Assembly: GCA_037903355.1 (NCBI GenBank)
Contig: JBAJFE010000062.1
Span: forward strand, 620,001 to 684,000
DNA length: 64,000 nt
Source: Trichuris trichiura
Lineage: Eukaryota > Nematoda > Enoplea > Trichinellida > Trichuridae
Direction of reading: 5' to 3'
Shown: in pieces, positions 1-64,000 of the stretch
How the letters are laid out: the number at the start of each line of letters is the position of its first letter
How positions within the stretch are numbered: position 1 is the stretch's first letter
Made by a program: the position numbers and the translations under genes
The notes under the pieces: generated by a model
The model's input: only the letters and a program-made list of their open reading frames with translations
Databases searched by the model: none
Told to the model about the DNA's origin: nothing

Positions 1-542
1 GTAAAAAAGAGCGTTTTAAGTTTTCGTTAAAGACAAGCACAGTATTCTTCGAAAAGTAGTTTGTTTAGTTACCGGCGCAGTTTTTGCCGCCCAGTTCTTT
101 TGATACATCAATTTCGGCTGGACGAAATTCTGAACATAACAATACGGTTCTCAAAACGCTGTTACGCCGTCAGCTAGAAGGTTACGCGTTTTCGCAGTAT
201 TTGTGAATAAAAATGAATAGGAGTTTTATTATTTTATCTTCTTCGGCAGGTAAGTAAACCACTTATCAGCAAACGAACTGCGTAAGGCATTTTTAAAAAA
301 GCAACATTTATGTTAATTCCCAATATATACTGCATCATTCAAACTTTAAATTAGCAAGTTTAATGCTTCTCACGCTTTCAACAGAGTGAAGTTTAAAGTA
401 CAGTAAGCAATGAACCTGCATGATCGTAACTTTTGTAGAAGTGGTGCTCTAAACGGCTCGTTTGTTTGCTATACTTTTCATTCGAAAACGAGGTTCTTTG
501 TAAACTGGGACTGTTACTGACTACGTTTTCGACATTCGTGCA
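1..542. other. 5' flank, no gene recognised
   Basis: This is AT-rich DNA upstream of the RING-finger gene. I see no convincing open frame and no obvious TATA box close to the gene. It may hold the promoter and untranslated leader of that gene. Confidence 0.3.
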
Positions 543-1811
543 ATGCTGTTTGTATGCGTTTTCTGCCGAAATTCTTGCGCTAAAGAAGAACTCTCGCTTC
601 TACGATGCGGACACGGATTTCACCGCAGTTGCCGAACCAGACGCAAGTTAACTTGTCCGAAGTGTCCCCGCAAATTCCATTATAAGTCAGTGGTAGAAAA
701 GGTATTCCTGGAAATGGATAAATCGGATGAGGAGAACAAGGTAACGCTGTATACTGGAAGAGTTGTTTGAAATGCCTGAACTTCTTGTTAATCGTTTGCA
801 CTACTCTTTCAGAAGTCAAGTAAATCCGAACAGGCAGACTTGATTGAAAATGTAATCAAAAACAGAGAGCAATATCAGTTAGAAATTGAAGAACGCACGA
901 AAAAGGTGAGGTCTTAGTGCCTGGGTTGCGAATTAGTCAAAGTGGTTTATGTTTTTCAGCTGCATGCAGCTGAGACGAAATATACTCAGGCCAAGGGACT
1001 GTTAAAATCGACAATGGAGACTGTTAAGAGCTTAACAGAATTGGAAAGAGAACAGAGCGTTTTGCAGAGTGAAGTTGCAGATGTGAAGAAGGAAAATTGG
1101 AGACTTCGCCGGTTAGTTTAACGCACAGAGTTCCCGCGACTCCGTCAGCTCATTGCTGCTTGATCACTAGGCTACTTCGGCTGAGCGATGATGACTTTAT
1201 TAAGGATCCTTGTGGTGCGATTGAGAACAAGAAAAATTTATTATGCAGCTTGAGTATCTTGTCAAAGTAATGCTTCACGTTACTGTTCGCCTTACGTAGT
1301 TAGAAGTCATTTTGCGTTAGGGAATATGTGAAGTTGAAAAAAAAGCGAGCAGACATCGTCAAGGAAAGGCTTATCTGCAGGAGGAGAATTGCCTTAGCGA
1401 AGCTGGAATTGTCGTCCCACCGTGACAGCGTGAAGAAAGCAGCAAGTGGTAACCTTGAACAGCCTAGCAGAAGGTTTACTTTTCTTCTTGCGGTAGGCCC
1501 GCCGTATCCGCGGTTTACTGGTAACAGGGAAGTCATAGGTTTAGCGAAATTCTTTCCCAAAATAAAAAGTAACCTGTATATAATCTGTCTACTTCATCCT
1601 ATGTACTTCAACCTGTCCAGCTTTGATTATTGCACGTAAACTATGCATGCGCTGTGTGAGTTTCAATGCTTGTTACACAAGTTGCGTAGGGAATAATAAC
1701 GGCAAAAAATACGAACGTAGAAGTCCTGAGCTGAAGTCACTGCTTTCATCTCAACAAATTACTTTGAGCCAAATCCGCGGGTGCGTCGGGCCTACTGTAC
1801 TTGCTCAGTGA
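543..1811 (+). CDS. TRAIP-like RING-H2 / coiled-coil E3 ubiquitin ligase
   Basis: Five exons join in phase: 543-740, 813-905, 960-1111, 1171-1266 and 1321-1473, with GT/AG introns of 54-72 bp. A sixth exon, 1682-1811, is possible and would supply the stop. Exon 1 is a RING-H2 finger close to the N-terminus: C5, C8, C22, H24, H27, C30, C38, C41. The loop between C30 and C38 is shorter than in vertebrate TRAIP. Exons 2-5 encode a highly charged, Lys/Glu-rich helical region typical of a coiled coil. A RING at the extreme N-terminus followed by a long coiled coil is the layout of TRAIP (TRAF-interacting protein), a nuclear E3 ligase that ubiquitylates the CMG helicase. The start at 543 is chosen because the first zinc ligand follows four residues later. 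The assignment rests on layout and general similarity; another RING/coiled-coil protein is possible. The 3' end is uncertain. Confidence 0.6.
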
Positions 1812-2827
1812 TATCTCACGTATGCTGCCGTATAGCGGGAAATTATTGCTTTCAATTGCATGATGTTGATGCACTTCTCTGGTGCCTGAGCAGAGCTCTT
1901 ACTGTTTTAATAAGAGTTTCTGAATTATAGGAAAACGTATGCGCGCCACAGGTCAGCAGCCGGTATCGGTAGGTGAAAGTACGTTTCAACGGATATGCCG
2001 CACGGTTTCCCAATTTTTTGAATGATTAAACTCCGTATCGGCTTAATGCATCATTTTACTTTGGTGACATTGTTGCCAATAAATAAATTTTTATTCATTG
2101 TTCTTGCATGCAATTTTGACAAGAAAATGCCTGCAACTTCCAGGTGGAAAGTAGAAGCGTCTCTTAGCATAACTTTTACTCATATTTTTAAATTATAGTC
2201 TAATTAAAGTCTATAGAACCTTTCAGTTGGATGGGCGCGCACACCTCGGCGTGCTAAATGGAAGAGATAGGGGGCTTGCCTATTACCTCCGTCCACTAAC
2301 CGTGGATTCAGTTTCTATTGTTATCATTTGCTTTATTCATAGGAAGCTTAGGCCGTAGCCTGTAGCTTAAACCGTAGCCCTAATCTCAGCCTAAGTCTGA
2401 ACTTATCAGGCAAAGAATGACAGGTCATACTGACGCAGCAGACAGTGGCAGTGGAGGGCACATAGCATAACCTACCAATGTTCTAATTTTCTGCAGCTTT
2501 TTGAAGTGAATATAAGGCATTTAATGTTGAGCAGATAAGCTTTCATAGCTGTATACGCGTAATACATAGGCTGTATACCACATACGCAGAGGTATTCATG
2601 TAATTTACTACATTCACTCAGTATGCTTTGTCTATAATCATGGCTTTTATGGTGTATGTGTAGTATATAAGTTGTATGTACTTGCATACGAGAAATCTTT
2701 GCATCGTACATGGCTTCTATGTGGTACACATTGCTTATAACTGGGATAGCTTTGGCACAGATGTAGCATCTATGTTGGACGTACTTGCGTAGAGGGAGTA
2801 TTTAGTATATATATATATATATATATA
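1812..2827. other. Intergenic DNA ending in a TA microsatellite
   Basis: I see no gene. From about 2480 to 2800 there are loosely repeated words containing TATGTGGTAC/TATGTTGGAC-like segments. The stretch ends in a run of TA dinucleotides (about 2806-2827) that abuts the transposon. A few GCCTAA-like units occur near 2345-2395. Confidence 0.4.
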
Positions 2828-5174
2828 CAGTAGAACCTCCGTAAGTTGACCACCCAAGGGACCGGAGAAAACTGGTTAACATAGGAGGTGGTCAATATAT
2901 TGGAACTGTGGGTATAACTGGCTCGGCTGAACAGATTAGCATCTGTATGCGTTTTATTCTATTGCAGAGCATCAATTGGAGGTCCATTAAGCGGTGAGAT
3001 GCATAAAAATAACACTGTAAAATCATGCATAAGCTTTTTAGGGGCTACACTGCTTGCTGAAAAAGGTATCAATTCTAGTCTGGTGCTTCTTCTTACTGCA
3101 AACATAAGCACCAAGGGCGGTCTCTGCGATAGCTACCGCGCTCAACATCTTTGGACATTTTTCAGCAGCAAAACACTTCAGCTGCGCTAACACGCGCCCG
3201 ACGTCCTCTTCCTTCAGCTTCTGTACCATTTCCGTCTCATTTTCACTTTCCTCCTCTACGTCGTCTTCTGGGCTCAGTCCCGCTTCGGCTAGTATAGACT
3301 GAAAGATTGTGCTTGTGGGTCGGGTTCGGTAGAAGTGGCCAATTCATCATCCATTGAAACGAAATCTTCGAAGTTTACTCCTTCAATCTCTACTTCGGAA
3401 GTGGGACTATCAGGCCGGAGCTCGACATGATCCTCTTCGTCTCTGACGAATCCAGCTCTCCTGAAGCATTTCCGTATTGCCTCCGGTTGAACCTTATTCC
3501 AGGAAAAATTGATCCAAAGTACAGCGTCCACAGCATTAATGGACGCAGCAATCGTAGTCGCTCCCGCAAATGAGCTGGTGTGTTCTGCTATGCCAACGAT
3601 CCACCGCAGAAGCTGGGTCCGGTATTTCGCCTTAAACTTCTTAATTACTCCTTGATCTAAAGGCTGCGTCTTTGAGGTAGTGTTTGGGGGCAGGAATTTT
3701 AACGTGACATTTGTGAGGTCTTTCACGTGGGGATGGCTCGGGCAGTTGTCTACTACCAATAAGATGGAATGTTTCATTCGCTTCATCTGTCCGTCGACAC
3801 TTCTTACCCACTGTTCGAATATGGCGGCTGTCATCCAGGCGGATTTATTTGATCTCCAAGTGGCAGGGAGGTCATCAGGCTTCAAGTTCTTAAAAGCTCG
3901 GGGTTTCGTTGACTTACCAATGACCAATGGCTTCAGCTTCTCCCCAGTTGCGCTAGCGCAAAGAAGCACAGTGAAGCGTTCTTTGGAGAGCTTCCCGCTT
4001 TTGCGTTTATCGCCTTTTAGTACAAGACTTCTATCAGGCATAGCTTTGAAGAACAAGCCGCATTCATCAGCATTGAATATGTCTTCTTCCTTAAAGCCAC
4101 TGGCGAAGTGACGAAATTTCAAGATGAAGTCTTCCAAGACCTCGACGGGAACTTCGCTAGATTCGCCGCTTAAGATTTTCTGAGAAATCTGATAACGGAG
4201 CTTGAACTTTGCCAGCCAACCGTTTGATGCTTGGAAACCTGTGAAACCGAATTCCACGGCGAATTTTCTAGCAATTTCCTGGATCATTGGGCAAGAGATG
4301 CGTGCATTAGCTGCTCTCATTTGCTTAAACCAATGTAACGCTGCTTCATTGACTTGGTCCAGGGAGGTTCTCCTTTTTCTTCGCTGCGCGTCTGCGCTTT
4401 CTTTCTCATATCTTTCCAAGTACTCACGTTTACGTCTCTGGATGTTGCCAACGGTAGTCTTGCTCACATGAAACCGTTCTGCTGTCTTCCTTTGACTGTT
4501 AGTTTCGAGAAAGCGGATAAGATCCACTTTTTCCTTCAGTGCCAACTCTCTCGATTCTTTCCGTTTGGCCATAATGCAAACTGCAACCAGCTTGGTAGCT
4601 ACTACTGCGTCTATTACTGCGTAAGTCGGGCTACCTTTACTCGCGAAGACACGGTAAGGAAACCTGCCGCACACCTATAGCAAAGCGAATGAATAGAAGT
4701 GAGCTCGACGCGAACGAGTTCAAGTAGGCTCGATTTGTCATATTTCCCTCAATGGGCGAATGCTGCCAACGCGTAGGTGGGAGCTTATGTACTTGAAGAA
4801 ACGCGCAAGCTGTGCCGGCAAGCATAAAAGAAGCATCGTCAAAGCGACGGAATCGGTTCTGTAATCAGGAATCTCCAATGTAGGATAATGAAAAACTTCG
4901 CTACGTTGAGTAATAGCACATTGAGACAATGATGGTTAACAGCTGCTAGCGACTGACACAGAGCAAACTGAAGTGGCCAATTTACAGAGTGCAAGTTAGC
5001 ATTGCGTCGATATACTACGTCACGGCTAAAGCGGTCAACTTCCCATTTAAGGTGGTGGTCGACGTATAGAGGTTGTCCTTGCGCTTATTAACGTGCTGAC
5101 CAACCAACTGGTCAAAATTCGGTCAACTTAGGGATGTGGTCGACATAGGGAGGTGGTCAACTTCGGAGGTTCTA

Positions 5175-5177
<3 letters not shown>
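2828..5177 (-). mobile_element. pogo/Tigger-type DNA transposon, full length with terminal inverted repeats
   Basis: The element is about 2350 bp and carries terminal inverted repeats beginning CAGTAGAACCTCCG at the left end; the right end is the reverse complement with a one-base gap. It is flanked by TA on both sides, the usual target of Tc1/mariner/pogo elements. Subterminal motifs (GTTGACCACC and variants) repeat several times near both ends and are likely transposase-binding sites. It encodes one transposase on the minus strand. It sits between a TRAIP-like gene and that gene's decayed copy. A 170-bp internal-deletion derivative lies at 61545-61714. Confidence 0.9.
3036..4572 (-). pseudogene. 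Tigger-like transposase (CENP-B HTH + DDE), frameshifted near the C-terminus
   Basis: The open frame from ATG 4572 to a stop at 3289 encodes 427 residues; an upstream ATG at 4674 adds 34 residues that do not look part of the family. In order it has an N-terminal psq/CENP-B-type helix-turn-helix, a second CENP-B HTH (ending GWLAKFKLRY), then a DDE nuclease core with acidic motifs NADECGLF, VVDNCPSH and QPLDQGVI. Directly after the stop, a different frame continues through 3230-3038 with an acidic linker and a final segment containing QTRIDTFF. That looks like the C-terminal PCNA-interacting (PIP-box-like) tail of pogo/Tigger transposases. A one-base shift near 3292-3305 therefore separates the tail from the core. 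The enzyme may be inactive or only recently broken. Confidence 0.8.
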
Positions 5178-5222
<45 letters not shown>

Positions 5223-5395
5223 TCCCTCTATATATATATATATGGTATACGAACAATATGTATTACTTATAAATAGGATATTTGTGATATACAGGCTTTG
5301 CAAGCGCATATGTGATATCTCCGCACGTGAAGTAGAAAGGTTTTTCAAAATGCTTGATTTTCTTGCTAATTGTTTGTGTCCACCCTACGTTTCAG
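5178..5395. repeat. TA microsatellite and spacer
   Basis: There is a long TA run at about 5179-5221, then ACTCCCTC and a second TA run. The word AGGGAGTAT on the left flank of the transposon is the reverse complement of the word here, so the transposon landed inside a TA-rich inverted repeat. No RING exon is found here. Confidence 0.7.
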
Positions 5396-5960
5396 GAATC
5401 GAGTAATTCAGTAGTATTTGACTTTTGCGCTGTTCTCGAAAAGAAAGCCCAGCATCAGTTGAAAATTGGAAAAGAAATCGGAAAGGTGTCATCTTAGTAA
5501 GCGGATCGCCACTTACGGAAGGTATATATGTTTTTCAGCTGCATGTAATTGAGAAAAAAGTCAGAGACGTCCTAGGGATGCCAAAGTCTGCTATAAAAGC
5601 TGTTAAGAGTTTAACGGAGCGGGAAGCTGAAGGGAACGCTTTGACGAGAGACGTAGCTGACGTGAGCAAAGAAAATTTGAAGCTGAAACGGTTAGTTCAA
5701 CACACACGCTTCCCTTAAAGTTTTCAACGCCTTGCTGGATGGTTACTAGGTTGCTTCAACTGTGTGAAGAAAACGAAAGCATGAAGGGCTCCTACAGTAC
5801 GAATGAAGAAGAGAATAATTTATTGCGTACCCTAAATGCATTGGCGAAGTAGCGCAACATGTTTACCGAATGCTTTACGCGCTTAAAGGTCATTTGGCTT
5901 AGTGCGCTGAGCTAAAAAAGAAGCGGGCAAACATGAAGCGTAGTCTTGATTCGCTTCGGC
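5396..5960 (+). pseudogene. Decayed partial copy of the TRAIP-like gene (exons 2-5)
   Basis: Segments 5396-5485, 5539-5690 and 5750-5848 match exons 2, 3 and 4 of the gene at 543-1811 in order, length, phase and sequence; exon 3 shares the shape KSLTEREAEG...VADVSKENLKLKR. The separating introns are about 53-60 bp. The exon 5 equivalent begins near 5903 but meets an in-frame stop almost at once; a one- or two-base shift would restore the Lys-rich frame. It is then replaced by a long palindrome at about 5938. No RING exon lies upstream. The coiled-coil frame is open in three exons, so the duplication is not very old, but a ligase product is very unlikely. Confidence 0.65.
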
Positions 5961-6358
5961 GAAACGGGAATTTTCGTTCTCATTGAGGACATGAATGATT
6001 CAGCTAGTGAAAGGAGAAAAACCTTCATCTGTAGAGGCTTATTTTCTTCCTTTTTATAACTCCTCTTATTCGTGGTTTAGATGTTCTATATATCTTCCTG
6101 TATAATGAAATCCCTTGTATTAGATAAATAACAGAGGACAAACTGCGCGGGCTACGCGGGGACTGTTCTTTATTTAATACAAGCGAATTCATTATACGGG
6201 AAGATATATAGAATATCTTACCACGGATAGGAAGAGTTATGAATAAAAAGGAAAATAAGCCTTTAGAGATGACGTTTTCTCTTCTTTCACAAGCTGAATC
6301 ATTCATGTTCTCAATGAGAACGAAGATTCCCGTCTCGCCGAAGCAAATCAAGACTACG
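5938..6358. repeat. 421-bp near-perfect palindrome
   Basis: The arms run from about 5938 to 6140 and from 6155 to 6358 and are inverted copies, with a short GC-rich centre (GCGCGGGCTACGCGG). Short open frames read inside it are by-products of the symmetry. It interrupts exon 5 of the decayed TRAIP-like copy. It could be a foldback or MITE-like element, or an inverted duplication. Confidence 0.8.
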
Positions 6359-6880
6359 CCGGTGATGCACTATATGTATACCACGCGCAAGAACATAATG
6401 TTACAGCTCTTAAGGCGGCGTTGGTTTTCTTAGGATATCCTACGTTGTTTGCTTAACGTTAATAACCGTTTTTCAACTGTCGAACGTCTCTAGCGTTTGC
6501 AAACCTACCGGAGGCTAATGGGTTGCAAGCGGTTAAGTACAAAAAAGAAAAAACTCAGACTTTTATAGTAACCGTTTCTTTTAAATTGAAGCAGCTGCTC
6601 TGTATGTGAACTTGGAACGAAGAAATAAAGCTTAGAACGTCCGAAGGCGAAATTGGAACCCAGAAGAACATTTGGCCATAGTTTTTGAAAACTAAGGCAA
6701 AATGATAAGCAAACAAATTTTGACTATCTCAGTTTTACTTTGTCTGAACTACCCTTTGGCAGATATACTTAGGATAATCAGAGGTGAGCTATACGCATAC
6801 TGTCCATGGAGACATAGAGCTGTGCATGCGCGTGATTGAATTAAGAGTAGCATTCTGGCTGCCGCTTATCTTCAGATATG
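6359..6880. other. Intergenic spacer
   Basis: I see no gene or repeat here. A likely poly(A) signal for the minus-strand gene starting at 12355 lies just right of it (AATAAA on the minus strand at 6881-6886). Confidence 0.4.
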
Positions 6881-6886
6881 TTTATT
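6881..6886 (-). terminator. Poly(A) signal of cystatin/NUDT9-H paralogue 1
   Basis: The minus strand reads AATAAA about 70 bp after the stop codon at 6953. Confidence 0.5.
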
Positions 6887-6952
6887 GTTAAAATTAAACG
6901 TTCCACTTAGCAATGTCGGGAGTGTTTGCCGCTTCAAACGCTGCGCTTTTTA

Positions 6953-9900
6953 TCACTTGTCGCACGACTCTATGTCACGGTCAATACTAAGCCATCTTCG
7001 CTTGTAGATCAAAGCAGTAGCTCCTGCGAGGGCGAGGATAATTGGTGTTAAAAAGGCAAAGAAAAGTGCACCGCCTGCTAAGGAGATAGTCAAGGCGATG
7101 ATGCTAAGAACTACAAATGCGGCTGACGCAAGTGACAGGTAGAAGACATAGTAGGTCCTTTGCAAGTAACTCTCTGCTGTTATAGCGTCTGTTTCTCTGG
7201 GTTCGAAATGACTATTAATTATGCTTTTCACGCTGGCCAGCCTGGAATCATTATATGACTTCCATTCAAAGTGTAAATGATTTGCACTGGAGTTGAGATT
7301 CAAATTGTAAAGGCAAGACTTGCGAGGGACCATTAGAAAATATATTTTTAGTTTCACCCACGCGTTGTCCGTCTCGTGAGGATGGTAAATTTGTCTATTG
7401 AATAGCTAAAGTGGCAAGCATTAGCGACTACATTAAAGGCATAATGTACCTTGTGTTTTTGTCTCATCTCTTTTCGCAATTGATCAATATCGCATTTCTT
7501 CCCATTAACAGGTAGCAGCAATGAGTAAAAATAGTCTTCTACGTAAGTAACGCTCGAGTTTTGAAGCTTTCTGTCGTTTTTAGGTTTTCGGTAAAACTAT
7601 AACGAAGCATGACAAGAGAAAAAACGATCGGATGTGTAAAGCTTTTCTTTTGCTAACCAGCGGAAATGGTCCGAGCGATGTCCAGGTTTCAGCGCTGCCA
7701 GCGAGCAGAATTTCCCTTCTGTTTCCATTATCTCTGGAAAAGTTTAGCTGTTAACTGAACGCTACCATTGCTCATGCGACGTTTTCAGAGCTATGACTGT
7801 TTGAATAAGGGGCGCACTGTAATAATATCCATCAACAGTTTGTGTTTAACCGATCAAAAACTGAAAAAGTTTCAATTCTGCATGCAGAACCTCAGGGAAC
7901 GTCATGAGCGACGTTCTGCACATAGGCAATGATGGAAAATGGTGAAAATTGAAAAAGAGTAACTAGTGGCTGCAAGTGTAGTTTGCTTTGTGGTTTTAAC
8001 ATCTGAAGCTTGTGATAGAGCGCCTGTTCCTCATAAGCCCAAAGGAAAGCTTCACTTTTTACCTATAAATACATGAAGACATGTAGCCTAAATGGCTGAA
8101 TATGCTTGCACTCGCATTTTTTTGACCTCTTGCTTTGCTGACGGCTAGTTGTAATGTTTATGCGTTCGGAACAGCATCTGAGCTGTATGGCCGGAACAGG
8201 AAATGCCGTGCGCCTAACTCCCTACGCGGAAAGCTTATGAAACCTTTAACGTGAGGTACTACCCTGCCTTCCTGAGGCGACTGTTTCTCTGTGAGCTACC
8301 CGCCTGTCATTTCTCTGAACGTATCCTCATTGCTTCGAGTTTCTACGCGACAGCCATGAGAAACCAGCGTACCTCTGTCGCTCACCAGCAGCTCGACTAC
8401 CTTGATAAGTAAGCAAAGCATTTTGATTTCGCCGAACGCAGGCTACTCTCCGCAGGATACAGTTGGCTTAGGACCCTGCGTGACACCCACCAGGAATAAG
8501 AAGTAACTAGGTTCCGTCACTCTGTCATGCTGGACAGGACAGAGTTTCAAGGGAAAATTCTATATAAAACCATGCTCCCGTGACCAAAAGGGTTTCACCT
8601 TCAAAAAGAAGACATTATGCTTGAATCAGACGCATTCATCACAATACATAGTTGACCGGAAAAAAATGCTCTCAATCCTGTGTGCGAAAAAAGTTAGCGG
8701 CGGAATAGTTTCCTTTCCATCTGTTTTCCTTCAATTGTTAGGTAAGTGGTTGTTTATCTTTAAGAGCTAAGTTTTATTAAAGAGTAATATATGTAAGGCC
8801 ACCATGGTCAGAAGCTGGTTGAGAAGTCAAAAAGATTGTAGAAAGAATAGTACAGTTGCTGCACAGCGTTTAGCAGGGCTTCCTGGTTCTATTGATCGCT
8901 GTTTTGTCACCGATTACGCGACAAACCAAAAGAATTGAGCTGCGACCAACCCAGGGTTAAAAAGTTGGAAATACGAATTAATACAGGCTTCTGCTTCAAT
9001 CAGTTATAGTATCTTGATCAATATATGAACATTTCTAAATTTGTTCTATTATTTTGAATAGCGCTGGTACTGCGAGCTACAACATATAATACATGATGTT
9101 GTATAGCTGAGCTCCTACTTTCAACAAGTATTTCTTTGCAATCACTCTAACCATATAATTAGGTTCTATCGAGTAGGTGGGAAGATATGTACCTGAGAAG
9201 GATAGGAAGTTCCATTAAGTTTTCACCCAAATGCTTCAATACACCTTGTCCAAGAATACCTGCTCTGCCTTGAGGATTCATATGTTCGCTCTGATGTGAT
9301 TGTCCCATCGTCTTCATCAATTCTTGACCTGAATAACCGAAATTAGTGATGGTCGGAATAAACTTGCAGGTACGCGTACGCATCGAAGGGTCAGTTGGAA
9401 CGGGATAATATAGGAGTAATTGCTTCTTCCATTTCTCGATTCCCACTGGTATTAGCAAACGGTAGTACTGAAAAGTACAGAGGTAGTTAAGCATTTAATT
9501 CAAACCTGAAAGAGGCGTACCTTCGTATCCGCATACCTCCATAGCTTGCAAACGTCAATTGTTGCTATGGTCCATTCTTCCTATTGCAAGAACGATTATT
9601 TCCTTGATAGGCAATGTACTGGTCAATTTATAGGCCTACAGTAATGTAAATAATGATAAGTATTGTTATTCACATCAATCTTTCCCGATGATGGCGGGTA
9701 AAGCTTGGACCCGAAAGCTACGGCGATATGCAAACTTGTTGTGCGTTCACTAACGGAATATTTTTCGCAACAGTCCGCACTCAACATGCACTATCCTATA
9801 ACAAGATGTTATATTTTCAAGATGGTTAGTTCACAAAAAATTAAGTTTAGTAACTTTTGACTTGTTGCAAACTGTCCAGTAGTTCGCTGATGCCTGTATT

Positions 9901-12355
9901 TTATGGTCAAAGAACAATATTGTAATCGTACCTCCTCTGATATCTTTCCTGTAATGTAGCAGACAGCTCCATCGAGTTTTCGATGCGCTGTTCCGTTGAG
10001 GCGGCCAATCCAGGAGCAGTAAGCGCTGATTGGAGGGTCTGATTTGCAGGAGTGTTGTGAGTTCTGCAACAGAAGAGCTTTAGGTTACCGATAGCGATTC
10101 ATTGCAATAGTTTGTTATTAGAAGTACACGCAGCTTAAGCAATGAGTTCTGTTATTTTTACAAGCGTCACGAAGAGCACGGATGCGCTGTCGGTGTCCAA
10201 CGGTGTGCAACTCTCTTAGGAGTTGTTGCCGTTTACTCTGACATTGAGGCTACATGTTGCCTAGCGTTTTTCCTTCTCCGTTATTTCAACAGCAGGCGAA
10301 CTGTGGACAGAAATGGCTCCGTTTGAGAGTTTCGTAGCATCCTTAGGTGGCTTCCTCAGTAGAAAAATTTGTAGCCAGTTAATGCCTTCATTTTAGGTTG
10401 CTGATGCGAGATTATGAAAGCTCGGAAAGAAACATATAAGATTAGTCGTTTATTGGTCACGAATGAGCTGACTTGACTGACAGTTATCCTTGCTTTCTTA
10501 GTCTCTGTGTATTGCAGTGCTTTAGATCAGCCATTCTCAACCTTTTCTGCGCTAGGCCCCCCTTGGAAGGTGTCTTCAGGTGCCAGGCCCCCCTTTTCCT
10601 ATTGGTCGATTAATTTTTGCGTTTTTTGTATAGGAGCCAATCAGCTTTCAACGGCAACCTCCTAGTATCAAGTTAATGCAATGATACAATGCGAATATAT
10701 AGTCGTCAAATCATTTGAAAAGAGCCCTTGGGGTTCTTCGAAACTAACAATGAAACAATTTCGTCGAGTCGAGTGAGAATTTATGCCAATCCTCTATAAA
10801 GGGATGCTGCTAAGGGTTAACCAATCCTTTATAGAGGACTGGCATAAATTTTCACCCTTCCGATCTACCTAACTACGCTTGTTCCAATAAGGCTTTTCAG
10901 CCCCCCTTGACGGCCTCCTGGCCCCCCCTCTGAAAAATTTTCGATTTCGGCCCCCCCTGACACCCTCTCGGCCCCCCTTGGGGGCCCCAGGCCCCCCGTT
11001 GAGAATGGCTGCTTTAGATGTTTCCTAAGCTAATATAACAAGTGCAATTAATTGAATAGCTCAGATATCAAGTGAATTAGTCGAGTTTATATCATATTCT
11101 GCTGAAAAACTGTTGGCTAACTAAATGTGGAACGGTAAGAAAGAAACACGTACAACAAATCCGTAAAAATAAGTGTTTTCTCAATGTAGCAACATGCAAG
11201 ACTACGTGCTTCTACTTGTACCTGCTTTCTGTTTTATTGTACTTGGACGTAGAGGTAATGAAAGACGCAGAGTGGTCGTGTGAGTGAGAGCTGCGCTCTG
11301 TGATAACCACTTCGCCTTAAAGCACTTGGGATTGGTTCGAACGAATTCCGTCATTCTTGACAGCACTAATAGAAGAGGTTGGCATGAATAGAAAACATAG
11401 TACCCAGCGTTCAGGCGTTAGAACTCGGTATATTTGAAGTAAGCGAACGTTGCGGTGTGATTACTCATTTATGATTTTCAAAATGTTTTCCTAACATAAG
11501 AGATTTTTGCTGAGTACACTGTTCATATTATTAGTAATAATCAAATTGTTGTAACAGTACGCTTTTACCTGTTTTAGGGAAAACGTTACTGTAAACATGA
11601 AAATTATTATTTGCCTACTTGCGCCTAAGCAGAGCATTTTCTTCGATGACCATCATTCGTAATGGTAGGAAACTATTTATAGTATATTTTGTTGTGCGTT
11701 TGGGATTAGGGTCAAAAATCCCTAATAGGTCGAAAATAAACTGTTAAGTTTTACCTTGGGACAGTTGTGCACATCTAAGTAAGGAATGTATTTGTGTAGA
11801 GGCATTATTATATTGGTCTTGTTTGTCAGGTCAGTAAGTTCGAACAGTGAAAATGCAGAGTAGCAACTGTTTATTCGTCTGAATGAGGACTAAGTTTAGT
11901 GCAGTGACAGTGCTTACCTTTTGGCAGTTTCGTATGTGAACTCGCATGTGCATTATAACTTTAGTTCTTCCAGTGTCCTTGCACAACGCTACAAAAATTA
12001 GCTCGTCCAGGGTAACATTCGAATATTGATGTATCATCTTTGCCAGTTCCGCCAAAACATTTCTAGCGACGGGTTTCCATGGCGATTCTTTCTGACGTGG
12101 TGGCGGCTGGGGTTGTGGAAGCAATTCTGCTATACTCTCCGCTAAATTTTCTATCACCTTCTGGTTTGGTTCTGTTACGCTCTTGTTTTGGCACTAAGAA
12201 ATTTGGAAAAGCGGTCACAATTTTTTTAACTTTTCAGAATTTGACTAGATCATTAAGGTAGGTTTAACAGACGATGTACTCGAACAATCGATTACCTTCT
12301 GAGTTGATAACAATGGAAATAGCAGAAGTAAAATGCAGTATGGATTCAGTTTCAT
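6953..12355 (-). CDS. Cystatin / NUDT9-H membrane protein, paralogue 1 (minus strand)
   Basis: Nine exons join in phase: 12355-12296, 12193-11918, 10063-9932, 9580-9521, 9467-9374, 9328-9193, 7733-7658, 7596-7450 and 7405-6953, giving about 477 residues. Exon 1 is a signal peptide (MKLNPYCILLLLFPLLSTQK). Exons 2-3 form a cystatin-like domain with four cysteines (VALCKD, RNCQK, HSCKSD..AYCSW, AVCYIT). Exons 4-9 are NUDT9-H-like: PQGRAGILGQGVL in exon 6 and HPHETDNAWV in exon 9. The normal Nudix box REFGEE is replaced by VEDYFYSLL. The C-terminus has two close hydrophobic segments (about SLASAAFVVLSIIALTI and LFFAFLTPIILALAG), then a basic/acidic tail ending SCDK. A hAT-like insertion sits in the intron between exons 2 and 3. 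It is predicted to be an extracellular or lumenal, membrane-anchored protein; ADP-ribose binding is inference from the family. Confidence 0.72.
10528..11011. mobile_element. Non-autonomous hAT-like element with 8-bp target duplication
   Basis: The 484-bp element has terminal inverted repeats CAGCCATTCTCAAC / GTTGAGAATGGCTG. It is flanked on both sides by the direct repeat CTTTAGAT (10520-10527 and 11012-11019), an 8-bp duplication as made by hAT transposases. Subterminal regions contain many GGCCCCCC words. Internally there is a second inverted repeat of about 30 bp on each side (about 10769-10856). No open frame of note. It lies in an intron of the minus-strand cystatin/NUDT9-H gene. Confidence 0.85.
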
Positions 12356-12397
12356 TTCACTTTTTGGCAGTTGAGCTTACACGATTTCCTATCAGAA

Positions 12398-12404
12398 TTT
12401 TATA
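12398..12404 (-). promoter_or_regulatory. TATA box of cystatin/NUDT9-H paralogue 1
   Basis: The minus strand reads TATAAAA about 43 bp upstream of the ATG at 12355, a normal spacing for a short leader. Confidence 0.5.
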
Positions 12405-13065
12405 CAATTGTAAGGTTTACTTTTGCCTTCAGTCTGTCATGGGTTTTCTTAAACGTTGGAAAAGCGTTCCAAACACCTGTCAGAAAATAAATGAGAAATT
12501 TTAATTAGGTAGCGTTACATTTATGCAGTCGTTTGCCGTTACTTTTTCATATGCGAAGCTAGTGAGGTTTTGTTCAATAGAAAAATGTCCTCTCTTTCAG
12601 GTTTGAGAATTGGTACAGTTTGGATGATTTATTTTAAAACAAAGAGGATTGGAACATCGGCGTGATAAGTAGGGTATGAACGTGAACTTTACACGGAAAT
12701 GGAGCGGAAGAAGAAGCCTACGTGGGTGCTACAGGTTGTTTGCAAGCGTTTTGCAAGAAAAGTATCAAAAACACTTAAAAAATTTGAATTTTATGTTCAC
12801 TCTGGTGAACATATGGCAAGTCGCCCAAAATATGTAGCAACATTTTTGCGAACTTAAATTCTCCTAGCTCAAATGGCCAATCTGCAGCAGGGTTTTAAAA
12901 ACTATGGCAGAAGTCTCCTAAAGAAGCATCCCAGCACCGACATAGCAGCATGGAGCCCCTTGCTTCTTTACGGTGGCCTTAGACCTGGCATGTATTAATA
13001 TTCAAAAATTGGTGGTAAACTGGGCCATAATGTTATACGCTGAACATTGGCAAATAAAAATAAAT

Positions 13066-13285
13066 TACCGTATATTACAGCCTATAGAACACCCCTCTAC
13101 CTAAGTAATGGGTAGTAATGATTGGCCCAGTTAATCACTTAGTGAGTCTAATTGAGGTAGAAAAAGTGCTGTTCAGCTCATAGGACTAATAAGTCGAATG
13201 GGAGCCTAGGAAGTACCAACTGGGCCAATTATTACCACACATTACTTAGGTAGAGGGGTGTTCTTATAGGCCGTAATATACGGTA
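13066..13285. mobile_element. 220-bp MITE, copy 1
   Basis: Terminal inverted repeats of about 45 bp begin TACCGTATATTAC and contain ACCCCTCTACCTAAGTAAT. The copy at 45153-45373 is nearly the same throughout. The outermost bases are TA, consistent with a TA target as for Tc1/mariner-like elements. No coding capacity. Confidence 0.85.
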
Positions 13286-13294
13286 GTCGTAAAT

Positions 13295-13744
13295 ATGACC
13301 GTCGTCATATACGCCAGTATGTACGGGATTTTAACCTTTCAGTTCATTGAAGCGCCGCCAAAACTAATGTTACCGAGTGAAAGCGTTGGTTCTTCGATCC
13401 ACGTTATCACAGCTCATTGGAAGGGAATGCCGCTGAGAGTACGAACTTTTAAACGCACTATTGAAAGAAAAGTAGTTTCGCTTAAATGTATGGCCACAGA
13501 CCATGAAGGCTTACTCCATGGAAGCACAACGCATCGCAACAAGACAATGCGAAAATCAGGTAATGACATGAAAACAAAACCGCAACCAAAAGGAACCCTT
13601 GGAAACAGGTGGCCAAACATAGTGGCACCTCAAATGTGCCAGAAAGAGACGGGCCATTGGCGACAGTCTCCTGATAAAATATGTCGTTGCAGGACAGTGG
13701 AAATTTACCTGGTGGAAAAGTGCCGCAAGGGAAGCAAGCTTTGA
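13295..13744 (+). CDS. Unrecognised open frame (149 codons)
   Basis: An ATG lies 10 bp after the MITE end. The frame is basic and Cys-containing near its end (CRCRTVEIYLVEKC). I do not recognise it. A good splice acceptor (ACCTTTCAG) is present at about 13341 and a possible donor (GTAATG) at about 13560, so it could be an internal exon of a plus-strand gene instead of a whole gene, or simply chance. An overlapping minus-strand frame of similar length (13482-13868) weakens the case further. Confidence 0.2.
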   Translation: MTVVIYASMYGILTFQFIEAPPKLMLPSESVGSSIHVITAHWKGMPLRVRTFKRTIERKVVSLKCMATDHEGLLHGSTTHRNKTMRKSGNDMKTKPQPKGTLGNRWPNIVAPQMCQKETGHWRQSPDKICRCRTVEIYLVEKCRKGSKL

Positions 13745-14731
13745 AGAAGCGTACCAGCGTGAGAGCTGAAGCGCCTCTGAGAGAAAACATTTGAAACATC
13801 AATAGCAAAACATAAGGTATGCGGCCTGAACCAAACCAGCTTTTCCCATTGACAGCACAGGATACCAATAGTACGATTCAGTTGTGCATCGAACCGTACG
13901 CGTCGAACTGATTTTGATTTGGCCGGCTGTTAACATTACTCAGCCTCGTAAAAGGATAAAAACTGATATCATTGTAGCATTCTGTTATCAAACGGTTTAA
14001 TTTTGTCAATGTCAATAATTGAGTGCTTCAAACATTACGAAGGTGTTGTGCATTTAGATGTTTACGCTAGCGCACTCCATGTGCATTGTTCTTTACACAT
14101 GAGACGCTCAATACCTCATCTGAAAAACGCTGTCTGGGATAGCTGATGCAAATACTTATGCGATCTTTTCTGCTAGCCTTCCCTAAGCTCTTCAGTATTA
14201 CGTATATCGTCTGTCCCTACTTAACAGGCAATAGTATGGAAGAAACGCTGTCGTAACTCGAGGACTTCATATGTATTAATCTTGTCCCGTCGCGTTTATG
14301 GACCGAAATTTATCGCTTCCGAGTACGATGAAGATACTTGGCGAGAAAAATTAAAGCGTAATTGGAAAACTGAATTAATTTAAATTGAATTAAATTAACA
14401 GCGAAAAGCGATTTAGGTAAAAAAAAGGGAAGAAACTGAAATTTCCTTTCTCCACCCAAATTTCGGTGTCTTCCTTTTCTTTACCTGGGCCTGTTTTCGC
14501 TGTTCGCTATCTTCGCCGATCCTCCACATAGCGGAAGGACTGACATTTCGAAGTTCTAACGCACGCTAAGCACGACAAGGACAACAACGTGGACGATCTC
14601 CTTAGTCATCCATACCAATAGAAAAACCTGAAAACCGGACATTAAGCACGTTTTTCGCTCTGACCTCTTGTGACTTTAAACTAACTCCATTCTGTCTCAG
14701 TACTAACCATCGCACATAAGTCCTGTTGTAT
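13745..14731. other. Intergenic spacer
   Basis: No gene recognised. It contains a short diffuse inverted repeat near 14420-14490 (AAAAAAGGGAAG... / CTTCCTTTTC...). Confidence 0.3.
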
Positions 14732-14893
14732 ATATTGAAGCGTCTTTATTACGAATCAGTTGTCCCGTTGATATATAAAATGAAGGTAAAAAATTCCCCG
14801 GAGCTTTCAGGTACCCAAAAGCTCCGGGGAATTTTTTACCTTCATTGTATATATCAACGGGACGACTGATCCGTAATAAAGACGCTTCAATAT
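14732..14893. repeat. 162-bp palindromic element (GGAGCTTTC family), copy 1
   Basis: Two arms of about 80 bp are almost perfect inverted copies, meeting near 14813. Inner words are CCCCGGAGCTTT / AAAGCTCCGGGG and outer words GTCCCGTTGATATATA / TATATCAACGGGAC. No open frame. Confidence 0.85.
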
Positions 14894-14981
14894 GAAAACA
14901 TATGGTCCCGTACAAAAACATCACATATTGTAGATATAGCTTTTTGCTACGGGACTATAGAGTTTTATCTACTTCTTTTAA

Positions 14982-15256
14982 GGAACGCAAGTCCCGTTGA
15001 AAAATTTAAATCTCAGTATTCTGGAGCTTTCGGGTCAAACGCGACCCGTCTTCAGCGGTCTTAAATTGATGTAAACCATTTATTGATAATCAATAAATGA
15101 TTTACATTTACATTTAATAAATGATTTACATTTATTGATATTAATTGATAATCAGTAAATGATTTACATCAATTTAAGACCGCTGAAAATGGGTCGCGTT
15201 TGACCTGAGAGCTCCGGAAAATTGGAATTAAAATTTTTCAACGGGAGTTGCATTCC
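14982..15256. repeat. 275-bp palindromic element (GGAGCTTTC family), copy 2
   Basis: The left arm starts GGAACGCAAGTCCCGTTG and the right arm ends with the reverse complement. The arms carry GGAGCTTTCGGGTC and the reverse word GACCTGAGAGCTCC; the centre is a nested AT-rich inverted repeat with ATTTATTGATAATC words. It shares GTCCCGTTGA and the GGAGCTTTC core with copy 1. Confidence 0.85.
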
Positions 15257-15699
15257 GTAAAAAAAGCAGGTGATTAAGTGCTGTTATTATTATTGTTGAC
15301 AGCGGATCAGGAAAAGTTCTGAAAGCTTCGAAGGACTGTTTATTTGTAAGTGAAGGTAAACGCTTTGTACACTTCTTAAAAAACGCGCACATGAAGCTTA
15401 AAAACAGCGTTAAAAAGTCTTTTGTTTTCAACTTTAAATACTACTCCTTACATGAAGAAAAAAGAGAGCACTCAAGTTGTCAACTGCATTATTCAAGATT
15501 AATCCAAATGACGTCATGATGAGAGGAGAAAAAATATTTATGTTTCTCCAGGTGCCTTTGCAGTGTCAGTTTAGCTACGTAATGGAAGTGGATTAGGACA
15601 AACTTCAGGGCGTTATATACTTTACTGGCATCATTAATGTCAACAAAGGAAGCATATTTGATTGCACCAAAAGGCGTGAAGGAAAAATAATTTTGCGAA

Positions 15700-15706
15700 T
15701 ATAAAA
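15700..15706 (+). promoter_or_regulatory. TATA box of cystatin/NUDT9-H paralogue 2
   Basis: TATAAAA begins 23 bp before the first ATG (15723). The next in-frame ATG is residue 9 (15747). Transcription normally starts 25-30 bp after the TATA box, so the second ATG may be the real start. Paralogue 3 has the same spacing. Confidence 0.5.
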
Positions 15707-15722
15707 TGCGGCGAAGGTTGAA

Positions 15723-18700
15723 ATGAAACTTACTAGTGCAAGTACAATGTTACTTATATTGTGCGTCGTCTTGTCATTTGTGTATTCATCATTCAGTCAA
15801 GGAAAGGTGATCATTAGCAATTGGGATAGGCTTATACGGGTGACGGGGCTTCGTTACCATTTCAGTCAAGAACCTTTGATAATGGCATGTTTGAAAGATT
15901 GGAATATTATTTTTAGCAAGCTCCAGACCCCAGCCAAGAGCAACGATTGGAAAAACTAACGGGGCGCTTCGGAAGCTTCCTGTACCCTGCAGATGAAAGT
16001 CAAAATAGTAGCGAAGTGGAGAAATGGGACGATGCCAACAAGACAACAGCAGCAACAAACGTCTTTCACTTGTTGCTGGCAAAGCTAGATCAGTCACAGA
16101 AATTTAACTTTTCTGAATTAATTGGTGGCTTCAAATGCATTGATCAAAACAAGGAACAGCATGCTATAATGCACTTGAAGTTGCTGAGACATGGGAAATG
16201 CCACAGGGTATACAATATGTAAATACCAACAAATTCAACTTTAGCACTAAAGGAATCTACACATTTCTAACTGTTCTTCTCTGCAATGAAACGACTGATG
16301 CAGAAGCATTCACAACCTAAACCGTGCCAATGCCCAGTCTCAGTTTTTCGTTCATGCAACCCCTTTTTCTGGTCCAACGTTGGATTGTTAAAATTTCTTA
16401 GTTCGCCTCAATGCGAAAGACTACATCGCAAGCGATTTCGAATGCTTAAGAGTTAGCAAGTAATATGTCGCTTTACTACAGCGTTATCTTCGCTGAATTT
16501 TGTTTCTTTTGAGTTCAGAATGAGATCAATAGAAGCAGGTGACTGTACCTGCTAGACAGCACCGACCTGGCGGTTCAATATTGTTTTTAGGTACCTTCAT
16601 TTAATATCATCTAACTGAAGGAAAAGTTAAGTGTTAGTATTCTTTGAAGAGTTTTTTACAGGCTAACTTCTGAGATTCTTCGTGGGTTTAAAGGGGCAGT
16701 TTTGTTGGGCGACAAGAGAAAAGCCATTGTTTGGCAAGTCTTGTGCATGGCATCGGCTTCAACGTTTCTAATTTTAAGAAAACTAGACACATTTAACAGT
16801 TTTGTAAATGCCTTAAATCATGTCCATGTTATAGCAACTGAAGCGCAAGATGCGCAGCGGGACCATACCTGCTAAGTGATTGTGCAGTTCTTTTTACTTG
16901 AGTAGGATGCTTACAACTAAAGGTGATTCATCCTGCAAATACTGATAGTACTGTACTAAAAATAAAACAGGCATAAAACACTCGCTGAATTCAAAGATGA
17001 ATTTATCCTTTTCAAAAATTCTCTGAGCTAAAGTACCGCATTTGACGTGTATCTATAAAAGCGAGGAACACGGCTAAAAACTTCAACCTGATGCTTTTAA
17101 ATGTTTAATTTTATGAAGCAAGATTTCTGTTTCTGAACTGAGAGCTTTTGGCATTTAAAACTTTGACGACGTAATTCGCTAGAAAATTTTTTGAATGCAT
17201 TAGATCTAACTGAGTTTAGTCAAGTTGCGATGCAGATTTCTCTGCTCATCTTAGCACTGTTCCTATGAAATGTAGATATAAACAAACCCTGATTAGACAT
17301 TCTGAGGGGCATGGATTTGCATTGTTCTATCAGTAATACACCGAATAATGAGAGATAGTGCTAATTACGTTCATAAAAGGGCGTTCCCTTAAGTTCGTAG
17401 TACTGCCATTCTCCTTGAAGCAAAGATCCCCTAGAATATGAATTCACATTCCATTGAAGCCTTTCGCACAGGTTTTTTCTGAACTAATTGTTTCATGTTG
17501 ACTTTTCTCATTTACGTTAGGAAAGGTGTTTCTTCGAGGAAACGGTGTGCGCCGCAATAATTCTTTGTCTTCTTACTGCAGTTCTCAATATTTCATCAAT
17601 GTCCATCAGAACAAAACGTATATTGCACGTGGATTGGAACCCTGCGTGAGAGCATTCCAAACAAAACGTCTGGATATTCGTGCTTTGAATCAAGTGAAGT
17701 TAGAAAAGAGGTAAGACAACTCTTCCATCTTTCCATTCTGAAGTATCAAAGCGCATGTTGAGTAAAGAGTTTTCATATTTCGACAAGTAGAACAACTTTT
17801 GTTTTCAAACGCAATAACGCTTTTATCTGAACTTTTAAACATTCAGCATCTTCCGTTTTCGTCTATGTAACTTCCTGCAAGTGCTGCTGGTCATTGCCGC
17901 ATTGCGTCTATCTCGCAGAAAGCAAGCCGTGATAATCAGTCAAGTACGATATTACCTATTCACAAAACAAAGATTAGTAAAACGGAATAATGTATTTGTG
18001 ATTCAAGGATGGCAATGTAATAGTTTGCGAGATCGTTTCTTGCAACCGAGTGATTCAATGAATTATTGCTGTTAGCACAAACAAGACATTCTCTGGATAC
18101 ATTTTTTCAAAAATTAATACATTTTACACGGCTAATTTTTTCTGATGTAAATGAGAAACCCACCATGGCATGAATGAATAGCAGTTGCATTTCAGAGAAA
18201 AACTTAGTCTGAATTTTTATTTTCTGCGATTTAGTATGAAGAAGAATTGGCAAATTTGAACCCGTGTGCAGTGTGGAAATATAATGCTGAGGGAGTAAGA
18301 AATTCATCAGCAATAAGTGACTGCATATTGATGAATGGCTTATGCAGGCCTACCGTTTGCCAATTCTTGCCGACATGTTACCGTGGAAGAAAAACTTTCT
18401 GTTGTACCAGCCGCCCGTAGTTTTCCTCAAAGGTAGCGTCTTCGTCGCTTTTGAATTTCTTACCACAATTTTGATCTACTGCAGATGAGAAGGGACCAGT
18501 AGGTGGGCAAGGTTTATCAGCAGCTCTTAAAAATCCTGAAGGCAGAACTGGCATTGCTGGCCGAGGTCTGCTGATGAAGTGGGGTGAAAACAAAGTGGAA
18601 ATTCCCATAATAATCAAGTAAGTTAATTCTGTCAATTATCTCTTTTGCTGGCAAGACTCGCATGAAATCAGTTAAAACGAAATTTGAGCAGTTTCTAAAA

Positions 18701-20328
18701 GTAGTGACGTAGTATGAGTTCGATACTATGTATTTTTTATAACGGAGATTTCGATGCCTGACGGCAACAGCATTTTTGCAGGGAAATTCTCTTTAGCTGA
18801 AAAAACATTTATTCGCTGAACTGATCATTTTAAAATATGGGCTTTTATTTGTAAGTAACTAAGAAAATCGTTTCGCTCAACAATGTTTGGCTGGTCCAAC
18901 GAAAGTCGTCTTCTCTTAAATATGACTTGTACGAACAATGAATCTTGATGAATTTTGACACCCGTAGGGGGGGGGGTAAAAGGTCAATCTTGAAAGCTCC
19001 ATTTACAAATTCGTGTAAGTTTAAAAGCATCTTTCACTTTTACTTCGCAATGACGAAATATTAGGAAAAGCTGTAACTAACATAATGAAACTTAATTTCA
19101 GTTACGAAAGAAGCTCTATTTTCAAAAAATAATAACTATCTATCATTTCAAACTACACGTAGAACCTACATCGTTTCGAGAACTTTACTCAGCGTTCAAA
19201 ACGCAGTGGTTATTTAGGAATTAAGCCTGCGACAAATAAAATTGTTCTGATAAACCTATGTCATTCTACAAGTTTTATTTGGCTAGAAGTCTTTGCACTC
19301 TGGCTAAGCATTAGAAAGCGTAAGTTAACGTTCTTGACGGAACAAGACTGGGTGGGTTTCATTATGCCACTTAAAACTCCTTTCGGTTTGCTTCGTACGG
19401 CCTACTGACCCATGTAACATCTTGGGACCGAGCTAAATAGCGTTTAACTGAAACTGAAAATACAACATGCCATTTTTGCTTATAATTAAGTTGTTAAATG
19501 ATGCCTTACGCGTCTAAATAGGACAGCATTTGTTCTTTCCATTTGCACATGGATAATGCCCAAACATGAATAGACATTCATAGGTAATTTTTTCAGAGCT
19601 TCGCGCACAAAGGCTGAAGTTCTTATGCGTGGTCGGTATGACAAAGAAAAAGGGGAATCTCCACTGCCAATGGTTCGATGCACGTAACACTTGCTTAAAC
19701 ATTGAAATGAAAGTTTTAGTTTTACAACATTCCAAAGCAGGAAGATTTTCCTGACATCGAATCAATGGAGAAACATTATTACGAAATGGTGGCAACAGAT
19801 CAAAAATATAACTGCACAATGGAAAAGCTCAGGTCTTCTTTCAAGTCCGCAACGAAAGTAATGATACACTGCTAGCATGAGTCATTGTTAAGTGACGTTG
19901 CGGTTTAGCTTACTATTAAGTATTTTCCCCACCCATATGCTACCGACAATGCCTGGATAACAGCAGACATTATTGTTATTGCAACATGTGACGAGCCGTG
20001 CTTCAACTACTTGGACTTAAACGAATCATCGAACAAGTTCCAGTATAGATGGGAAAAATTTAACGACTCTGATATTTATGATATAGATGATCTTGTGAAC
20101 TTACTGCTCAAAAAGCAGCTGACACCTCAAGTATTAGCTGTGTCTTTTGTGTTCAGCAGGATTGCTCACTTTGCCTTCCTCGTTGCGGCAGTTCTGGTCA
20201 GCGTGTTGTTGGCTACTATCTGTGTAGCCTTACTGTTAATTAGCGTTCCAGTTATAATGTTAGTGGCCGCAGCCATTATAGGCTATTATTATATTCGAAA
20301 AGCTATTACAAAATCCTTTGGTCATTGA
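15723..20328 (+). CDS. Cystatin / NUDT9-H membrane protein, paralogue 2
   Basis: Nine exons join in phase: 15723-15806, 15917-16207, 17582-17710, 18235-18294, 18348-18432, 18485-18617, 19597-19672, 19720-19857 and 19909-20328; 471 residues. A signal peptide covers residues 1-26. The cystatin-like domain is about 29-168: a helix near EKWDDANKTT, the strand SELIGGFKC where cystatins have the QxVxG loop, then a four-cysteine pattern including NVYCTWIGTL. The NUDT9-H part is 189-410: NPEGRTGIAGRGLL from 233 and ATDNAWITAD near 343, both close to human NUDT9 motifs, but the REFGEE Nudix box is replaced by MEKHYYEMV. Residues about 419-460 are strongly hydrophobic (two segments around ISVP), followed by a short basic tail. 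AATAAA follows at 20343. Closest relative in the window: paralogue 3, with several identical exon lengths. Enzyme activity is doubtful; ligand binding is inferred. Confidence 0.8.
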
Positions 20329-20342
20329 AAATCAGAAGAGTA

Positions 20343-20348
20343 AATAAA
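20343..20348 (+). terminator. Poly(A) signal of cystatin/NUDT9-H paralogue 2
   Basis: AATAAA starts 15 bp after the stop codon. Confidence 0.5.
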
Positions 20349-22371
20349 AGAAAGAGACGTAAACGAGTTGGCTGGCACTAATTTCGAGGGAGAAAGTGAA
20401 CTGAAACACCACGGTCTTGCATTGGCAAGAGTAAATGGAATGAAACTGAAAAAATCATCTGGCATCTTTAAAAATAATGCGATTTTCAGGTTGTTCCGCT
20501 GGGTCTAGTGTGTATCGCTCAAAAACTCGGTAAATAAGACAATTTTCTTACAGGCTCAGCAGTTGCAAACTTTTTGCACTCAGCGTCCTACCCGCTAAAA
20601 ACGTATGCGCTTGTTATTCGCCAGGTTTTGTAAAAACAGAATGAAAAGAAAATTCCACCCTTATGATAAGCGAATCCCTACAAAAACGAATAATTTTGAG
20701 AATGATTAAAATACATGCCCTGAGTACAGCCTGGATGTTTTCAGAGAGTTTGTTCACATGCCAGTGCGTTCAGAATTCGATGAAAATTGTCTAAACATCC
20801 AGCTCTCGACCATCTACCGTGTTGGCGAAGACCTTACTGGCATTTTTGCTAAGGATAGAATTTTCATAAGTTAGTGATTCTTTAATTTGTTTATCGAGCC
20901 ATTACGCGTTTAAAGAGGCAACGACTAAGTTCTTCTTTCTCATTATTGTCTACCTGTTCTCATAAAATATGCTGTAGAGTGAGAGAGCCCAGCGATTACG
21001 CTAATTAGTGTATCATGAACATTCTGTAGCCAGAATTAATTGCTTCTGAACGTTTAAAGATAATAGCTTTCACTACTACGCCCACATTCGCGATTTTACA
21101 AGTGATCATGCAATGACGTGATCAAAACCTGGGTGAAATCACAGCGGTGAATTTAATGCAAACAATTATTCTTTACCTATCACCAGCAGAGACGATCTAT
21201 GGTATATTAAAATTTACCTTTTTTGTAGATAATACTGATATTTTCTCAACAGTTCTTATTGAAAATGTTCTGCAACTTTCGGGACGCAATTTCTGTAGTC
21301 TTCGACAGAATAAACGTGGTTAATGTAGCAATGGTGTCTCAGCATCCAGCCGATGTAGTTCAAATCATACTTTTTAAAGGCATTTCTTCATTGCTTTTGT
21401 TCATAAGTTTTTCCTTCTTTTTTGTTTAATTCTTTCGTGTGCTCTGCGTCATTGTTTTTGACCTCGTTGTATCCATCTCTGTTTCATTTTTGCTTTGTCC
21501 TATTTGGTGGATGTTGATATTTAAAAATAAACAGTGAATAAAAAGTCTAAGCAGACAGTAAAAAATGAAGTTCAGAATGGGAAAGGAAAAAAGAAAATGA
21601 AGAAGGAGATTTTTTAGGCATGATATTAAATACATATGTGAGATTTATATATTAATATTCAGACGTTTTTTGGAAGAGTTTTCTATAGTGCAGCCTGATT
21701 GAATTTTAGAAGAAGACTTAGCAGCTGATGCGAACACGATCAGTTTGAGCAAATCATTCTACTCATATGTTCTTTCCTTTTTTTATGGCTCGATGAACGT
21801 TTTTATAGGGAAAGTATTACTTGCTTCCTTTCAGTCGGCATTGTAGAGCAAATGGGATAGTGCGTCTCAGCAATGAGCAGCTGCAGACAAATATTAATAC
21901 TTGAATAAGCCTTACTTGAAAGTGGCGGGAACCGGCCTGAGGAACAGGCGAAATGCTTCGCGGAGGACAAGCGTTTTTTATCTGTGAGATAGGAGTGGCA
22001 CGATTAAAGCCACGGACCAATGCAAAACGGAAATGCATTCAAATGCTTTCTTGTCGTTTCGTCATCAGTCAGCGTGAAATATTAATTTTTGTATCCAAAG
22101 TAAGTATGCTTACGTAACAGTGAACATGTAGAACCGTTAAATTACCCGTCACATTGTTCAAGGGCAATTAATTCCTTTGGTGTCAGATTAAGGTAAATGA
22201 AAATGTTGTTACGATAGTGCCTTCATAGTATCAATTTAACAACCTAATGGGGACGCAGAAAACAGAGCTCCAGCCTGTACAAACATTGTACACAGCACAT
22301 GTGTCAATAAGACGCGCAGATCTGACATGCGTGCTTAAATCAGAAATGTCGAGGAAAGCTAATTTTGTCAG
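20349..22371. other. Intergenic spacer between paralogues 2 and 3
   Basis: About 2 kb of AT-rich DNA. No gene, RNA gene or clear repeat was recognised. Confidence 0.35.
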
Positions 22372-22378
22372 TATAAAA
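22372..22378 (+). promoter_or_regulatory. TATA box of cystatin/NUDT9-H paralogue 3
   Basis: TATAAAA begins 23 bp before the ATG at 22395, exactly as in paralogue 2, and residue 9 is again Met. Confidence 0.5.
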
Positions 22379-22394
22379 GCTGACGAAGTTGGAA

Positions 22395-25300
22395 ATGAAG
22401 CTTATTCACGTAGCTATCATGCTAATTAAAGCCTGCGTCGTCCTGTCATTTCTAATTTCACAATGCGCCCAAGGAATGGTAATTATTAGCAACTGCGATG
22501 CTTTTACAGAGGTGATGGCGTTTCGTTGCTATTATACCCATACATTTTTGAGAATAACAAGTCTGAACGTTTGGAGCATTATTTTCAGCAAGTACCAGAT
22601 CCTGATCAAGAGAAACGACTCGAAGGCATAGCGAATCGTTTTGGAAACTTTCTGCTGCCTGCTGATAAAAGTCGCAATAGAAGCGAATTGTTGGAATGGA
22701 AAGATGGTCCTAAGACAACCACTGCAGTGAATGTTTTTGAAATGTTGCTGGACAAGCTTAAACACCCACGGAAATTCTCTTTTCTGAAATTGCTTGCTGC
22801 CTCCAAATGCAAAGCTCAAAATGGAGAAGAACATGTGATAATGCAATTGAAGTTGTTAAAAACAGGAAAATGCCACAGGGTATACAACGGGCATTACAGT
22901 AACGCTATGCCTTTCTGACTATCCTTCTCCGCGGTGGGGCGACTGAAACTTCATAACCTAAACCGTGCGCGCCGTGATCTCATTTATCCAATTCTCTTTT
23001 GTTTGTGATCTAATTTCGCACTCGCAAAATTTCTCAGTCTGTCTCGTAGTGTATGAATTCATTGGAACGGTAACAGAAGGTGAAATAATGTTTTTGAATA
23101 AGCAGATAGCGAATAATTTATTAATAATACGTTACCACTTTGGAAATGTAGCTTTTTGTTACGGGACTGTGGGTTTTTATGATTAAATTTTTTCTTCTTA
23201 CGGAATATGTCGCGTTATATAAATGACTTTTAATGTATGCAGCTTTTAGTTTAGTTCTGAATACGTTACAACTTTGCTGAATTTTGCTTCCTTTGACTTT
23301 TGAATAAAGTTGACGACTGGCGCCTACTAAAGAGCGTGAACATAACAGTTAACACTGTAACGCGTCGCAAGTGATGTTCATGTTCATAGGAATGGAGTAA
23401 CAATAGAGGAAGCAAGTGGTAGATATGTTTGTTTATCATTGATTTTGAGCGCGTAAAAAACGTGTCAGAAGGATGAGGTAGTTCTGCTTTTTTATGGGCT
23501 CTTGTAATCATGAGTAGTTCTTTTGCATTCTCTGGCATGTATGAGCGATCCTCAATAAACAGTCTCTTCGGTTGTGTAGGTTGTTCAAGTTTCATTGCCG
23601 TCACTGCGTTACTTTTCTGCCATATTCTTACTTCGCAATGCTTCTACCAGGCATAAGTTAAGTACTAACGCAATTATGTTGGAATTTGTCTCGCTGAACC
23701 GGCGACATATTAGGCGAGAAGGTTCCGTGCTGACTGCACTCGCAAACACAAATTCACTTAATTTCATATAATTTCCAAGTTGTTAGAGTACAAATTATAG
23801 GTGCGCGTCCTCATTATACTGGGAATTTTCACAGAAAGGTTTTCCTTTTTCTTATTTCTGATTCTTAGCTTATTGATTCGTATGTTCATTCCCTTCAAGC
23901 CATTTCCATTAACTTTCTTTTTTTCAGCTTCTAAATTACATTTTTTATTTTTATTTTTTGATTTACTTTTTCAAATTTAATTATTACGAATTATACAATA
24001 TCTTGTTAACTTTTTCTCTTTAAACTGCTTTTTTAAATAGCAGATGTAGTATTAGGCCGTTAATGCGCAACGAGTTAGTCGGACACGTGACAGTGTCTTA
24101 TTCATAATTGCTCATTTGTTCTAATTCAGTTTTTTCAAGCCATGGCAAATTAATCCATAAATAAATTGTTAACAGCAACTAATTGCCATGACATTACGAT
24201 AAGGAAGAAGTTTCGAAATGGTTTTCTTTGGTCGAAATGCTTCGCGCAGACTTGGTTTTCACCCACCTTAACAGTGATTTTATTTCAGAAAACTGTATAG
24301 CGCGATAATCCTTTGCGTAATTATTGCAGATTTCATTCCTGTACGACTGCCCATTAGAACAGAATGTATACTGCACTTGGAGTGGAACCCTGAACGAGTA
24401 TACGCCGAAGAAAACATTTGGATCTTTGTGTTTTGAATCAAACGAAATTCAAGAAAAGGTAACAAAAGTCTTCTGTTTTTCCATTTTGTCATAATAGTCT
24501 ATTTGTTGAGTAAAGAACTTCCTGGTGCGACCGTATGAGCTTGGTATATGTGTAATATAAGCCACTTTAGCTATTCTTTTGAAACCCAGTTTACGATGAA
24601 CAGTTTGTTGGAGACTACAAAATAGGAAATGACGGGTATTTCAGAATTCTACTGTTCCTGTCACCAGTTAACGAATGAATGGCTTGCAAATGGTGATGAC
24701 ACCTGTGCGTCAATTTGCTTTAAGCAAAACGGTTTGTAGAGCATATAGGAACAGACTTTCTCTCAGAATTTACAAGAACGCTATTCACTTGTAAGCTGAG
24801 GGCAATAGCAGTAGATTCCTTAATACTCTATGAATCTGTTTTTTCACTGCCCATAAACTGTATAGCAATAACTTTCTCTCTTCAAAAAAAAATAACTAAA
24901 AAGGTTTATATCGTACACATACGAACGAGAACGTGAAGCCTTGCTTGCTGGAAAGTGAAACCGTTTTTACTTTTCTGTGCCTTTTTTACCTGGAACTTTA
25001 AGCATCCTGCACTTTCCACCATAGTCAAAGTAACTTCCAGTAAAAACGCTGACGTTTAATGACGCCTTGCGTCTATTTCACGAAGTACTGGTTCTGAAGA
25101 ACTGTATCAGATCACGTACCTACACAACAAGGACTAAGAAAATGCGACAGCACTCTTGATATTGAAAAACTGTAAACATAATATTAATAATTTGCCAGAT
25201 TACTAGTTGCAACGAAATATGTGATCGAATGACAGCTGTTAATGCAAAGCAAACATTTCCTAGATACATATTAAAAAGAAAACTTTAACGTATTCCATAC

Positions 25301-27207
25301 TATTCATTTTTCTGGTAACTAACTATGTTTAAGTGGCACCTGTCGCTACAAATACGAATAGTACTTGCAAAAAACGGACTTAACGTGAACTTCCATTTTC
25401 TAAAATTTAGGCTGAGAAAGAACTGGTTAGAATAAATCACTGTGAATTTTGGAAGTATAGCAGCCAAGGGGTAAGGAGGATATCAACGGCAAGTGATGCC
25501 ATCTGCCGACGAATGGCTTTTGCAGGCCCACCGTTTGCCAGTGCCCGCCTTTATGTCACCTTGGGAAACAGAGTTCCATTTGTATGAACCTCCTGTAGCT
25601 TTCCTCAGAGGTGGCTTACTTATCCCTTTATAACATCTTAGTTTTCTTTTGGTGTAATGTAGACGAAAAAGGTCCGCATGGCGGTAAAGGTTTATCAGCA
25701 GCTCCTAAAAATCCTGAAGGCAGAACTGGCATAGCTGGCCGAGGATTGCTGTTGAAATGGGGTGAAAACAAAGTGGAAATTCCCATAGTTATCAGGTATG
25801 TCAATTCTGTTTATTTTTTTCCTCCCGACCGGACAAGCACGCTGTTAGTTAGAAACAATTGTCAGGAATGTGTAATGCTTATGATGGATGAAGCTCATGG
25901 CGCGAATGCTTTATAAGTAGCGAATTCGTTGTCTCACGTTATCAGGCTCTTTTGCAATTCCATCCTTTGCAGATGAAAACCCCTCTGATCCAGTGAAACA
26001 GAGTGTTTAGACAAAGTGGGCAGTTTCTTTTTAACTGCCTGAGAAAATAGTATCACACAGAAAATGTGACTAATTCAACGAAAGTTCTTACCACTGAAAG
26101 AGAAATCATCTGAACGGCAAACAGATGAAATTATTAACATTTGCATGGCAGTCATAGGTGAATATTTTAAATATTAGCACTGAAACGAGACATGCTGATA
26201 CATTTAACAAAGGCTATTAATTTTTGTGAGTATGAAGACAATCGTAGGAATGAAACGCCGGCCATACAACTTTATTATTCGGCATAATTTTTCAACTGTT
26301 TCACCAAGACTTGTTTAGTAAGAGCTCTAAAGTAAAGCACAGTGATCTTTTATTATCTGTGCCATAGAGAGTTATGCGCTTGTACTCGCTGACTTTTAGG
26401 ATTATGACTTACAAAAGTTCAACGTGTAAACGGCAGCAGTGAAACTGAAAGCAGTTCTTTTAGGAAATTAGAAGATGGGATTGAAGTTCTCCTGCGCTAT
26501 CAGTATGATGAAGAAAAGGGAGAGAGTGCGTTACCAATGGTTTAACATTATAACTTGTAACAGTGTCTTAGACAGTTAAGTGAAACATTTAGTTTTACAA
26601 AATTTCCAAGGGAGAGAAGCCGGAATATCCTGATGTGCAAACGTTGGAAGAACATTTTCATGAATTAGTGCAATCTGATAAAAAGTCAGAGTGCTCAGCG
26701 AAAAAGCTCAGATCTTCAATGAAGCTTAGAAGGAGGGTAATAAATTTCAAGTTGAAGAAACTGCTAACTGATACTATTGTTTAGCTGTTCAGCGGATATT
26801 TGGACCATCCGCACACAACTGATAATGCCTGGGTAACAGCAACAGTCTACCTTGTTTCAACAATACAAGAGCCATGTTTCGAGCATTTGGAGTTGCAAAA
26901 ATATTCCAAACAATTCCAGTACAAATGGCAGAAATTTAACAAAACTGAAATTCGTGATATGGAAGACTTAGTAAGAGCATTATTTGCAAGGCACGTGGCG
27001 TCAGAAATATCGGTAGTCAATTTCGCCCATAGTATCGTTGCTTTCATTGCCTTTTTGTTTGCGGCAACTGTAATTGTCATACTTATGTCCACTACAACTG
27101 CAGCATTTGTTCTCTTTGGGCTTCCCGCTGCTATTCTGTTTGTCGCATTCGCAATTACTTTTTACTTTTCCAGAAAATGGATTTCCATACTCAATCGTGT
27201 GCATTAG
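22395..27207 (+). CDS. Cystatin / NUDT9-H membrane protein, paralogue 3
   Basis: Nine exons join in phase: 22395-22478, 22589-22879, 24330-24458, 25411-25470, 25526-25610, 25663-25795, 26464-26539, 26593-26736 and 26785-27207; 474 residues. Exons 1-7 have exactly the same lengths as in paralogue 2. It has a signal peptide, a cystatin-like domain (helix near LEWKDGPKTT; KLLAASKC at the inhibitory-loop position; NVYCTWSGTL), and the NUDT9-H N-lobe beginning HRLPVPAFMSPWETEF, like the start of human NUDT9's fold. NPEGRTGIAGRGLL and GYLDHPHTTDNAWVTA follow. The Nudix box is degenerate (TLEEHFHELV). The C-terminal hydrophobic hairpin (IVAFIAFLFAATVIVILM and FGLPAAILFVAFAITFYF) ends in a short basic tail. 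Overlapping AATAAA signals follow at 27217 and 27222. Confidence 0.8.
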
Positions 27208-27216
27208 ATGCTAACT

Positions 27217-27227
27217 AATAAAATAAA
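27217..27227 (+). terminator. Poly(A) signals of cystatin/NUDT9-H paralogue 3
   Basis: Two overlapping AATAAA words begin 10 bp after the stop codon. Confidence 0.5.
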
Positions 27228-29774
27228 GAAGTGCAAATAACCTGGTCGATTTGGTTTTCAAAGAATAGAAGGAGCACAAACCAGTGTGTTCAAACAGTTG
27301 AGGGAGCGATGTATTGGAGTTTAACAAGTTACAGGCAATCATTCTTTAATATGAACGATATGTTTTCCAAAAAGCTCACGCACGCGCTGTTCGTCTTTAA
27401 AAACGTCATTGTTTTCTTCAAACTATAATCAACTGCGAGCTGAAGCAGATCGCGGTTTTCAATGGTACACGTCATTGTGTCAACAATTGAATGTAAATAT
27501 CGACTGCGACTGACATGCTAATAAGTTCTTATTGTTCTATCTCTGCTTTAAACTAAAGATTTTCAGTTCAAAGAAGTATGCGCAGCTGTAGGCAGAGCCT
27601 CCATGAATGGATCAGTAGAATTTCACCATGTATTCACAGTAGGTTGCACTGGCAAATGGTTTTAAAAAGCGCTCACTTTTCAGACCATCTCTGCATTAAA
27701 GATAATGAATTTGGCTGTCTAACTGATAAATTAAGTTTTGTAGCTCTTTCATAGCAGTCCTATTTTTAAAGTTATCATGTCTGACCTTGTCTCATCCGAC
27801 GCTGGCACGGAATCAGAATACGTTGCACTTTGCTAAGACAGTGATGGTTCTGCGCTAATGACTCTTAATGGGACGGAACAGGAGTTATACAACCAGATGA
27901 GGATATTTATTTCAGCAACTAATTTTCAAGCTACGATCACTAAAAACTGTGCTTGCAAAATGGCGCACTATGAAGTTCATTTGCGTTGATCGCAACGACT
28001 ATACTGAAAGATAAATCATCAAGGGTTTTTATTATTGCGAAATTTCATCAGTCAGCAAGACTCATATTTACGTTTCCCACCTATGAGCTGAGGACTGAAA
28101 TACCATCCTCACGCATCATCAAAATTTCATCAAGGCTGATTTTTGCCATTTTTCTTCAACAAAGACCACCGAAATCAGATATAAACACCTTGCAGAATAA
28201 CCAATCCTGTACTATAGTAGTACGAAGAGATCACATTTTCAAGAAGAGTTCGTATAATGCCAGCAATAATTGCGCTGAAAATTACTCGGTTCTCTTTACG
28301 TTTGTAGACTAACACTGCAGGTAACATTCACAGAAACAAAGCGACATTTCGTCGGCTTAGCATTGCCATGCAGCCATATTTCTTAGCGTTGACAAAGCTA
28401 TGGCGGACATCATCCTTTTTCTAGAGGTAACCATTTTTTTCAACTGATCTTTGCATTTCTATACTGCGGGAGAAAACGCAGCGATTTCGAAGCAGCTCAT
28501 GCATGTCTGCTGGCGGAACATTTGCTTTATGTCAGGAGAATAATGGCTTCAAGAGCTCTTTTAACCTTCATTCTGTTTTTAAACAGGAAGAAAAAAGCCA
28601 TTTATTTTTAAAACGAAAAGGCATGCAGTTTTTGCGGAGCTTTCAGAATAAGCCGGTCTGAGTTATCGACACCCGCAATGATAAGTACTGAAGATGATAG
28701 CACGCATAATTTCTGAGGGCGTATTAAATGGGTTATGTTGACTCAGCAGTTTGACAGTGGATGGTTAGCGCAAAACGAAAAGGCAACCATCATAAGCACG
28801 GTTGCTCATTTTTATTTTTGCACTCGTCTGTATTTGTACACTACCTTCTTTCCTTTCCATCCTAGGCACGGCACCTTTGTATATCTTCTTTCCCAGTCAG
28901 TAGGGTGTAGTGATAAACGTCAAGCTGAAGCGATGCATTAATGCCTCGAAGCTCTCTGCGGCAGCGGCGCAAAAGTCAGAGTGAGCAGAGAGCTTACTAC
29001 CACATATCTTGTGGAGGAAAGCGAGATCTTTTTCAGTAAAATTAAAGAAGCGTTATATTAATAGATTACATATGTTACTTAGAAGAACATGAGTACTTGT
29101 TTTCTTCAGTGGCGATAATGGGCGATAAAACTGATCTAAAAGCCTTGCAAGAACTGCAGTTTTTTCTATATCAACATAAGCAGTTTTCTTCATCCTTTAA
29201 AAAACCGGAACTTGCTTTTTGATTATAGACGGTAGTTTCTGTCACTGGAAAAATGTCATTTTGTTAAATAAATGCTCGATTATAGTTTGTTAAGCAGACG
29301 CTTCTTCATTTTGTCATATGTATGATCTGGTATAACTACATCTGTAACAGAATTCATATTTCTCTTTTTCTTATTTTCCCCATTAGGTAGGTAGTTGAAA
29401 ATCAACGGACTCACAATTGGTCAATGTGTAATCCTGCTCTGTCTAGAGAGTAAACTCAGGGATGGAAGTATTGGTAAAGGAACTGCCGCAGGAAAAAAAG
29501 GTGAATAAATTTATTTTAAAATGTTTCTTGCGCAACAACCATTCGTCGCAAGCCTGCGCACGCGAAGAAAATGAATGGAGAAACGGTTGTAAACAGTAGA
29601 CTTGTATGATTCAATGGTAAGCAGAAGGACATGAAATGAGTTTTTGTGATTTCATTGTATGTATTTACCGCATGTTTACCCGTTGTGGAAAACGTTTAAA
29701 TCAACAATGAAATTATATAACTCAGCGGCAAAAAAATGAATGCATTCGCTTAAGAAAGAAAAGGAGGCGTTGAA
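27228..29774. other. Intergenic spacer between paralogues 3 and 4
   Basis: About 2.5 kb without a recognised gene. The open frames here are short, show no family likeness and lack splice partners. Confidence 0.35.
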
Positions 29775-32700
29775 ATGAAGCTGTTTTTGCAGCCAATCGT
29801 TGTGCTGTTACTTTTACTGTTGGTAGACGGAAAGGTATTGTGCAGTCATTCAAACCTTCAATGCAATAGTTACAATTCCAGCAAACATGTTGTGAAACTT
29901 TACTATCAAAATTAAAAATTTATAGGCGCCGATCACAGGAAGTTGTAAGAACCTACTTATAGGTGCAGTCGCGCGGTGAAACAGAAAAAGTGTTGCGGGA
30001 ATTATCCCTCAAGTATAAAGATTTCCTCCCACCTATAACACGCACAAATAGTAAGCAGCGATACGGACAATGGAATGAAACAAAGAAAAGAACTGTTGGA
30101 GAAAACATTTTCCGCAGTTTGAATCCTCTTTTCACTATCAGCGGAGACTATATGTTCCAGAAGTTACTTTCTGGTATGGATTGCCCTGCTTTCAATGGAA
30201 CATTTGCCCTAGTGCAACTAAAAGTTCTAAGACGCGTGAATTGTGAGAAGGTACGTATCCTGAAATTACAAAGTTGAGTGAGAACTATAACTCCTTATTG
30301 TGGAGTGCAGTTTAATGCTAAATGGAAGCATGGCAAACTGTTATTTTGACGTAAAAGGTTGATTGAAAAAAAATCCTATTTCACGTTCATTCGTTTTTAG
30401 TTTGCCAAAAAGAATGGCTTGAACACTTAGGGGATAGAATAATCCTATTAGTTACGCTGATATTCGCGTCTGGACCTAGAGAGTTCAGACAATGCTGTTT
30501 TGCTCTACTACCCGCCAATAAACAATCCAGTCGTGCTAATTATAGTTTGTTCTTTAGGATTGTATAACAGTATAACAATATGAAATGGTTTTCAATGAGT
30601 TGAAAAATGCATGAATGTGTGTTCAATTTTAAAACACAATGTTAGGTCACTTCTAGTGCAGTACAGCTTGAAAAGAGCCGTTGTTCTTTATTAAATTTTT
30701 CAAACACATGTTGACACGCACACTGTAGTGCAAAATACAGGTGGCCCTCGTTATCCGCGGTTAATTCGTCCAACGTTTTGAGCATTTTACCGCGTTAAGT
30801 TGAATTCTGCGTTATATAGGATACCTTACAAAAAGGCCAAATATCTTGTATTCTAGCTGCGTATTTCGTCCTGTCCGCTTGAATTCCTTCGGGAACGGTT
30901 ATCATACTTAATGATCCTTCGAAGCTTGGTACTAGGCTGTCGGTAATCTAGCTACGAGATAAAGCCATTAATGAGACTGCGCTTGTCCGATAGGATAGCC
31001 ATCAGAGTCCAGGCCGTTAGATACAAGAAGGGATGAAAGATGCTCTTTCTTTAAACGTCTGGGAAACGCCTTGTTTTAATGAGCTAAGCGATGTACTGTT
31101 GCGCGGAATGGGTACAGAGCAGGGGAAATATAAAATACATAGGCGCATTTAAGCAATAGTGAAAATCACACAGAACACATCCACGTCTACGGCAGAAACG
31201 TTTGGGGCATCATGAATCAATTTATCCACTTTCTGTAGGTGCGCGCAGATCTCCTGGAGAACGTGCAGTCAACAAGTTTCTTGAACTTGCTGGTAGCAAA
31301 GCTTCTCGCCTTAAAATGCTAGTCTCCGCAGCTGCTGGAGTTTTTTTCTAAAACATTGTTATAGGGAGCTGTCTCTGCCTTTTCTTCGCTTGATCGAGTA
31401 AGTCTTGTAGCGGCTTCAACGAAGCTGTTATTCCTCGTGTAGCCATGATGCCACGTTCCGTGGATGGATCGTATCCAGCAATCATATCCTTCAGGACCTG
31501 CGCTTGCCGGAAAATAGCCAGCAGTGCGCATGTTTTTGTGAAAAGATGACGTCACTATTTCACGTCGGACGAACCGCGTTGTGTAGAATCCTCGGATAAC
31601 GAGGACCGCCTGTATATTCATAAACGCCACTGAACAAGCGGGCACCTTTGCTTCGTTTAACTGCCTGCAATCCAAAGGTAGTTTCAACAGATAAATAAAT
31701 GGCCAGTGAAATCTTGAAGTGATACGAAATAGGGTATACTTATTGCCTTATGTTTTCAGCTTATTTTCGTTTACTGAAACACTTTGGATGAAATAGCTGA
31801 TTCCGTCTCGTAAAGCTGTCATACGCTATTCCTTTTAGTTAATAAAGTTATGAAAAAAACCCATTTTCCAACAAAGTAAGGTAAAGCCAATAAAACCTGA
31901 AGGATTACTGACAGCCATGTTTAGGAATTAGTTGCCTTTTACATTTGGTGAAAGTAGTTGCATCAGTACAGCATCCTGTTTAATTTGGCAAACGGCTAAG
32001 TGCAGTTTGCTGTGAAAGCGTGACTGTGACGGAAATTATTGTGAACGAAATTGCTTTTTATTGAAGTAAATTTAAAACAGGAACAATAAATGAATAATGC
32101 GAGGATGCACGTATAACTGCCCAAGGACACAAGCATCACAGGTGTTTAGCAAAATATCCACGCAAATGAAAAACAAAAAAATTCAGGAAGAGATTTGCAA
32201 ATAAGTCTTACCTATTATTATTGATACTGACACGTATGTGTCAAAGCAACGTAATCAGTTTGTGTTTTAAATGGCTGTAATAAATTTTGACACATTATTT
32301 TCAGCGAATTTTCAATAAGAAGTGCACCATGAATAATCCAAGGCGAGTCTACTGTTCCTGGATTGGTACGCTCATAAACGACATGCCCGCAATGATGCTA
32401 GGTGCAATCTGCTTCCAATCACGATCTATTTCCATTGAGGTAATTGTGGTTCCATCAGAAAGCAGTGCTACATTTGGTTCACAGTTCATGCCTTTTGATA
32501 GGCTAGTGAACTGAAAATACATAAAAGCTCTTTTAAAAAAGGGCTTGAACGACATGGAAATTTTAGTTCCCATGTAAAAAATCTTGAATTGCACTTTATT
32601 AACTTGAAAGTGGCTTATTATACGCTGTCCTAATAAGGCAGCAGCAAAGGAAATCCAACGACGTTGATGCCAGTAATTTAGGAAGAGTTGGAAATGGGAA

Positions 32701-34241
32701 CAGTAGACATATGCGACAGCTGGAGATACAGCAATACTAAGGTAAACGTACTGCCGCTATTGCATGAGTATAGAATCAGCCTTCCATCGTTGCAGTTCTA
32801 CCGTTTGAAAATTCCTAAACGTAAGTCATCGTGGGCTGCTAGGTTTGTTTTGTATGATCCACCGGTATATGATTCTTCAAGTAAATGCTTGAACGTTTTG
32901 TCAGTTAGACTACTTTACCTACTTTCCTTCAGGTAAACAAAGGCTGAGGAGGGGAAGTATATATGTCAATGGCTACACCCATCCCCTGAACCCTGGAGGC
33001 CGGACTGGTATTGTCGGGAACGGTATGCTCAGAAATATGGGAAAGAATAAGATGCAGATGTTAATGATTCTCAGGTATTTCATTTGAACCTTTCATATAA
33101 GCTTTCGTTAAGCTTTCCTAGGCTGTTGCAAAGTAAAAACGGTCGGTTGACTATAGTAACATTTTATTCTCGTCTTCATGCTTAGCAGATTCATTAAATG
33201 AGTATTACTACTAAGTTAGTCGCTACTGAGTTATTGAATGCTGACAAAAGCAGCGCGGTTGTATTTCATACTGATCATTCTAGGAATAAATATCAGGCTG
33301 TCTAGATGAGAGAGCTGCTGTTTAAGCCAAATCGGTTTTGTTCTGCATAGCCATGAACTTAGTTAGTTCTGGAGCTAGACTCACTTACGGATGAAGTTTA
33401 CCAACGTCCTTGCAAGAAATCAGTTTAGTCATGCAGATGGCAAATTAGAAGGCAAGCAACGCTGCAACTATTTCTTACAGGCTGCATAATTTTAAAAACC
33501 ACTGGCAAGTCACTGCTCCACAGAACGGTGGATCAGTAAGCTATCATATAGAGCTGAAAGTTTTGTAACTGGCCTAAAGTTGGCCACAGTCAATGCCACT
33601 TTAACCTTTTTCGCAGCGTTAGAGTTAATACAGTAATAATTCTTGGGTCTTCCTTTGATTCGTAATTCCTTTCCAGTTCATTAGAGCTTATTTATGAAAT
33701 AATGTTGCAATCGACAAATAAAATATAGTGACGTTTTGCAGAAATAACAACGGATCAAAAGAAGTTTTGCGTTCTGACCATTATCAAAAAGGGAACTCAA
33801 AGGCATCTTTGCCAATGGTTGGAACATGTTAGAACATTACAATTATTTTCATAGAATTGTGTTAAGTTTTACAAGAAGCTTAACAATTCTGCTGCAGCAC
33901 AGCTTCCTGCTGAACCAACTATGGAAGAATACTTTCATGCTATTGTTAAACCAGAACATAAGAAATCTTGTTCCAAAGAAAAGCTAAAATCCATTATTGA
34001 TCGAAATCGCAAGGTGAGGTATAACTTCTTCACGCAGCTACTGGCTTATATGACAGTTTAGAGGTTTACCTATAGTGGTTACTTCGCTCATCCTAACGCT
34101 ACCGACAACGCGTGGGTGGAAACCACTATATATTTAATTGAAACGAAACGGGAATCCTGCTTCAGTCATTTGGATTTGACGCAAGAAGGAAATTATATGA
34201 ATTATCAGTGGAAAGCCGCAAGTGACGTTAAACTTGAGTGA
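29775..34241 (+). CDS. Cystatin / NUDT9-H secreted protein, paralogue 4 (no in-frame membrane anchor)
   Basis: Nine exons join in phase: 29775-29834, 29963-30250, 32305-32439, 32682-32741, 32796-32880, 32933-33074, 33742-33817, 33867-34013 and 34062-34241; about 390 residues. Exon 1 is a signal peptide (MKLFLQPIVVLLLLLLVDGK). The cystatin-like domain has KLLSGMDC and RVYCSWIGTL. The NUDT9-H part has NPGGRTGIVGNGML and GYFAHPNATDNAWVET. The Nudix box is replaced by MEEYFHAIV. Unlike paralogues 1-3 the frame stops soon after WKAASDVKLE. A GTGAGT donor overlaps the stop, but I found no acceptor that continues in phase. A hydrophobic stretch resembling the family's anchor lies in another frame at about 34305-34460. 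So it is either a secreted form or a gene losing its 3' end. A pogo-like insertion lies in the intron between exons 2 and 3. Confidence 0.7.
30738..31612. mobile_element. pogo/Tigger-like non-autonomous element in an intron
   Basis: The 875-bp segment has inverted ends CAGGTGGCCCTCGTTATCCG / CGGATAACGAGGACCGCCTG, flanked by TA on each side. There is no recognisable transposase. It lies in the second intron of cystatin/NUDT9-H paralogue 4 and contributes to that intron's length (about 2 kb). Confidence 0.75.
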
Positions 34242-34304
34242 GTGCACAATGCTGAAACATAAAGAAGCAAAGAAACCCACGGCGGAATACGTGGTCTGTT
34301 TAGT

Positions 34305-34460
34305 AAAACTTCCATCCAGCAGCTGCTGTTCTGTTAGTCTCCAGTGTTGCTGCGTTTGTTTCAGTTACTCTCACAACTTCCTTTCAATGGACGATTGTAA
34401 TTTTAATAAGCAATAACGCATGTACATCTTCAGGAATGTGGGACGCTATAAACTGCCCCA
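34305..34460 (+). pseudogene. Out-of-frame relic of the C-terminal membrane anchor of paralogue 4
   Basis: The frame containing AAAVLLVSSVAAFVSV is strongly hydrophobic, as is the matching part of paralogues 1-3. It follows the stop of paralogue 4 by about 65 bp in a different frame and is preceded by stops in its own frame. It could be a relic or a poorly predicted last exon. Confidence 0.4.
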
Positions 34461-36059
34461 ACTAAGCCAGCTTGAGAAAATAAGATGCATAAACTCTCAA
34501 AGTACTGTAGAACCCAAATTGTCTGAAATGAATGAGACCGTAGGTAGACAAGATAATTAAATTTGGGCTTTCTTTCTTAGCCATTCCGTTCATATCTCAT
34601 TTATTTTAAAAATCTATTTCTTTAAACACTGCTCTGAGTGAAAACAAAATTGCACTACAAGTTTAGTCCATAAGTTTGACATTGTCTGTTTTATTGAATC
34701 CTAGGCTTTCTCTATCATATAGCAGCAGTCTTTCAGGGAAATCCCCTTAAAAAACCATTAGCATTTCCAATATGCAGTAGGAACTGTTCCAAGAGATTAC
34801 GACTGACACTGAAAATGGGCCAGCTTTAGAAAGCGCTTTGAGTGCTAGCAAAAGCGGTGAAGGTAAACGACATTTCAACGTGGTAGCATTAAGTCTTGAC
34901 TAATTTCTTTCCTTTGTAATTTTGAAACTGATTTTAGAATTAACCAGCTGAATAACATGATGATGAGTTTAGAAACCTTCCTCTTATTAACATTTCGTTA
35001 GAACGTATAGTACGTATCATGTTATGGAAGGTTATCAGAAATACTTCTGCTACAATGAAAGGCTGTACACATGATGTGCTATCATGAAAGCTGCTTATCT
35101 TCATTTTAAAAAAAAGCAAGAACGCCGCGCATGCGTCGTATGGCAGCCTCAGATATTGCGCTATGTTTTGGTTCCATTCTCGTACTGGAGCAACTGAAGC
35201 CCATGGTCGTGTACAGTCACTGTATGGTAAGGGGGTGTTCTCAGTCTTCAGCAGTTTCGGTCGAACAAATCAGATGAAACACGGAAAAAAATTACGTTTG
35301 CTCAACTCGGTCAACGAAAACAGGGTAACGGTTTGTGGTTAGGTGTCTGGATTTAATCATGCACTAACATTTCACTTTTTGATTCAACCTAAAGAGATTA
35401 CCGTTCTTCTTGTAGCTTAAAGTTCTGATCGTTAACAGCAACTAAGCATGGCTAATCGGAAACATGGAACAATGTATTAATTTAACTACCACGGAACAAA
35501 ATGTTCAAAACTTTGTGAACCAATCTCATTACGTCGCTACACCCTTGTACAAGGGTATATTCGGCATGGCTTTTTATGATAGGTCCACAGTTCGCAAAAG
35601 CTTGCTCTATCATTACACACTAATAAGCCTCCCAGGAAAACAGACTGGTTATGGTGAACAGATTTTCGACAATAACTTTGATCATTACTAATTCAGACGC
35701 GGGAACACTTCCCTGTGAACGGCAGGTTCGATCAGCCTTAAATGATTCCTTTAATACAGCGGACGCAAAGAATGAAAAGGCAATAAGCTCAAAAGATGTC
35801 AATCATCTAATCGAGGGCAGTTAATATCGCCGGTTTTGGTTTTTAATGCAAAATTCTTAACTCCCATAGTTTGTGCATGCGCTTTACCGTCTGTATATTT
35901 CAGGCAGGTAAATTTCCAGTGCACATCTTGTAGCTGATAAGTCTAAATTTCCGTGTCAATTAGGATTCATTAAGGTTGAATTTAACTCTTTGGTTGACGT
36001 CTTAATCAAAGCGGCCTGCGAACAATATGTCCAATCCTGTTTTAGTCGCTTTGCATTAG
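34461..36059. other. Intergenic spacer
   Basis: I see no gene. The 75-codon frame at 35464-35691 has no recognised likeness. Confidence 0.3.
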
Positions 36060-36747
36060 TATCCGAATTGGCCGGCAATATTTTTCACCTGGGTTAATCC
36101 ACCCGCTCCATTTAGGAGCACAAGTCAGAACTTGAATTTTTGTGTAACTAGAATGACGCAATGGTTGAACGGAAGTGTCCCAAAAGTTAACAATCTGTGA
36201 GCTGTAATGCCAGGGTCCATCTTAGTCCCTTCAATTATGCATTTTACCGGTATGTGTACCGTCATATCAGCGAGGTTATCGCATTTGTAAGCGTATGAGC
36301 CTACTCTGAAGATATCTCCGAAATTGGCGCTCATTTCTTTACCATCTGAGCAGCCAGTAATGTAAATGCCGCTTCGTTCCTCTTCGTCAAGACAGCTGTA
36401 AAGGAAAGGCTCCTTTGAAAGGTCTTCGCCCACTGCAAATTTCGTTCCATTTAGAATACACTTTTTAGAGTCAGAACGGTTTCCGGTTTGGTCTTTTCGC
36501 ATAGAAAGATGAAATTAGCAGTTCGATGAGTTTAACAGTACCGCAGAGGTTGTTGTCCTCCATCAAGCATACGTGCGTTATTTACTTGTTTCATTTTAAC
36601 AAAAAGCGGGAATGGAAACTTCCTTCGATTAACGCTGCCACCTTTCTCCCAACCGGTAATATCATCTCTGGCTGAACTTATCTTAAAGGAAGCAGTTGGT
36701 AGGATGTAAAAAACAACTGCGATTATCAAAATTTCCATCCACAGCAT
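36060..36747 (-). pseudogene. Short or broken MIG-18-like (Fn1-like module) secreted gene
   Basis: On the minus strand a probable start at 36747 (or 36738) gives a hydrophobic N-terminus (MEILIIAVVFYILPTASF). An ATG at 36777 lies too close to the TATA box at 36794 to be the start. A possible intron runs from 36572 to 36493 (donor GTATGC, acceptor AAAAG). Then follow three modules of the CxxxG..x..G..F.Y.C type (CILNGTKFAVGEDL.., GCSDGKEMSANFGD.., KCIIEGTKMDPG). The frame ends at 36125 inside the third module. Further on, 36110-36060 still encodes a module-like piece (WINPGEKYC). The intact relatives at 43.4, 46.7 and 52.7 kb have about seven modules and no intron, so this one is truncated and perhaps dead. 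Confidence 0.45.
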
Positions 36748-36793
36748 ACTTCCGCAGCTGAAAATTTGCCTCCTCAAGAAGAACGAGCTCCTC

Positions 36794-36800
36794 TTTTATA
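36794..36800 (-). promoter_or_regulatory. TATA box of the 36-kb MIG-18-like gene
   Basis: The minus strand reads TATAAAA followed by GAGGAGC, like the TATAAAAGAGC at the 46.7- and 52.7-kb paralogues. Confidence 0.5.
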
Positions 36801-37884
36801 AGTGAGAAGTTCGATCAGAATTCGCGCAAAAGGTGTACCGTTGCTTAACTTGCTGGAAAAGATAAACATTTGGGAAAGCGGCGGAGACAAAGAAAATATG
36901 CAAATTGATTCGAGTGGGTCTTTGAAATTAATGGCTGCTAACCTAAAACGTATTCCGCTGCGCGCGTACATCGAACAGGAGCTTTTCATACTGAAACGAT
37001 GGCTGAAAACTGTTAGATGCGCTTTTACTTTACAACGACGCCTGATTCTCATGCAACACCTTATCTCGCTTCTTTTCTTTGCATAGTTAAGTTTTATGTT
37101 AGCTATTGTCTAAAAGACAAATTAATGCTCGTATCTCAAAAGAAAGAGGTTGAAATAAATTTGCAAGTGAAACAAGAAATCATGTCGCGGGCTATTTCTG
37201 TTGTTTCGTATTCCATGTTATTTTTACGAAAATAACCCACCGATTGAATGATTAAAATTTGTACCCAAATGACTGAAGCTGTCTTCAATGTCAGCCGATG
37301 CGAATCCATGCTTTTCGGCCCTTTTCCATTAGGCGATAGGACTACTGTAGGTGAAACTAAAATTATCTTCATTTACGCCAAATAAGCGCAGAACACCGAA
37401 ACTTAAACCTGAAATAAAGACCTTTTTGACTGCATTAAATAGCCTAAGTGTACATCTAAAGTCTGCAGCGACTTTTCCGTAAGCTGCATGTGTTTACTTG
37501 GACTAACCAAACTTGAATTTACTTCCACATACAATGCTCACCACACGTCTAACGGAAAGGATCCTCATTTTCTCCTATTAGCATGTTTTTGGTGATGAAA
37601 AGTGGGGTTTTTGTAGCGGCGATTCAAAGACCCAATAACCGATTGGTCCAAGTCTTGCTCTGTGGAGGCACCATTGGGAGAAAGAAACTTGATGGTTAAA
37701 AATAAGGCAGTTTTGTTAGCTAGCTGCTACATGAATTCCGTAGCTTGAAATAAAACCTGCTTTAGCTAAATCGAATGGGCTTTCCTGGGGTTATTACCTA
37801 CAAAATACTCCAAAAAGAAGTCATAACGGAATGAGAAGGAGTCCACGAACTTGTCGGTAGAAAACTTGCATTGATTTACGGTGA
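36801..37884. other. Intergenic spacer
   Basis: About 1.1 kb in which I recognise no gene. Confidence 0.3.
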
Positions 37885-38075
37885 ACATTGTTCAAACTAA
37901 TATGAACATATTGTTGTCTCTTATTTGATTGCTTGAAGCGTTTTGTCGCGTTTACGTTTTAAATTATAAAGCAAGTGAAAGCGCAGAAGCTTATTCTTTT
38001 CGCAACCACACGCGATATCATTTCCCTGAATCATATCTACAGGAGTTTGATCTTTGTTTGCAAACATTAATGTTT
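37885..38075. repeat. Leftover 3' flank of an earlier BAF repeat unit
   Basis: About 190 bp here, from near ACATATTGTTGTC to CAAACATTAATG, match the 3' flank of the second BAF copy (about 39305-39462) closely. This suggests the BAF unit was once present in at least three copies and that the first coding part has been lost. Confidence 0.6.
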
Positions 38076-38189
38076 TTTTCTGCTGAAGAAGTGCGCTGAC
38101 AGACTCAAATACAAAAACCTACAAACAGAAAGCTTTAAAATGCCTGGTTTAAAATCCTCAGAAACGATAGATGGCACTCGCTGCCACAG

Positions 38190-38310
38190 TTCATATTTAC
38201 AACTTAAGACCACTGATGACGGGTCTCGAAAGACCCGAAAGCTCCGGAATCTTTCTATATACAAAACAAACGGGACATATCCGTAATAAATTTCTTCGGT
38301 ATTCGGTTTC
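38190..38310. repeat. GGAGCTTTC-family fragment with hairpin
   Basis: It contains GGGTCTCGAAAGACCC, which folds on itself, followed by GAAAGCTCCGG and then ACGGGAC...CCGTAATAAA, words shared with the palindromes at 14.7-15.3 kb. It lies in the 5' flank of the first BAF gene. Confidence 0.6.
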
Positions 38311-38457
38311 AATTTTATTCGCCGTTTTTCGCGTTATTCTCCTCGAATACGTTCCAGTAATACAGTAGTCGGCTTAACCTGCGCATCAAACTCTCGTCGG
38401 AAGAGTGGTTCATTTGAAAGCGAATCTATCGTCTCGTTTGCCGTTTCTCCGCAGAAA

Positions 38458-38733
38458 ATGACAACAACGACTTCGGTGAAACATAGAGATTTTGTTACTG
38501 AATCCATGGCAGGGAAAGACGTTTCCGCCGTCGCTGGGATCGGTGAAGCTTACGCAAAAAAGCTGCGCGAAGAAGGTTTCGATGAGGCGTCTGTTCTGTT
38601 TGGTCAATTTTTGCTGCTTCGAAAAGATGAAGAAAAGTTCGGCGACTGGTTGAAAGAATTTGCGGGAGTGAACACTCGACATGCGCGCGCATGCGCCAGT
38701 TCTTTTGCCGAGTGGGCTTTGCAGCACATGTAA
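38458..38733 (+). CDS. baf-1: Barrier-to-autointegration factor (BAF)
   Basis: 91 residues, close to the 89 of human BANF1. It starts MTTTTSVKHRDFV (BAF proteins start MTTSQKHRDFV), then has the helix-hairpin-helix region GKDVSAVAGIGEAYAKKL, the segment LFGQFLLLRKDEEKFGDWLKE (BAF: [20 protein letters not shown]), and a Cys-containing C-terminal helix ending EWALQHM. BAF dimers bind double-stranded DNA and link chromatin to LEM-domain proteins and lamin at the nuclear envelope. The gene is intronless here. A very similar copy follows 0.5 kb downstream. N-terminal Thr/Ser residues are present, as in the family, where the kinase VRK1 phosphorylates them. Confidence 0.92.
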   Translation: MTTTTSVKHRDFVTESMAGKDVSAVAGIGEAYAKKLREEGFDEASVLFGQFLLLRKDEEKFGDWLKEFAGVNTRHARACASSFAEWALQHM

Positions 38734-38830
38734 AACTGCAAACTAACATGAACATATTGTTGTTGTCAAATCTTTTAACGGGTAGCTTTTCCGTGCAATA
38801 ATGTTGAACATATTGTTATTTCTTATTTGA

Positions 38831-39235
38831 TTGCTTGGAGAGGGTTTGGGCTTGGGCTTGGGCCTGGTCTGGTTATATACAAAACGATATCAGAATTTAT
38901 TGAAAGCGCCCGGGAAAGACGTTTCCGCCGTCGCTGGGATTGCCGTTTCTCCGCACAAAATCGCAAGAACAACTTCGGTCAAGCACAGAGATTTTGTTAC
39001 TGAATCCATGGCCGGGAAAGACGTTTCCGCCGCCGCTGGGATCGGTGAAGCTTACGCAAAAAAGCTGCGCGAAGAAGGTTTCGATGAGGCGTCCGCTCTG
39101 TTCGGTCAATTTTTGGTGCTTCGGAAAGATGAAGAAAAGTTCGCCGACTGGTTGAAAGAATTTGCGGGAGTGAACACTCGACATGCGCGCGCATGCGCCA
39201 GTTGTTTTGCCAAGTGGGCTTTGCAGCACATGTAA
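38831..39235 (+). CDS. Second BAF copy with altered start
   Basis: From residue 45 onwards the protein is nearly the same as the first BAF (substitutions such as AVAG to AAAG and VLFGQFLLL to ALFGQFLVL). The codon matching the first copy's ATG is ATC at 38960. Two starts remain: an in-frame ATG at 38831 adding 48 residues (Gly/Leu-rich, then a repeated GKDVSAVAGI fragment copied from BAF itself), or ATG 39008 inside the domain, which would remove the DNA-binding N-terminus. Conservation of the frame suggests recent duplication or remaining function. The 3' flank is also duplicated. Confidence 0.6.
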   Translation: MLGEGLGLGLGLVWLYTKRYQNLLKAPGKDVSAVAGIAVSPHKIARTTSVKHRDFVTESMAGKDVSAAAGIGEAYAKKLREEGFDEASALFGQFLVLRKDEEKFADWLKEFAGVNTRHARACASCFAKWALQHM

Positions 39236-39516
39236 AACTACAAACTAACATGAACATGTTGTTGTCAAATCCTTGAATGGGTAGCTTTTCCGTGCAATAA
39301 TGTTGAACATATTGTTGTTTCTTATTTGATTGCTTGGAGCGTTTTGTCGCTTTTACGTTTTAAGTTATAAAGCAGTTGAAGGCCCAGGAGCTTATTCTTT
39401 TCGCAACCACACCCGATATCATTTCCCTGAATCATATCTGCTTTGTTTGCAAACATTAATGTGTTAGGCTTATTATATTAACCTCTCCGAACTATCGTTC
39501 GTTCAGCCTGAGGAAG

Positions 39517-39589
39517 TGGACCACCTGGGTGTCGATCCCAGTGCCTCTCGCATGCAAAGCGAGCGCTCTACCATTTGAGCTAGTGGCCC
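39517..39589 (-). tRNA. tRNA-Ala (anticodon TGC)
   Basis: The minus strand gives a 73-nt cloverleaf: acceptor GGGCCAC/GTGGTCC with discriminator A, D-stem GCTC/GAGC, anticodon stem CTCGC/GCGAG with loop TTTGCAT (anticodon TGC), and T-stem CTGGG/CCCAG. There is no intron. The internal A and B boxes are present. Confidence 0.9.
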
Positions 39590-40350
39590 GTAATAAACAT
39601 TACGTTTAAGCATGTTACGACTGGCATTCACCTTTCATTAGCTGTTTCTGAAAATTTACCTTTAACTACTTTTGCCACTGGGCACATTACATTGCAACAA
39701 GTCGACTTGTTTTATTTAGCTCCTTAGCATTAGTAATGACACTTCTTGGCGTTTCCGCGACTTTCGACAAAAGGGTACCGTAGACTGCTGCTGATAGTGA
39801 AGCTCTACCGTTTCGGCCATTACTTTGTAAATTGTTTGCAACTTTGAATAAGCGTTCCAATGATACTTTATGAACTTTCTTCTTGTGCCCTTCACAAAAA
39901 TACGCCGAAGAGCGGTTTTGAGAAAGGAATGATGGATCAGGACAGCAGTGTTGGTTGCCAAAGCTTTAATCGAATATCAAACGTTGCGCTATGTATTTCG
40001 GAATGGAACGTGTATTGTTCTTTTGTAGCAGTGTTTCCCAAGCGGAAGGGCGTTTAGGTTCCCCTGAGAACGTTTCCGAGCGCTTGGGCCGCCTATTCTG
40101 ATTGGTCAATTTCGAGCACACTGATTAGCTGAAATTGTCGCAACGCTAGAAGGTCAACTACAGCTGTACAGATTTATTTCTGCAAACACTTTTTCGAGAA
40201 GTCAGTCAGAGCTGCTTGGCTCGCCTAGATGCGACCGAATTAGCCTGTTGATGTTGTGCTCGATCGAGGTAACTCGCAGGCGCACATCGCCGCGTCTGAC
40301 TATTTGCAGCTGACTGCGTTTCTTCGTCATTAGGTCCGTAACGATACTAA
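39590..40350. other. Intergenic spacer
   Basis: No recognised gene between the tRNA and the frame at 40351. Confidence 0.3.
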
Positions 40351-40686
40351 ATGCGTGCTCGACTAGACTCGATTAGGGAAAACAAATCAGTAACTTTTCT
40401 ACCTTATCCCATACGCCGGTCTACAACTCCGGGACTTCTTTCTGCAGCCAGAACTTCTGACAACCCTGTGACAACCTACCCTTCAACTCCACGTTCGACT
40501 GCAACTCCAGTAGCTCTTCTTGCAGTGACATCTCTTGCGAAACTGGGAGCAAACGTAGGAGGAAAGCAGACAAAGCGTTTGCAGAAAATGCGTGAGCAAC
40601 ACACGCAGTTCCGTGTAGCTAACGCGTATGCTTGCATTGCAGCTGCGTGGACAATAGACGCGAAGAAAAAAGGGAAGAAAAAATGA
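40351..40686 (+). CDS. Unrecognised basic protein (111 codons)
   Basis: The ATG-started frame has a Ser/Thr/Pro-rich middle (STTPGLLSAARTSDNPVTT), an Ala-rich helix and a Lys-rich end (DAKKKGKKK). Its base composition is slightly richer in GC than the flanks. I do not recognise a family; a small nuclear or DNA-binding protein is a guess only. Confidence 0.3.
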   Translation: MRARLDSIRENKSVTFLPYPIRRSTTPGLLSAARTSDNPVTTYPSTPRSTATPVALLAVTSLAKLGANVGGKQTKRLQKMREQHTQFRVANAYACIAAAWTIDAKKKGKKK

Positions 40687-41891
40687 GTCGACTTTTTACA
40701 CAGTTAGAGCAAGAGATGGTAATCGCTAAATAAACTGTAAAACAGAGACATAGCTACCAAGCTACGCCAAAACGCGCTAATCGCTGGTTGAATCGTAAAG
40801 CAGGTGCAAATATATCACGAAAACTATGGCACATTCTGATAACGCGGGCATCTATTCTCTGATGTGAATCATGTGCTCTGCGTTCTATGCTTCTCAGCAG
40901 AAAGCTTTTCTTACTCAACCCTACGCCGGGAAGGTCACGGTGACAAACATGCGATCCCTTCTGTCGCGTGTTCTGAATGGTCATTTTCACGAGCCGTGAT
41001 TGGTTCATGTGGTGGAGTGGGGATAGCCGGCATCACGCATAGCATGCAACTTTATCTTAACCAGTACGCGCATAAATGACCGTCGGACCTCACCTTCTGA
41101 TGCACCTCTACACGACGGCCGTGGTTGGGCATGTGCCCCACACAGCTCAAATGGGCCTCCGAACGGGCCCCTTGGCGCTTTAGCCCCCCCTGGATTTCAA
41201 AGGGGCCCCTCGGTGGACAGGGTTCCACCCATAGAAACACTGTTTTGCAGATATCGAAAAAAGAAAAACGATACATCGGGCATTGGCAGTATGAAATGGT
41301 TCAGTTTTGCAAAACAGAACCATCGCTGTTGCCACGCCTGAACCACCACAAACTTTTCATGCAGATTGGCAACGGCCCACGCAGCTAACGGTAGAGAACC
41401 GCGAACGTAGCTATTCCGGTCAGTTACGTGGTTATCAAAGTATCTATTGCCTTGGAAGCTGGAAATTCACTAAAGTGTCCCTATAGCTAAATGTGTTTGC
41501 CCCACCAACAAAAATTAAAAGATGGACGAATGTTTCCCCCATAATTAAGACAGAAATGCTAGCTAAATTTCCAAGCCTGCTCCCCGGAGTTCACTGCCTC
41601 GAATAATGGGATTAGCTACTGAAAGCACTGAATTCCAAAACGCTAGTCGATAGTCTTACATAGCATCAGCGTCCTCGTAAAACAAGTCTCTTAGAATCGT
41701 TTCTTTGTGTGCTCTTACTAATGGGACGTCTGCTTTCAGTAGGGGAATCACAGAATTAAACCTTAAGCAGCCTGTTTTCCTTAGCAGCTTTGCCTGCCAT
41801 TCTTTTTTAAGGTTAAGAGCCTTTCGCTTTGTCGCCTAAAATATAAGGTCTTCTGCCCCTCAGGTTTGCCTTTCGGCAATACCTTTCCATA
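40687..41891. other. Intergenic DNA with a GC-rich patch
   Basis: A patch at about 41140-41225 holds runs of C and G (GGGCCCCTTGG, AGGGGCCCC) that look like remnants of a repeat. No gene recognised. Confidence 0.3.
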
Positions 41892-41964
41892 TGAACCACC
41901 TGGGTATCGATCCCAGTACCTCTCGCATGCAAAGCGAGCGCTCTACCATTTGTGCTAGTGGCCC
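41892..41964 (-). tRNA. tRNA-Ala (anticodon TGC), second copy
   Basis: The same cloverleaf as at 39517-39589 with a few changes. The D-stem has a mismatch (GCAC against GAGC). The acceptor has G-T pairing at one position (GTGGTTC), and the T-arm is GGGATCGATACCC. The anticodon stem and loop are unchanged. It may be functional or starting to decay. Confidence 0.8.
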
Positions 41965-42192
41965 ATGTTGGCAGGGCTGTGTTCAATAACGTCAGTGTTT
42001 ATGTAGCAGAAAGTTTTAAAATTAATAATGTTCCTAAACTGGCAGCTCCAATTCCATTACTTTCTTGTGTTTTTTAAATTCAGCGGCCTCTGTACCTGAA
42101 TGCTGGTACGGTAAAATGAGTATTCAGGAAAACGTTCCTGTTTTGTTGAAATATCGCCCTAGTATTACTGATAATTATTATTCAGAGTTTTA

Positions 42193-42256
42193 GTTCTTAT
42201 TGCCTCCATTGCACCTATTACGGATGGGTAATAGGTGCAATGGAGGCAATAAGAAC
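42193..42256. repeat. Perfect 29-bp hairpin with 6-nt loop
   Basis: The arm GTTCTTATTGCCTCC... (29 bases) is followed by GGATGG and the exact reverse complement. No mismatch was found by eye. Confidence 0.9.
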
Positions 42257-43349
42257 GTTGATTAATGATCATTGACGTTCAATGAATTATGTACGTGTTA
42301 AGATGTGACTGCTTAAAATTTTTCCCTTCGTTTATATAACAGTACCAGCACTGGAAGGAAATATGTTTCAATTTTGCTATGCAATTAAGGTTGCCTTGGC
42401 TATGAGCAAAGATGAACCGCTATGAGCCCGGTTGCGGTCAAGATTCTGAAATTCGGCTTCCTAAGCCAGACGAGATCCTGAAAGGTGGGCATCCTAAGAG
42501 ATCAATATCTCAAATAGGCAGAAAATGCAGTGTGGGGCATTGCATTGTTACAGTTTTGCATTTACACCTGCTAAATAAGGGACACATCTGAACCATAAAG
42601 ATGCTTTTGAGGAAGCAGCCCAAATTGCCATGGGGTGACTCGACATGAACATGCAGATTCTTTTAAATTAGTTGCCATTCTCTGTGCCCTCTGCTAGGCT
42701 CCACCACTATATCCCAAGAAAAACGCACTTCCTAGGATATGTCGCCAGTAGATGATGGCAGGTTCAGTTGCCTTTTCGATGCACAGCCCCCCCCCCCTAT
42801 CTGACACCTATACGCGCTTGCGCAGTATGCTTGTATATGTACATTTTTTTCTTTTGCTTTTGCTCCACGTGCATGATATTGGCGACAGCCATAGGCCAGT
42901 ATGATGCGATTCCCTTCTTGTGAACGGCTAGGCTACTGTGATCCCATACGCATATATATGATTTGCCCACGCATTTGTCTGTCTAACAGCAGCAGATGCT
43001 CCAGGAATCCATCAGTTCACAAAAGCAATGAAGGAACCTAGGTTTGCTGGCAAGCAGCCAGTATTCAAATGTATTTTTGGGATTTTCACATCCTCAGGTT
43101 TGAATGGCAGTGAAGTCTCGACACCTGTGCGAAAAGAAATCAGCCTGACTTCTTGAAAGTCTTTTTAAAAACAATTTTTTTGAAAGCTACGTCTTTTTTT
43201 GTACTTGCACGAGTAGAACTGTGTTTATGGAAACGCTTAGATAATTAAAAAGAATTTATACCATACCGATGCTAGCAAGAAAAATATCGCTGTTATTGGT
43301 CTGCAGTGTAGAAGGAGCAAAGAGCAATGAAAACGCTGCTTGCACTGAT
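42257..43349. other. Intergenic spacer
   Basis: No gene recognised. A run of ten C is present near 42787. Confidence 0.3.
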
Positions 43350-43355
43350 TTTATT
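43350..43355 (-). terminator. Poly(A) signal of the 43-kb MIG-18-like gene
   Basis: The minus strand reads AATAAA 8 bp after the stop codon. Confidence 0.4.
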
Positions 43356-43362
43356 ATTAGTT

Positions 43363-44430
43363 TCAATTGTCTATTCTAGGGCATTCAACTCCTTCGACGG
43401 TCAATGCATACCTATTATTCAAATTTGGTTGATCGATTTTTCCAAGCATGATATGGACTCTGCCGTCTTCGTCCTGTATGCAAGTCAATACTCTTTCGTC
43501 ATCATACCTAATGCATTGTCCAACGTGAGCAACTTTTCTCCCCAATTCGAAGTCGGCAGTGCATTGGGTGACAATAATTTGTGCGCTAGTTTCATTTCCA
43601 ACGCACATCATACGAAAGCTGAATTGATTAGCAGACTTCTCATACCATGATTCACCAAACGCGTATTCTTTTTCCCTGTCGAATTCCTTTCCAACGCAGC
43701 CTATCAGCGCATTTCTGATTGCGACTTTAGTTTCTTTGCAAAGCCATACGTAATTGCCTTCACGATATTTTTCACCTGGATGGAATCGTTCACCATCGTT
43801 ATCTACGCATCCCATTACCTTCCACTGGATGCCATCGCTTCCGTACCTGGCGCATTTGTACCAAAAGCCACCGATGTTAACTGTTCCAGATAAACCCACT
43901 GCGATACCTTGAATTACGCAACCGATCGCTATGCTCCCAATTAGATCGTCTTTCTTAACGCACCGAAATAAGAGACCGTTTTTTTTGAAGGTTTTGCCAA
44001 CACTGACCGCGTAACCAAACTCACCAACGCAAGCATCTGTTTGCAAGCCAAGGATATGATTTCCCTTTTGACGACAAGTGAGAATGAACGAGTCCGTTTT
44101 GATGCTTTCTCCTCCATTCAGTTCCTGTCCAGCCGCAATGCATTTCACTGGCCTCATAAAGTTATGCGTGCTATTCAACCTTTCACATCGAGAGACGAAA
44201 TGCGTAGATTTGTGCGTTTCTCCAAAGTTCAAACGTTTTCCATTAGAGAGCACGCAATCAGTTTTTAAACTTCTTGCTTTACGTAAGTGGAGCTGAAACC
44301 TCTGATAATTTCCCAACATGCCACATGGCCGGCCATTTTTTCGGATGCATCTCTTCGCCACACTGTGCGACCTTTCAGCTGACAGCTGAAGACAGGCAGC
44401 TGCAATGGCTAAAACTGTTAACCATTGCAT
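43363..44430 (-). CDS. MIG-18-like multi-module secreted protein, diverged paralogue
   Basis: A single exon of 355 residues. It has a signal peptide (MQWLTVLAIAAACLQLSAERS) and then about seven repeats of roughly 40 residues with the pattern C-x(3-5)-G-x(4)-G-x(4)-F-x(3)-C, for example DCVLSNGKRLNFGETHKSTHF, GCVIQGIAVGLSGTVNIG and GCVDNDGERFHPGEKYREG. The pattern resembles the fibronectin type I-like domain of the nematode MIG-18 family (extracellular-matrix-associated). Module positions line up with the two paralogues at 46.7 and 52.7 kb, but the sequence is clearly diverged, and an extra basic, Cys-containing segment precedes the first module. A TATA box lies 71 bp upstream. The exact function is unknown; it is probably secreted. 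Confidence 0.75.
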   Translation of the reverse strand: MQWLTVLAIAAACLQLSAERSHSVAKRCIRKNGRPCGMLGNYQRFQLHLRKARSLKTDCVLSNGKRLNFGETHKSTHFVSRCERLNSTHNFMRPVKCIAAGQELNGGESIKTDSFILTCRQKGNHILGLQTDACVGEFGYAVSVGKTFKKNGLLFRCVKKDDLIGSIAIGCVIQGIAVGLSGTVNIGGFWYKCARYGSDGIQWKVMGCVDNDGERFHPGEKYREGNYVWLCKETKVAIRNALIGCVGKEFDREKEYAFGESWYEKSANQFSFRMMCVGNETSAQIIVTQCTADFELGRKVAHVGQCIRYDDERVLTCIQDEDGRVHIMLGKIDQPNLNNRYALTVEGVECPRIDN

Positions 44431-44500
44431 ATTAGCTTCGTGAAGTAATGCGCGTTATCTGAAAAAAGCGTTCAATGGCATTCCCCAAGACAAGCGAACT

Positions 44501-44507
44501 TTTTATA
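44501..44507 (-). promoter_or_regulatory. TATA box of the 43-kb MIG-18-like gene
   Basis: The minus strand reads TATAAAA about 71 bp upstream of the ATG at 44430, a spacing close to that at the 46.7- and 52.7-kb genes. Confidence 0.55.
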
Positions 44508-45152
44508 AGAAAAACAATTGAACATTTTGAGCAGGTGGCGAATTCTTGTTTAGCTGCCGAGAAAAATAAACTTGTCAGAAACTTCGCCGAGCAGGGTAAG
44601 CATTTGTCTATTTTTGAACTTTGGACATTACAATAACGTCCATCGAAATGATTGCAAAAAAGAGGCTAATTTGCAAGAGTAAAGAGAGCACATTAATATT
44701 TTGTCCAGTACATTGAAGACGAAAAGCACGTCTAGATGAAATGCCGCCTTGATCAACTGAACACGCGTTAGCATTTTGCGAATCCATTATTAGCTCATGA
44801 AAGCGTTCAATTGAAAGAATGACTTCATCGCCTTTCTTTGTATTTTTTGGCAGTTCTCTCAATAGCAAAGTTGTTGACTTAATGAACTGTTCTTGTCTGT
44901 CTGATTAGGTGAAATCAATGACTCGGTAATCTGATGCTTTTGTGAATCCATTGCCATGACAGGCCTACTCGATCGTTGTTGCTTCATCAGCAGTTCTGTA
45001 TCAGACGGCAGAAGTTGGAAGAGTTGTTCTAATAACACTTTTTCTATGCTGGTCTCAAGCCGAAGCCTTTCAATTTACGACGCCTTAGTAGTACTGCTGC
45101 CCTTACACAGTATTAGTTCTTGCGAGAAAAACGAAAATCATTCCAAGGATAT

Positions 45153-45373
45153 TACCGTATATTACCGCCTATAAGAACACCCCTCTACCTAAGTAATGGG
45201 TAGTAATGATTGGCCCAGTTAATCACTTAGCGAGTCTAGTTGAACTACAAGAATTGCTGTTCAGCCCATAGGACTAATAAGTCGAACGCGAGCCTAGGAA
45301 GTACCAACTGTGCCAATTATTACCACGCATTACTTAGGTAGAGGGGTGTTCTTATAGGCGGTAATATACGGTA
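45153..45373. mobile_element. 220-bp MITE, copy 2
   Basis: A nearly identical copy of the element at 13066-13285, in the same orientation, with both TACCGTATATTAC ends intact. Confidence 0.88.
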
Positions 45374-46716
45374 TTTTGAAATCGTCTTGTGTAGAACAAA
45401 GAGTATGGAAGTTTATGGCACAGGTAGCAGCTTGTTATGCATTCTCATAACTTTCAAGGTGGACAGCTCAAGTTATCTGATTACCTTGTCTGGCTTTATC
45501 ACATTCAATAGAGATTTAAATGAAAAATCAAGTTTTTCGTTTGCGAAAATCAGCGTTGCACTAAAACAATTCAAAATCTATTTAGAATCTTTTCATATCT
45601 TGAAGCTGCAACTGTCAGTCATAGTAAAGACAACACAAAAATCGATCATGTCCTACACAACCCCACCGGAAGCTAACACGGCGACATCTAAATGGGTCAA
45701 GTGGGCATTAATGAACAATGTAACAACGGCGTTGGTAATCAGATTATCAGGTTTAGTGCAGTTGAAGTGCTGACGGCAACATCGAAGGGGATTAAGTCGG
45801 ATTAAGAGAACAGTGGAACAGTGTAGATGGTAACGGCGTGTTTCACCAGTCTCCTCATCGTCATACTGTAGGTTTGCCGGCCATGTTGCCCTGCCCTAAG
45901 CCTAAGCGTAAGCCTAAACATAAGGTTTATGTCTTGGCTTAGCTTTGGATGAGGGCAAAAAAGGGCGACTGGCGTGCTCTCCAATAAAGGCAGAACAAGT
46001 TAAGGGAATGCCAGCCAGAAAGGAACCTGCATTTTTGAGACCGTAGGGCGGCTGAGAGACAAGATCCGAGTAACGCGCACAGAGAAAGTAAACGTAAACA
46101 AGCGTACATACCGTTTACTAGGACACGGGGACTGGCGCAGGCGGTGCATTCACTCAGGGTGGGTTCGACCTGAGGACAGTACCACGCATAAAGAAAACAA
46201 CCGTAAAGAAACTGCATACCATTCACTGCGGCAAGGAGACCAGCGCAGGTGATCCACGGTGTCATTCGCGTAGAAATAACGCTAACGCAGAATGAGCTTT
46301 ACGCCGTTTACCAAGGCGTAACGCGGATCGGGCCGTTGACCTTCCATGTTTTCCACATATCATGAACCGAACCCCCAGCATGCACCACTGCTGCCCCACT
46401 GTGCTCCCCGTACCAGCAATCCACGCACAGCTGTTTCGTTCTCTCATCTTCACTCTTTTGCAGGGGTCAGTAACGGAATTCTTCAACAGGTATTCCGCGG
46501 GTCAGTAACTGCACCTCCTGCATGTGCCATTGATGATTCATTGTGCTCCCTGTGCCAACTGCTCAGCATGTATTCAGTCACCCGCAGTAAAACGCTCCTC
46601 CCGTTGTTCCGCTAACCACAATTCAGTACGCAGTAGCGTCACGCATTATCCCTGGAACTTGCCGCGCTAACTTTCAGTGAGGCTGCACAGGACATGATCC
46701 AAAAAAATTCAATCAT
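45374..46716. other. Intergenic DNA with a short telomere-like tract
   Basis: No gene recognised; the open frames here have no family likeness. At 45893-45925 there are about four GCCTAA-like units in a row (CCTAAGCCTAAGCGTAAGCC). Confidence 0.35.
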
Positions 46717-46722
46717 TTTATT
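46717..46722 (-). terminator. Poly(A) signal of the 46.7-kb MIG-18-like gene
   Basis: The minus strand reads AATAAA 17 bp after the stop. Confidence 0.45.
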
Positions 46723-46738
46723 CTTATTCAGCAAATGT

Positions 46739-47803
46739 TCATTTATCTAACATGGGACATGCCTGTCCATCAATAGTTGTAAACTTTTTAACATCTAAAA
46801 TTTCTTGGTGAATGGTTGTAAGACGTGCAAGAATAGCGCCGCTTTCATGCTTTAGACAGGTGAACATTCTGTCATCACCATATTTGTCGCAATGTCCAAC
46901 TGCGAGAACCTTTCGTCCCTGATCCAAGTTGGCAATGCATTCAGCTACTTCAACCGACACATGCTTTTCATTTCCTTGACAAACCATTCTGTAACTCAAT
47001 GATCCAACAGGTTTCGTATACCATGATTCACCAAAACCAAATTCTCTTGTTACACCGAATTCCTTCGCAACACATCCAGCAAATACAATAGTCAATCCAA
47101 CTTCTTTTTCTCTGCAGTGGAATAAGAAACCAAGATCATGGAATCTTGCTCCAGCATCGATTCGTCTTCCTTTGCTGTCAACACAACCCATCACTTCAAT
47201 CTGTACTCCACCATTCCCATATCGTGAACATCTGTACCAGAATTTGCCAATATTTACAGACTTATGTATGTCTACTTCTTGTTTATTAATTATGCAACCA
47301 ACAGCTTTATGAATAACTTGGTCTCCACGACCTACGCACATGAACAAGAATGATTTTCTTGAGAAAGTGTCTCCAATTTTAGCAATGAATCCCGTGTCAC
47401 TTACGCAGCCGGTAATTTCCAATCCAATACGACCACGTTGTTCAAGACAGGTGTACACAAACCAACCACTTTGAAGTTGTTCTCCTATTTCTAATTCTTT
47501 TCCCTTCAGGAGACATTTCAATGGAGTCAGAATGACAGCAGTATCATTAATCTTGTCACATCGAAGTAGGAAATAAGTGGAACGGTATATTTGACCAAAA
47601 GATAAATTCTCTCCTGAATCGAGGACACATCCAATAGCTACGGTTCTTTCTTTCTTTTCATATTTCCATTGAACTCGTTCTATTTGAATTTTTGAGTATT
47701 CGTAGTGATAGCTAGTACTGGTTTTCGTTAGGCATTTTTCAGAGTGAGCGGTTGAGACGTGAAAGCATCCAAGTGCAATTAACAAGACGGCGAACCACTG
47801 CAT
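46739..47803 (-). CDS. MIG-18-like multi-module secreted protein, copy A
   Basis: A single exon of 354 residues. The signal peptide is MQWFAVLLIALGCFHVSTA. About seven Cys modules follow: CVLDSGENLSFGQIYRS, CLLKGKELEIGEQLQSG, GCVSDTGFIAKIGDTFS, GCIINKQEVDIHKSV, GCVDSKGRRIDAGARFH, GCVAKEFGVTREFGFG and ECIANLDQGRKV. The aromatic-x-x-C end of each module (YFLLRC, FVYTC, FLFMC, FWYRC) matches the MIG-18/Fn1-like pattern. It differs from the copy at 52673-53737 by four residues and about 17 bases. It is probably secreted into the extracellular matrix or host-facing fluids; no enzymatic residues were seen. Confidence 0.8.
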   Translation of the reverse strand: MQWFAVLLIALGCFHVSTAHSEKCLTKTSTSYHYEYSKIQIERVQWKYEKKERTVAIGCVLDSGENLSFGQIYRSTYFLLRCDKINDTAVILTPLKCLLKGKELEIGEQLQSGWFVYTCLEQRGRIGLEITGCVSDTGFIAKIGDTFSRKSFLFMCVGRGDQVIHKAVGCIINKQEVDIHKSVNIGKFWYRCSRYGNGGVQIEVMGCVDSKGRRIDAGARFHDLGFLFHCREKEVGLTIVFAGCVAKEFGVTREFGFGESWYTKPVGSLSYRMVCQGNEKHVSVEVAECIANLDQGRKVLAVGHCDKYGDDRMFTCLKHESGAILARLTTIHQEILDVKKFTTIDGQACPMLDK

Positions 47804-47870
47804 TTTCTCTAGGTGAATTGAAACGGCTTCCTAAGTGGAAAACTGGATGATCATACCAAACATGCTGCTC

Positions 47871-47877
47871 TTTTATA
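47871..47877 (-). promoter_or_regulatory. TATA box of MIG-18-like copy A
   Basis: The minus strand reads CCTATAAAAGAGC 68 bp upstream of the ATG; the same word lies 68 bp upstream of copy B. Confidence 0.6.
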
Positions 47878-48640
47878 GGAAAAACGCACCTTTGCATTTT
47901 TACGCTACTGTGTGAATTGAATGCATTTTTGGAAATAGCAAACATCCTTTGGTTGCACATCTGTGTGGTGCAATGAGTACGGTGTTTACACGCGTAATGT
48001 TGTGACATTTTGACGGATATTACACAAAAGAAATTTCAATGTTGCTGTCTAAATTCACAGTTGCAGTCACAATGTCTTCATTTATTGACTGAAGTCATTT
48101 TTATTTATAATGCCCAAAAGTCACAAAACGCGGAGGATGCTTGTGCCCCCGCCTTCAGCTTTTACCTGCACGAAATTATCATTTAAGTCCGCAAAGTTAT
48201 CGATACTAAAAAGCGCACTCATAGCGTACTTAATTTTACAATTGGTAATGCAACTGTCCAACAAAGGTACATAATTGCTATGCTGTGGCACTTTTGTAAA
48301 GTATACTGTTTGTTGCGGTGCCAGTAAGCAAGAAAGGAATGCACACGAGCCAAGAAATATTTTACATCCTACACCCGATTTAGTGGAAACTATTGCTGCT
48401 GGTTCCTCGCGGATAACGTCAGGAGTTAAAGTGCACAATAGGCAGAACGTACTAAATGAGGACGCTCATCAACAATATGTGTCGACATGACATTGTTTCT
48501 ACGTCTGTGACTATGCAAACAGAATGGTTCTAGCCGCCATTTCAGTATCCGTGACCTCCCTCTCTTTCGCTGACGCAGTTTAATATTTCATAGTTCTCAT
48601 CTGGCCCAAGAACTATGAGAAGAGACATGTTAACGACTGT
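47878..48640. other. 5' flank of copy A, diverged duplicate of the 5' flank of copy B
   Basis: Words such as GCAAACAT after TTTTTGGAAATA, and GGCACTTTTGT near 48290, recur in the same order upstream of copy B (53812-54420) with many changes. No gene recognised. Confidence 0.45.
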
Positions 48641-48826
48641 CAGGTATCAAACCTCACGACGGCCGAAATGATACACACTTTATTTAATGCAAAGAAAACG
48701 AGCAACCTTCCGTCACACCGACGCACCATAACCTTCTTACTCCAAATTCTCAGGTTATATAGAGTACATTCCTATAATCCAACAGTTTATATTTTATCGG
48801 TCTGTTCCGTGGCTTGTCCACGACAA
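48641..48826. repeat. Interspersed repeat, copy 1 (possible solo LTR)
   Basis: From CAGGTAT to GTGGCTTGTCCACGACA this matches 58289-58479 in the same order (CTCACGAC, CCAACAGTTTATA, TTTATCG, TTCCGTGGCTTGTCC). The second copy lies within the BEL/Pao remnant. Confidence 0.5.
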
Positions 48827-51800
48827 CGACTATGATATTAAGGTACTTTCAATTCGCCGCAAGCCTAAGTTAGCTGACGCAGTGCAATTAGAACGCACTT
48901 CTTTTCTCCGTCATGTGGTTTTTGACTAATTATTCTGAGCAAGTGTTCATAACTTCACAAATATTCTCGCGTTCCTAAACTTAACGTCATCGCCAGAAGA
49001 AGAAGAGCAGTTCCGCATCACGTTGAAATTACGACTATTGTTCTATGCGACCTGGCGGAGCACAGATGTAAGCACGATTCATTTCACCTTACGCTGCAAC
49101 AGACAATGGCACTCGATCAGAAATTTCTTTGTTATGGAGTCTAATGCAGGTGATTAGGGCAGACATTTGTAAGCCATCAGCTTGATTGTTTAAACCGCTC
49201 TACCAACAAAGAACATTGTAGCTCGTTTATGAACAACCTTTCCCACTTTGTCATTGCGTAAAAACGGTCGTCATATGCCACTGGGTCACAAGCTTTCGAC
49301 TGTATAAACTTTTACTATTTGTTTAGTTTCTTCTCCGTTCCAGTCGATCTCACTTATTCGTTACATTCCACTAAGCCGCTATGTCTTCTGCAAGATAACT
49401 GCTCTCGATTTCCATAAGCGCATAAGCACCACGTACCGTGATGAAGGTTGCAAATTCATCCAGAGCGTTAGGTCTTTAGTAAGGGCGTTTCTCAGTATTT
49501 TTAGTTATTGTGACGATCTGATACAATTGAGAATTAAATACATTAATCCAAAATTTCCATAGCTTTCAGAATTTCATGCATCCAGCGTTAGCCTCCTGAT
49601 TGCAGCGGAAGAAGGGGCATGTAAAGAGAAAGCAAATTCTTTGTGAAAAAAATTGAAGCTTCATTGAAAGAGCAACTGCCTTCACTAACAGCGCTCTGCA
49701 ATAAAGTCTGATAGGGGCTATTATACATTGCTATAGGAAAGACAGTTCTTTCATTTTCGTCAACTTAGAAGTAAAACTTTTAAGCGTCTTGGCTGGTCTA
49801 TGAAGGAACGCAATCACATAAGCAGTGGTTAACACGCTAATTTCAACGTCTTTTTCCCAGTTATGTTTACACACAATCCCCATCCGCGAACCCTTGATAT
49901 GGCTAGTATCTTTACAGAAGCTTGTATAAGTTTAAACGAGAATGCTATATACGTAAGAGACTGCTCAGCAATGAAATGCAGCTGAAGAACAATAGAAAAT
50001 ACCCGCTTTGTCACGCTGATTATTCAATTTCCTCCTTTCCCGTCTGAACGATATGCCTTAAAGGATGTGCAGGATGTGCACGATTGCTGCCTTGTATTGT
50101 TTGCTGAATTATGGTAGGAAAATTTTTCATGTTCATTACGACCCAGCTATCGGAGGCTTAATCACATGCTGCACTTCAGCAACGAAGTAGCATTTACTTC
50201 TTTAAAAGTTTACGGATAGCTTTTATTTTCTATCTTAAGGAAACATAAGACAGAACTCAGGAGACGTTAACTTTAAAATCAATCTTTGCGCTTCAATGGG
50301 TTTAGTATAGCCTTCAGGGTGCATCAAAAAGCTTCTGCTGTTGCTGCATCAGAGGGTTGAGAAGTTGCAATAGCGATACCGTTCATTTGCTGTAAACTGC
50401 AAGAACAAGAAAACATGTATGTGCACACATATGATTATATTTTATACGCAGAGAAAACTCGGTAAGATGGCAGTAATACAACACACTGAGCAGGAACGAA
50501 ATAACGCCTGGGCCGCAAAAAGAAAAAGAACTAACACGGGAAGACTCACAGGTAGCGAGTTCGGAAAGTTTCAGCTCAAATAACAAGAGGATTAGTGAAA
50601 AAAGTGTCGCAGTGCCAGCGGGAGAATGAAAATCCCGTGGAACACAAAGCGAAAACGCGCAACATGAAGACCGCCCTGAATGATCACATAAGTGCGAACC
50701 AATCGCGGTAGCGCCTTAGTGGGTGATACGATCAGCGTCTAGGATGAGACCGACCATGGCATGTAGTCCTTCAGGCGTGAACCGATTCTAAGGTCTCAAC
50801 AAAGTGAAGTCAGGGACCCTGCCAATGTGGACATCATGCCTTATATACGAAGGCATTGTTTTAACCAAAAATGACTCTTTCCTTTATTGTATACTCGCTT
50901 ACACCAGTAAGCAGTTCAATGAATCAAAATTTTCGTTCTCAGCGCAAGTGCTCTCCTGCAAAAGTGACCACTCGGCTGGGAAAGGAATTTAGCCAACAGA
51001 TGGGCGTAACTAAATGTCAAACAACCGGAAGACCTGGCAGTTGAGGCAACGGAGGACGCAACCCTTTCCTCAGCTAACGAGTTATAAAGCCGAATGAGCC
51101 CTGCCCGTCGTGAGCAATTCTCAGACTGCACCCTCATGTAAGTAAGTTGCACTGAAATCTGTAGTATCGCGTCGGTCTCCTTTAACGTTTTCTATTCACC
51201 GAACGGTAGGGGAGTAAAAACTGATATGTTATAATTAAGAAGTTAAATTAAAAGAAGATAAGAGTTGAACATACACATACGTTAACAGTTAAGCAACCAC
51301 AGCATCGCGTTTAGAATTTTTAAAATTCTACTTCACGTTGTTTCAGTGCCATTTGAGTTAATTCGTAGGTGCCAAACCGCAGGAGGGAGATGCTTAACGT
51401 ACGTACTTAGTATTTATTCTGAAGCAAGCAGTTTTAAAATTTAAGTGTTTGACAAACACTTCAAGATTCAAACCATCCCGTTTTCTGCTTTCGATTTAGT
51501 CAGAGAAGCAACTGCTCCTGTAAGTGCTGAAGAGAAGGCGAAGTGAAAGCAAAGTACTGCGCCTATTAAATACCAAATTGAAAAACTGACCGGCTTTCTC
51601 ATAAGGGATGAAAATCAAAGCGTGCGTTATAGAATCTCGTAGCATGTAGAAAAATAAGGCGCAGGAAAATAATTTGCCATCTTTACCTGCATTAATTAAA
51701 TGACGTCCTGTAACTTACGCTGAGGAATGGAAATATTTTACTCTAAAGCCTAAAAACTTAGTCAGTTTCAATAAACGATTTGATCTTTAAAAACAGTTTG

Positions 51801-52196
51801 AAATGTTTCTGGGACGTTGTTGTTCATGACGTATGGAAAAGGAATGACCTGAAGCCAAAAGTAAACTAACTGTTTTACCTAGCACCAAGAAGATTAGGAA
51901 ATTAATTTCTCCACAGAAAGATATCTTATGTCTTTCCACTAGCAATTCTCTTGCATAGCCAACGTTATCAGGCTGGTAAATATCCGAAAGACGCCACAAA
52001 AGGCCTGGATAAACACTTTGGAACATATTTGCACGTTACTGACTTATATTTCGTGTGCCGATAGACAAATAAAATGGGAAACGTAAAATAAAATGCAGCG
52101 CCAGGCAGTACTAAACTTCACGCTAACTTCGCATAAGTTTGCTTAAGTAGCTAAGCTACGTGGACGCAGCTTAGCATCAGAATATGTTTCATAGTA
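48827..52196. other. 3.4-kb intergenic region
   Basis: No gene, RNA gene or clear element was recognised. Confidence 0.3.
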
Positions 52197-52300
52197 GATC
52201 TTCAGATTCACGGGTTTGGCCTGTTGGATGTATCTGTAAGTAAACTTCAAAATGCCCTACCAACGGATGGATGAGCAAATTGTAAAAGAAAAATAGAATA
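52197..52300. repeat. Diverged half copy of the MITE at 56.1 kb
   Basis: From GATCTTCAG through AACTTCAAAATG to GGATGGATGAGCAAAT it matches the left part of the element at 56133-56336 and the sequence just inside it. Confidence 0.55.
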
Positions 52301-52641
52301 TGTCTTCCAATAATCAAAAAGTGCTTTGTCAGTTCTCTATGAAGAAATAAAGCTCACTCCTTTTGCACACAATAAAAGAAATATTCATTCCTTTCACACA
52401 AAAATCTTTCAGAGATCTTGTAGCACAGCATCGCTTCAAAAGTTAGTAAGTCTCCATGTGCTTAAATAAAGCTCCAATTGGAAGCACTAATAAGCGCGAT
52501 ACTTAAGCAAAACAAAACTAGTGCAATTTATACTTCGCAGCAGCTAAACAGCTAATCTGCATGAAACCCCAATTATATTCAACGTTTCGGCGCAGACGCT
52601 AAGAAAAGTGCGCTTAAAATGTGTTCGACGAACAAACAAGC

Positions 52642-52647
52642 TTTATT
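52642..52647 (-). terminator. Poly(A) signal of the 52.7-kb MIG-18-like gene
   Basis: The minus strand reads AATAAA about 26 bp after the stop codon. Confidence 0.45.
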
Positions 52648-52672
52648 AATCATACTCATGCTGAGGCAAGAT

Positions 52673-53737
52673 TCATTTATCCAACATGGGGCATGCTTGT
52701 CCATCAATAGTTGTAAACTTTTTAACATCTAAAATTTCTTGGTGAATGGCTGTAAGACGTGCAAGAATAGCGCCGCTTTCATGCTTTAGACAGGTGAACA
52801 TTCTGTCATCACCATATTTGTCGCAATGTCCAACTGCGAGAACCTTTCGTCCCTGATCCAAGTTGGCAATGCATTCAGCTACTTCAACCGACACATGCTT
52901 TTCATTTCCTTGACAAACCATTCTGTAACTCAATGATCCAACAGGTTTCGTATACCATGATTCACCAAAACCGAATTCTCTTGTTACACCGAATTCCTTC
53001 GCAACACATCCAGCAAATACAATAGTCAATCCAACTTCTTTTTCTCTGCAGTGGAATAAGAAACCAAGATCATGGAATCTTGCGCCAGCATCGATTCGTC
53101 TTCCTTTGCTGTCAACACAACCCATGACTTCAATCTGTACTCCACCATTTCCATATCGTGAACATCTGTACCAGAATTTGCCAATATTTACAGACTTATG
53201 TATGTCTACTTCTTGTTTATTGATTATGCAACCAACAGCTTTATGAATAACTTGGTCTCCACGACCTACGCACATGAACAAGAATGATTTTCTTGAGAAA
53301 GTGTCTCCAATTTTAGCAATGAATCCCGTGTCACTTACGCAGCCGGTAATTTCCAATCCAATACGACCACGTTGTTCAAGACAGGTGTACACAAACCAAC
53401 CACTTTGAAGTTGTTCTCCTATTTCTAATTCTTTTCCCTTCAGGAGACATTTCAATGGAGTCAGAATGACAGCAGTATCATTAATCTTGTCACATCGAAG
53501 TAGGAAATAAGTGGAACGGTATATTTGACCAAAAGATAAATTCTCTCCTGAATCGAGGACACATCCAATAGCTACGGTTCTTACTTTCTCTTCATATTTC
53601 CATTGAACTCGTTCTACTTGAATTTTTGAGTATTCGTAGTGATAGCTAGTACTGGTTTTCGTTAGGCATTTTTCAGAGTGAGCGGTCGAAACGTGGAAGC
53701 ATCCAAGTGCAATTAGCAAAACGGCGAACCACTGCAT
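52673..53737 (-). CDS. MIG-18-like multi-module secreted protein, copy B
   Basis: A single exon of 354 residues with the same signal peptide and module order as copy A. I counted four residue changes (I/V, K/E, E/V near residues 40-50; T/A near the end) and about 17 base changes over 1065 bp. The flanking DNA is much more diverged, including the 3' untranslated region. A TATA box lies 68 bp upstream. Confidence 0.8.
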   Translation of the reverse strand: MQWFAVLLIALGCFHVSTAHSEKCLTKTSTSYHYEYSKIQVERVQWKYEEKVRTVAIGCVLDSGENLSFGQIYRSTYFLLRCDKINDTAVILTPLKCLLKGKELEIGEQLQSGWFVYTCLEQRGRIGLEITGCVSDTGFIAKIGDTFSRKSFLFMCVGRGDQVIHKAVGCIINKQEVDIHKSVNIGKFWYRCSRYGNGGVQIEVMGCVDSKGRRIDAGARFHDLGFLFHCREKEVGLTIVFAGCVAKEFGVTREFGFGESWYTKPVGSLSYRMVCQGNEKHVSVEVAECIANLDQGRKVLAVGHCDKYGDDRMFTCLKHESGAILARLTAIHQEILDVKKFTTIDGQACPMLDK

Positions 53738-53804
53738 CTTTGCTAGGTAAGTCGAAATGGTTTCCGAAGTGGAAGACTGAATGATTATGGTTGAAGTCGT
53801 GCTC

Positions 53805-53811
53805 TTTTATA
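53805..53811 (-). promoter_or_regulatory. TATA box of MIG-18-like copy B
   Basis: The minus strand reads CCTATAAAAGAGC, the same as for copy A. Confidence 0.6.
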
Positions 53812-56132
53812 GGAAAAACCCACCTTTACATTTTTACGCTGCTGTATGAAATTGAATGCTTTTTGGAAATAGCAAACATTCCTTGATTGCACTTCTGAGC
53901 GATGATAACGAATATAGTGTTTACACACACCATGTCGTTGGATTAATAGAATTACTACGTGAAAGTGGTTTCATTGTCACTGTTTGGATTTACCGTTGGA
54001 GTGAAATTGTCTTTATTTTTTGGCTGAAGTCAGTTTGATTAAAATTGGTCACATGTTACGTAGTGGTGAGTATGCTTGTGTTTAGCTTTCACGCTAGTGA
54101 AGTTCCTAGTGTAGTCCACAAAAGTTGTAATGCCAAAACGGGGATTCATAACGTGCTGCAGCTAACTGCAGTAAAGTATTGAATAATGGTTAAGCCGGAA
54201 AACGTAACCAATTTTATTTTTCGAAGTTCTTCCAGTAATGAAACTCTCAATTAGTCCCAGCGAATGCTTTAATCATAACATGCTTAAGTTTAAAATTTGG
54301 AATGCAATCGTTCAGCAGAGGTACGTTATCGCTTTGCTGCAGCACTTTTGTGAGGCAGAATGCCCGCTCCATGGGCAGTAAGTACGAAGGGAATACGCAT
54401 AATTATATTCAGTGAATAACTGGAGGAAACTGCGTACAAATGTTGGCTATCTGCTATGTTCTTCAGGGAATATAGTTTACAAGAGTCTGTGACATATGAA
54501 TCACCTAATGTCTACGGGCGCGCTTTAATGACGAGCGGTTTTAATTTTACACCACCTATATCCATGAGAAGACAACGTTTATCTTTTATTGTCAGTAGCA
54601 TGTAGGATAAATCTTGCTTGATCTTCAGCAGCAGTCCAGTCAAGGTGTACTTCCGAACTGAGGAAACGGTGAAAAAGTTGAACCTTAAGTGATAAATAAG
54701 GCACCATCTAAACTTTTTTGAGAATGGATCGATACAGTTCTTACAAGAAATGATTTATGCGCTGTTCTAGAATAAAATAAATGTGGAATATTGCTGTTTT
54801 CCTTATCTCAGCTTGTTTCAGAGAAACTCTATTAGCAGATTAAATTCATTGACTGAATCATTACAAAAAGAATAAACGAAATCTTTTAGAGATGTATAAG
54901 TTAGGATTTGAACGGAATGCTAATTTCTACGTTACGGTATGAAATCATGTGCTACGTTGCTCCGTTCCACTGAAGCGTGTGAATCATTTATTAGTCCAAT
55001 CTGTTTTTGTTGCTGATGCAACAAAAGGGTTACCGCTCAGCAACTGCTTCAGCAACTAAATTGACTGTCATTGCACAGCAGATGCTATACTACAGCTTAT
55101 TTAAAAATTGAATTTTCATATAGGCACATAAGAACAGGGAATGAGTAAGTATGTGTTAAGGTTCATCAGTACTTGTAGAAAGCTTACGGAATCGAAAGTC
55201 AGAGATATTTATTTTACACAAAACTCAAATTTTGTGCATTCTAGCTGATTAGGATAAGCGCGCTTTTGAGGTATATTGACAGTGGTATGTGGTTTTGATC
55301 AATATCCCAAACAGAAGGGCTTAACCGTGAAGCACAGAAGCAGCTGCCTGATGAGCTTCTTGTTTTATACCTGTTATTTTCAAACTATCTTTGCTTTAAT
55401 TCTCTATCATGACCTACCACAAATATAAGTTTGTCCGCTGAAGCTCTGTCACATTAGTTTGCTTATGCTTTTATGTAGGCTCAGACTTAACCTCAGGGTT
55501 TGAATTACGCTGTAGCTTAAGGAAACCTTTGAGCGCTTTCCTCGGAACAACTGTTAAAGCAGGATATGCCTTCTGCATAGCTACGCGATGCAGATAATAA
55601 AGGGACTGAAGAACGTTCTCAAAATTTACTGGTGTCTACAGAACATTACGTGCTCTGGAGTCCTACAGCCACACATTTTCCTCGCAAGACTGGCATTCAT
55701 CTAACCACTGACGACATGAAAAGCCAGATTTCGAAAGCTATGTCGAATAAAAGCTCTGTAGGATTAGACATCAGGTGTCCTTCTTCAAGGAACGTGAAAC
55801 CATACTTCGAGCACATTTTAACTATTAAAGCTGTTATTGTCACGCAGTAAGCTAACTGTACTATTTTCGCTCTAAGCTGCTTTAGCCTGCATAAATCATT
55901 TTGACTACAGTGAAGTAGCTCCAGCAACTGCACAGAACATTCAAGTAATTATGCGCATTTGACTTTTTTAAAAATGTTTCTTCAGAACGGATGCGCACAA
56001 TTTCATTCTGCCGCACGGAGAATGCCTAGTATTATTTATACTAGCAAAATGGAAAGCCTATTTGCAAAAGAATTTTTCAGGAGTGAAACATGGCTTGGTA
56101 GTCAGTAGTTGATCGAGTCCTTACGTATAAAA
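53812..56132. other. Intergenic region, 5' flank of copy B and beyond
   Basis: The first 600 bp is a diverged duplicate of 47878-48400. The rest holds no recognised gene. Confidence 0.35.
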
Positions 56133-56336
56133 CTGATCTTCAGTTTACGGCTTTGACCAATTTGGTGTGCCTATAAGTATACTTCAAAATGTCATATCAG
56201 TGAATGGATGAGCAAATGTTTAGATAATAAGAATCGATACCGGTATCGACTGCTCTGTTCTTATTCTCCAACAGCTCAATTTTGAAGTTCACTTACAGAT
56301 ACACCAAACAAGCCAAAGCTGTAAACTGAAGATCAG
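56133..56336. mobile_element. 204-bp inverted-repeat element (MITE)
   Basis: Ends of about 57 bp, starting CTGATCTTCAGTTTAC, are inverted copies of each other with about 10 differences. A small palindrome (ATCGATACCGGTATCGA) lies between them. No coding capacity. Confidence 0.75.
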
Positions 56337-57488
56337 GCACATTTTCTCCATTATACCACGAAGTCAGTTTTCTAACATTTCAGGGTGAAACAGAAATAGT
56401 GGTGATTTCATTAAGCTCATACAAATGGGTTACTTGTCAACAAACGCGTAATACCCAAAAGACTGACGGTGACCCATGGATCATGCGAACCACGTAGCCA
56501 CAGTAAAACAATGTGCATCCTGTCGTTACACAGACAGATAATAAATTAACCGTCATTAAAAATGGAAGCACCGCTCTGACCCTTGTCGGAAAGATGACAC
56601 TGCTATTATTGCGCCCGATGGCTCCCAAACGCTTGATAAGAAACTGTGTCACATATGCAAACCATTCAGAGGGCGGTTACAGTCGCCCACACATGAGTCG
56701 CAAAATCAGTCTGGCAAAGGTACAATAGAACGAATGAAAGCCCATTGTTCCCAACAAAAATTTTTTTGCGCTGATGACGGCTCACAAGATCCTGTCATTA
56801 GAAGTGGCCACCAATTTAGAAACTCAAGTGTAAATGGAGCACCACGCTGACCACAAGACTGGAAAAAAAAGAAAACAGGAAAGAAAAAGACAAAAAGAAG
56901 AAACAAGGATAAGGTGGATTAGATGGTTTGAACTCTTTGCTTAAATCCTATCCACAGTGGCTAACTCTAACTGACCCTTTCACTCTGTGTTGTCCCACCG
57001 AGGAAGGCGGTGTGGAGGCTGTTCTGATTTAGGACCAGCCGCGTGCGAATTCACCTCAAAGGGTCAAGATTAGACTCTACAGAGATCCGCGTTGGATGAC
57101 GGCGCAGAAGAGCTTCTAGTGCGTCGCAGGACCCGGTACCGTCCGACAAAAATTTTCTGCGCTGGTGACGGCCCATGGTCAGGGACGAAAGGTTCGCAAT
57201 ATTTTCTGCGCTTATACATTTCCCTTCATTACCTCCTAACAATGGGTACAGGCGTCAACCGAAAACCCCGGATGCCCAATTTAGTGTTTTTTATAACAGG
57301 ACTGCTGCATAATAAAGTTGTTTACTCCACATGAAAAGGGAGTATCTTCTCATTACTTTACCCTAGAAGTAAAATTCAGCCTTCATTATTCTTTTTTCTT
57401 TTCTTCTTAACTGGTGTTTTTTAATTTTTCTAAATTTTTGGGGATATTTCCAACCTGTTTTCTGAATAACGCTTATTGGAAAAAAGTT
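56337..57488. other. Intergenic spacer
   Basis: No gene recognised. The words TTTTCTGCGCTGGTGACGGC near 57154 and TTTTGCGCTGATGACGGC near 56764 suggest a short internal duplication. Confidence 0.3.
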
Positions 57489-57530
57489 AATACGGAGCTT
57501 TCGGGTCTCTAATTGACCCGTCATGAGAGC
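57489..57530. repeat. GGAGCTTTC-family hairpin fragment
   Basis: GGAGCTTTCGGGTC followed by GACCCGTCATG lies at the left edge of the BEL/Pao remnant. The core is the same as at 15023-15036, and its reverse complement is at about 38.2 kb. Confidence 0.5.
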
Positions 57531-60500
57531 AATTTGTGCCGGCCATCAGGTCGGTCATCATATTAGCAAGCCGCTCCATCTGACCAACTTTGGCAGAGAT
57601 CTCAGCCGTCGACCTCGGTCTCACCCTGTCAGTCAGACGGTGCAGCAAGCGCCCAGCTGATCTTCCACGATGGCGACACACTAACCAAGTGCCATTTAGT
57701 GTGTGGTGATGTAGACTCGCAGAATAACTTGACCATCCATGTTGTAGGACGCCGTTTTATATTAGAACTGATTCTGACATCAGCAACCCTAACTTCACCG
57801 TCTGATTCGGGGTGCAGTTTCTCTCCTGCCCTATCAGCCAAGTACCTCTGAAATTAGAGATGCTTACTATCAGTACGACGTCTCCAGCGCTAAGCAGCGA
57901 CCGTTTTGAGCGCTGTTTTGGAATCCTGCTCAGTGTTGGCAAATATTCATGTAATCAACGTCGCTAGGATTGGTCCACAATGACCTGGGCTACTTTCCAG
58001 TAACGGCGGAATGAGATCTTCGTATGATGAAACACTTCCGGAGGGATAGACGCATATGTTCTGCCGAGAAAAAATGATTCGGAGAGAGCGGGCCTGTATC
58101 TTCCGGGATGGACACGGATGATGCCATAATCATCCAAAACTGGACTCAACGGCCGAAATCTACTAACTCTAATCTACCAGTTCAGACGTCAGTTCCTTGA
58201 TTTCCTCCGCAAAACAATCTGCTTTTATCTTGCGAACGTTTTGTTTCCACGCGCTTTCAAGTGATCACTTTCTTGATGAGTTAGTTTTCAGGTATGAGCT
58301 CTCACGACAGGGAAAGAAAACAAACCTTATTTCCTCAGAGACCAACCAATCAACTTTCCGCCACACTGAAACACATCTTCACCGTTCAGTCAAAACAAAT
58401 TCGCAGGTTACGAGGAACACTTTCCTTTAGTCTAACAGTTTATACTTTATCGATCCCTTCCGTGGCTTGTCCACGACATCAGTTAAACGCTCAAATCTTG
58501 ACTGACGACAGCAATTTCCAAAACCTTGCACCAGAGGGAGGATCCGTAACAAACAAGGCAACTGTGATACGCGACCAATAGTATTTAGTATTACATCATC
58601 ACTTTCTTCTGAAAACGAAAGTCGAACGTTACAAACTGTTGCACATTTTTCCAAGTCATGACATTGAATAGCGCTGGGAGCTAGACTGAACGTTGGTCAC
58701 TCAGTCTCGTCAAAATGGAGAAACTCTAGTCCTTGAAACTACCTATAATTTGCATTCAATGACTTGGCGGTAATTCCTCCAGACACGTCGTCAGTTGAGT
58801 TTTTTTTACCGGTACAAACTTCCATTGATCAGCGCCTGATGCAGTTAATCTTCCGAAAATTCTGTTTTCTAAGAACTGAGTAAAATGCTGTCCTGTTTCC
58901 TTTAACTAGTAAAGCACCACGCGCGAACCAGTCTAGAAAGTAATGTCACTCATACGCATTTCCAATTCTTTGGACACTGAACAGGCCACCATTACCGCCG
59001 CCATTGCAGCTTGCAACTCTAATTTTGGTATAGTTAGTTGATGCAATAGAGCAACTTTTGACTGAGCCATGACCAACGTAACATGAGGAACACCGCCCTT
59101 GATTTGGACTCGCAGGTATGCAGTGACTTCATATGCCAATTTGCTGGTGTCAAAACAGACATGTTGCGATAACGATTTACTCTGAGGGATTGTACATCGC
59201 AGCGTGACAAACGAGGAGAGGTGAATTAAATCAGACAGCCAGGCGTTTCATCCAGCAACTATCTGCTCATCGTTTGTATCATCCTACCCAAACTGCAGTC
59301 TCCATGCGTTGCAAGATTACGCGCTACTACAGTGACCAGCGCAGTCAAACCAGGTGGGTCAAATATCTTGGCAGCTATGCTAAACGTGTTACGTTTCGTT
59401 GAACGTTCGTTCGACTCCATCGTCCAGTGGAAACAGAAACCATCCAACTCGCAGTCCTAGTTTAAACCTAAGGTGCATTCTTTTGGTAGCTGACGTCAGG
59501 CTCTGCTCTTTCACTCTTTGATATTTCCTAGAGCACTTCTCGCAACAATGACAACCACCTGCGAAGGCGGAAACCAGCCAACCTAAGGAGAGATGTGACC
59601 TTCCTATACAACGCTTTCGCTTACTAAACCGTATCAACTTAGTCTAGAAGATTATCCACATACATGTTCTGCAAGGTCTTTGCGTCGCAGTATAATACAG
59701 AGCATTTTGATCCTCAGCTGCCTAACGCAATGCGTACATGCAAATACTAGCTGAAGAAGTAACCCTGAATACTTGAACGCACATCTTACGCACCACGGGG
59801 GGTTCCTTCGACCTTGGTTTACGCCAAAAGAATCGTAGTACAGATCGCTCTGATTTTGAAACACATAATTGGCGATACGTACACTCTATGTCAGCAGAAA
59901 AAAGAATCACTATTTTACGAAATCTCAACAGTCACCAGGGCAGACCGAGCAAGAAGCTTGGTCTCTTCATTAGACAATCATAGAGGGATACACCTTCATG
60001 CTTCGCTGAAGCATCAAAGCGGACCGGCACTTTACGCGGTTCAGACGCCGACACAACCGCGTGATGCGGTAGGAACCGGTAAGAACAGCTGAACCTTGCT
60101 GTGACTTGCAGGAGTTCATTTGCCATGACCTCTTCTTTAGTTTGCCATTTTACGCTTGATTCCATTCCTAAGACTTCATGCACCAAAGTCGTTCTAACTG
60201 CTGTTTTAGGTAAGAAATTCGCGTTGAACATGAACACACGGCCAGTACTTACGAAGCACGTAGCGACAAAATCCAAGCAGCAGTCAGCATCAGGCACGTG
60301 CCTGATACTTCTCAAACCGAATGGCGTACAAATGCCTATCAGGCCTTTATCACCTGGCGGCGGCTCTCTCACATCATAGTACCGAGGTGCAGCTGGCGCG
60401 TTCATTCCAATTAGCACTTGGACTGAGTTGCTAACTCGATTAGTGAGGGGCGATCCCCAGAAATGTTCCCAAAGACTTCCCGAACGACTCAACTGAGTTA

Positions 60501-61153
60501 CCCATCAAGTTCTCTAAACTGATCATAGGCTCCACGATGAAGGAGCACGACCCATCCAGCGAAGACATCGAACACAGAGTCTCACTCATCTTTATGCGTG
60601 AGATGCCAAGAACACTCTTTATGTCCAAGTATCGATTTGAATCAGGTACTTTCAGCTCACTTCCCAGTTGTCGATTCATTGCTGACACCTCTGCGCCACG
60701 ATCCAGTAGCGCGTAAGTTTCCTTCGACATGCCGCCGTGCGGAACACGAACTGGAACTACAGCACTTGCCGTCCGAAGATGTTTTACGGATGAAAGTAGC
60801 CTAGCTTGACTAACTGATGTCTCTGATACTCTGGGATTAAGTTCCGTGAGATGGTTAGGCTTGGATTATCCCTTGAAAAACAAACCTGGGGTACCATGAA
60901 GTAAACTGTGATGCTGTCCTTGCAAATTTCAATGTTACACTTTGGCAACGACTCACAGTTATGCTTGGAAAGTCCACGTTTGGGGCATATCCAACAGGGT
61001 CAGGGTAAGTCGTTGAGAGCTTGCTCTGACGCTTACCTGACTAGGTGGTGCCAAAGCTCGACGGCTCAGGACAGAGCTGATAGCTGCGGCCCCGGCCGAA
61101 GTTGGTCGGTTAGAACGGCTTGAGACCAGGAATTGCGGCCCGACGGTGGACAC
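57531..61153 (-). mobile_element. Decayed BEL/Pao-type LTR retrotransposon
   Basis: On the minus strand, in the expected order and scattered over three frames, are: a Cys-rich zinc-knuckle-like segment (about 60980-60870), an aspartic protease region with an altered active site (DRGA where DSGA or DTGA is usual; 60730-60440), reverse transcriptase/RNase H-region pieces (60490-58930, for example LTIPKLELQAA), an integrase zinc-binding-type segment (58149-57964) and the C-terminal DUF5641-like segment (57942-57620). The integrase catalytic core appears to be missing between the last two. Many stops and frame changes mean it cannot be active. Only the remnant is described. Confidence 0.65.
58289..58479. 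repeat. Interspersed repeat, copy 2, inside the BEL/Pao remnant
   Basis: It matches 48641-48826. It lies between the RNase H-region and integrase-type pieces, so it is either a nested insertion or part of the element. Confidence 0.45.
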
Positions 61154-61544
61154 CCATCACGCTGAGGACGGTTCCAGGTAGGACCTGAAAGCTCCGAGCG
61201 GAACGTTTATGACAACAATAAACGCTATGTAAAAAAACCGTAAAAGGTTTTTCAAAAAAGAAATATAAAAAACCTGTTACGAAGAAAAGATAAAAAAGAG
61301 TAAAAAATTTTGAATTCAGTCTTTAACTTTTCTTAGCTTTTCATTAAACCTTTAGACTCTAACATTTATTATGTTGCATCTGCTTATTATTTTCTCTTTA
61401 AATTTCCGCCATAAGTAACAGACGTAATAGTAAGCGGTTGGTGCACGGTGAGTTGCTTAGGCACACGCTGGCGCCCAGTTCGCTATAACTCGCCTGCTCT
61501 AACTCACTTTGTTCAAAACGGTGGCAGATTAGTCCGTAAATATA
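61154..61544. other. Spacer
   Basis: AT-rich DNA with A-rich runs. No gene recognised. Confidence 0.3.
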
Positions 61545-61714
61545 CAGTAGAACCTCCGAAGTTGACCACCTCTTTATGTCGACCACCTCCCTAAGCTGAC
61601 CGAATTTTGACCACTTGGTTGGTCCGCACGTTAATAATATAGTATACTCACAGCATCCTATGTTGACCAGTTTTCCCCGGTCCCTTGGGTGGTCAACTTA
61701 TGGAGGCTCTACTG
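61545..61714. mobile_element. 170-bp internal-deletion derivative of the Tigger element
   Basis: Its left 75 bp match the right end of the element at 2828-5177 and its right 60 bp match that element's left end, so it is the same family in the opposite orientation without the transposase. It is flanked by TA on both sides. Confidence 0.85.
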
Positions 61715-62396
61715 TATTATTAATCATAAACACTTGTCCCACTATGACGATGAGCAAGACGTTTGTCAACGGCCTTTTGTGAGAAGAAAGAGATTTAAAC
61801 AATAAAAGTATCTCCGTTGGTGATAGCATTTCCTGACGGACGGGCAAACGCAATCCAGGCGCCTCCACTGTCAGCTGCCTAAGACCTAGCGTGGGTTTTC
61901 AGAACTCTGAAAGCGTTACGTCTTCTTTTTGACTTCTCTGTATAGTCAACTGCTTACGTAGCTAGCGCGCTGGTGGTATAAGAGCTGCATTGAATATATT
62001 AAGTGACTACGACTGCACTGACAATTGGCGATAGTCATGCCAGCAACCAACATAACAGAAAACTTAAACAAAGGAAGTAGTTAAACAGAACAAGCATAAA
62101 TAAATAACTGATGAAAGGATAGGATAACAAAATAAGAACACAGAAGAAAGAGGATATAATGAAAACGGACTCGGGCAGCAAATAGAAAAGCAATAAATAA
62201 ATAAACATTCAAACTAGAAGAAGGAAGGGAATTAATTAGGCTGAGAGAGCATAAATATGTCTATTCTCTTTCCGTTTGTTTCCCCTCTCTGTCAACTTCA
62301 ACTGTTCCGTTTCATCAGTCTTAAAAATTATGTTTTGTCATCGTTTAGTTCAGCCGATTAGATTACTGAATTACGTTTGCGATTTTTAAAAATCAT
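61715..62396. other. Intergenic spacer
   Basis: No gene recognised; an A-rich stretch lies at 62040-62230. Confidence 0.3.
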
Positions 62397-62762
62397 TTGC
62401 TTTCTTTAAACATCTCAAATCAAGAAATCTCGCCCAAAGCCGTAGTCAGTCCACGCCGCGACGTGGAAGCAGATGAAGGTGCCCACGTGGCGTCTGCTCG
62501 TCTGTCAAAATGCCATCCCATCGGTGGCAATTCCTTTCAGAGAAGAAAAAGAAAAAGGAGATCAGTGAGTACCCTGAAAATAGATTACGTCACGATTTGT
62601 GACAGTAAAATAACAGCTTACAATCATACATTTTCCAGATATGTTCGAGCAGAACTGTTGAGCAGCATTGTTTGTTCAAATAATCACTACAGACGCAGCA
62701 AAAGTAAATTATGGCTGTATAAAATTGCCAGAAAAAAGTCGAAGAGTCCAAGTGCCGAATAG
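62397..62762 (+). CDS. Unrecognised basic open frame next to paralogue 5
   Basis: 121 codons, basic, ending 5 bp before the ATG of paralogue 5. The segment IVCSNNHYRRSKSKLWLYK has some likeness to netrin-type (NTR/C345C) domains, but too little to call. It may be an exon of another gene or a chance frame; being so close to the next start argues against it being a separate gene. Confidence 0.2.
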   Translation: MLSLNISNQEISPKAVVSPRRDVEADEGAHVASARLSKCHPIGGNSFQRRKRKRRSVSTLKIDYVTICDSKITAYNHTFSRYVRAELLSSIVCSNNHYRRSKSKLWLYKIARKKSKSPSAE

Positions 62763-62767
62763 GCGAT

Positions 62768-63257
62768 ATGATGGTCGGCGCACATTGCATTCTACTGTTG
62801 TTTTTCATTTTGCTACCAGCTCAGAAAGCAAATAATTATGTACATATTACGCAGTAGGCGCATGTTAGCACTTGAATGGAATTTCGTTTGAATTTAGGAA
62901 GTTCATGTCATCTATCCGAAGGCTTCCAACCGCGAACCTCATAAGGAGAGGATTTATTCGCAAAATCAGCCCAGAAGCCCAGAAAATGAAGAGCTGACAA
63001 GATCCTTGACGACCGATTTTGGCGATATCATTCCTCGCGTTGAGCACCTAGCGTCTAACAAACAAAAGGTGGAATGGCAAAAAGAAAAGAGAGATGAAGC
63101 AGCAAAGAACGTTCTCTACTCGTTCCTAAAATTTTACTTTACCCGTGGGTCAGATTATTCCTTTGATAAGGTGATTGTTGGGGCAAAATGCAACATCTCT
63201 GGAGACGAAGGCGCTATACTCCACATGAAAGTTAAGAAAAGAGAAGATTGCAAAAAG
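62768..63257 (+). CDS. Cystatin / NUDT9-H family, paralogue 5 (5' part; runs off the window)
   Basis: Exon 1, 62768-62839, is a signal peptide (MMVGAHCILLLFFILLPAQK). Exon 2, 62970-63257, is the cystatin-like exon with the same length (96 codons) and end phase as in paralogue 4. The helix contains EWQKEKRDEAAKNV; KVIVGAKC sits at the inhibitory-loop position; the exon ends with REDCKK before GTAAGC. The next exon in the other paralogues is 1.4-2.1 kb away, beyond the window end at 64000, so the NUDT9-H part is expected but not seen. Confidence 0.7.
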
Positions 63258-64000
63258 GTAAGCATCAGGACAACGTCAAAACTAGCACCCCTGAAAATGA
63301 GTAATCGTTGTTGGTATTCTTCTGTAGTAGTTGTTCGAGGCCAATGGCTGAACTAACTTTACATATCATTTAACCGAAATTAAGTCAAATGCCCCTCAAA
63401 TGCTAAATGCTTACATCTCAAGTCAGGTTTGCAATTAGTACATGCAGAATTAAAAGACTCTGGTAAAATCAGCTGATATCATAGTCAGCCGTAATTCGTG
63501 TTATAAACACGCAAACACAGCCAAGTTTTTGAGATTACTGCTATGCTCAACTTGTAGATAAAGCATCGTTGTCTGCTATCAAAGCAATAGCAGATGAATC
63601 GCAATCTTCTTTTTGATCATCCAAAGGCCATTAACAATTTTGCAAAAACGTTTCCTCTGAAGCTCTGACAAATGTCCACGTTCCATTTCCTACTGAGTTG
63701 TTAACCGAAGACATATTGCCCAGGCGTTAAAGCTCAGTGCAGAACATGGCAGTAACAATTCCAGAAGACGTCAGAATAAAACGAATGACTATTTGTAGAC
63801 CGTACCGTATGTCAACAGATTAAATAAGAAATTTAAAATAAAGCTGTTCCAGCGCATCCCACTTTCAACATTTTATTCGGGGACAGATTCTTCGGAAAGG
63901 GCACATAGGCCTACTGTGCATCTATAAACATTTTTCGTATAAGCAGTTACTATCAACTAAACAGCCACTACGCATTTCGTTGCTGAAAACAGTCAAACTT
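63258..64000 (+). other. Probable second intron of paralogue 5
   Basis: No exon matching the YCSWIGTL exon of the family was found before the window ends. Confidence 0.45.

Follow-up and report, generated by a model that had tools for sequence, protein, structure and literature searches.

The DNA analysed here, a 64,000-nucleotide stretch of a Trichuris trichiura contig (the window), contains four complete genes, g1 to g4, and the beginning of a fifth, g5, which runs past the window edge and is complete beyond it. The models of g1 (6953-12355, minus strand), g2 (15723-20328), g3 (22395-27207) and g4 (29775-34241), the last three on the plus strand like g5, are exact to the base, with nine exons each, open frames and GT-AG boundaries at all internal splice sites. 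The coordinates that a preliminary description had given for these four genes and for the partial fifth (62768-63257) agree with our independent models. Intron phases after exons 1 to 8 are 0,0,0,0,1,2,0,0 in all four complete genes, exon 7 is invariably 76 bp long, and the intron between exons 2 and 3 spans 1.4-2.1 kb. The same exon order recurs in three further neighbours, giving eight neighbouring genes in total (g1 to g8), and the whipworm models encode proteins of 390-479 amino acids. The exon search for g5 to g8 took these phases as given, and therefore only exon order and similarity are independent observations for these genes. The pair g2 and g3 shows a dN of 0.36 and a dS of 1.16; silent sites are saturated in all other pairs.

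Exon 1 encodes a signal-peptide-like start of 20 residues in g1 (12296..12355) and g4 (29775..29834) and of 28 residues in g2 (15723..15806) and g3 (22395..22478). In g5 (62768..62827) this exon was ended by analogy at a GC donor, and a GT donor lying 12 bp downstream would preserve the frame as well. Signal peptides were called from hydropathy: in g2, g3, g4, g5 and g8 (5 of 8) a 19-residue window above 1.6 begins within exon 1, and none does so in g1, g6 or g7, while 10-residue windows reach 2.8-3.6 in g5 to g8. The architecture proposed earlier, a signal peptide, two domains and a membrane anchor, holds for the signal-peptide-like start and for both domains in one polypeptide; the anchor, seen as a C-terminal hydrophobic stretch, is confined to seven of the eight models, with g4 ending early without one. 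This stretch occupies residues 409-460 of g1 (about 7001-7156), and lies at about 20128-20307 in g2 and 26995-27171 in g3. In TRPM2 the NUDT9-H domain is on the cytosolic side of the channel. Hydrophobic stretches of the whipworm proteins occur at the start and end only, and neither a TRPM2-type channel transmembrane domain nor a melastatin domain precedes their NUDT9-like domain.

Exons 4 to 9 are, by their sequence, NUDT9-like. For g3, the one model searched, matches were obtained to TRPM2 (1.8e-11) and to human NUDT9 (6.9e-10). In g1, exons 4-6 (9193..9580; 9521-9580, 9380-9467 and 9193-9328) encode a linker and the N-terminal part of the domain with NPQGRAG, exons 7-8 (7450..7733; 7658-7733 and 7450-7596) a degenerate Nudix-box region, and exon 9 (6953..7405) an HPHETDNAW block followed by the hydrophobic stretch. 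The corresponding exons 4-8 lie at 18235..19857 in g2 (18235-18294, 18348-18432, 18485-18617, 19597-19672, 19720-19857), 25411..26736 in g3 (25411-25470, 25526-25610, 25663-25795, 26464-26539, 26593-26736) and 32682..34013 in g4 (32682-32741, 32796-32880, 32933-33074, 33742-33817, 33867-34013). Exon 9 carries HPYATDNAW and the tail in g2 (19909..20328), HPHTTDNAW and the tail in g3 (26785..27207), and in g4 (34062..34241) HPNATDNAW, with a stop before any tail. Two motifs had been described as shared by the genes; HPxxTDNAW is indeed present in all of g1 to g4, but the exact form NPxGRTGIxGRGLL is found in g2 and g3 only, g1 reading NPQGRAGILGQGVL and g4 NPGGRTGIVGNGML. Among ten whipworm proteins the arginine of GRTG and the TDNAW block are each kept in all ten, and the threonine of GRTG in six. 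The whipworm domain has its GRTG and TDNAW blocks and its fold in common with human NUDT9 and with the NUDT9-H domain of TRPM2.

Human NUDT9 is a mitochondrial protein with an intact Nudix box. The pattern GX5EX7REUXEEXGU was matched by none of 10 whipworm and none of 16 Trichinella proteins; of 8 canonical controls, 7 matched, by a slightly looser pattern. The equivalent of Arg273, for which the available part of PMC5473349 describes a pocket role, is missing from all 10 whipworm proteins and kept in 9 of 9 Trichinella proteins, and in all 10 whipworm proteins the Asp that precedes this position by two residues is likewise replaced. The columns of Tyr321 and His324 are unconserved in the whipworm set (one Tyr, in g2), in a stretch that aligns poorly and is unconserved in Trichinella too.

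Exons 2 and 3 encode a second domain, at 11918..12193 (Cys 91 and 110) and 9932..10063 (Cys 118, 128 and 147) in g1, 15917..16207 and 17582..17710 in g2, 22589..22879 and 24330..24458 in g3, and 29963..30250 and 32305..32439 in g4; exon 2 of g5 is at 62970..63257, and its exons 3-9 lie beyond the window. Structure models of a T. suis and a Trichinella relative, used in place of the window's own proteins, contain both folds that had been anticipated from the DNA. The NUDT9-like fold is supported in both models by a top match to the structure 1qvj with probability 1.00 (E 3.2e-3 for T. suis and 8.7e-9 for Trichinella). The models also have a helix plus a four-stranded cystatin-type sheet, which suggests a type-2-cystatin-like fold for exons 2-3, clear in the Trichinella model and weak in that of T. 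suis. The first 16 structural matches of the former all belong to the cystatin superfamily; other folds tie with cystatin among those of the latter, in lists where the absence of a family does not exclude it. Cystatin E/M, also in its legumain complex, is among the best matches. The domain, first described as having four cysteines, is cystatin-like but has five that are invariant, with one more in the linker exon. Four stand in cystatin order and are invariant in 13 of 13 alignment rows, the fifth being extra, and would pair as 1-2 and 3-4 (C110-C118 and C128-C147). The last two are separated by 18 residues versus 19 in a canonical cystatin, and a phase-0 intron lies near the cystatin intron position; the first two paired cysteines are 7-8 residues apart in whipworms, compared with 14 in the canonical one.

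Sequence comparison recovered no cystatin relationship. The Pfam Cystatin model had no match to g1-g4 at E values up to 10 (HMMER, subject to its filters), nor was Cystatin among the Pfam families matched by 26 aligned proteins, of which 3 matched Cathelicidins (best E 0.044). A profile search of the family alignment against the PDB did not detect cystatin, and with hhalign against the cystatins of this genome the complete set scored 12.6, where the best of 100 shuffles reached 16.0, and the Trichinella proteins by themselves 17.0, where the best of 100 reached 18.5. None of 10 whipworm proteins has either inhibitory motif, QxVxG or PW, within the domain, and pattern matches in g5 and in four Trichinella proteins (P0033-P0036) fall outside it; of the canonical cystatin loci read, 8 of 8 have QxVxG, and PW occurs in each of the 3 second exons located. 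The earlier term "protease-inhibitor-like" is thus true of the fold only. An adjoining cystatin and Nudix pair on contig C5 was considered as an ancestral fusion and rejected, as the two genes, about 2.5 kb apart, are unrelated; one is presumably a cystatin of the stefin type and the other NUDT7/8-like.

The same fusion occurs in independent gene predictions from T. suis and Trichinella; the architecture is conserved in clade I nematodes, where a check for orthologues had been proposed. A search with g3 alone returned 18 proteins; T. zimbabwensis was the sole nematode identified by name in this set, and T. suis was missing from it. A search with the alignment returned 4, T. suis relatives among them. 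Two T. suis "hypothetical proteins", M513_11180 and M513_11177, are full-length direct relatives of g1 (60-63% identical) with no precomputed Pfam domain, and no mention of these locus names was found in the literature. The Trichinella proteins (P0015 and P0022-P0036), automatically named "ADP-ribose pyrophosphatase, mitochondrial" or "TRPM2", are predicted at 400-819 residues, often 480-530. They share the NUDT9-like domain, the cysteines of the cystatin-like domain (each in 7 or 8 of 8 compared) and, in complete proteins, the hydrophobic tail. They differ in keeping DxRNTDNAW; they also lack the whipworm cysteines at g1 positions 311 and 356, and have cysteines of their own in the tail and at the columns of g1 31 and 223.

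Part of this family is already known, since secreted NUDT9-like proteins have been described in T. spiralis. The portion of PMC11731790 available reports an expanded family of 13, nine of them in secretions, nearly all catalytically dead, only one of the 13 retaining the Nudix motif, and extended at both the N and the C terminus, with predicted transmembrane parts; a member, GP53/Ts53, is reported to have anti-inflammatory effects in mice, for which the mechanism given is hypothetical. The whipworm genes share with this family the NUDT9 blocks, the lost Nudix motif and the hydrophobic C-terminal extension (7 of 8, not g4). They differ in having also lost the pocket arginine, a comparison made with Trichinella species other than T. 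spiralis. The word "cystatin" does not occur in that paper. T. spiralis MCD-1 and SML-2, according to the text seen of PMC2680962, are likewise secreted proteins with degenerate type-2-cystatin-like domains, and have an intron that follows the first cysteine by 4 or 5 residues, a further likeness; they differ in having two or three cystatin-like repeats, and no NUDT9 domain is mentioned there. TsNd of T. spiralis, in the parts available of PMC4287505 and PMC4382852, is a Nudix-related protein of 415 amino acids recognised in secreted antigens, with a predicted C-terminal transmembrane part. It differs in a Nudix motif reported at 226-244 and in having no predicted signal peptide, and is likened here by description only. 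No published cystatin-NUDT9 fusion was among the best matches listed from open-licence PMC papers, and the available parts of PMC12451359, PMC10763447, PMC13143021 and PMC5389931 contain nothing on one. The preliminary description knew of no family with this combination; as far as found, the joined form is undescribed, but its enzyme half is known from Trichinella secretions.

We consider it probable that these genes represent a Trichinellida family of single binding polypeptides, each with a signal-peptide-like start followed by type-2-cystatin-like and NUDT9-homology domains and, mostly, a C-terminal hydrophobic membrane segment. The protein probably enters the secretory pathway, so that both domains, stabilised by conserved disulphides, would be exposed to the lumen or the outside. 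Because both domains lack the classical active motifs, it would most likely act through binding rather than catalysis or protease inhibition, either as a two-domain ectodomain on parasite membranes or vesicles or, as the tailless g4 may indicate, after soluble release. That the cystatin-like and NUDT9-like exons are instead separate genes joined by misreading seems scarcely credible: the models come from DNA alone and a 1.4-2.1 kb intron separates exons 2 and 3 in g1-g4, but eight neighbouring genes repeat the exon order and the independent T. suis and Trichinella models, themselves predictions, cross the junction. It is unlikely that the N-terminal domain merely resembles cystatin without common descent. 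The want of a significant sequence-profile relation, the tied folds in the T. suis model and the whipworm spacing of the first two paired cysteines would fit such a resemblance; the uniformly cystatin-superfamily matches of the Trichinella model, the cysteine order, the 18-versus-19 spacing and the position of the phase-0 intron argue against it.

As to ligand, the preliminary description suggested sensing or sequestering of ADP-ribose, an idea that the loss of the Nudix box and of the Arg273 equivalent makes less likely for these genes. In the form proposed for T. spiralis in the part seen of PMC11731790, a dead NUDT9 domain would act as a sponge for uncut ADP-ribose and so reduce host TRPM2 or PARP-linked inflammation. 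In its favour, all 10 whipworm proteins retain the GRTG arginine and the TDNAW block, and 9 of 9 Trichinella proteins the pocket arginine; Trichinella copies may bind ADP-ribose. However, in whipworms the loss of the pocket arginine argues against simple sequestration, as do the replaced Asp and, in the poorly aligning stretch that varies in Trichinella as well, the unconserved Tyr321 and His324 columns; mutation of TRPM2 Arg1433 lowered channel responses (PMC5473349, as far as available). We regard the sponge as a rather unlikely account. A protease inhibitor, whose cystatin-like domain blocks host or parasite cathepsins or legumain while the NUDT9 domain serves solely for anchoring or orientation, would suit the fold and the cystatin E/M matches, also legumain-bound; it is quite improbable given the absence of QxVxG and PW from the domain in 10 whipworm proteins and the report that degenerate MCD-1 does not inhibit papain (PMC2680962, in the part seen, citing Robinson 2007). 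The pocket of the whipworm copies has changed, and what they bind is probably a different ligand or a partner protein. We tentatively suggest a tandem-duplicated, Trichinellida-specific ectodomain of dead cystatin and dead NUDT9, displayed on membranes or vesicles and perhaps at the host interface, whose ADP-ribose binding was retooled in whipworms to another ligand or a host protein.

New for the NUDT9-like family are the cystatin-like nature of its N-terminal extension, in which neither inhibitory motif occurs, and the loss from the whipworm copies of a pocket arginine still present in those of Trichinella. The automatic names, mitochondrial ADP-ribose pyrophosphatase and TRPM2, are misleading for this family. 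A cystatin-like domain in members from two genera provides domain boundaries for expression, and, with a nucleotide pocket that differs between the genera, comparing the two offers a direct test of the ADP-ribose-sponge mechanism that has been proposed.

The window (G000:C26:620001-684000) is part of a 72.7 Mb assembly. Models spliced by homology reproduced exactly the four complete genes placed here by the preliminary description, g1 (6953-12355, minus strand) and g2, g3 and g4 (15723-20328, 22395-27207 and 29775-34241, plus strand). Each has nine exons, open frames and GT-AG at all internal boundaries, with common phases after exons 1 to 8 of 0, 0, 0, 0, 1, 2, 0 and 0. A fifth gene, g5, starts at 62768 and was found complete in the flanking DNA; its exon 1 was closed at a GC donor, the alternative being a GT donor 12 bp further. 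The nine-exon order is also common to three further neighbors, g6, g7 and g8, and the phases of g5-g8 are not independent evidence, because they were imposed in the exon search. A solitary additional stretch resembling cystatin exon 2 lies between g6 and g7 (G000:C26:697048-697218).

The second half of these proteins (exons 4-9) is homologous to NUDT9. Residues 183-385 of g3 matched the NUDT9-H domain of TRPM2 (1.8e-11) and human NUDT9 (6.9e-10) in a search of PDB sequences, and in a large protein set g3 matched proteins with precomputed NUDIX/PF25969 domains. Structure prediction agreed with the NUDT9-like fold proposed earlier: NUDT9 (1qvj) ranked first in Foldseek for models of relatives from Trichuris suis (E 3.2e-3) and Trichinella zimbabwensis (E 8.7e-9). 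All ten whipworm proteins compared (g1-g8 plus two from T. suis) retain the TDNAW block and the GRTG-loop arginine. A Nudix box, sought by pattern, was found in none of these ten and in none of 16 Trichinella proteins; 7 of 8 canonical control proteins were positive by a slightly looser pattern. For exons 2-3, a cystatin-like fold is suggested.

The proposal that both parts are joined in one protein is upheld by independent annotations, gene predictions rather than cDNAs, from two genera. The closest named relatives of g1 come from T. suis, where M513_11180 (63% identity) and M513_11177 (60%) align over 100% of g1. A T. zimbabwensis query of 470 residues, including the cystatin-like part, is covered to 85-100% by fifteen Trichinella predictions beyond its own source. 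The family is conserved in clade I nematodes, and the fused predictions favor one protein rather than two genes. A piece of the cystatin-like part is absent in alignment from six predictions (P0025, P0026, P0029, P0031, P0032 and P0036), and matches to P0038 and P0039 are confined to the NUDT9 half. Two predictions, the 810-aa P0015 of T. zimbabwensis and the 819-aa P0032 of T. nelsoni, seem merged with an unrelated neighbor: a long additional stretch common to both closes one and opens the other. Between g2 and g3, dN and dS are 0.36 and 1.16 for the whole protein, 0.31 and 0.99 for exons 2-3, and 0.39 and 1.35 for exons 4-9; both halves are therefore under purifying selection. Silent sites were saturated in the remaining five gene pairs tried.

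At least 36 NUDT9-like loci were found across 13 contigs; exon-level matches, some with in-frame stops, were merged by a 3.5 kb rule ignoring strand, and locus counts are lower bounds. The exon-3 signature occurs in all eight modeled genes, in a locus at C26:500 kb, and at C62 (L027) and C16 (L036), with a weak signature (E 0.05) near the C26:617 kb gene. Nineteen dispersed exon-6 loci outside C26 and C62 were examined, one of which (L032) has almost no upstream DNA; the signature is present at L036 and absent at the other 17 of 18, a test limited by short flanks and divergence. Canonical cystatins gave 25 exon matches (24 above the Pfam cut-off) on contigs C7, C11, C12, C1 and others, often closely clustered, with QxVxG in all eight read.

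Other features of the window include three long single open frames matching Fn1_2 (PF23003, E 8e-32 to 1e-38) at 43366-44454, 46742-47830 and 52676-53806 (minus), and an Fn1_2 fragment at 36128-36514 (E 3e-11). Over 300 nt, the 46.7 and 52.6 kb copies share 92% identity. Two tandem barrier-to-autointegration factor copies (38438-38737 and 38940-39239, plus) are 94% identical over 300 nt. Also present, all on the minus strand, are a DDE transposase ORF with a Tc5-type DNA-binding domain (3292-4674; DDE_1, 3e-47), a Pao retrotransposon peptidase piece (58936-59247; Peptidase_A17, 2e-17) and two tRNA genes (39517-39589 and 41892-41964).

PMC11731790 describes 13 NUDT9-like proteins in Trichinella spiralis, nine of them in secretions, which bear N- and C-terminal extensions, lack catalytic residues in all but one case, and are proposed to bind ADP-ribose; the word "cystatin" does not occur there. 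PMC10604534 names four vesicle proteins Nudt9 (three of 54-59 kDa, one of 27 kDa). TsNd, described in PMC4382852 and PMC4287505, is 415 residues long and recognized in secreted antigens; a Nudix motif is reported for it and a transmembrane part is predicted at its C-terminus, and no signal peptide was predicted. No published joining of cystatin and NUDT9 was found among the best matches of an open-license literature search.

ADP-ribose contacts of human NUDT9 named in PMC5473349 were compared by column. The Arg273 equivalent is retained in none of ten whipworm proteins versus all nine Trichinella proteins (P0038, which has no match to the cystatin-like part, and eight that carry it). Neither set conserves the columns of Tyr321 and His324, in a poorly aligning stretch, bar one Tyr (g2); the likewise poorly aligned Glu234 column was left out. 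The whipworm pocket change argues against ADP-ribose as ligand in this cluster.

Cysteines at g1 311 and 356 are present in 10/10 whipworm and 0/8 Trichinella proteins, and those at the columns of g1 31 and 223 in 8/8 Trichinella and 0/10 whipworm proteins; a third such cysteine, in the hydrophobic tail, occurs in 8/8 Trichinella and 1/10 whipworm proteins. Such genus-specific sets fit putative disulfides in an oxidizing compartment. A linker cysteine (whipworms 10/10, Trichinella 7/8) is also Cys in 4/8 canonical NUDT9 proteins.

A 19-residue hydropathy window of exon 1 exceeds 1.6 in 5 of 8 models, suggesting entry into the secretory pathway, and seven of the eight have a 45-60-residue hydrophobic tail, which may tether the protein to a membrane. 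Because both active sites are gone, the cystatin-like and NUDT9-like protein would probably function in binding, and by analogy with Trichinella secretions it may act at the host interface.
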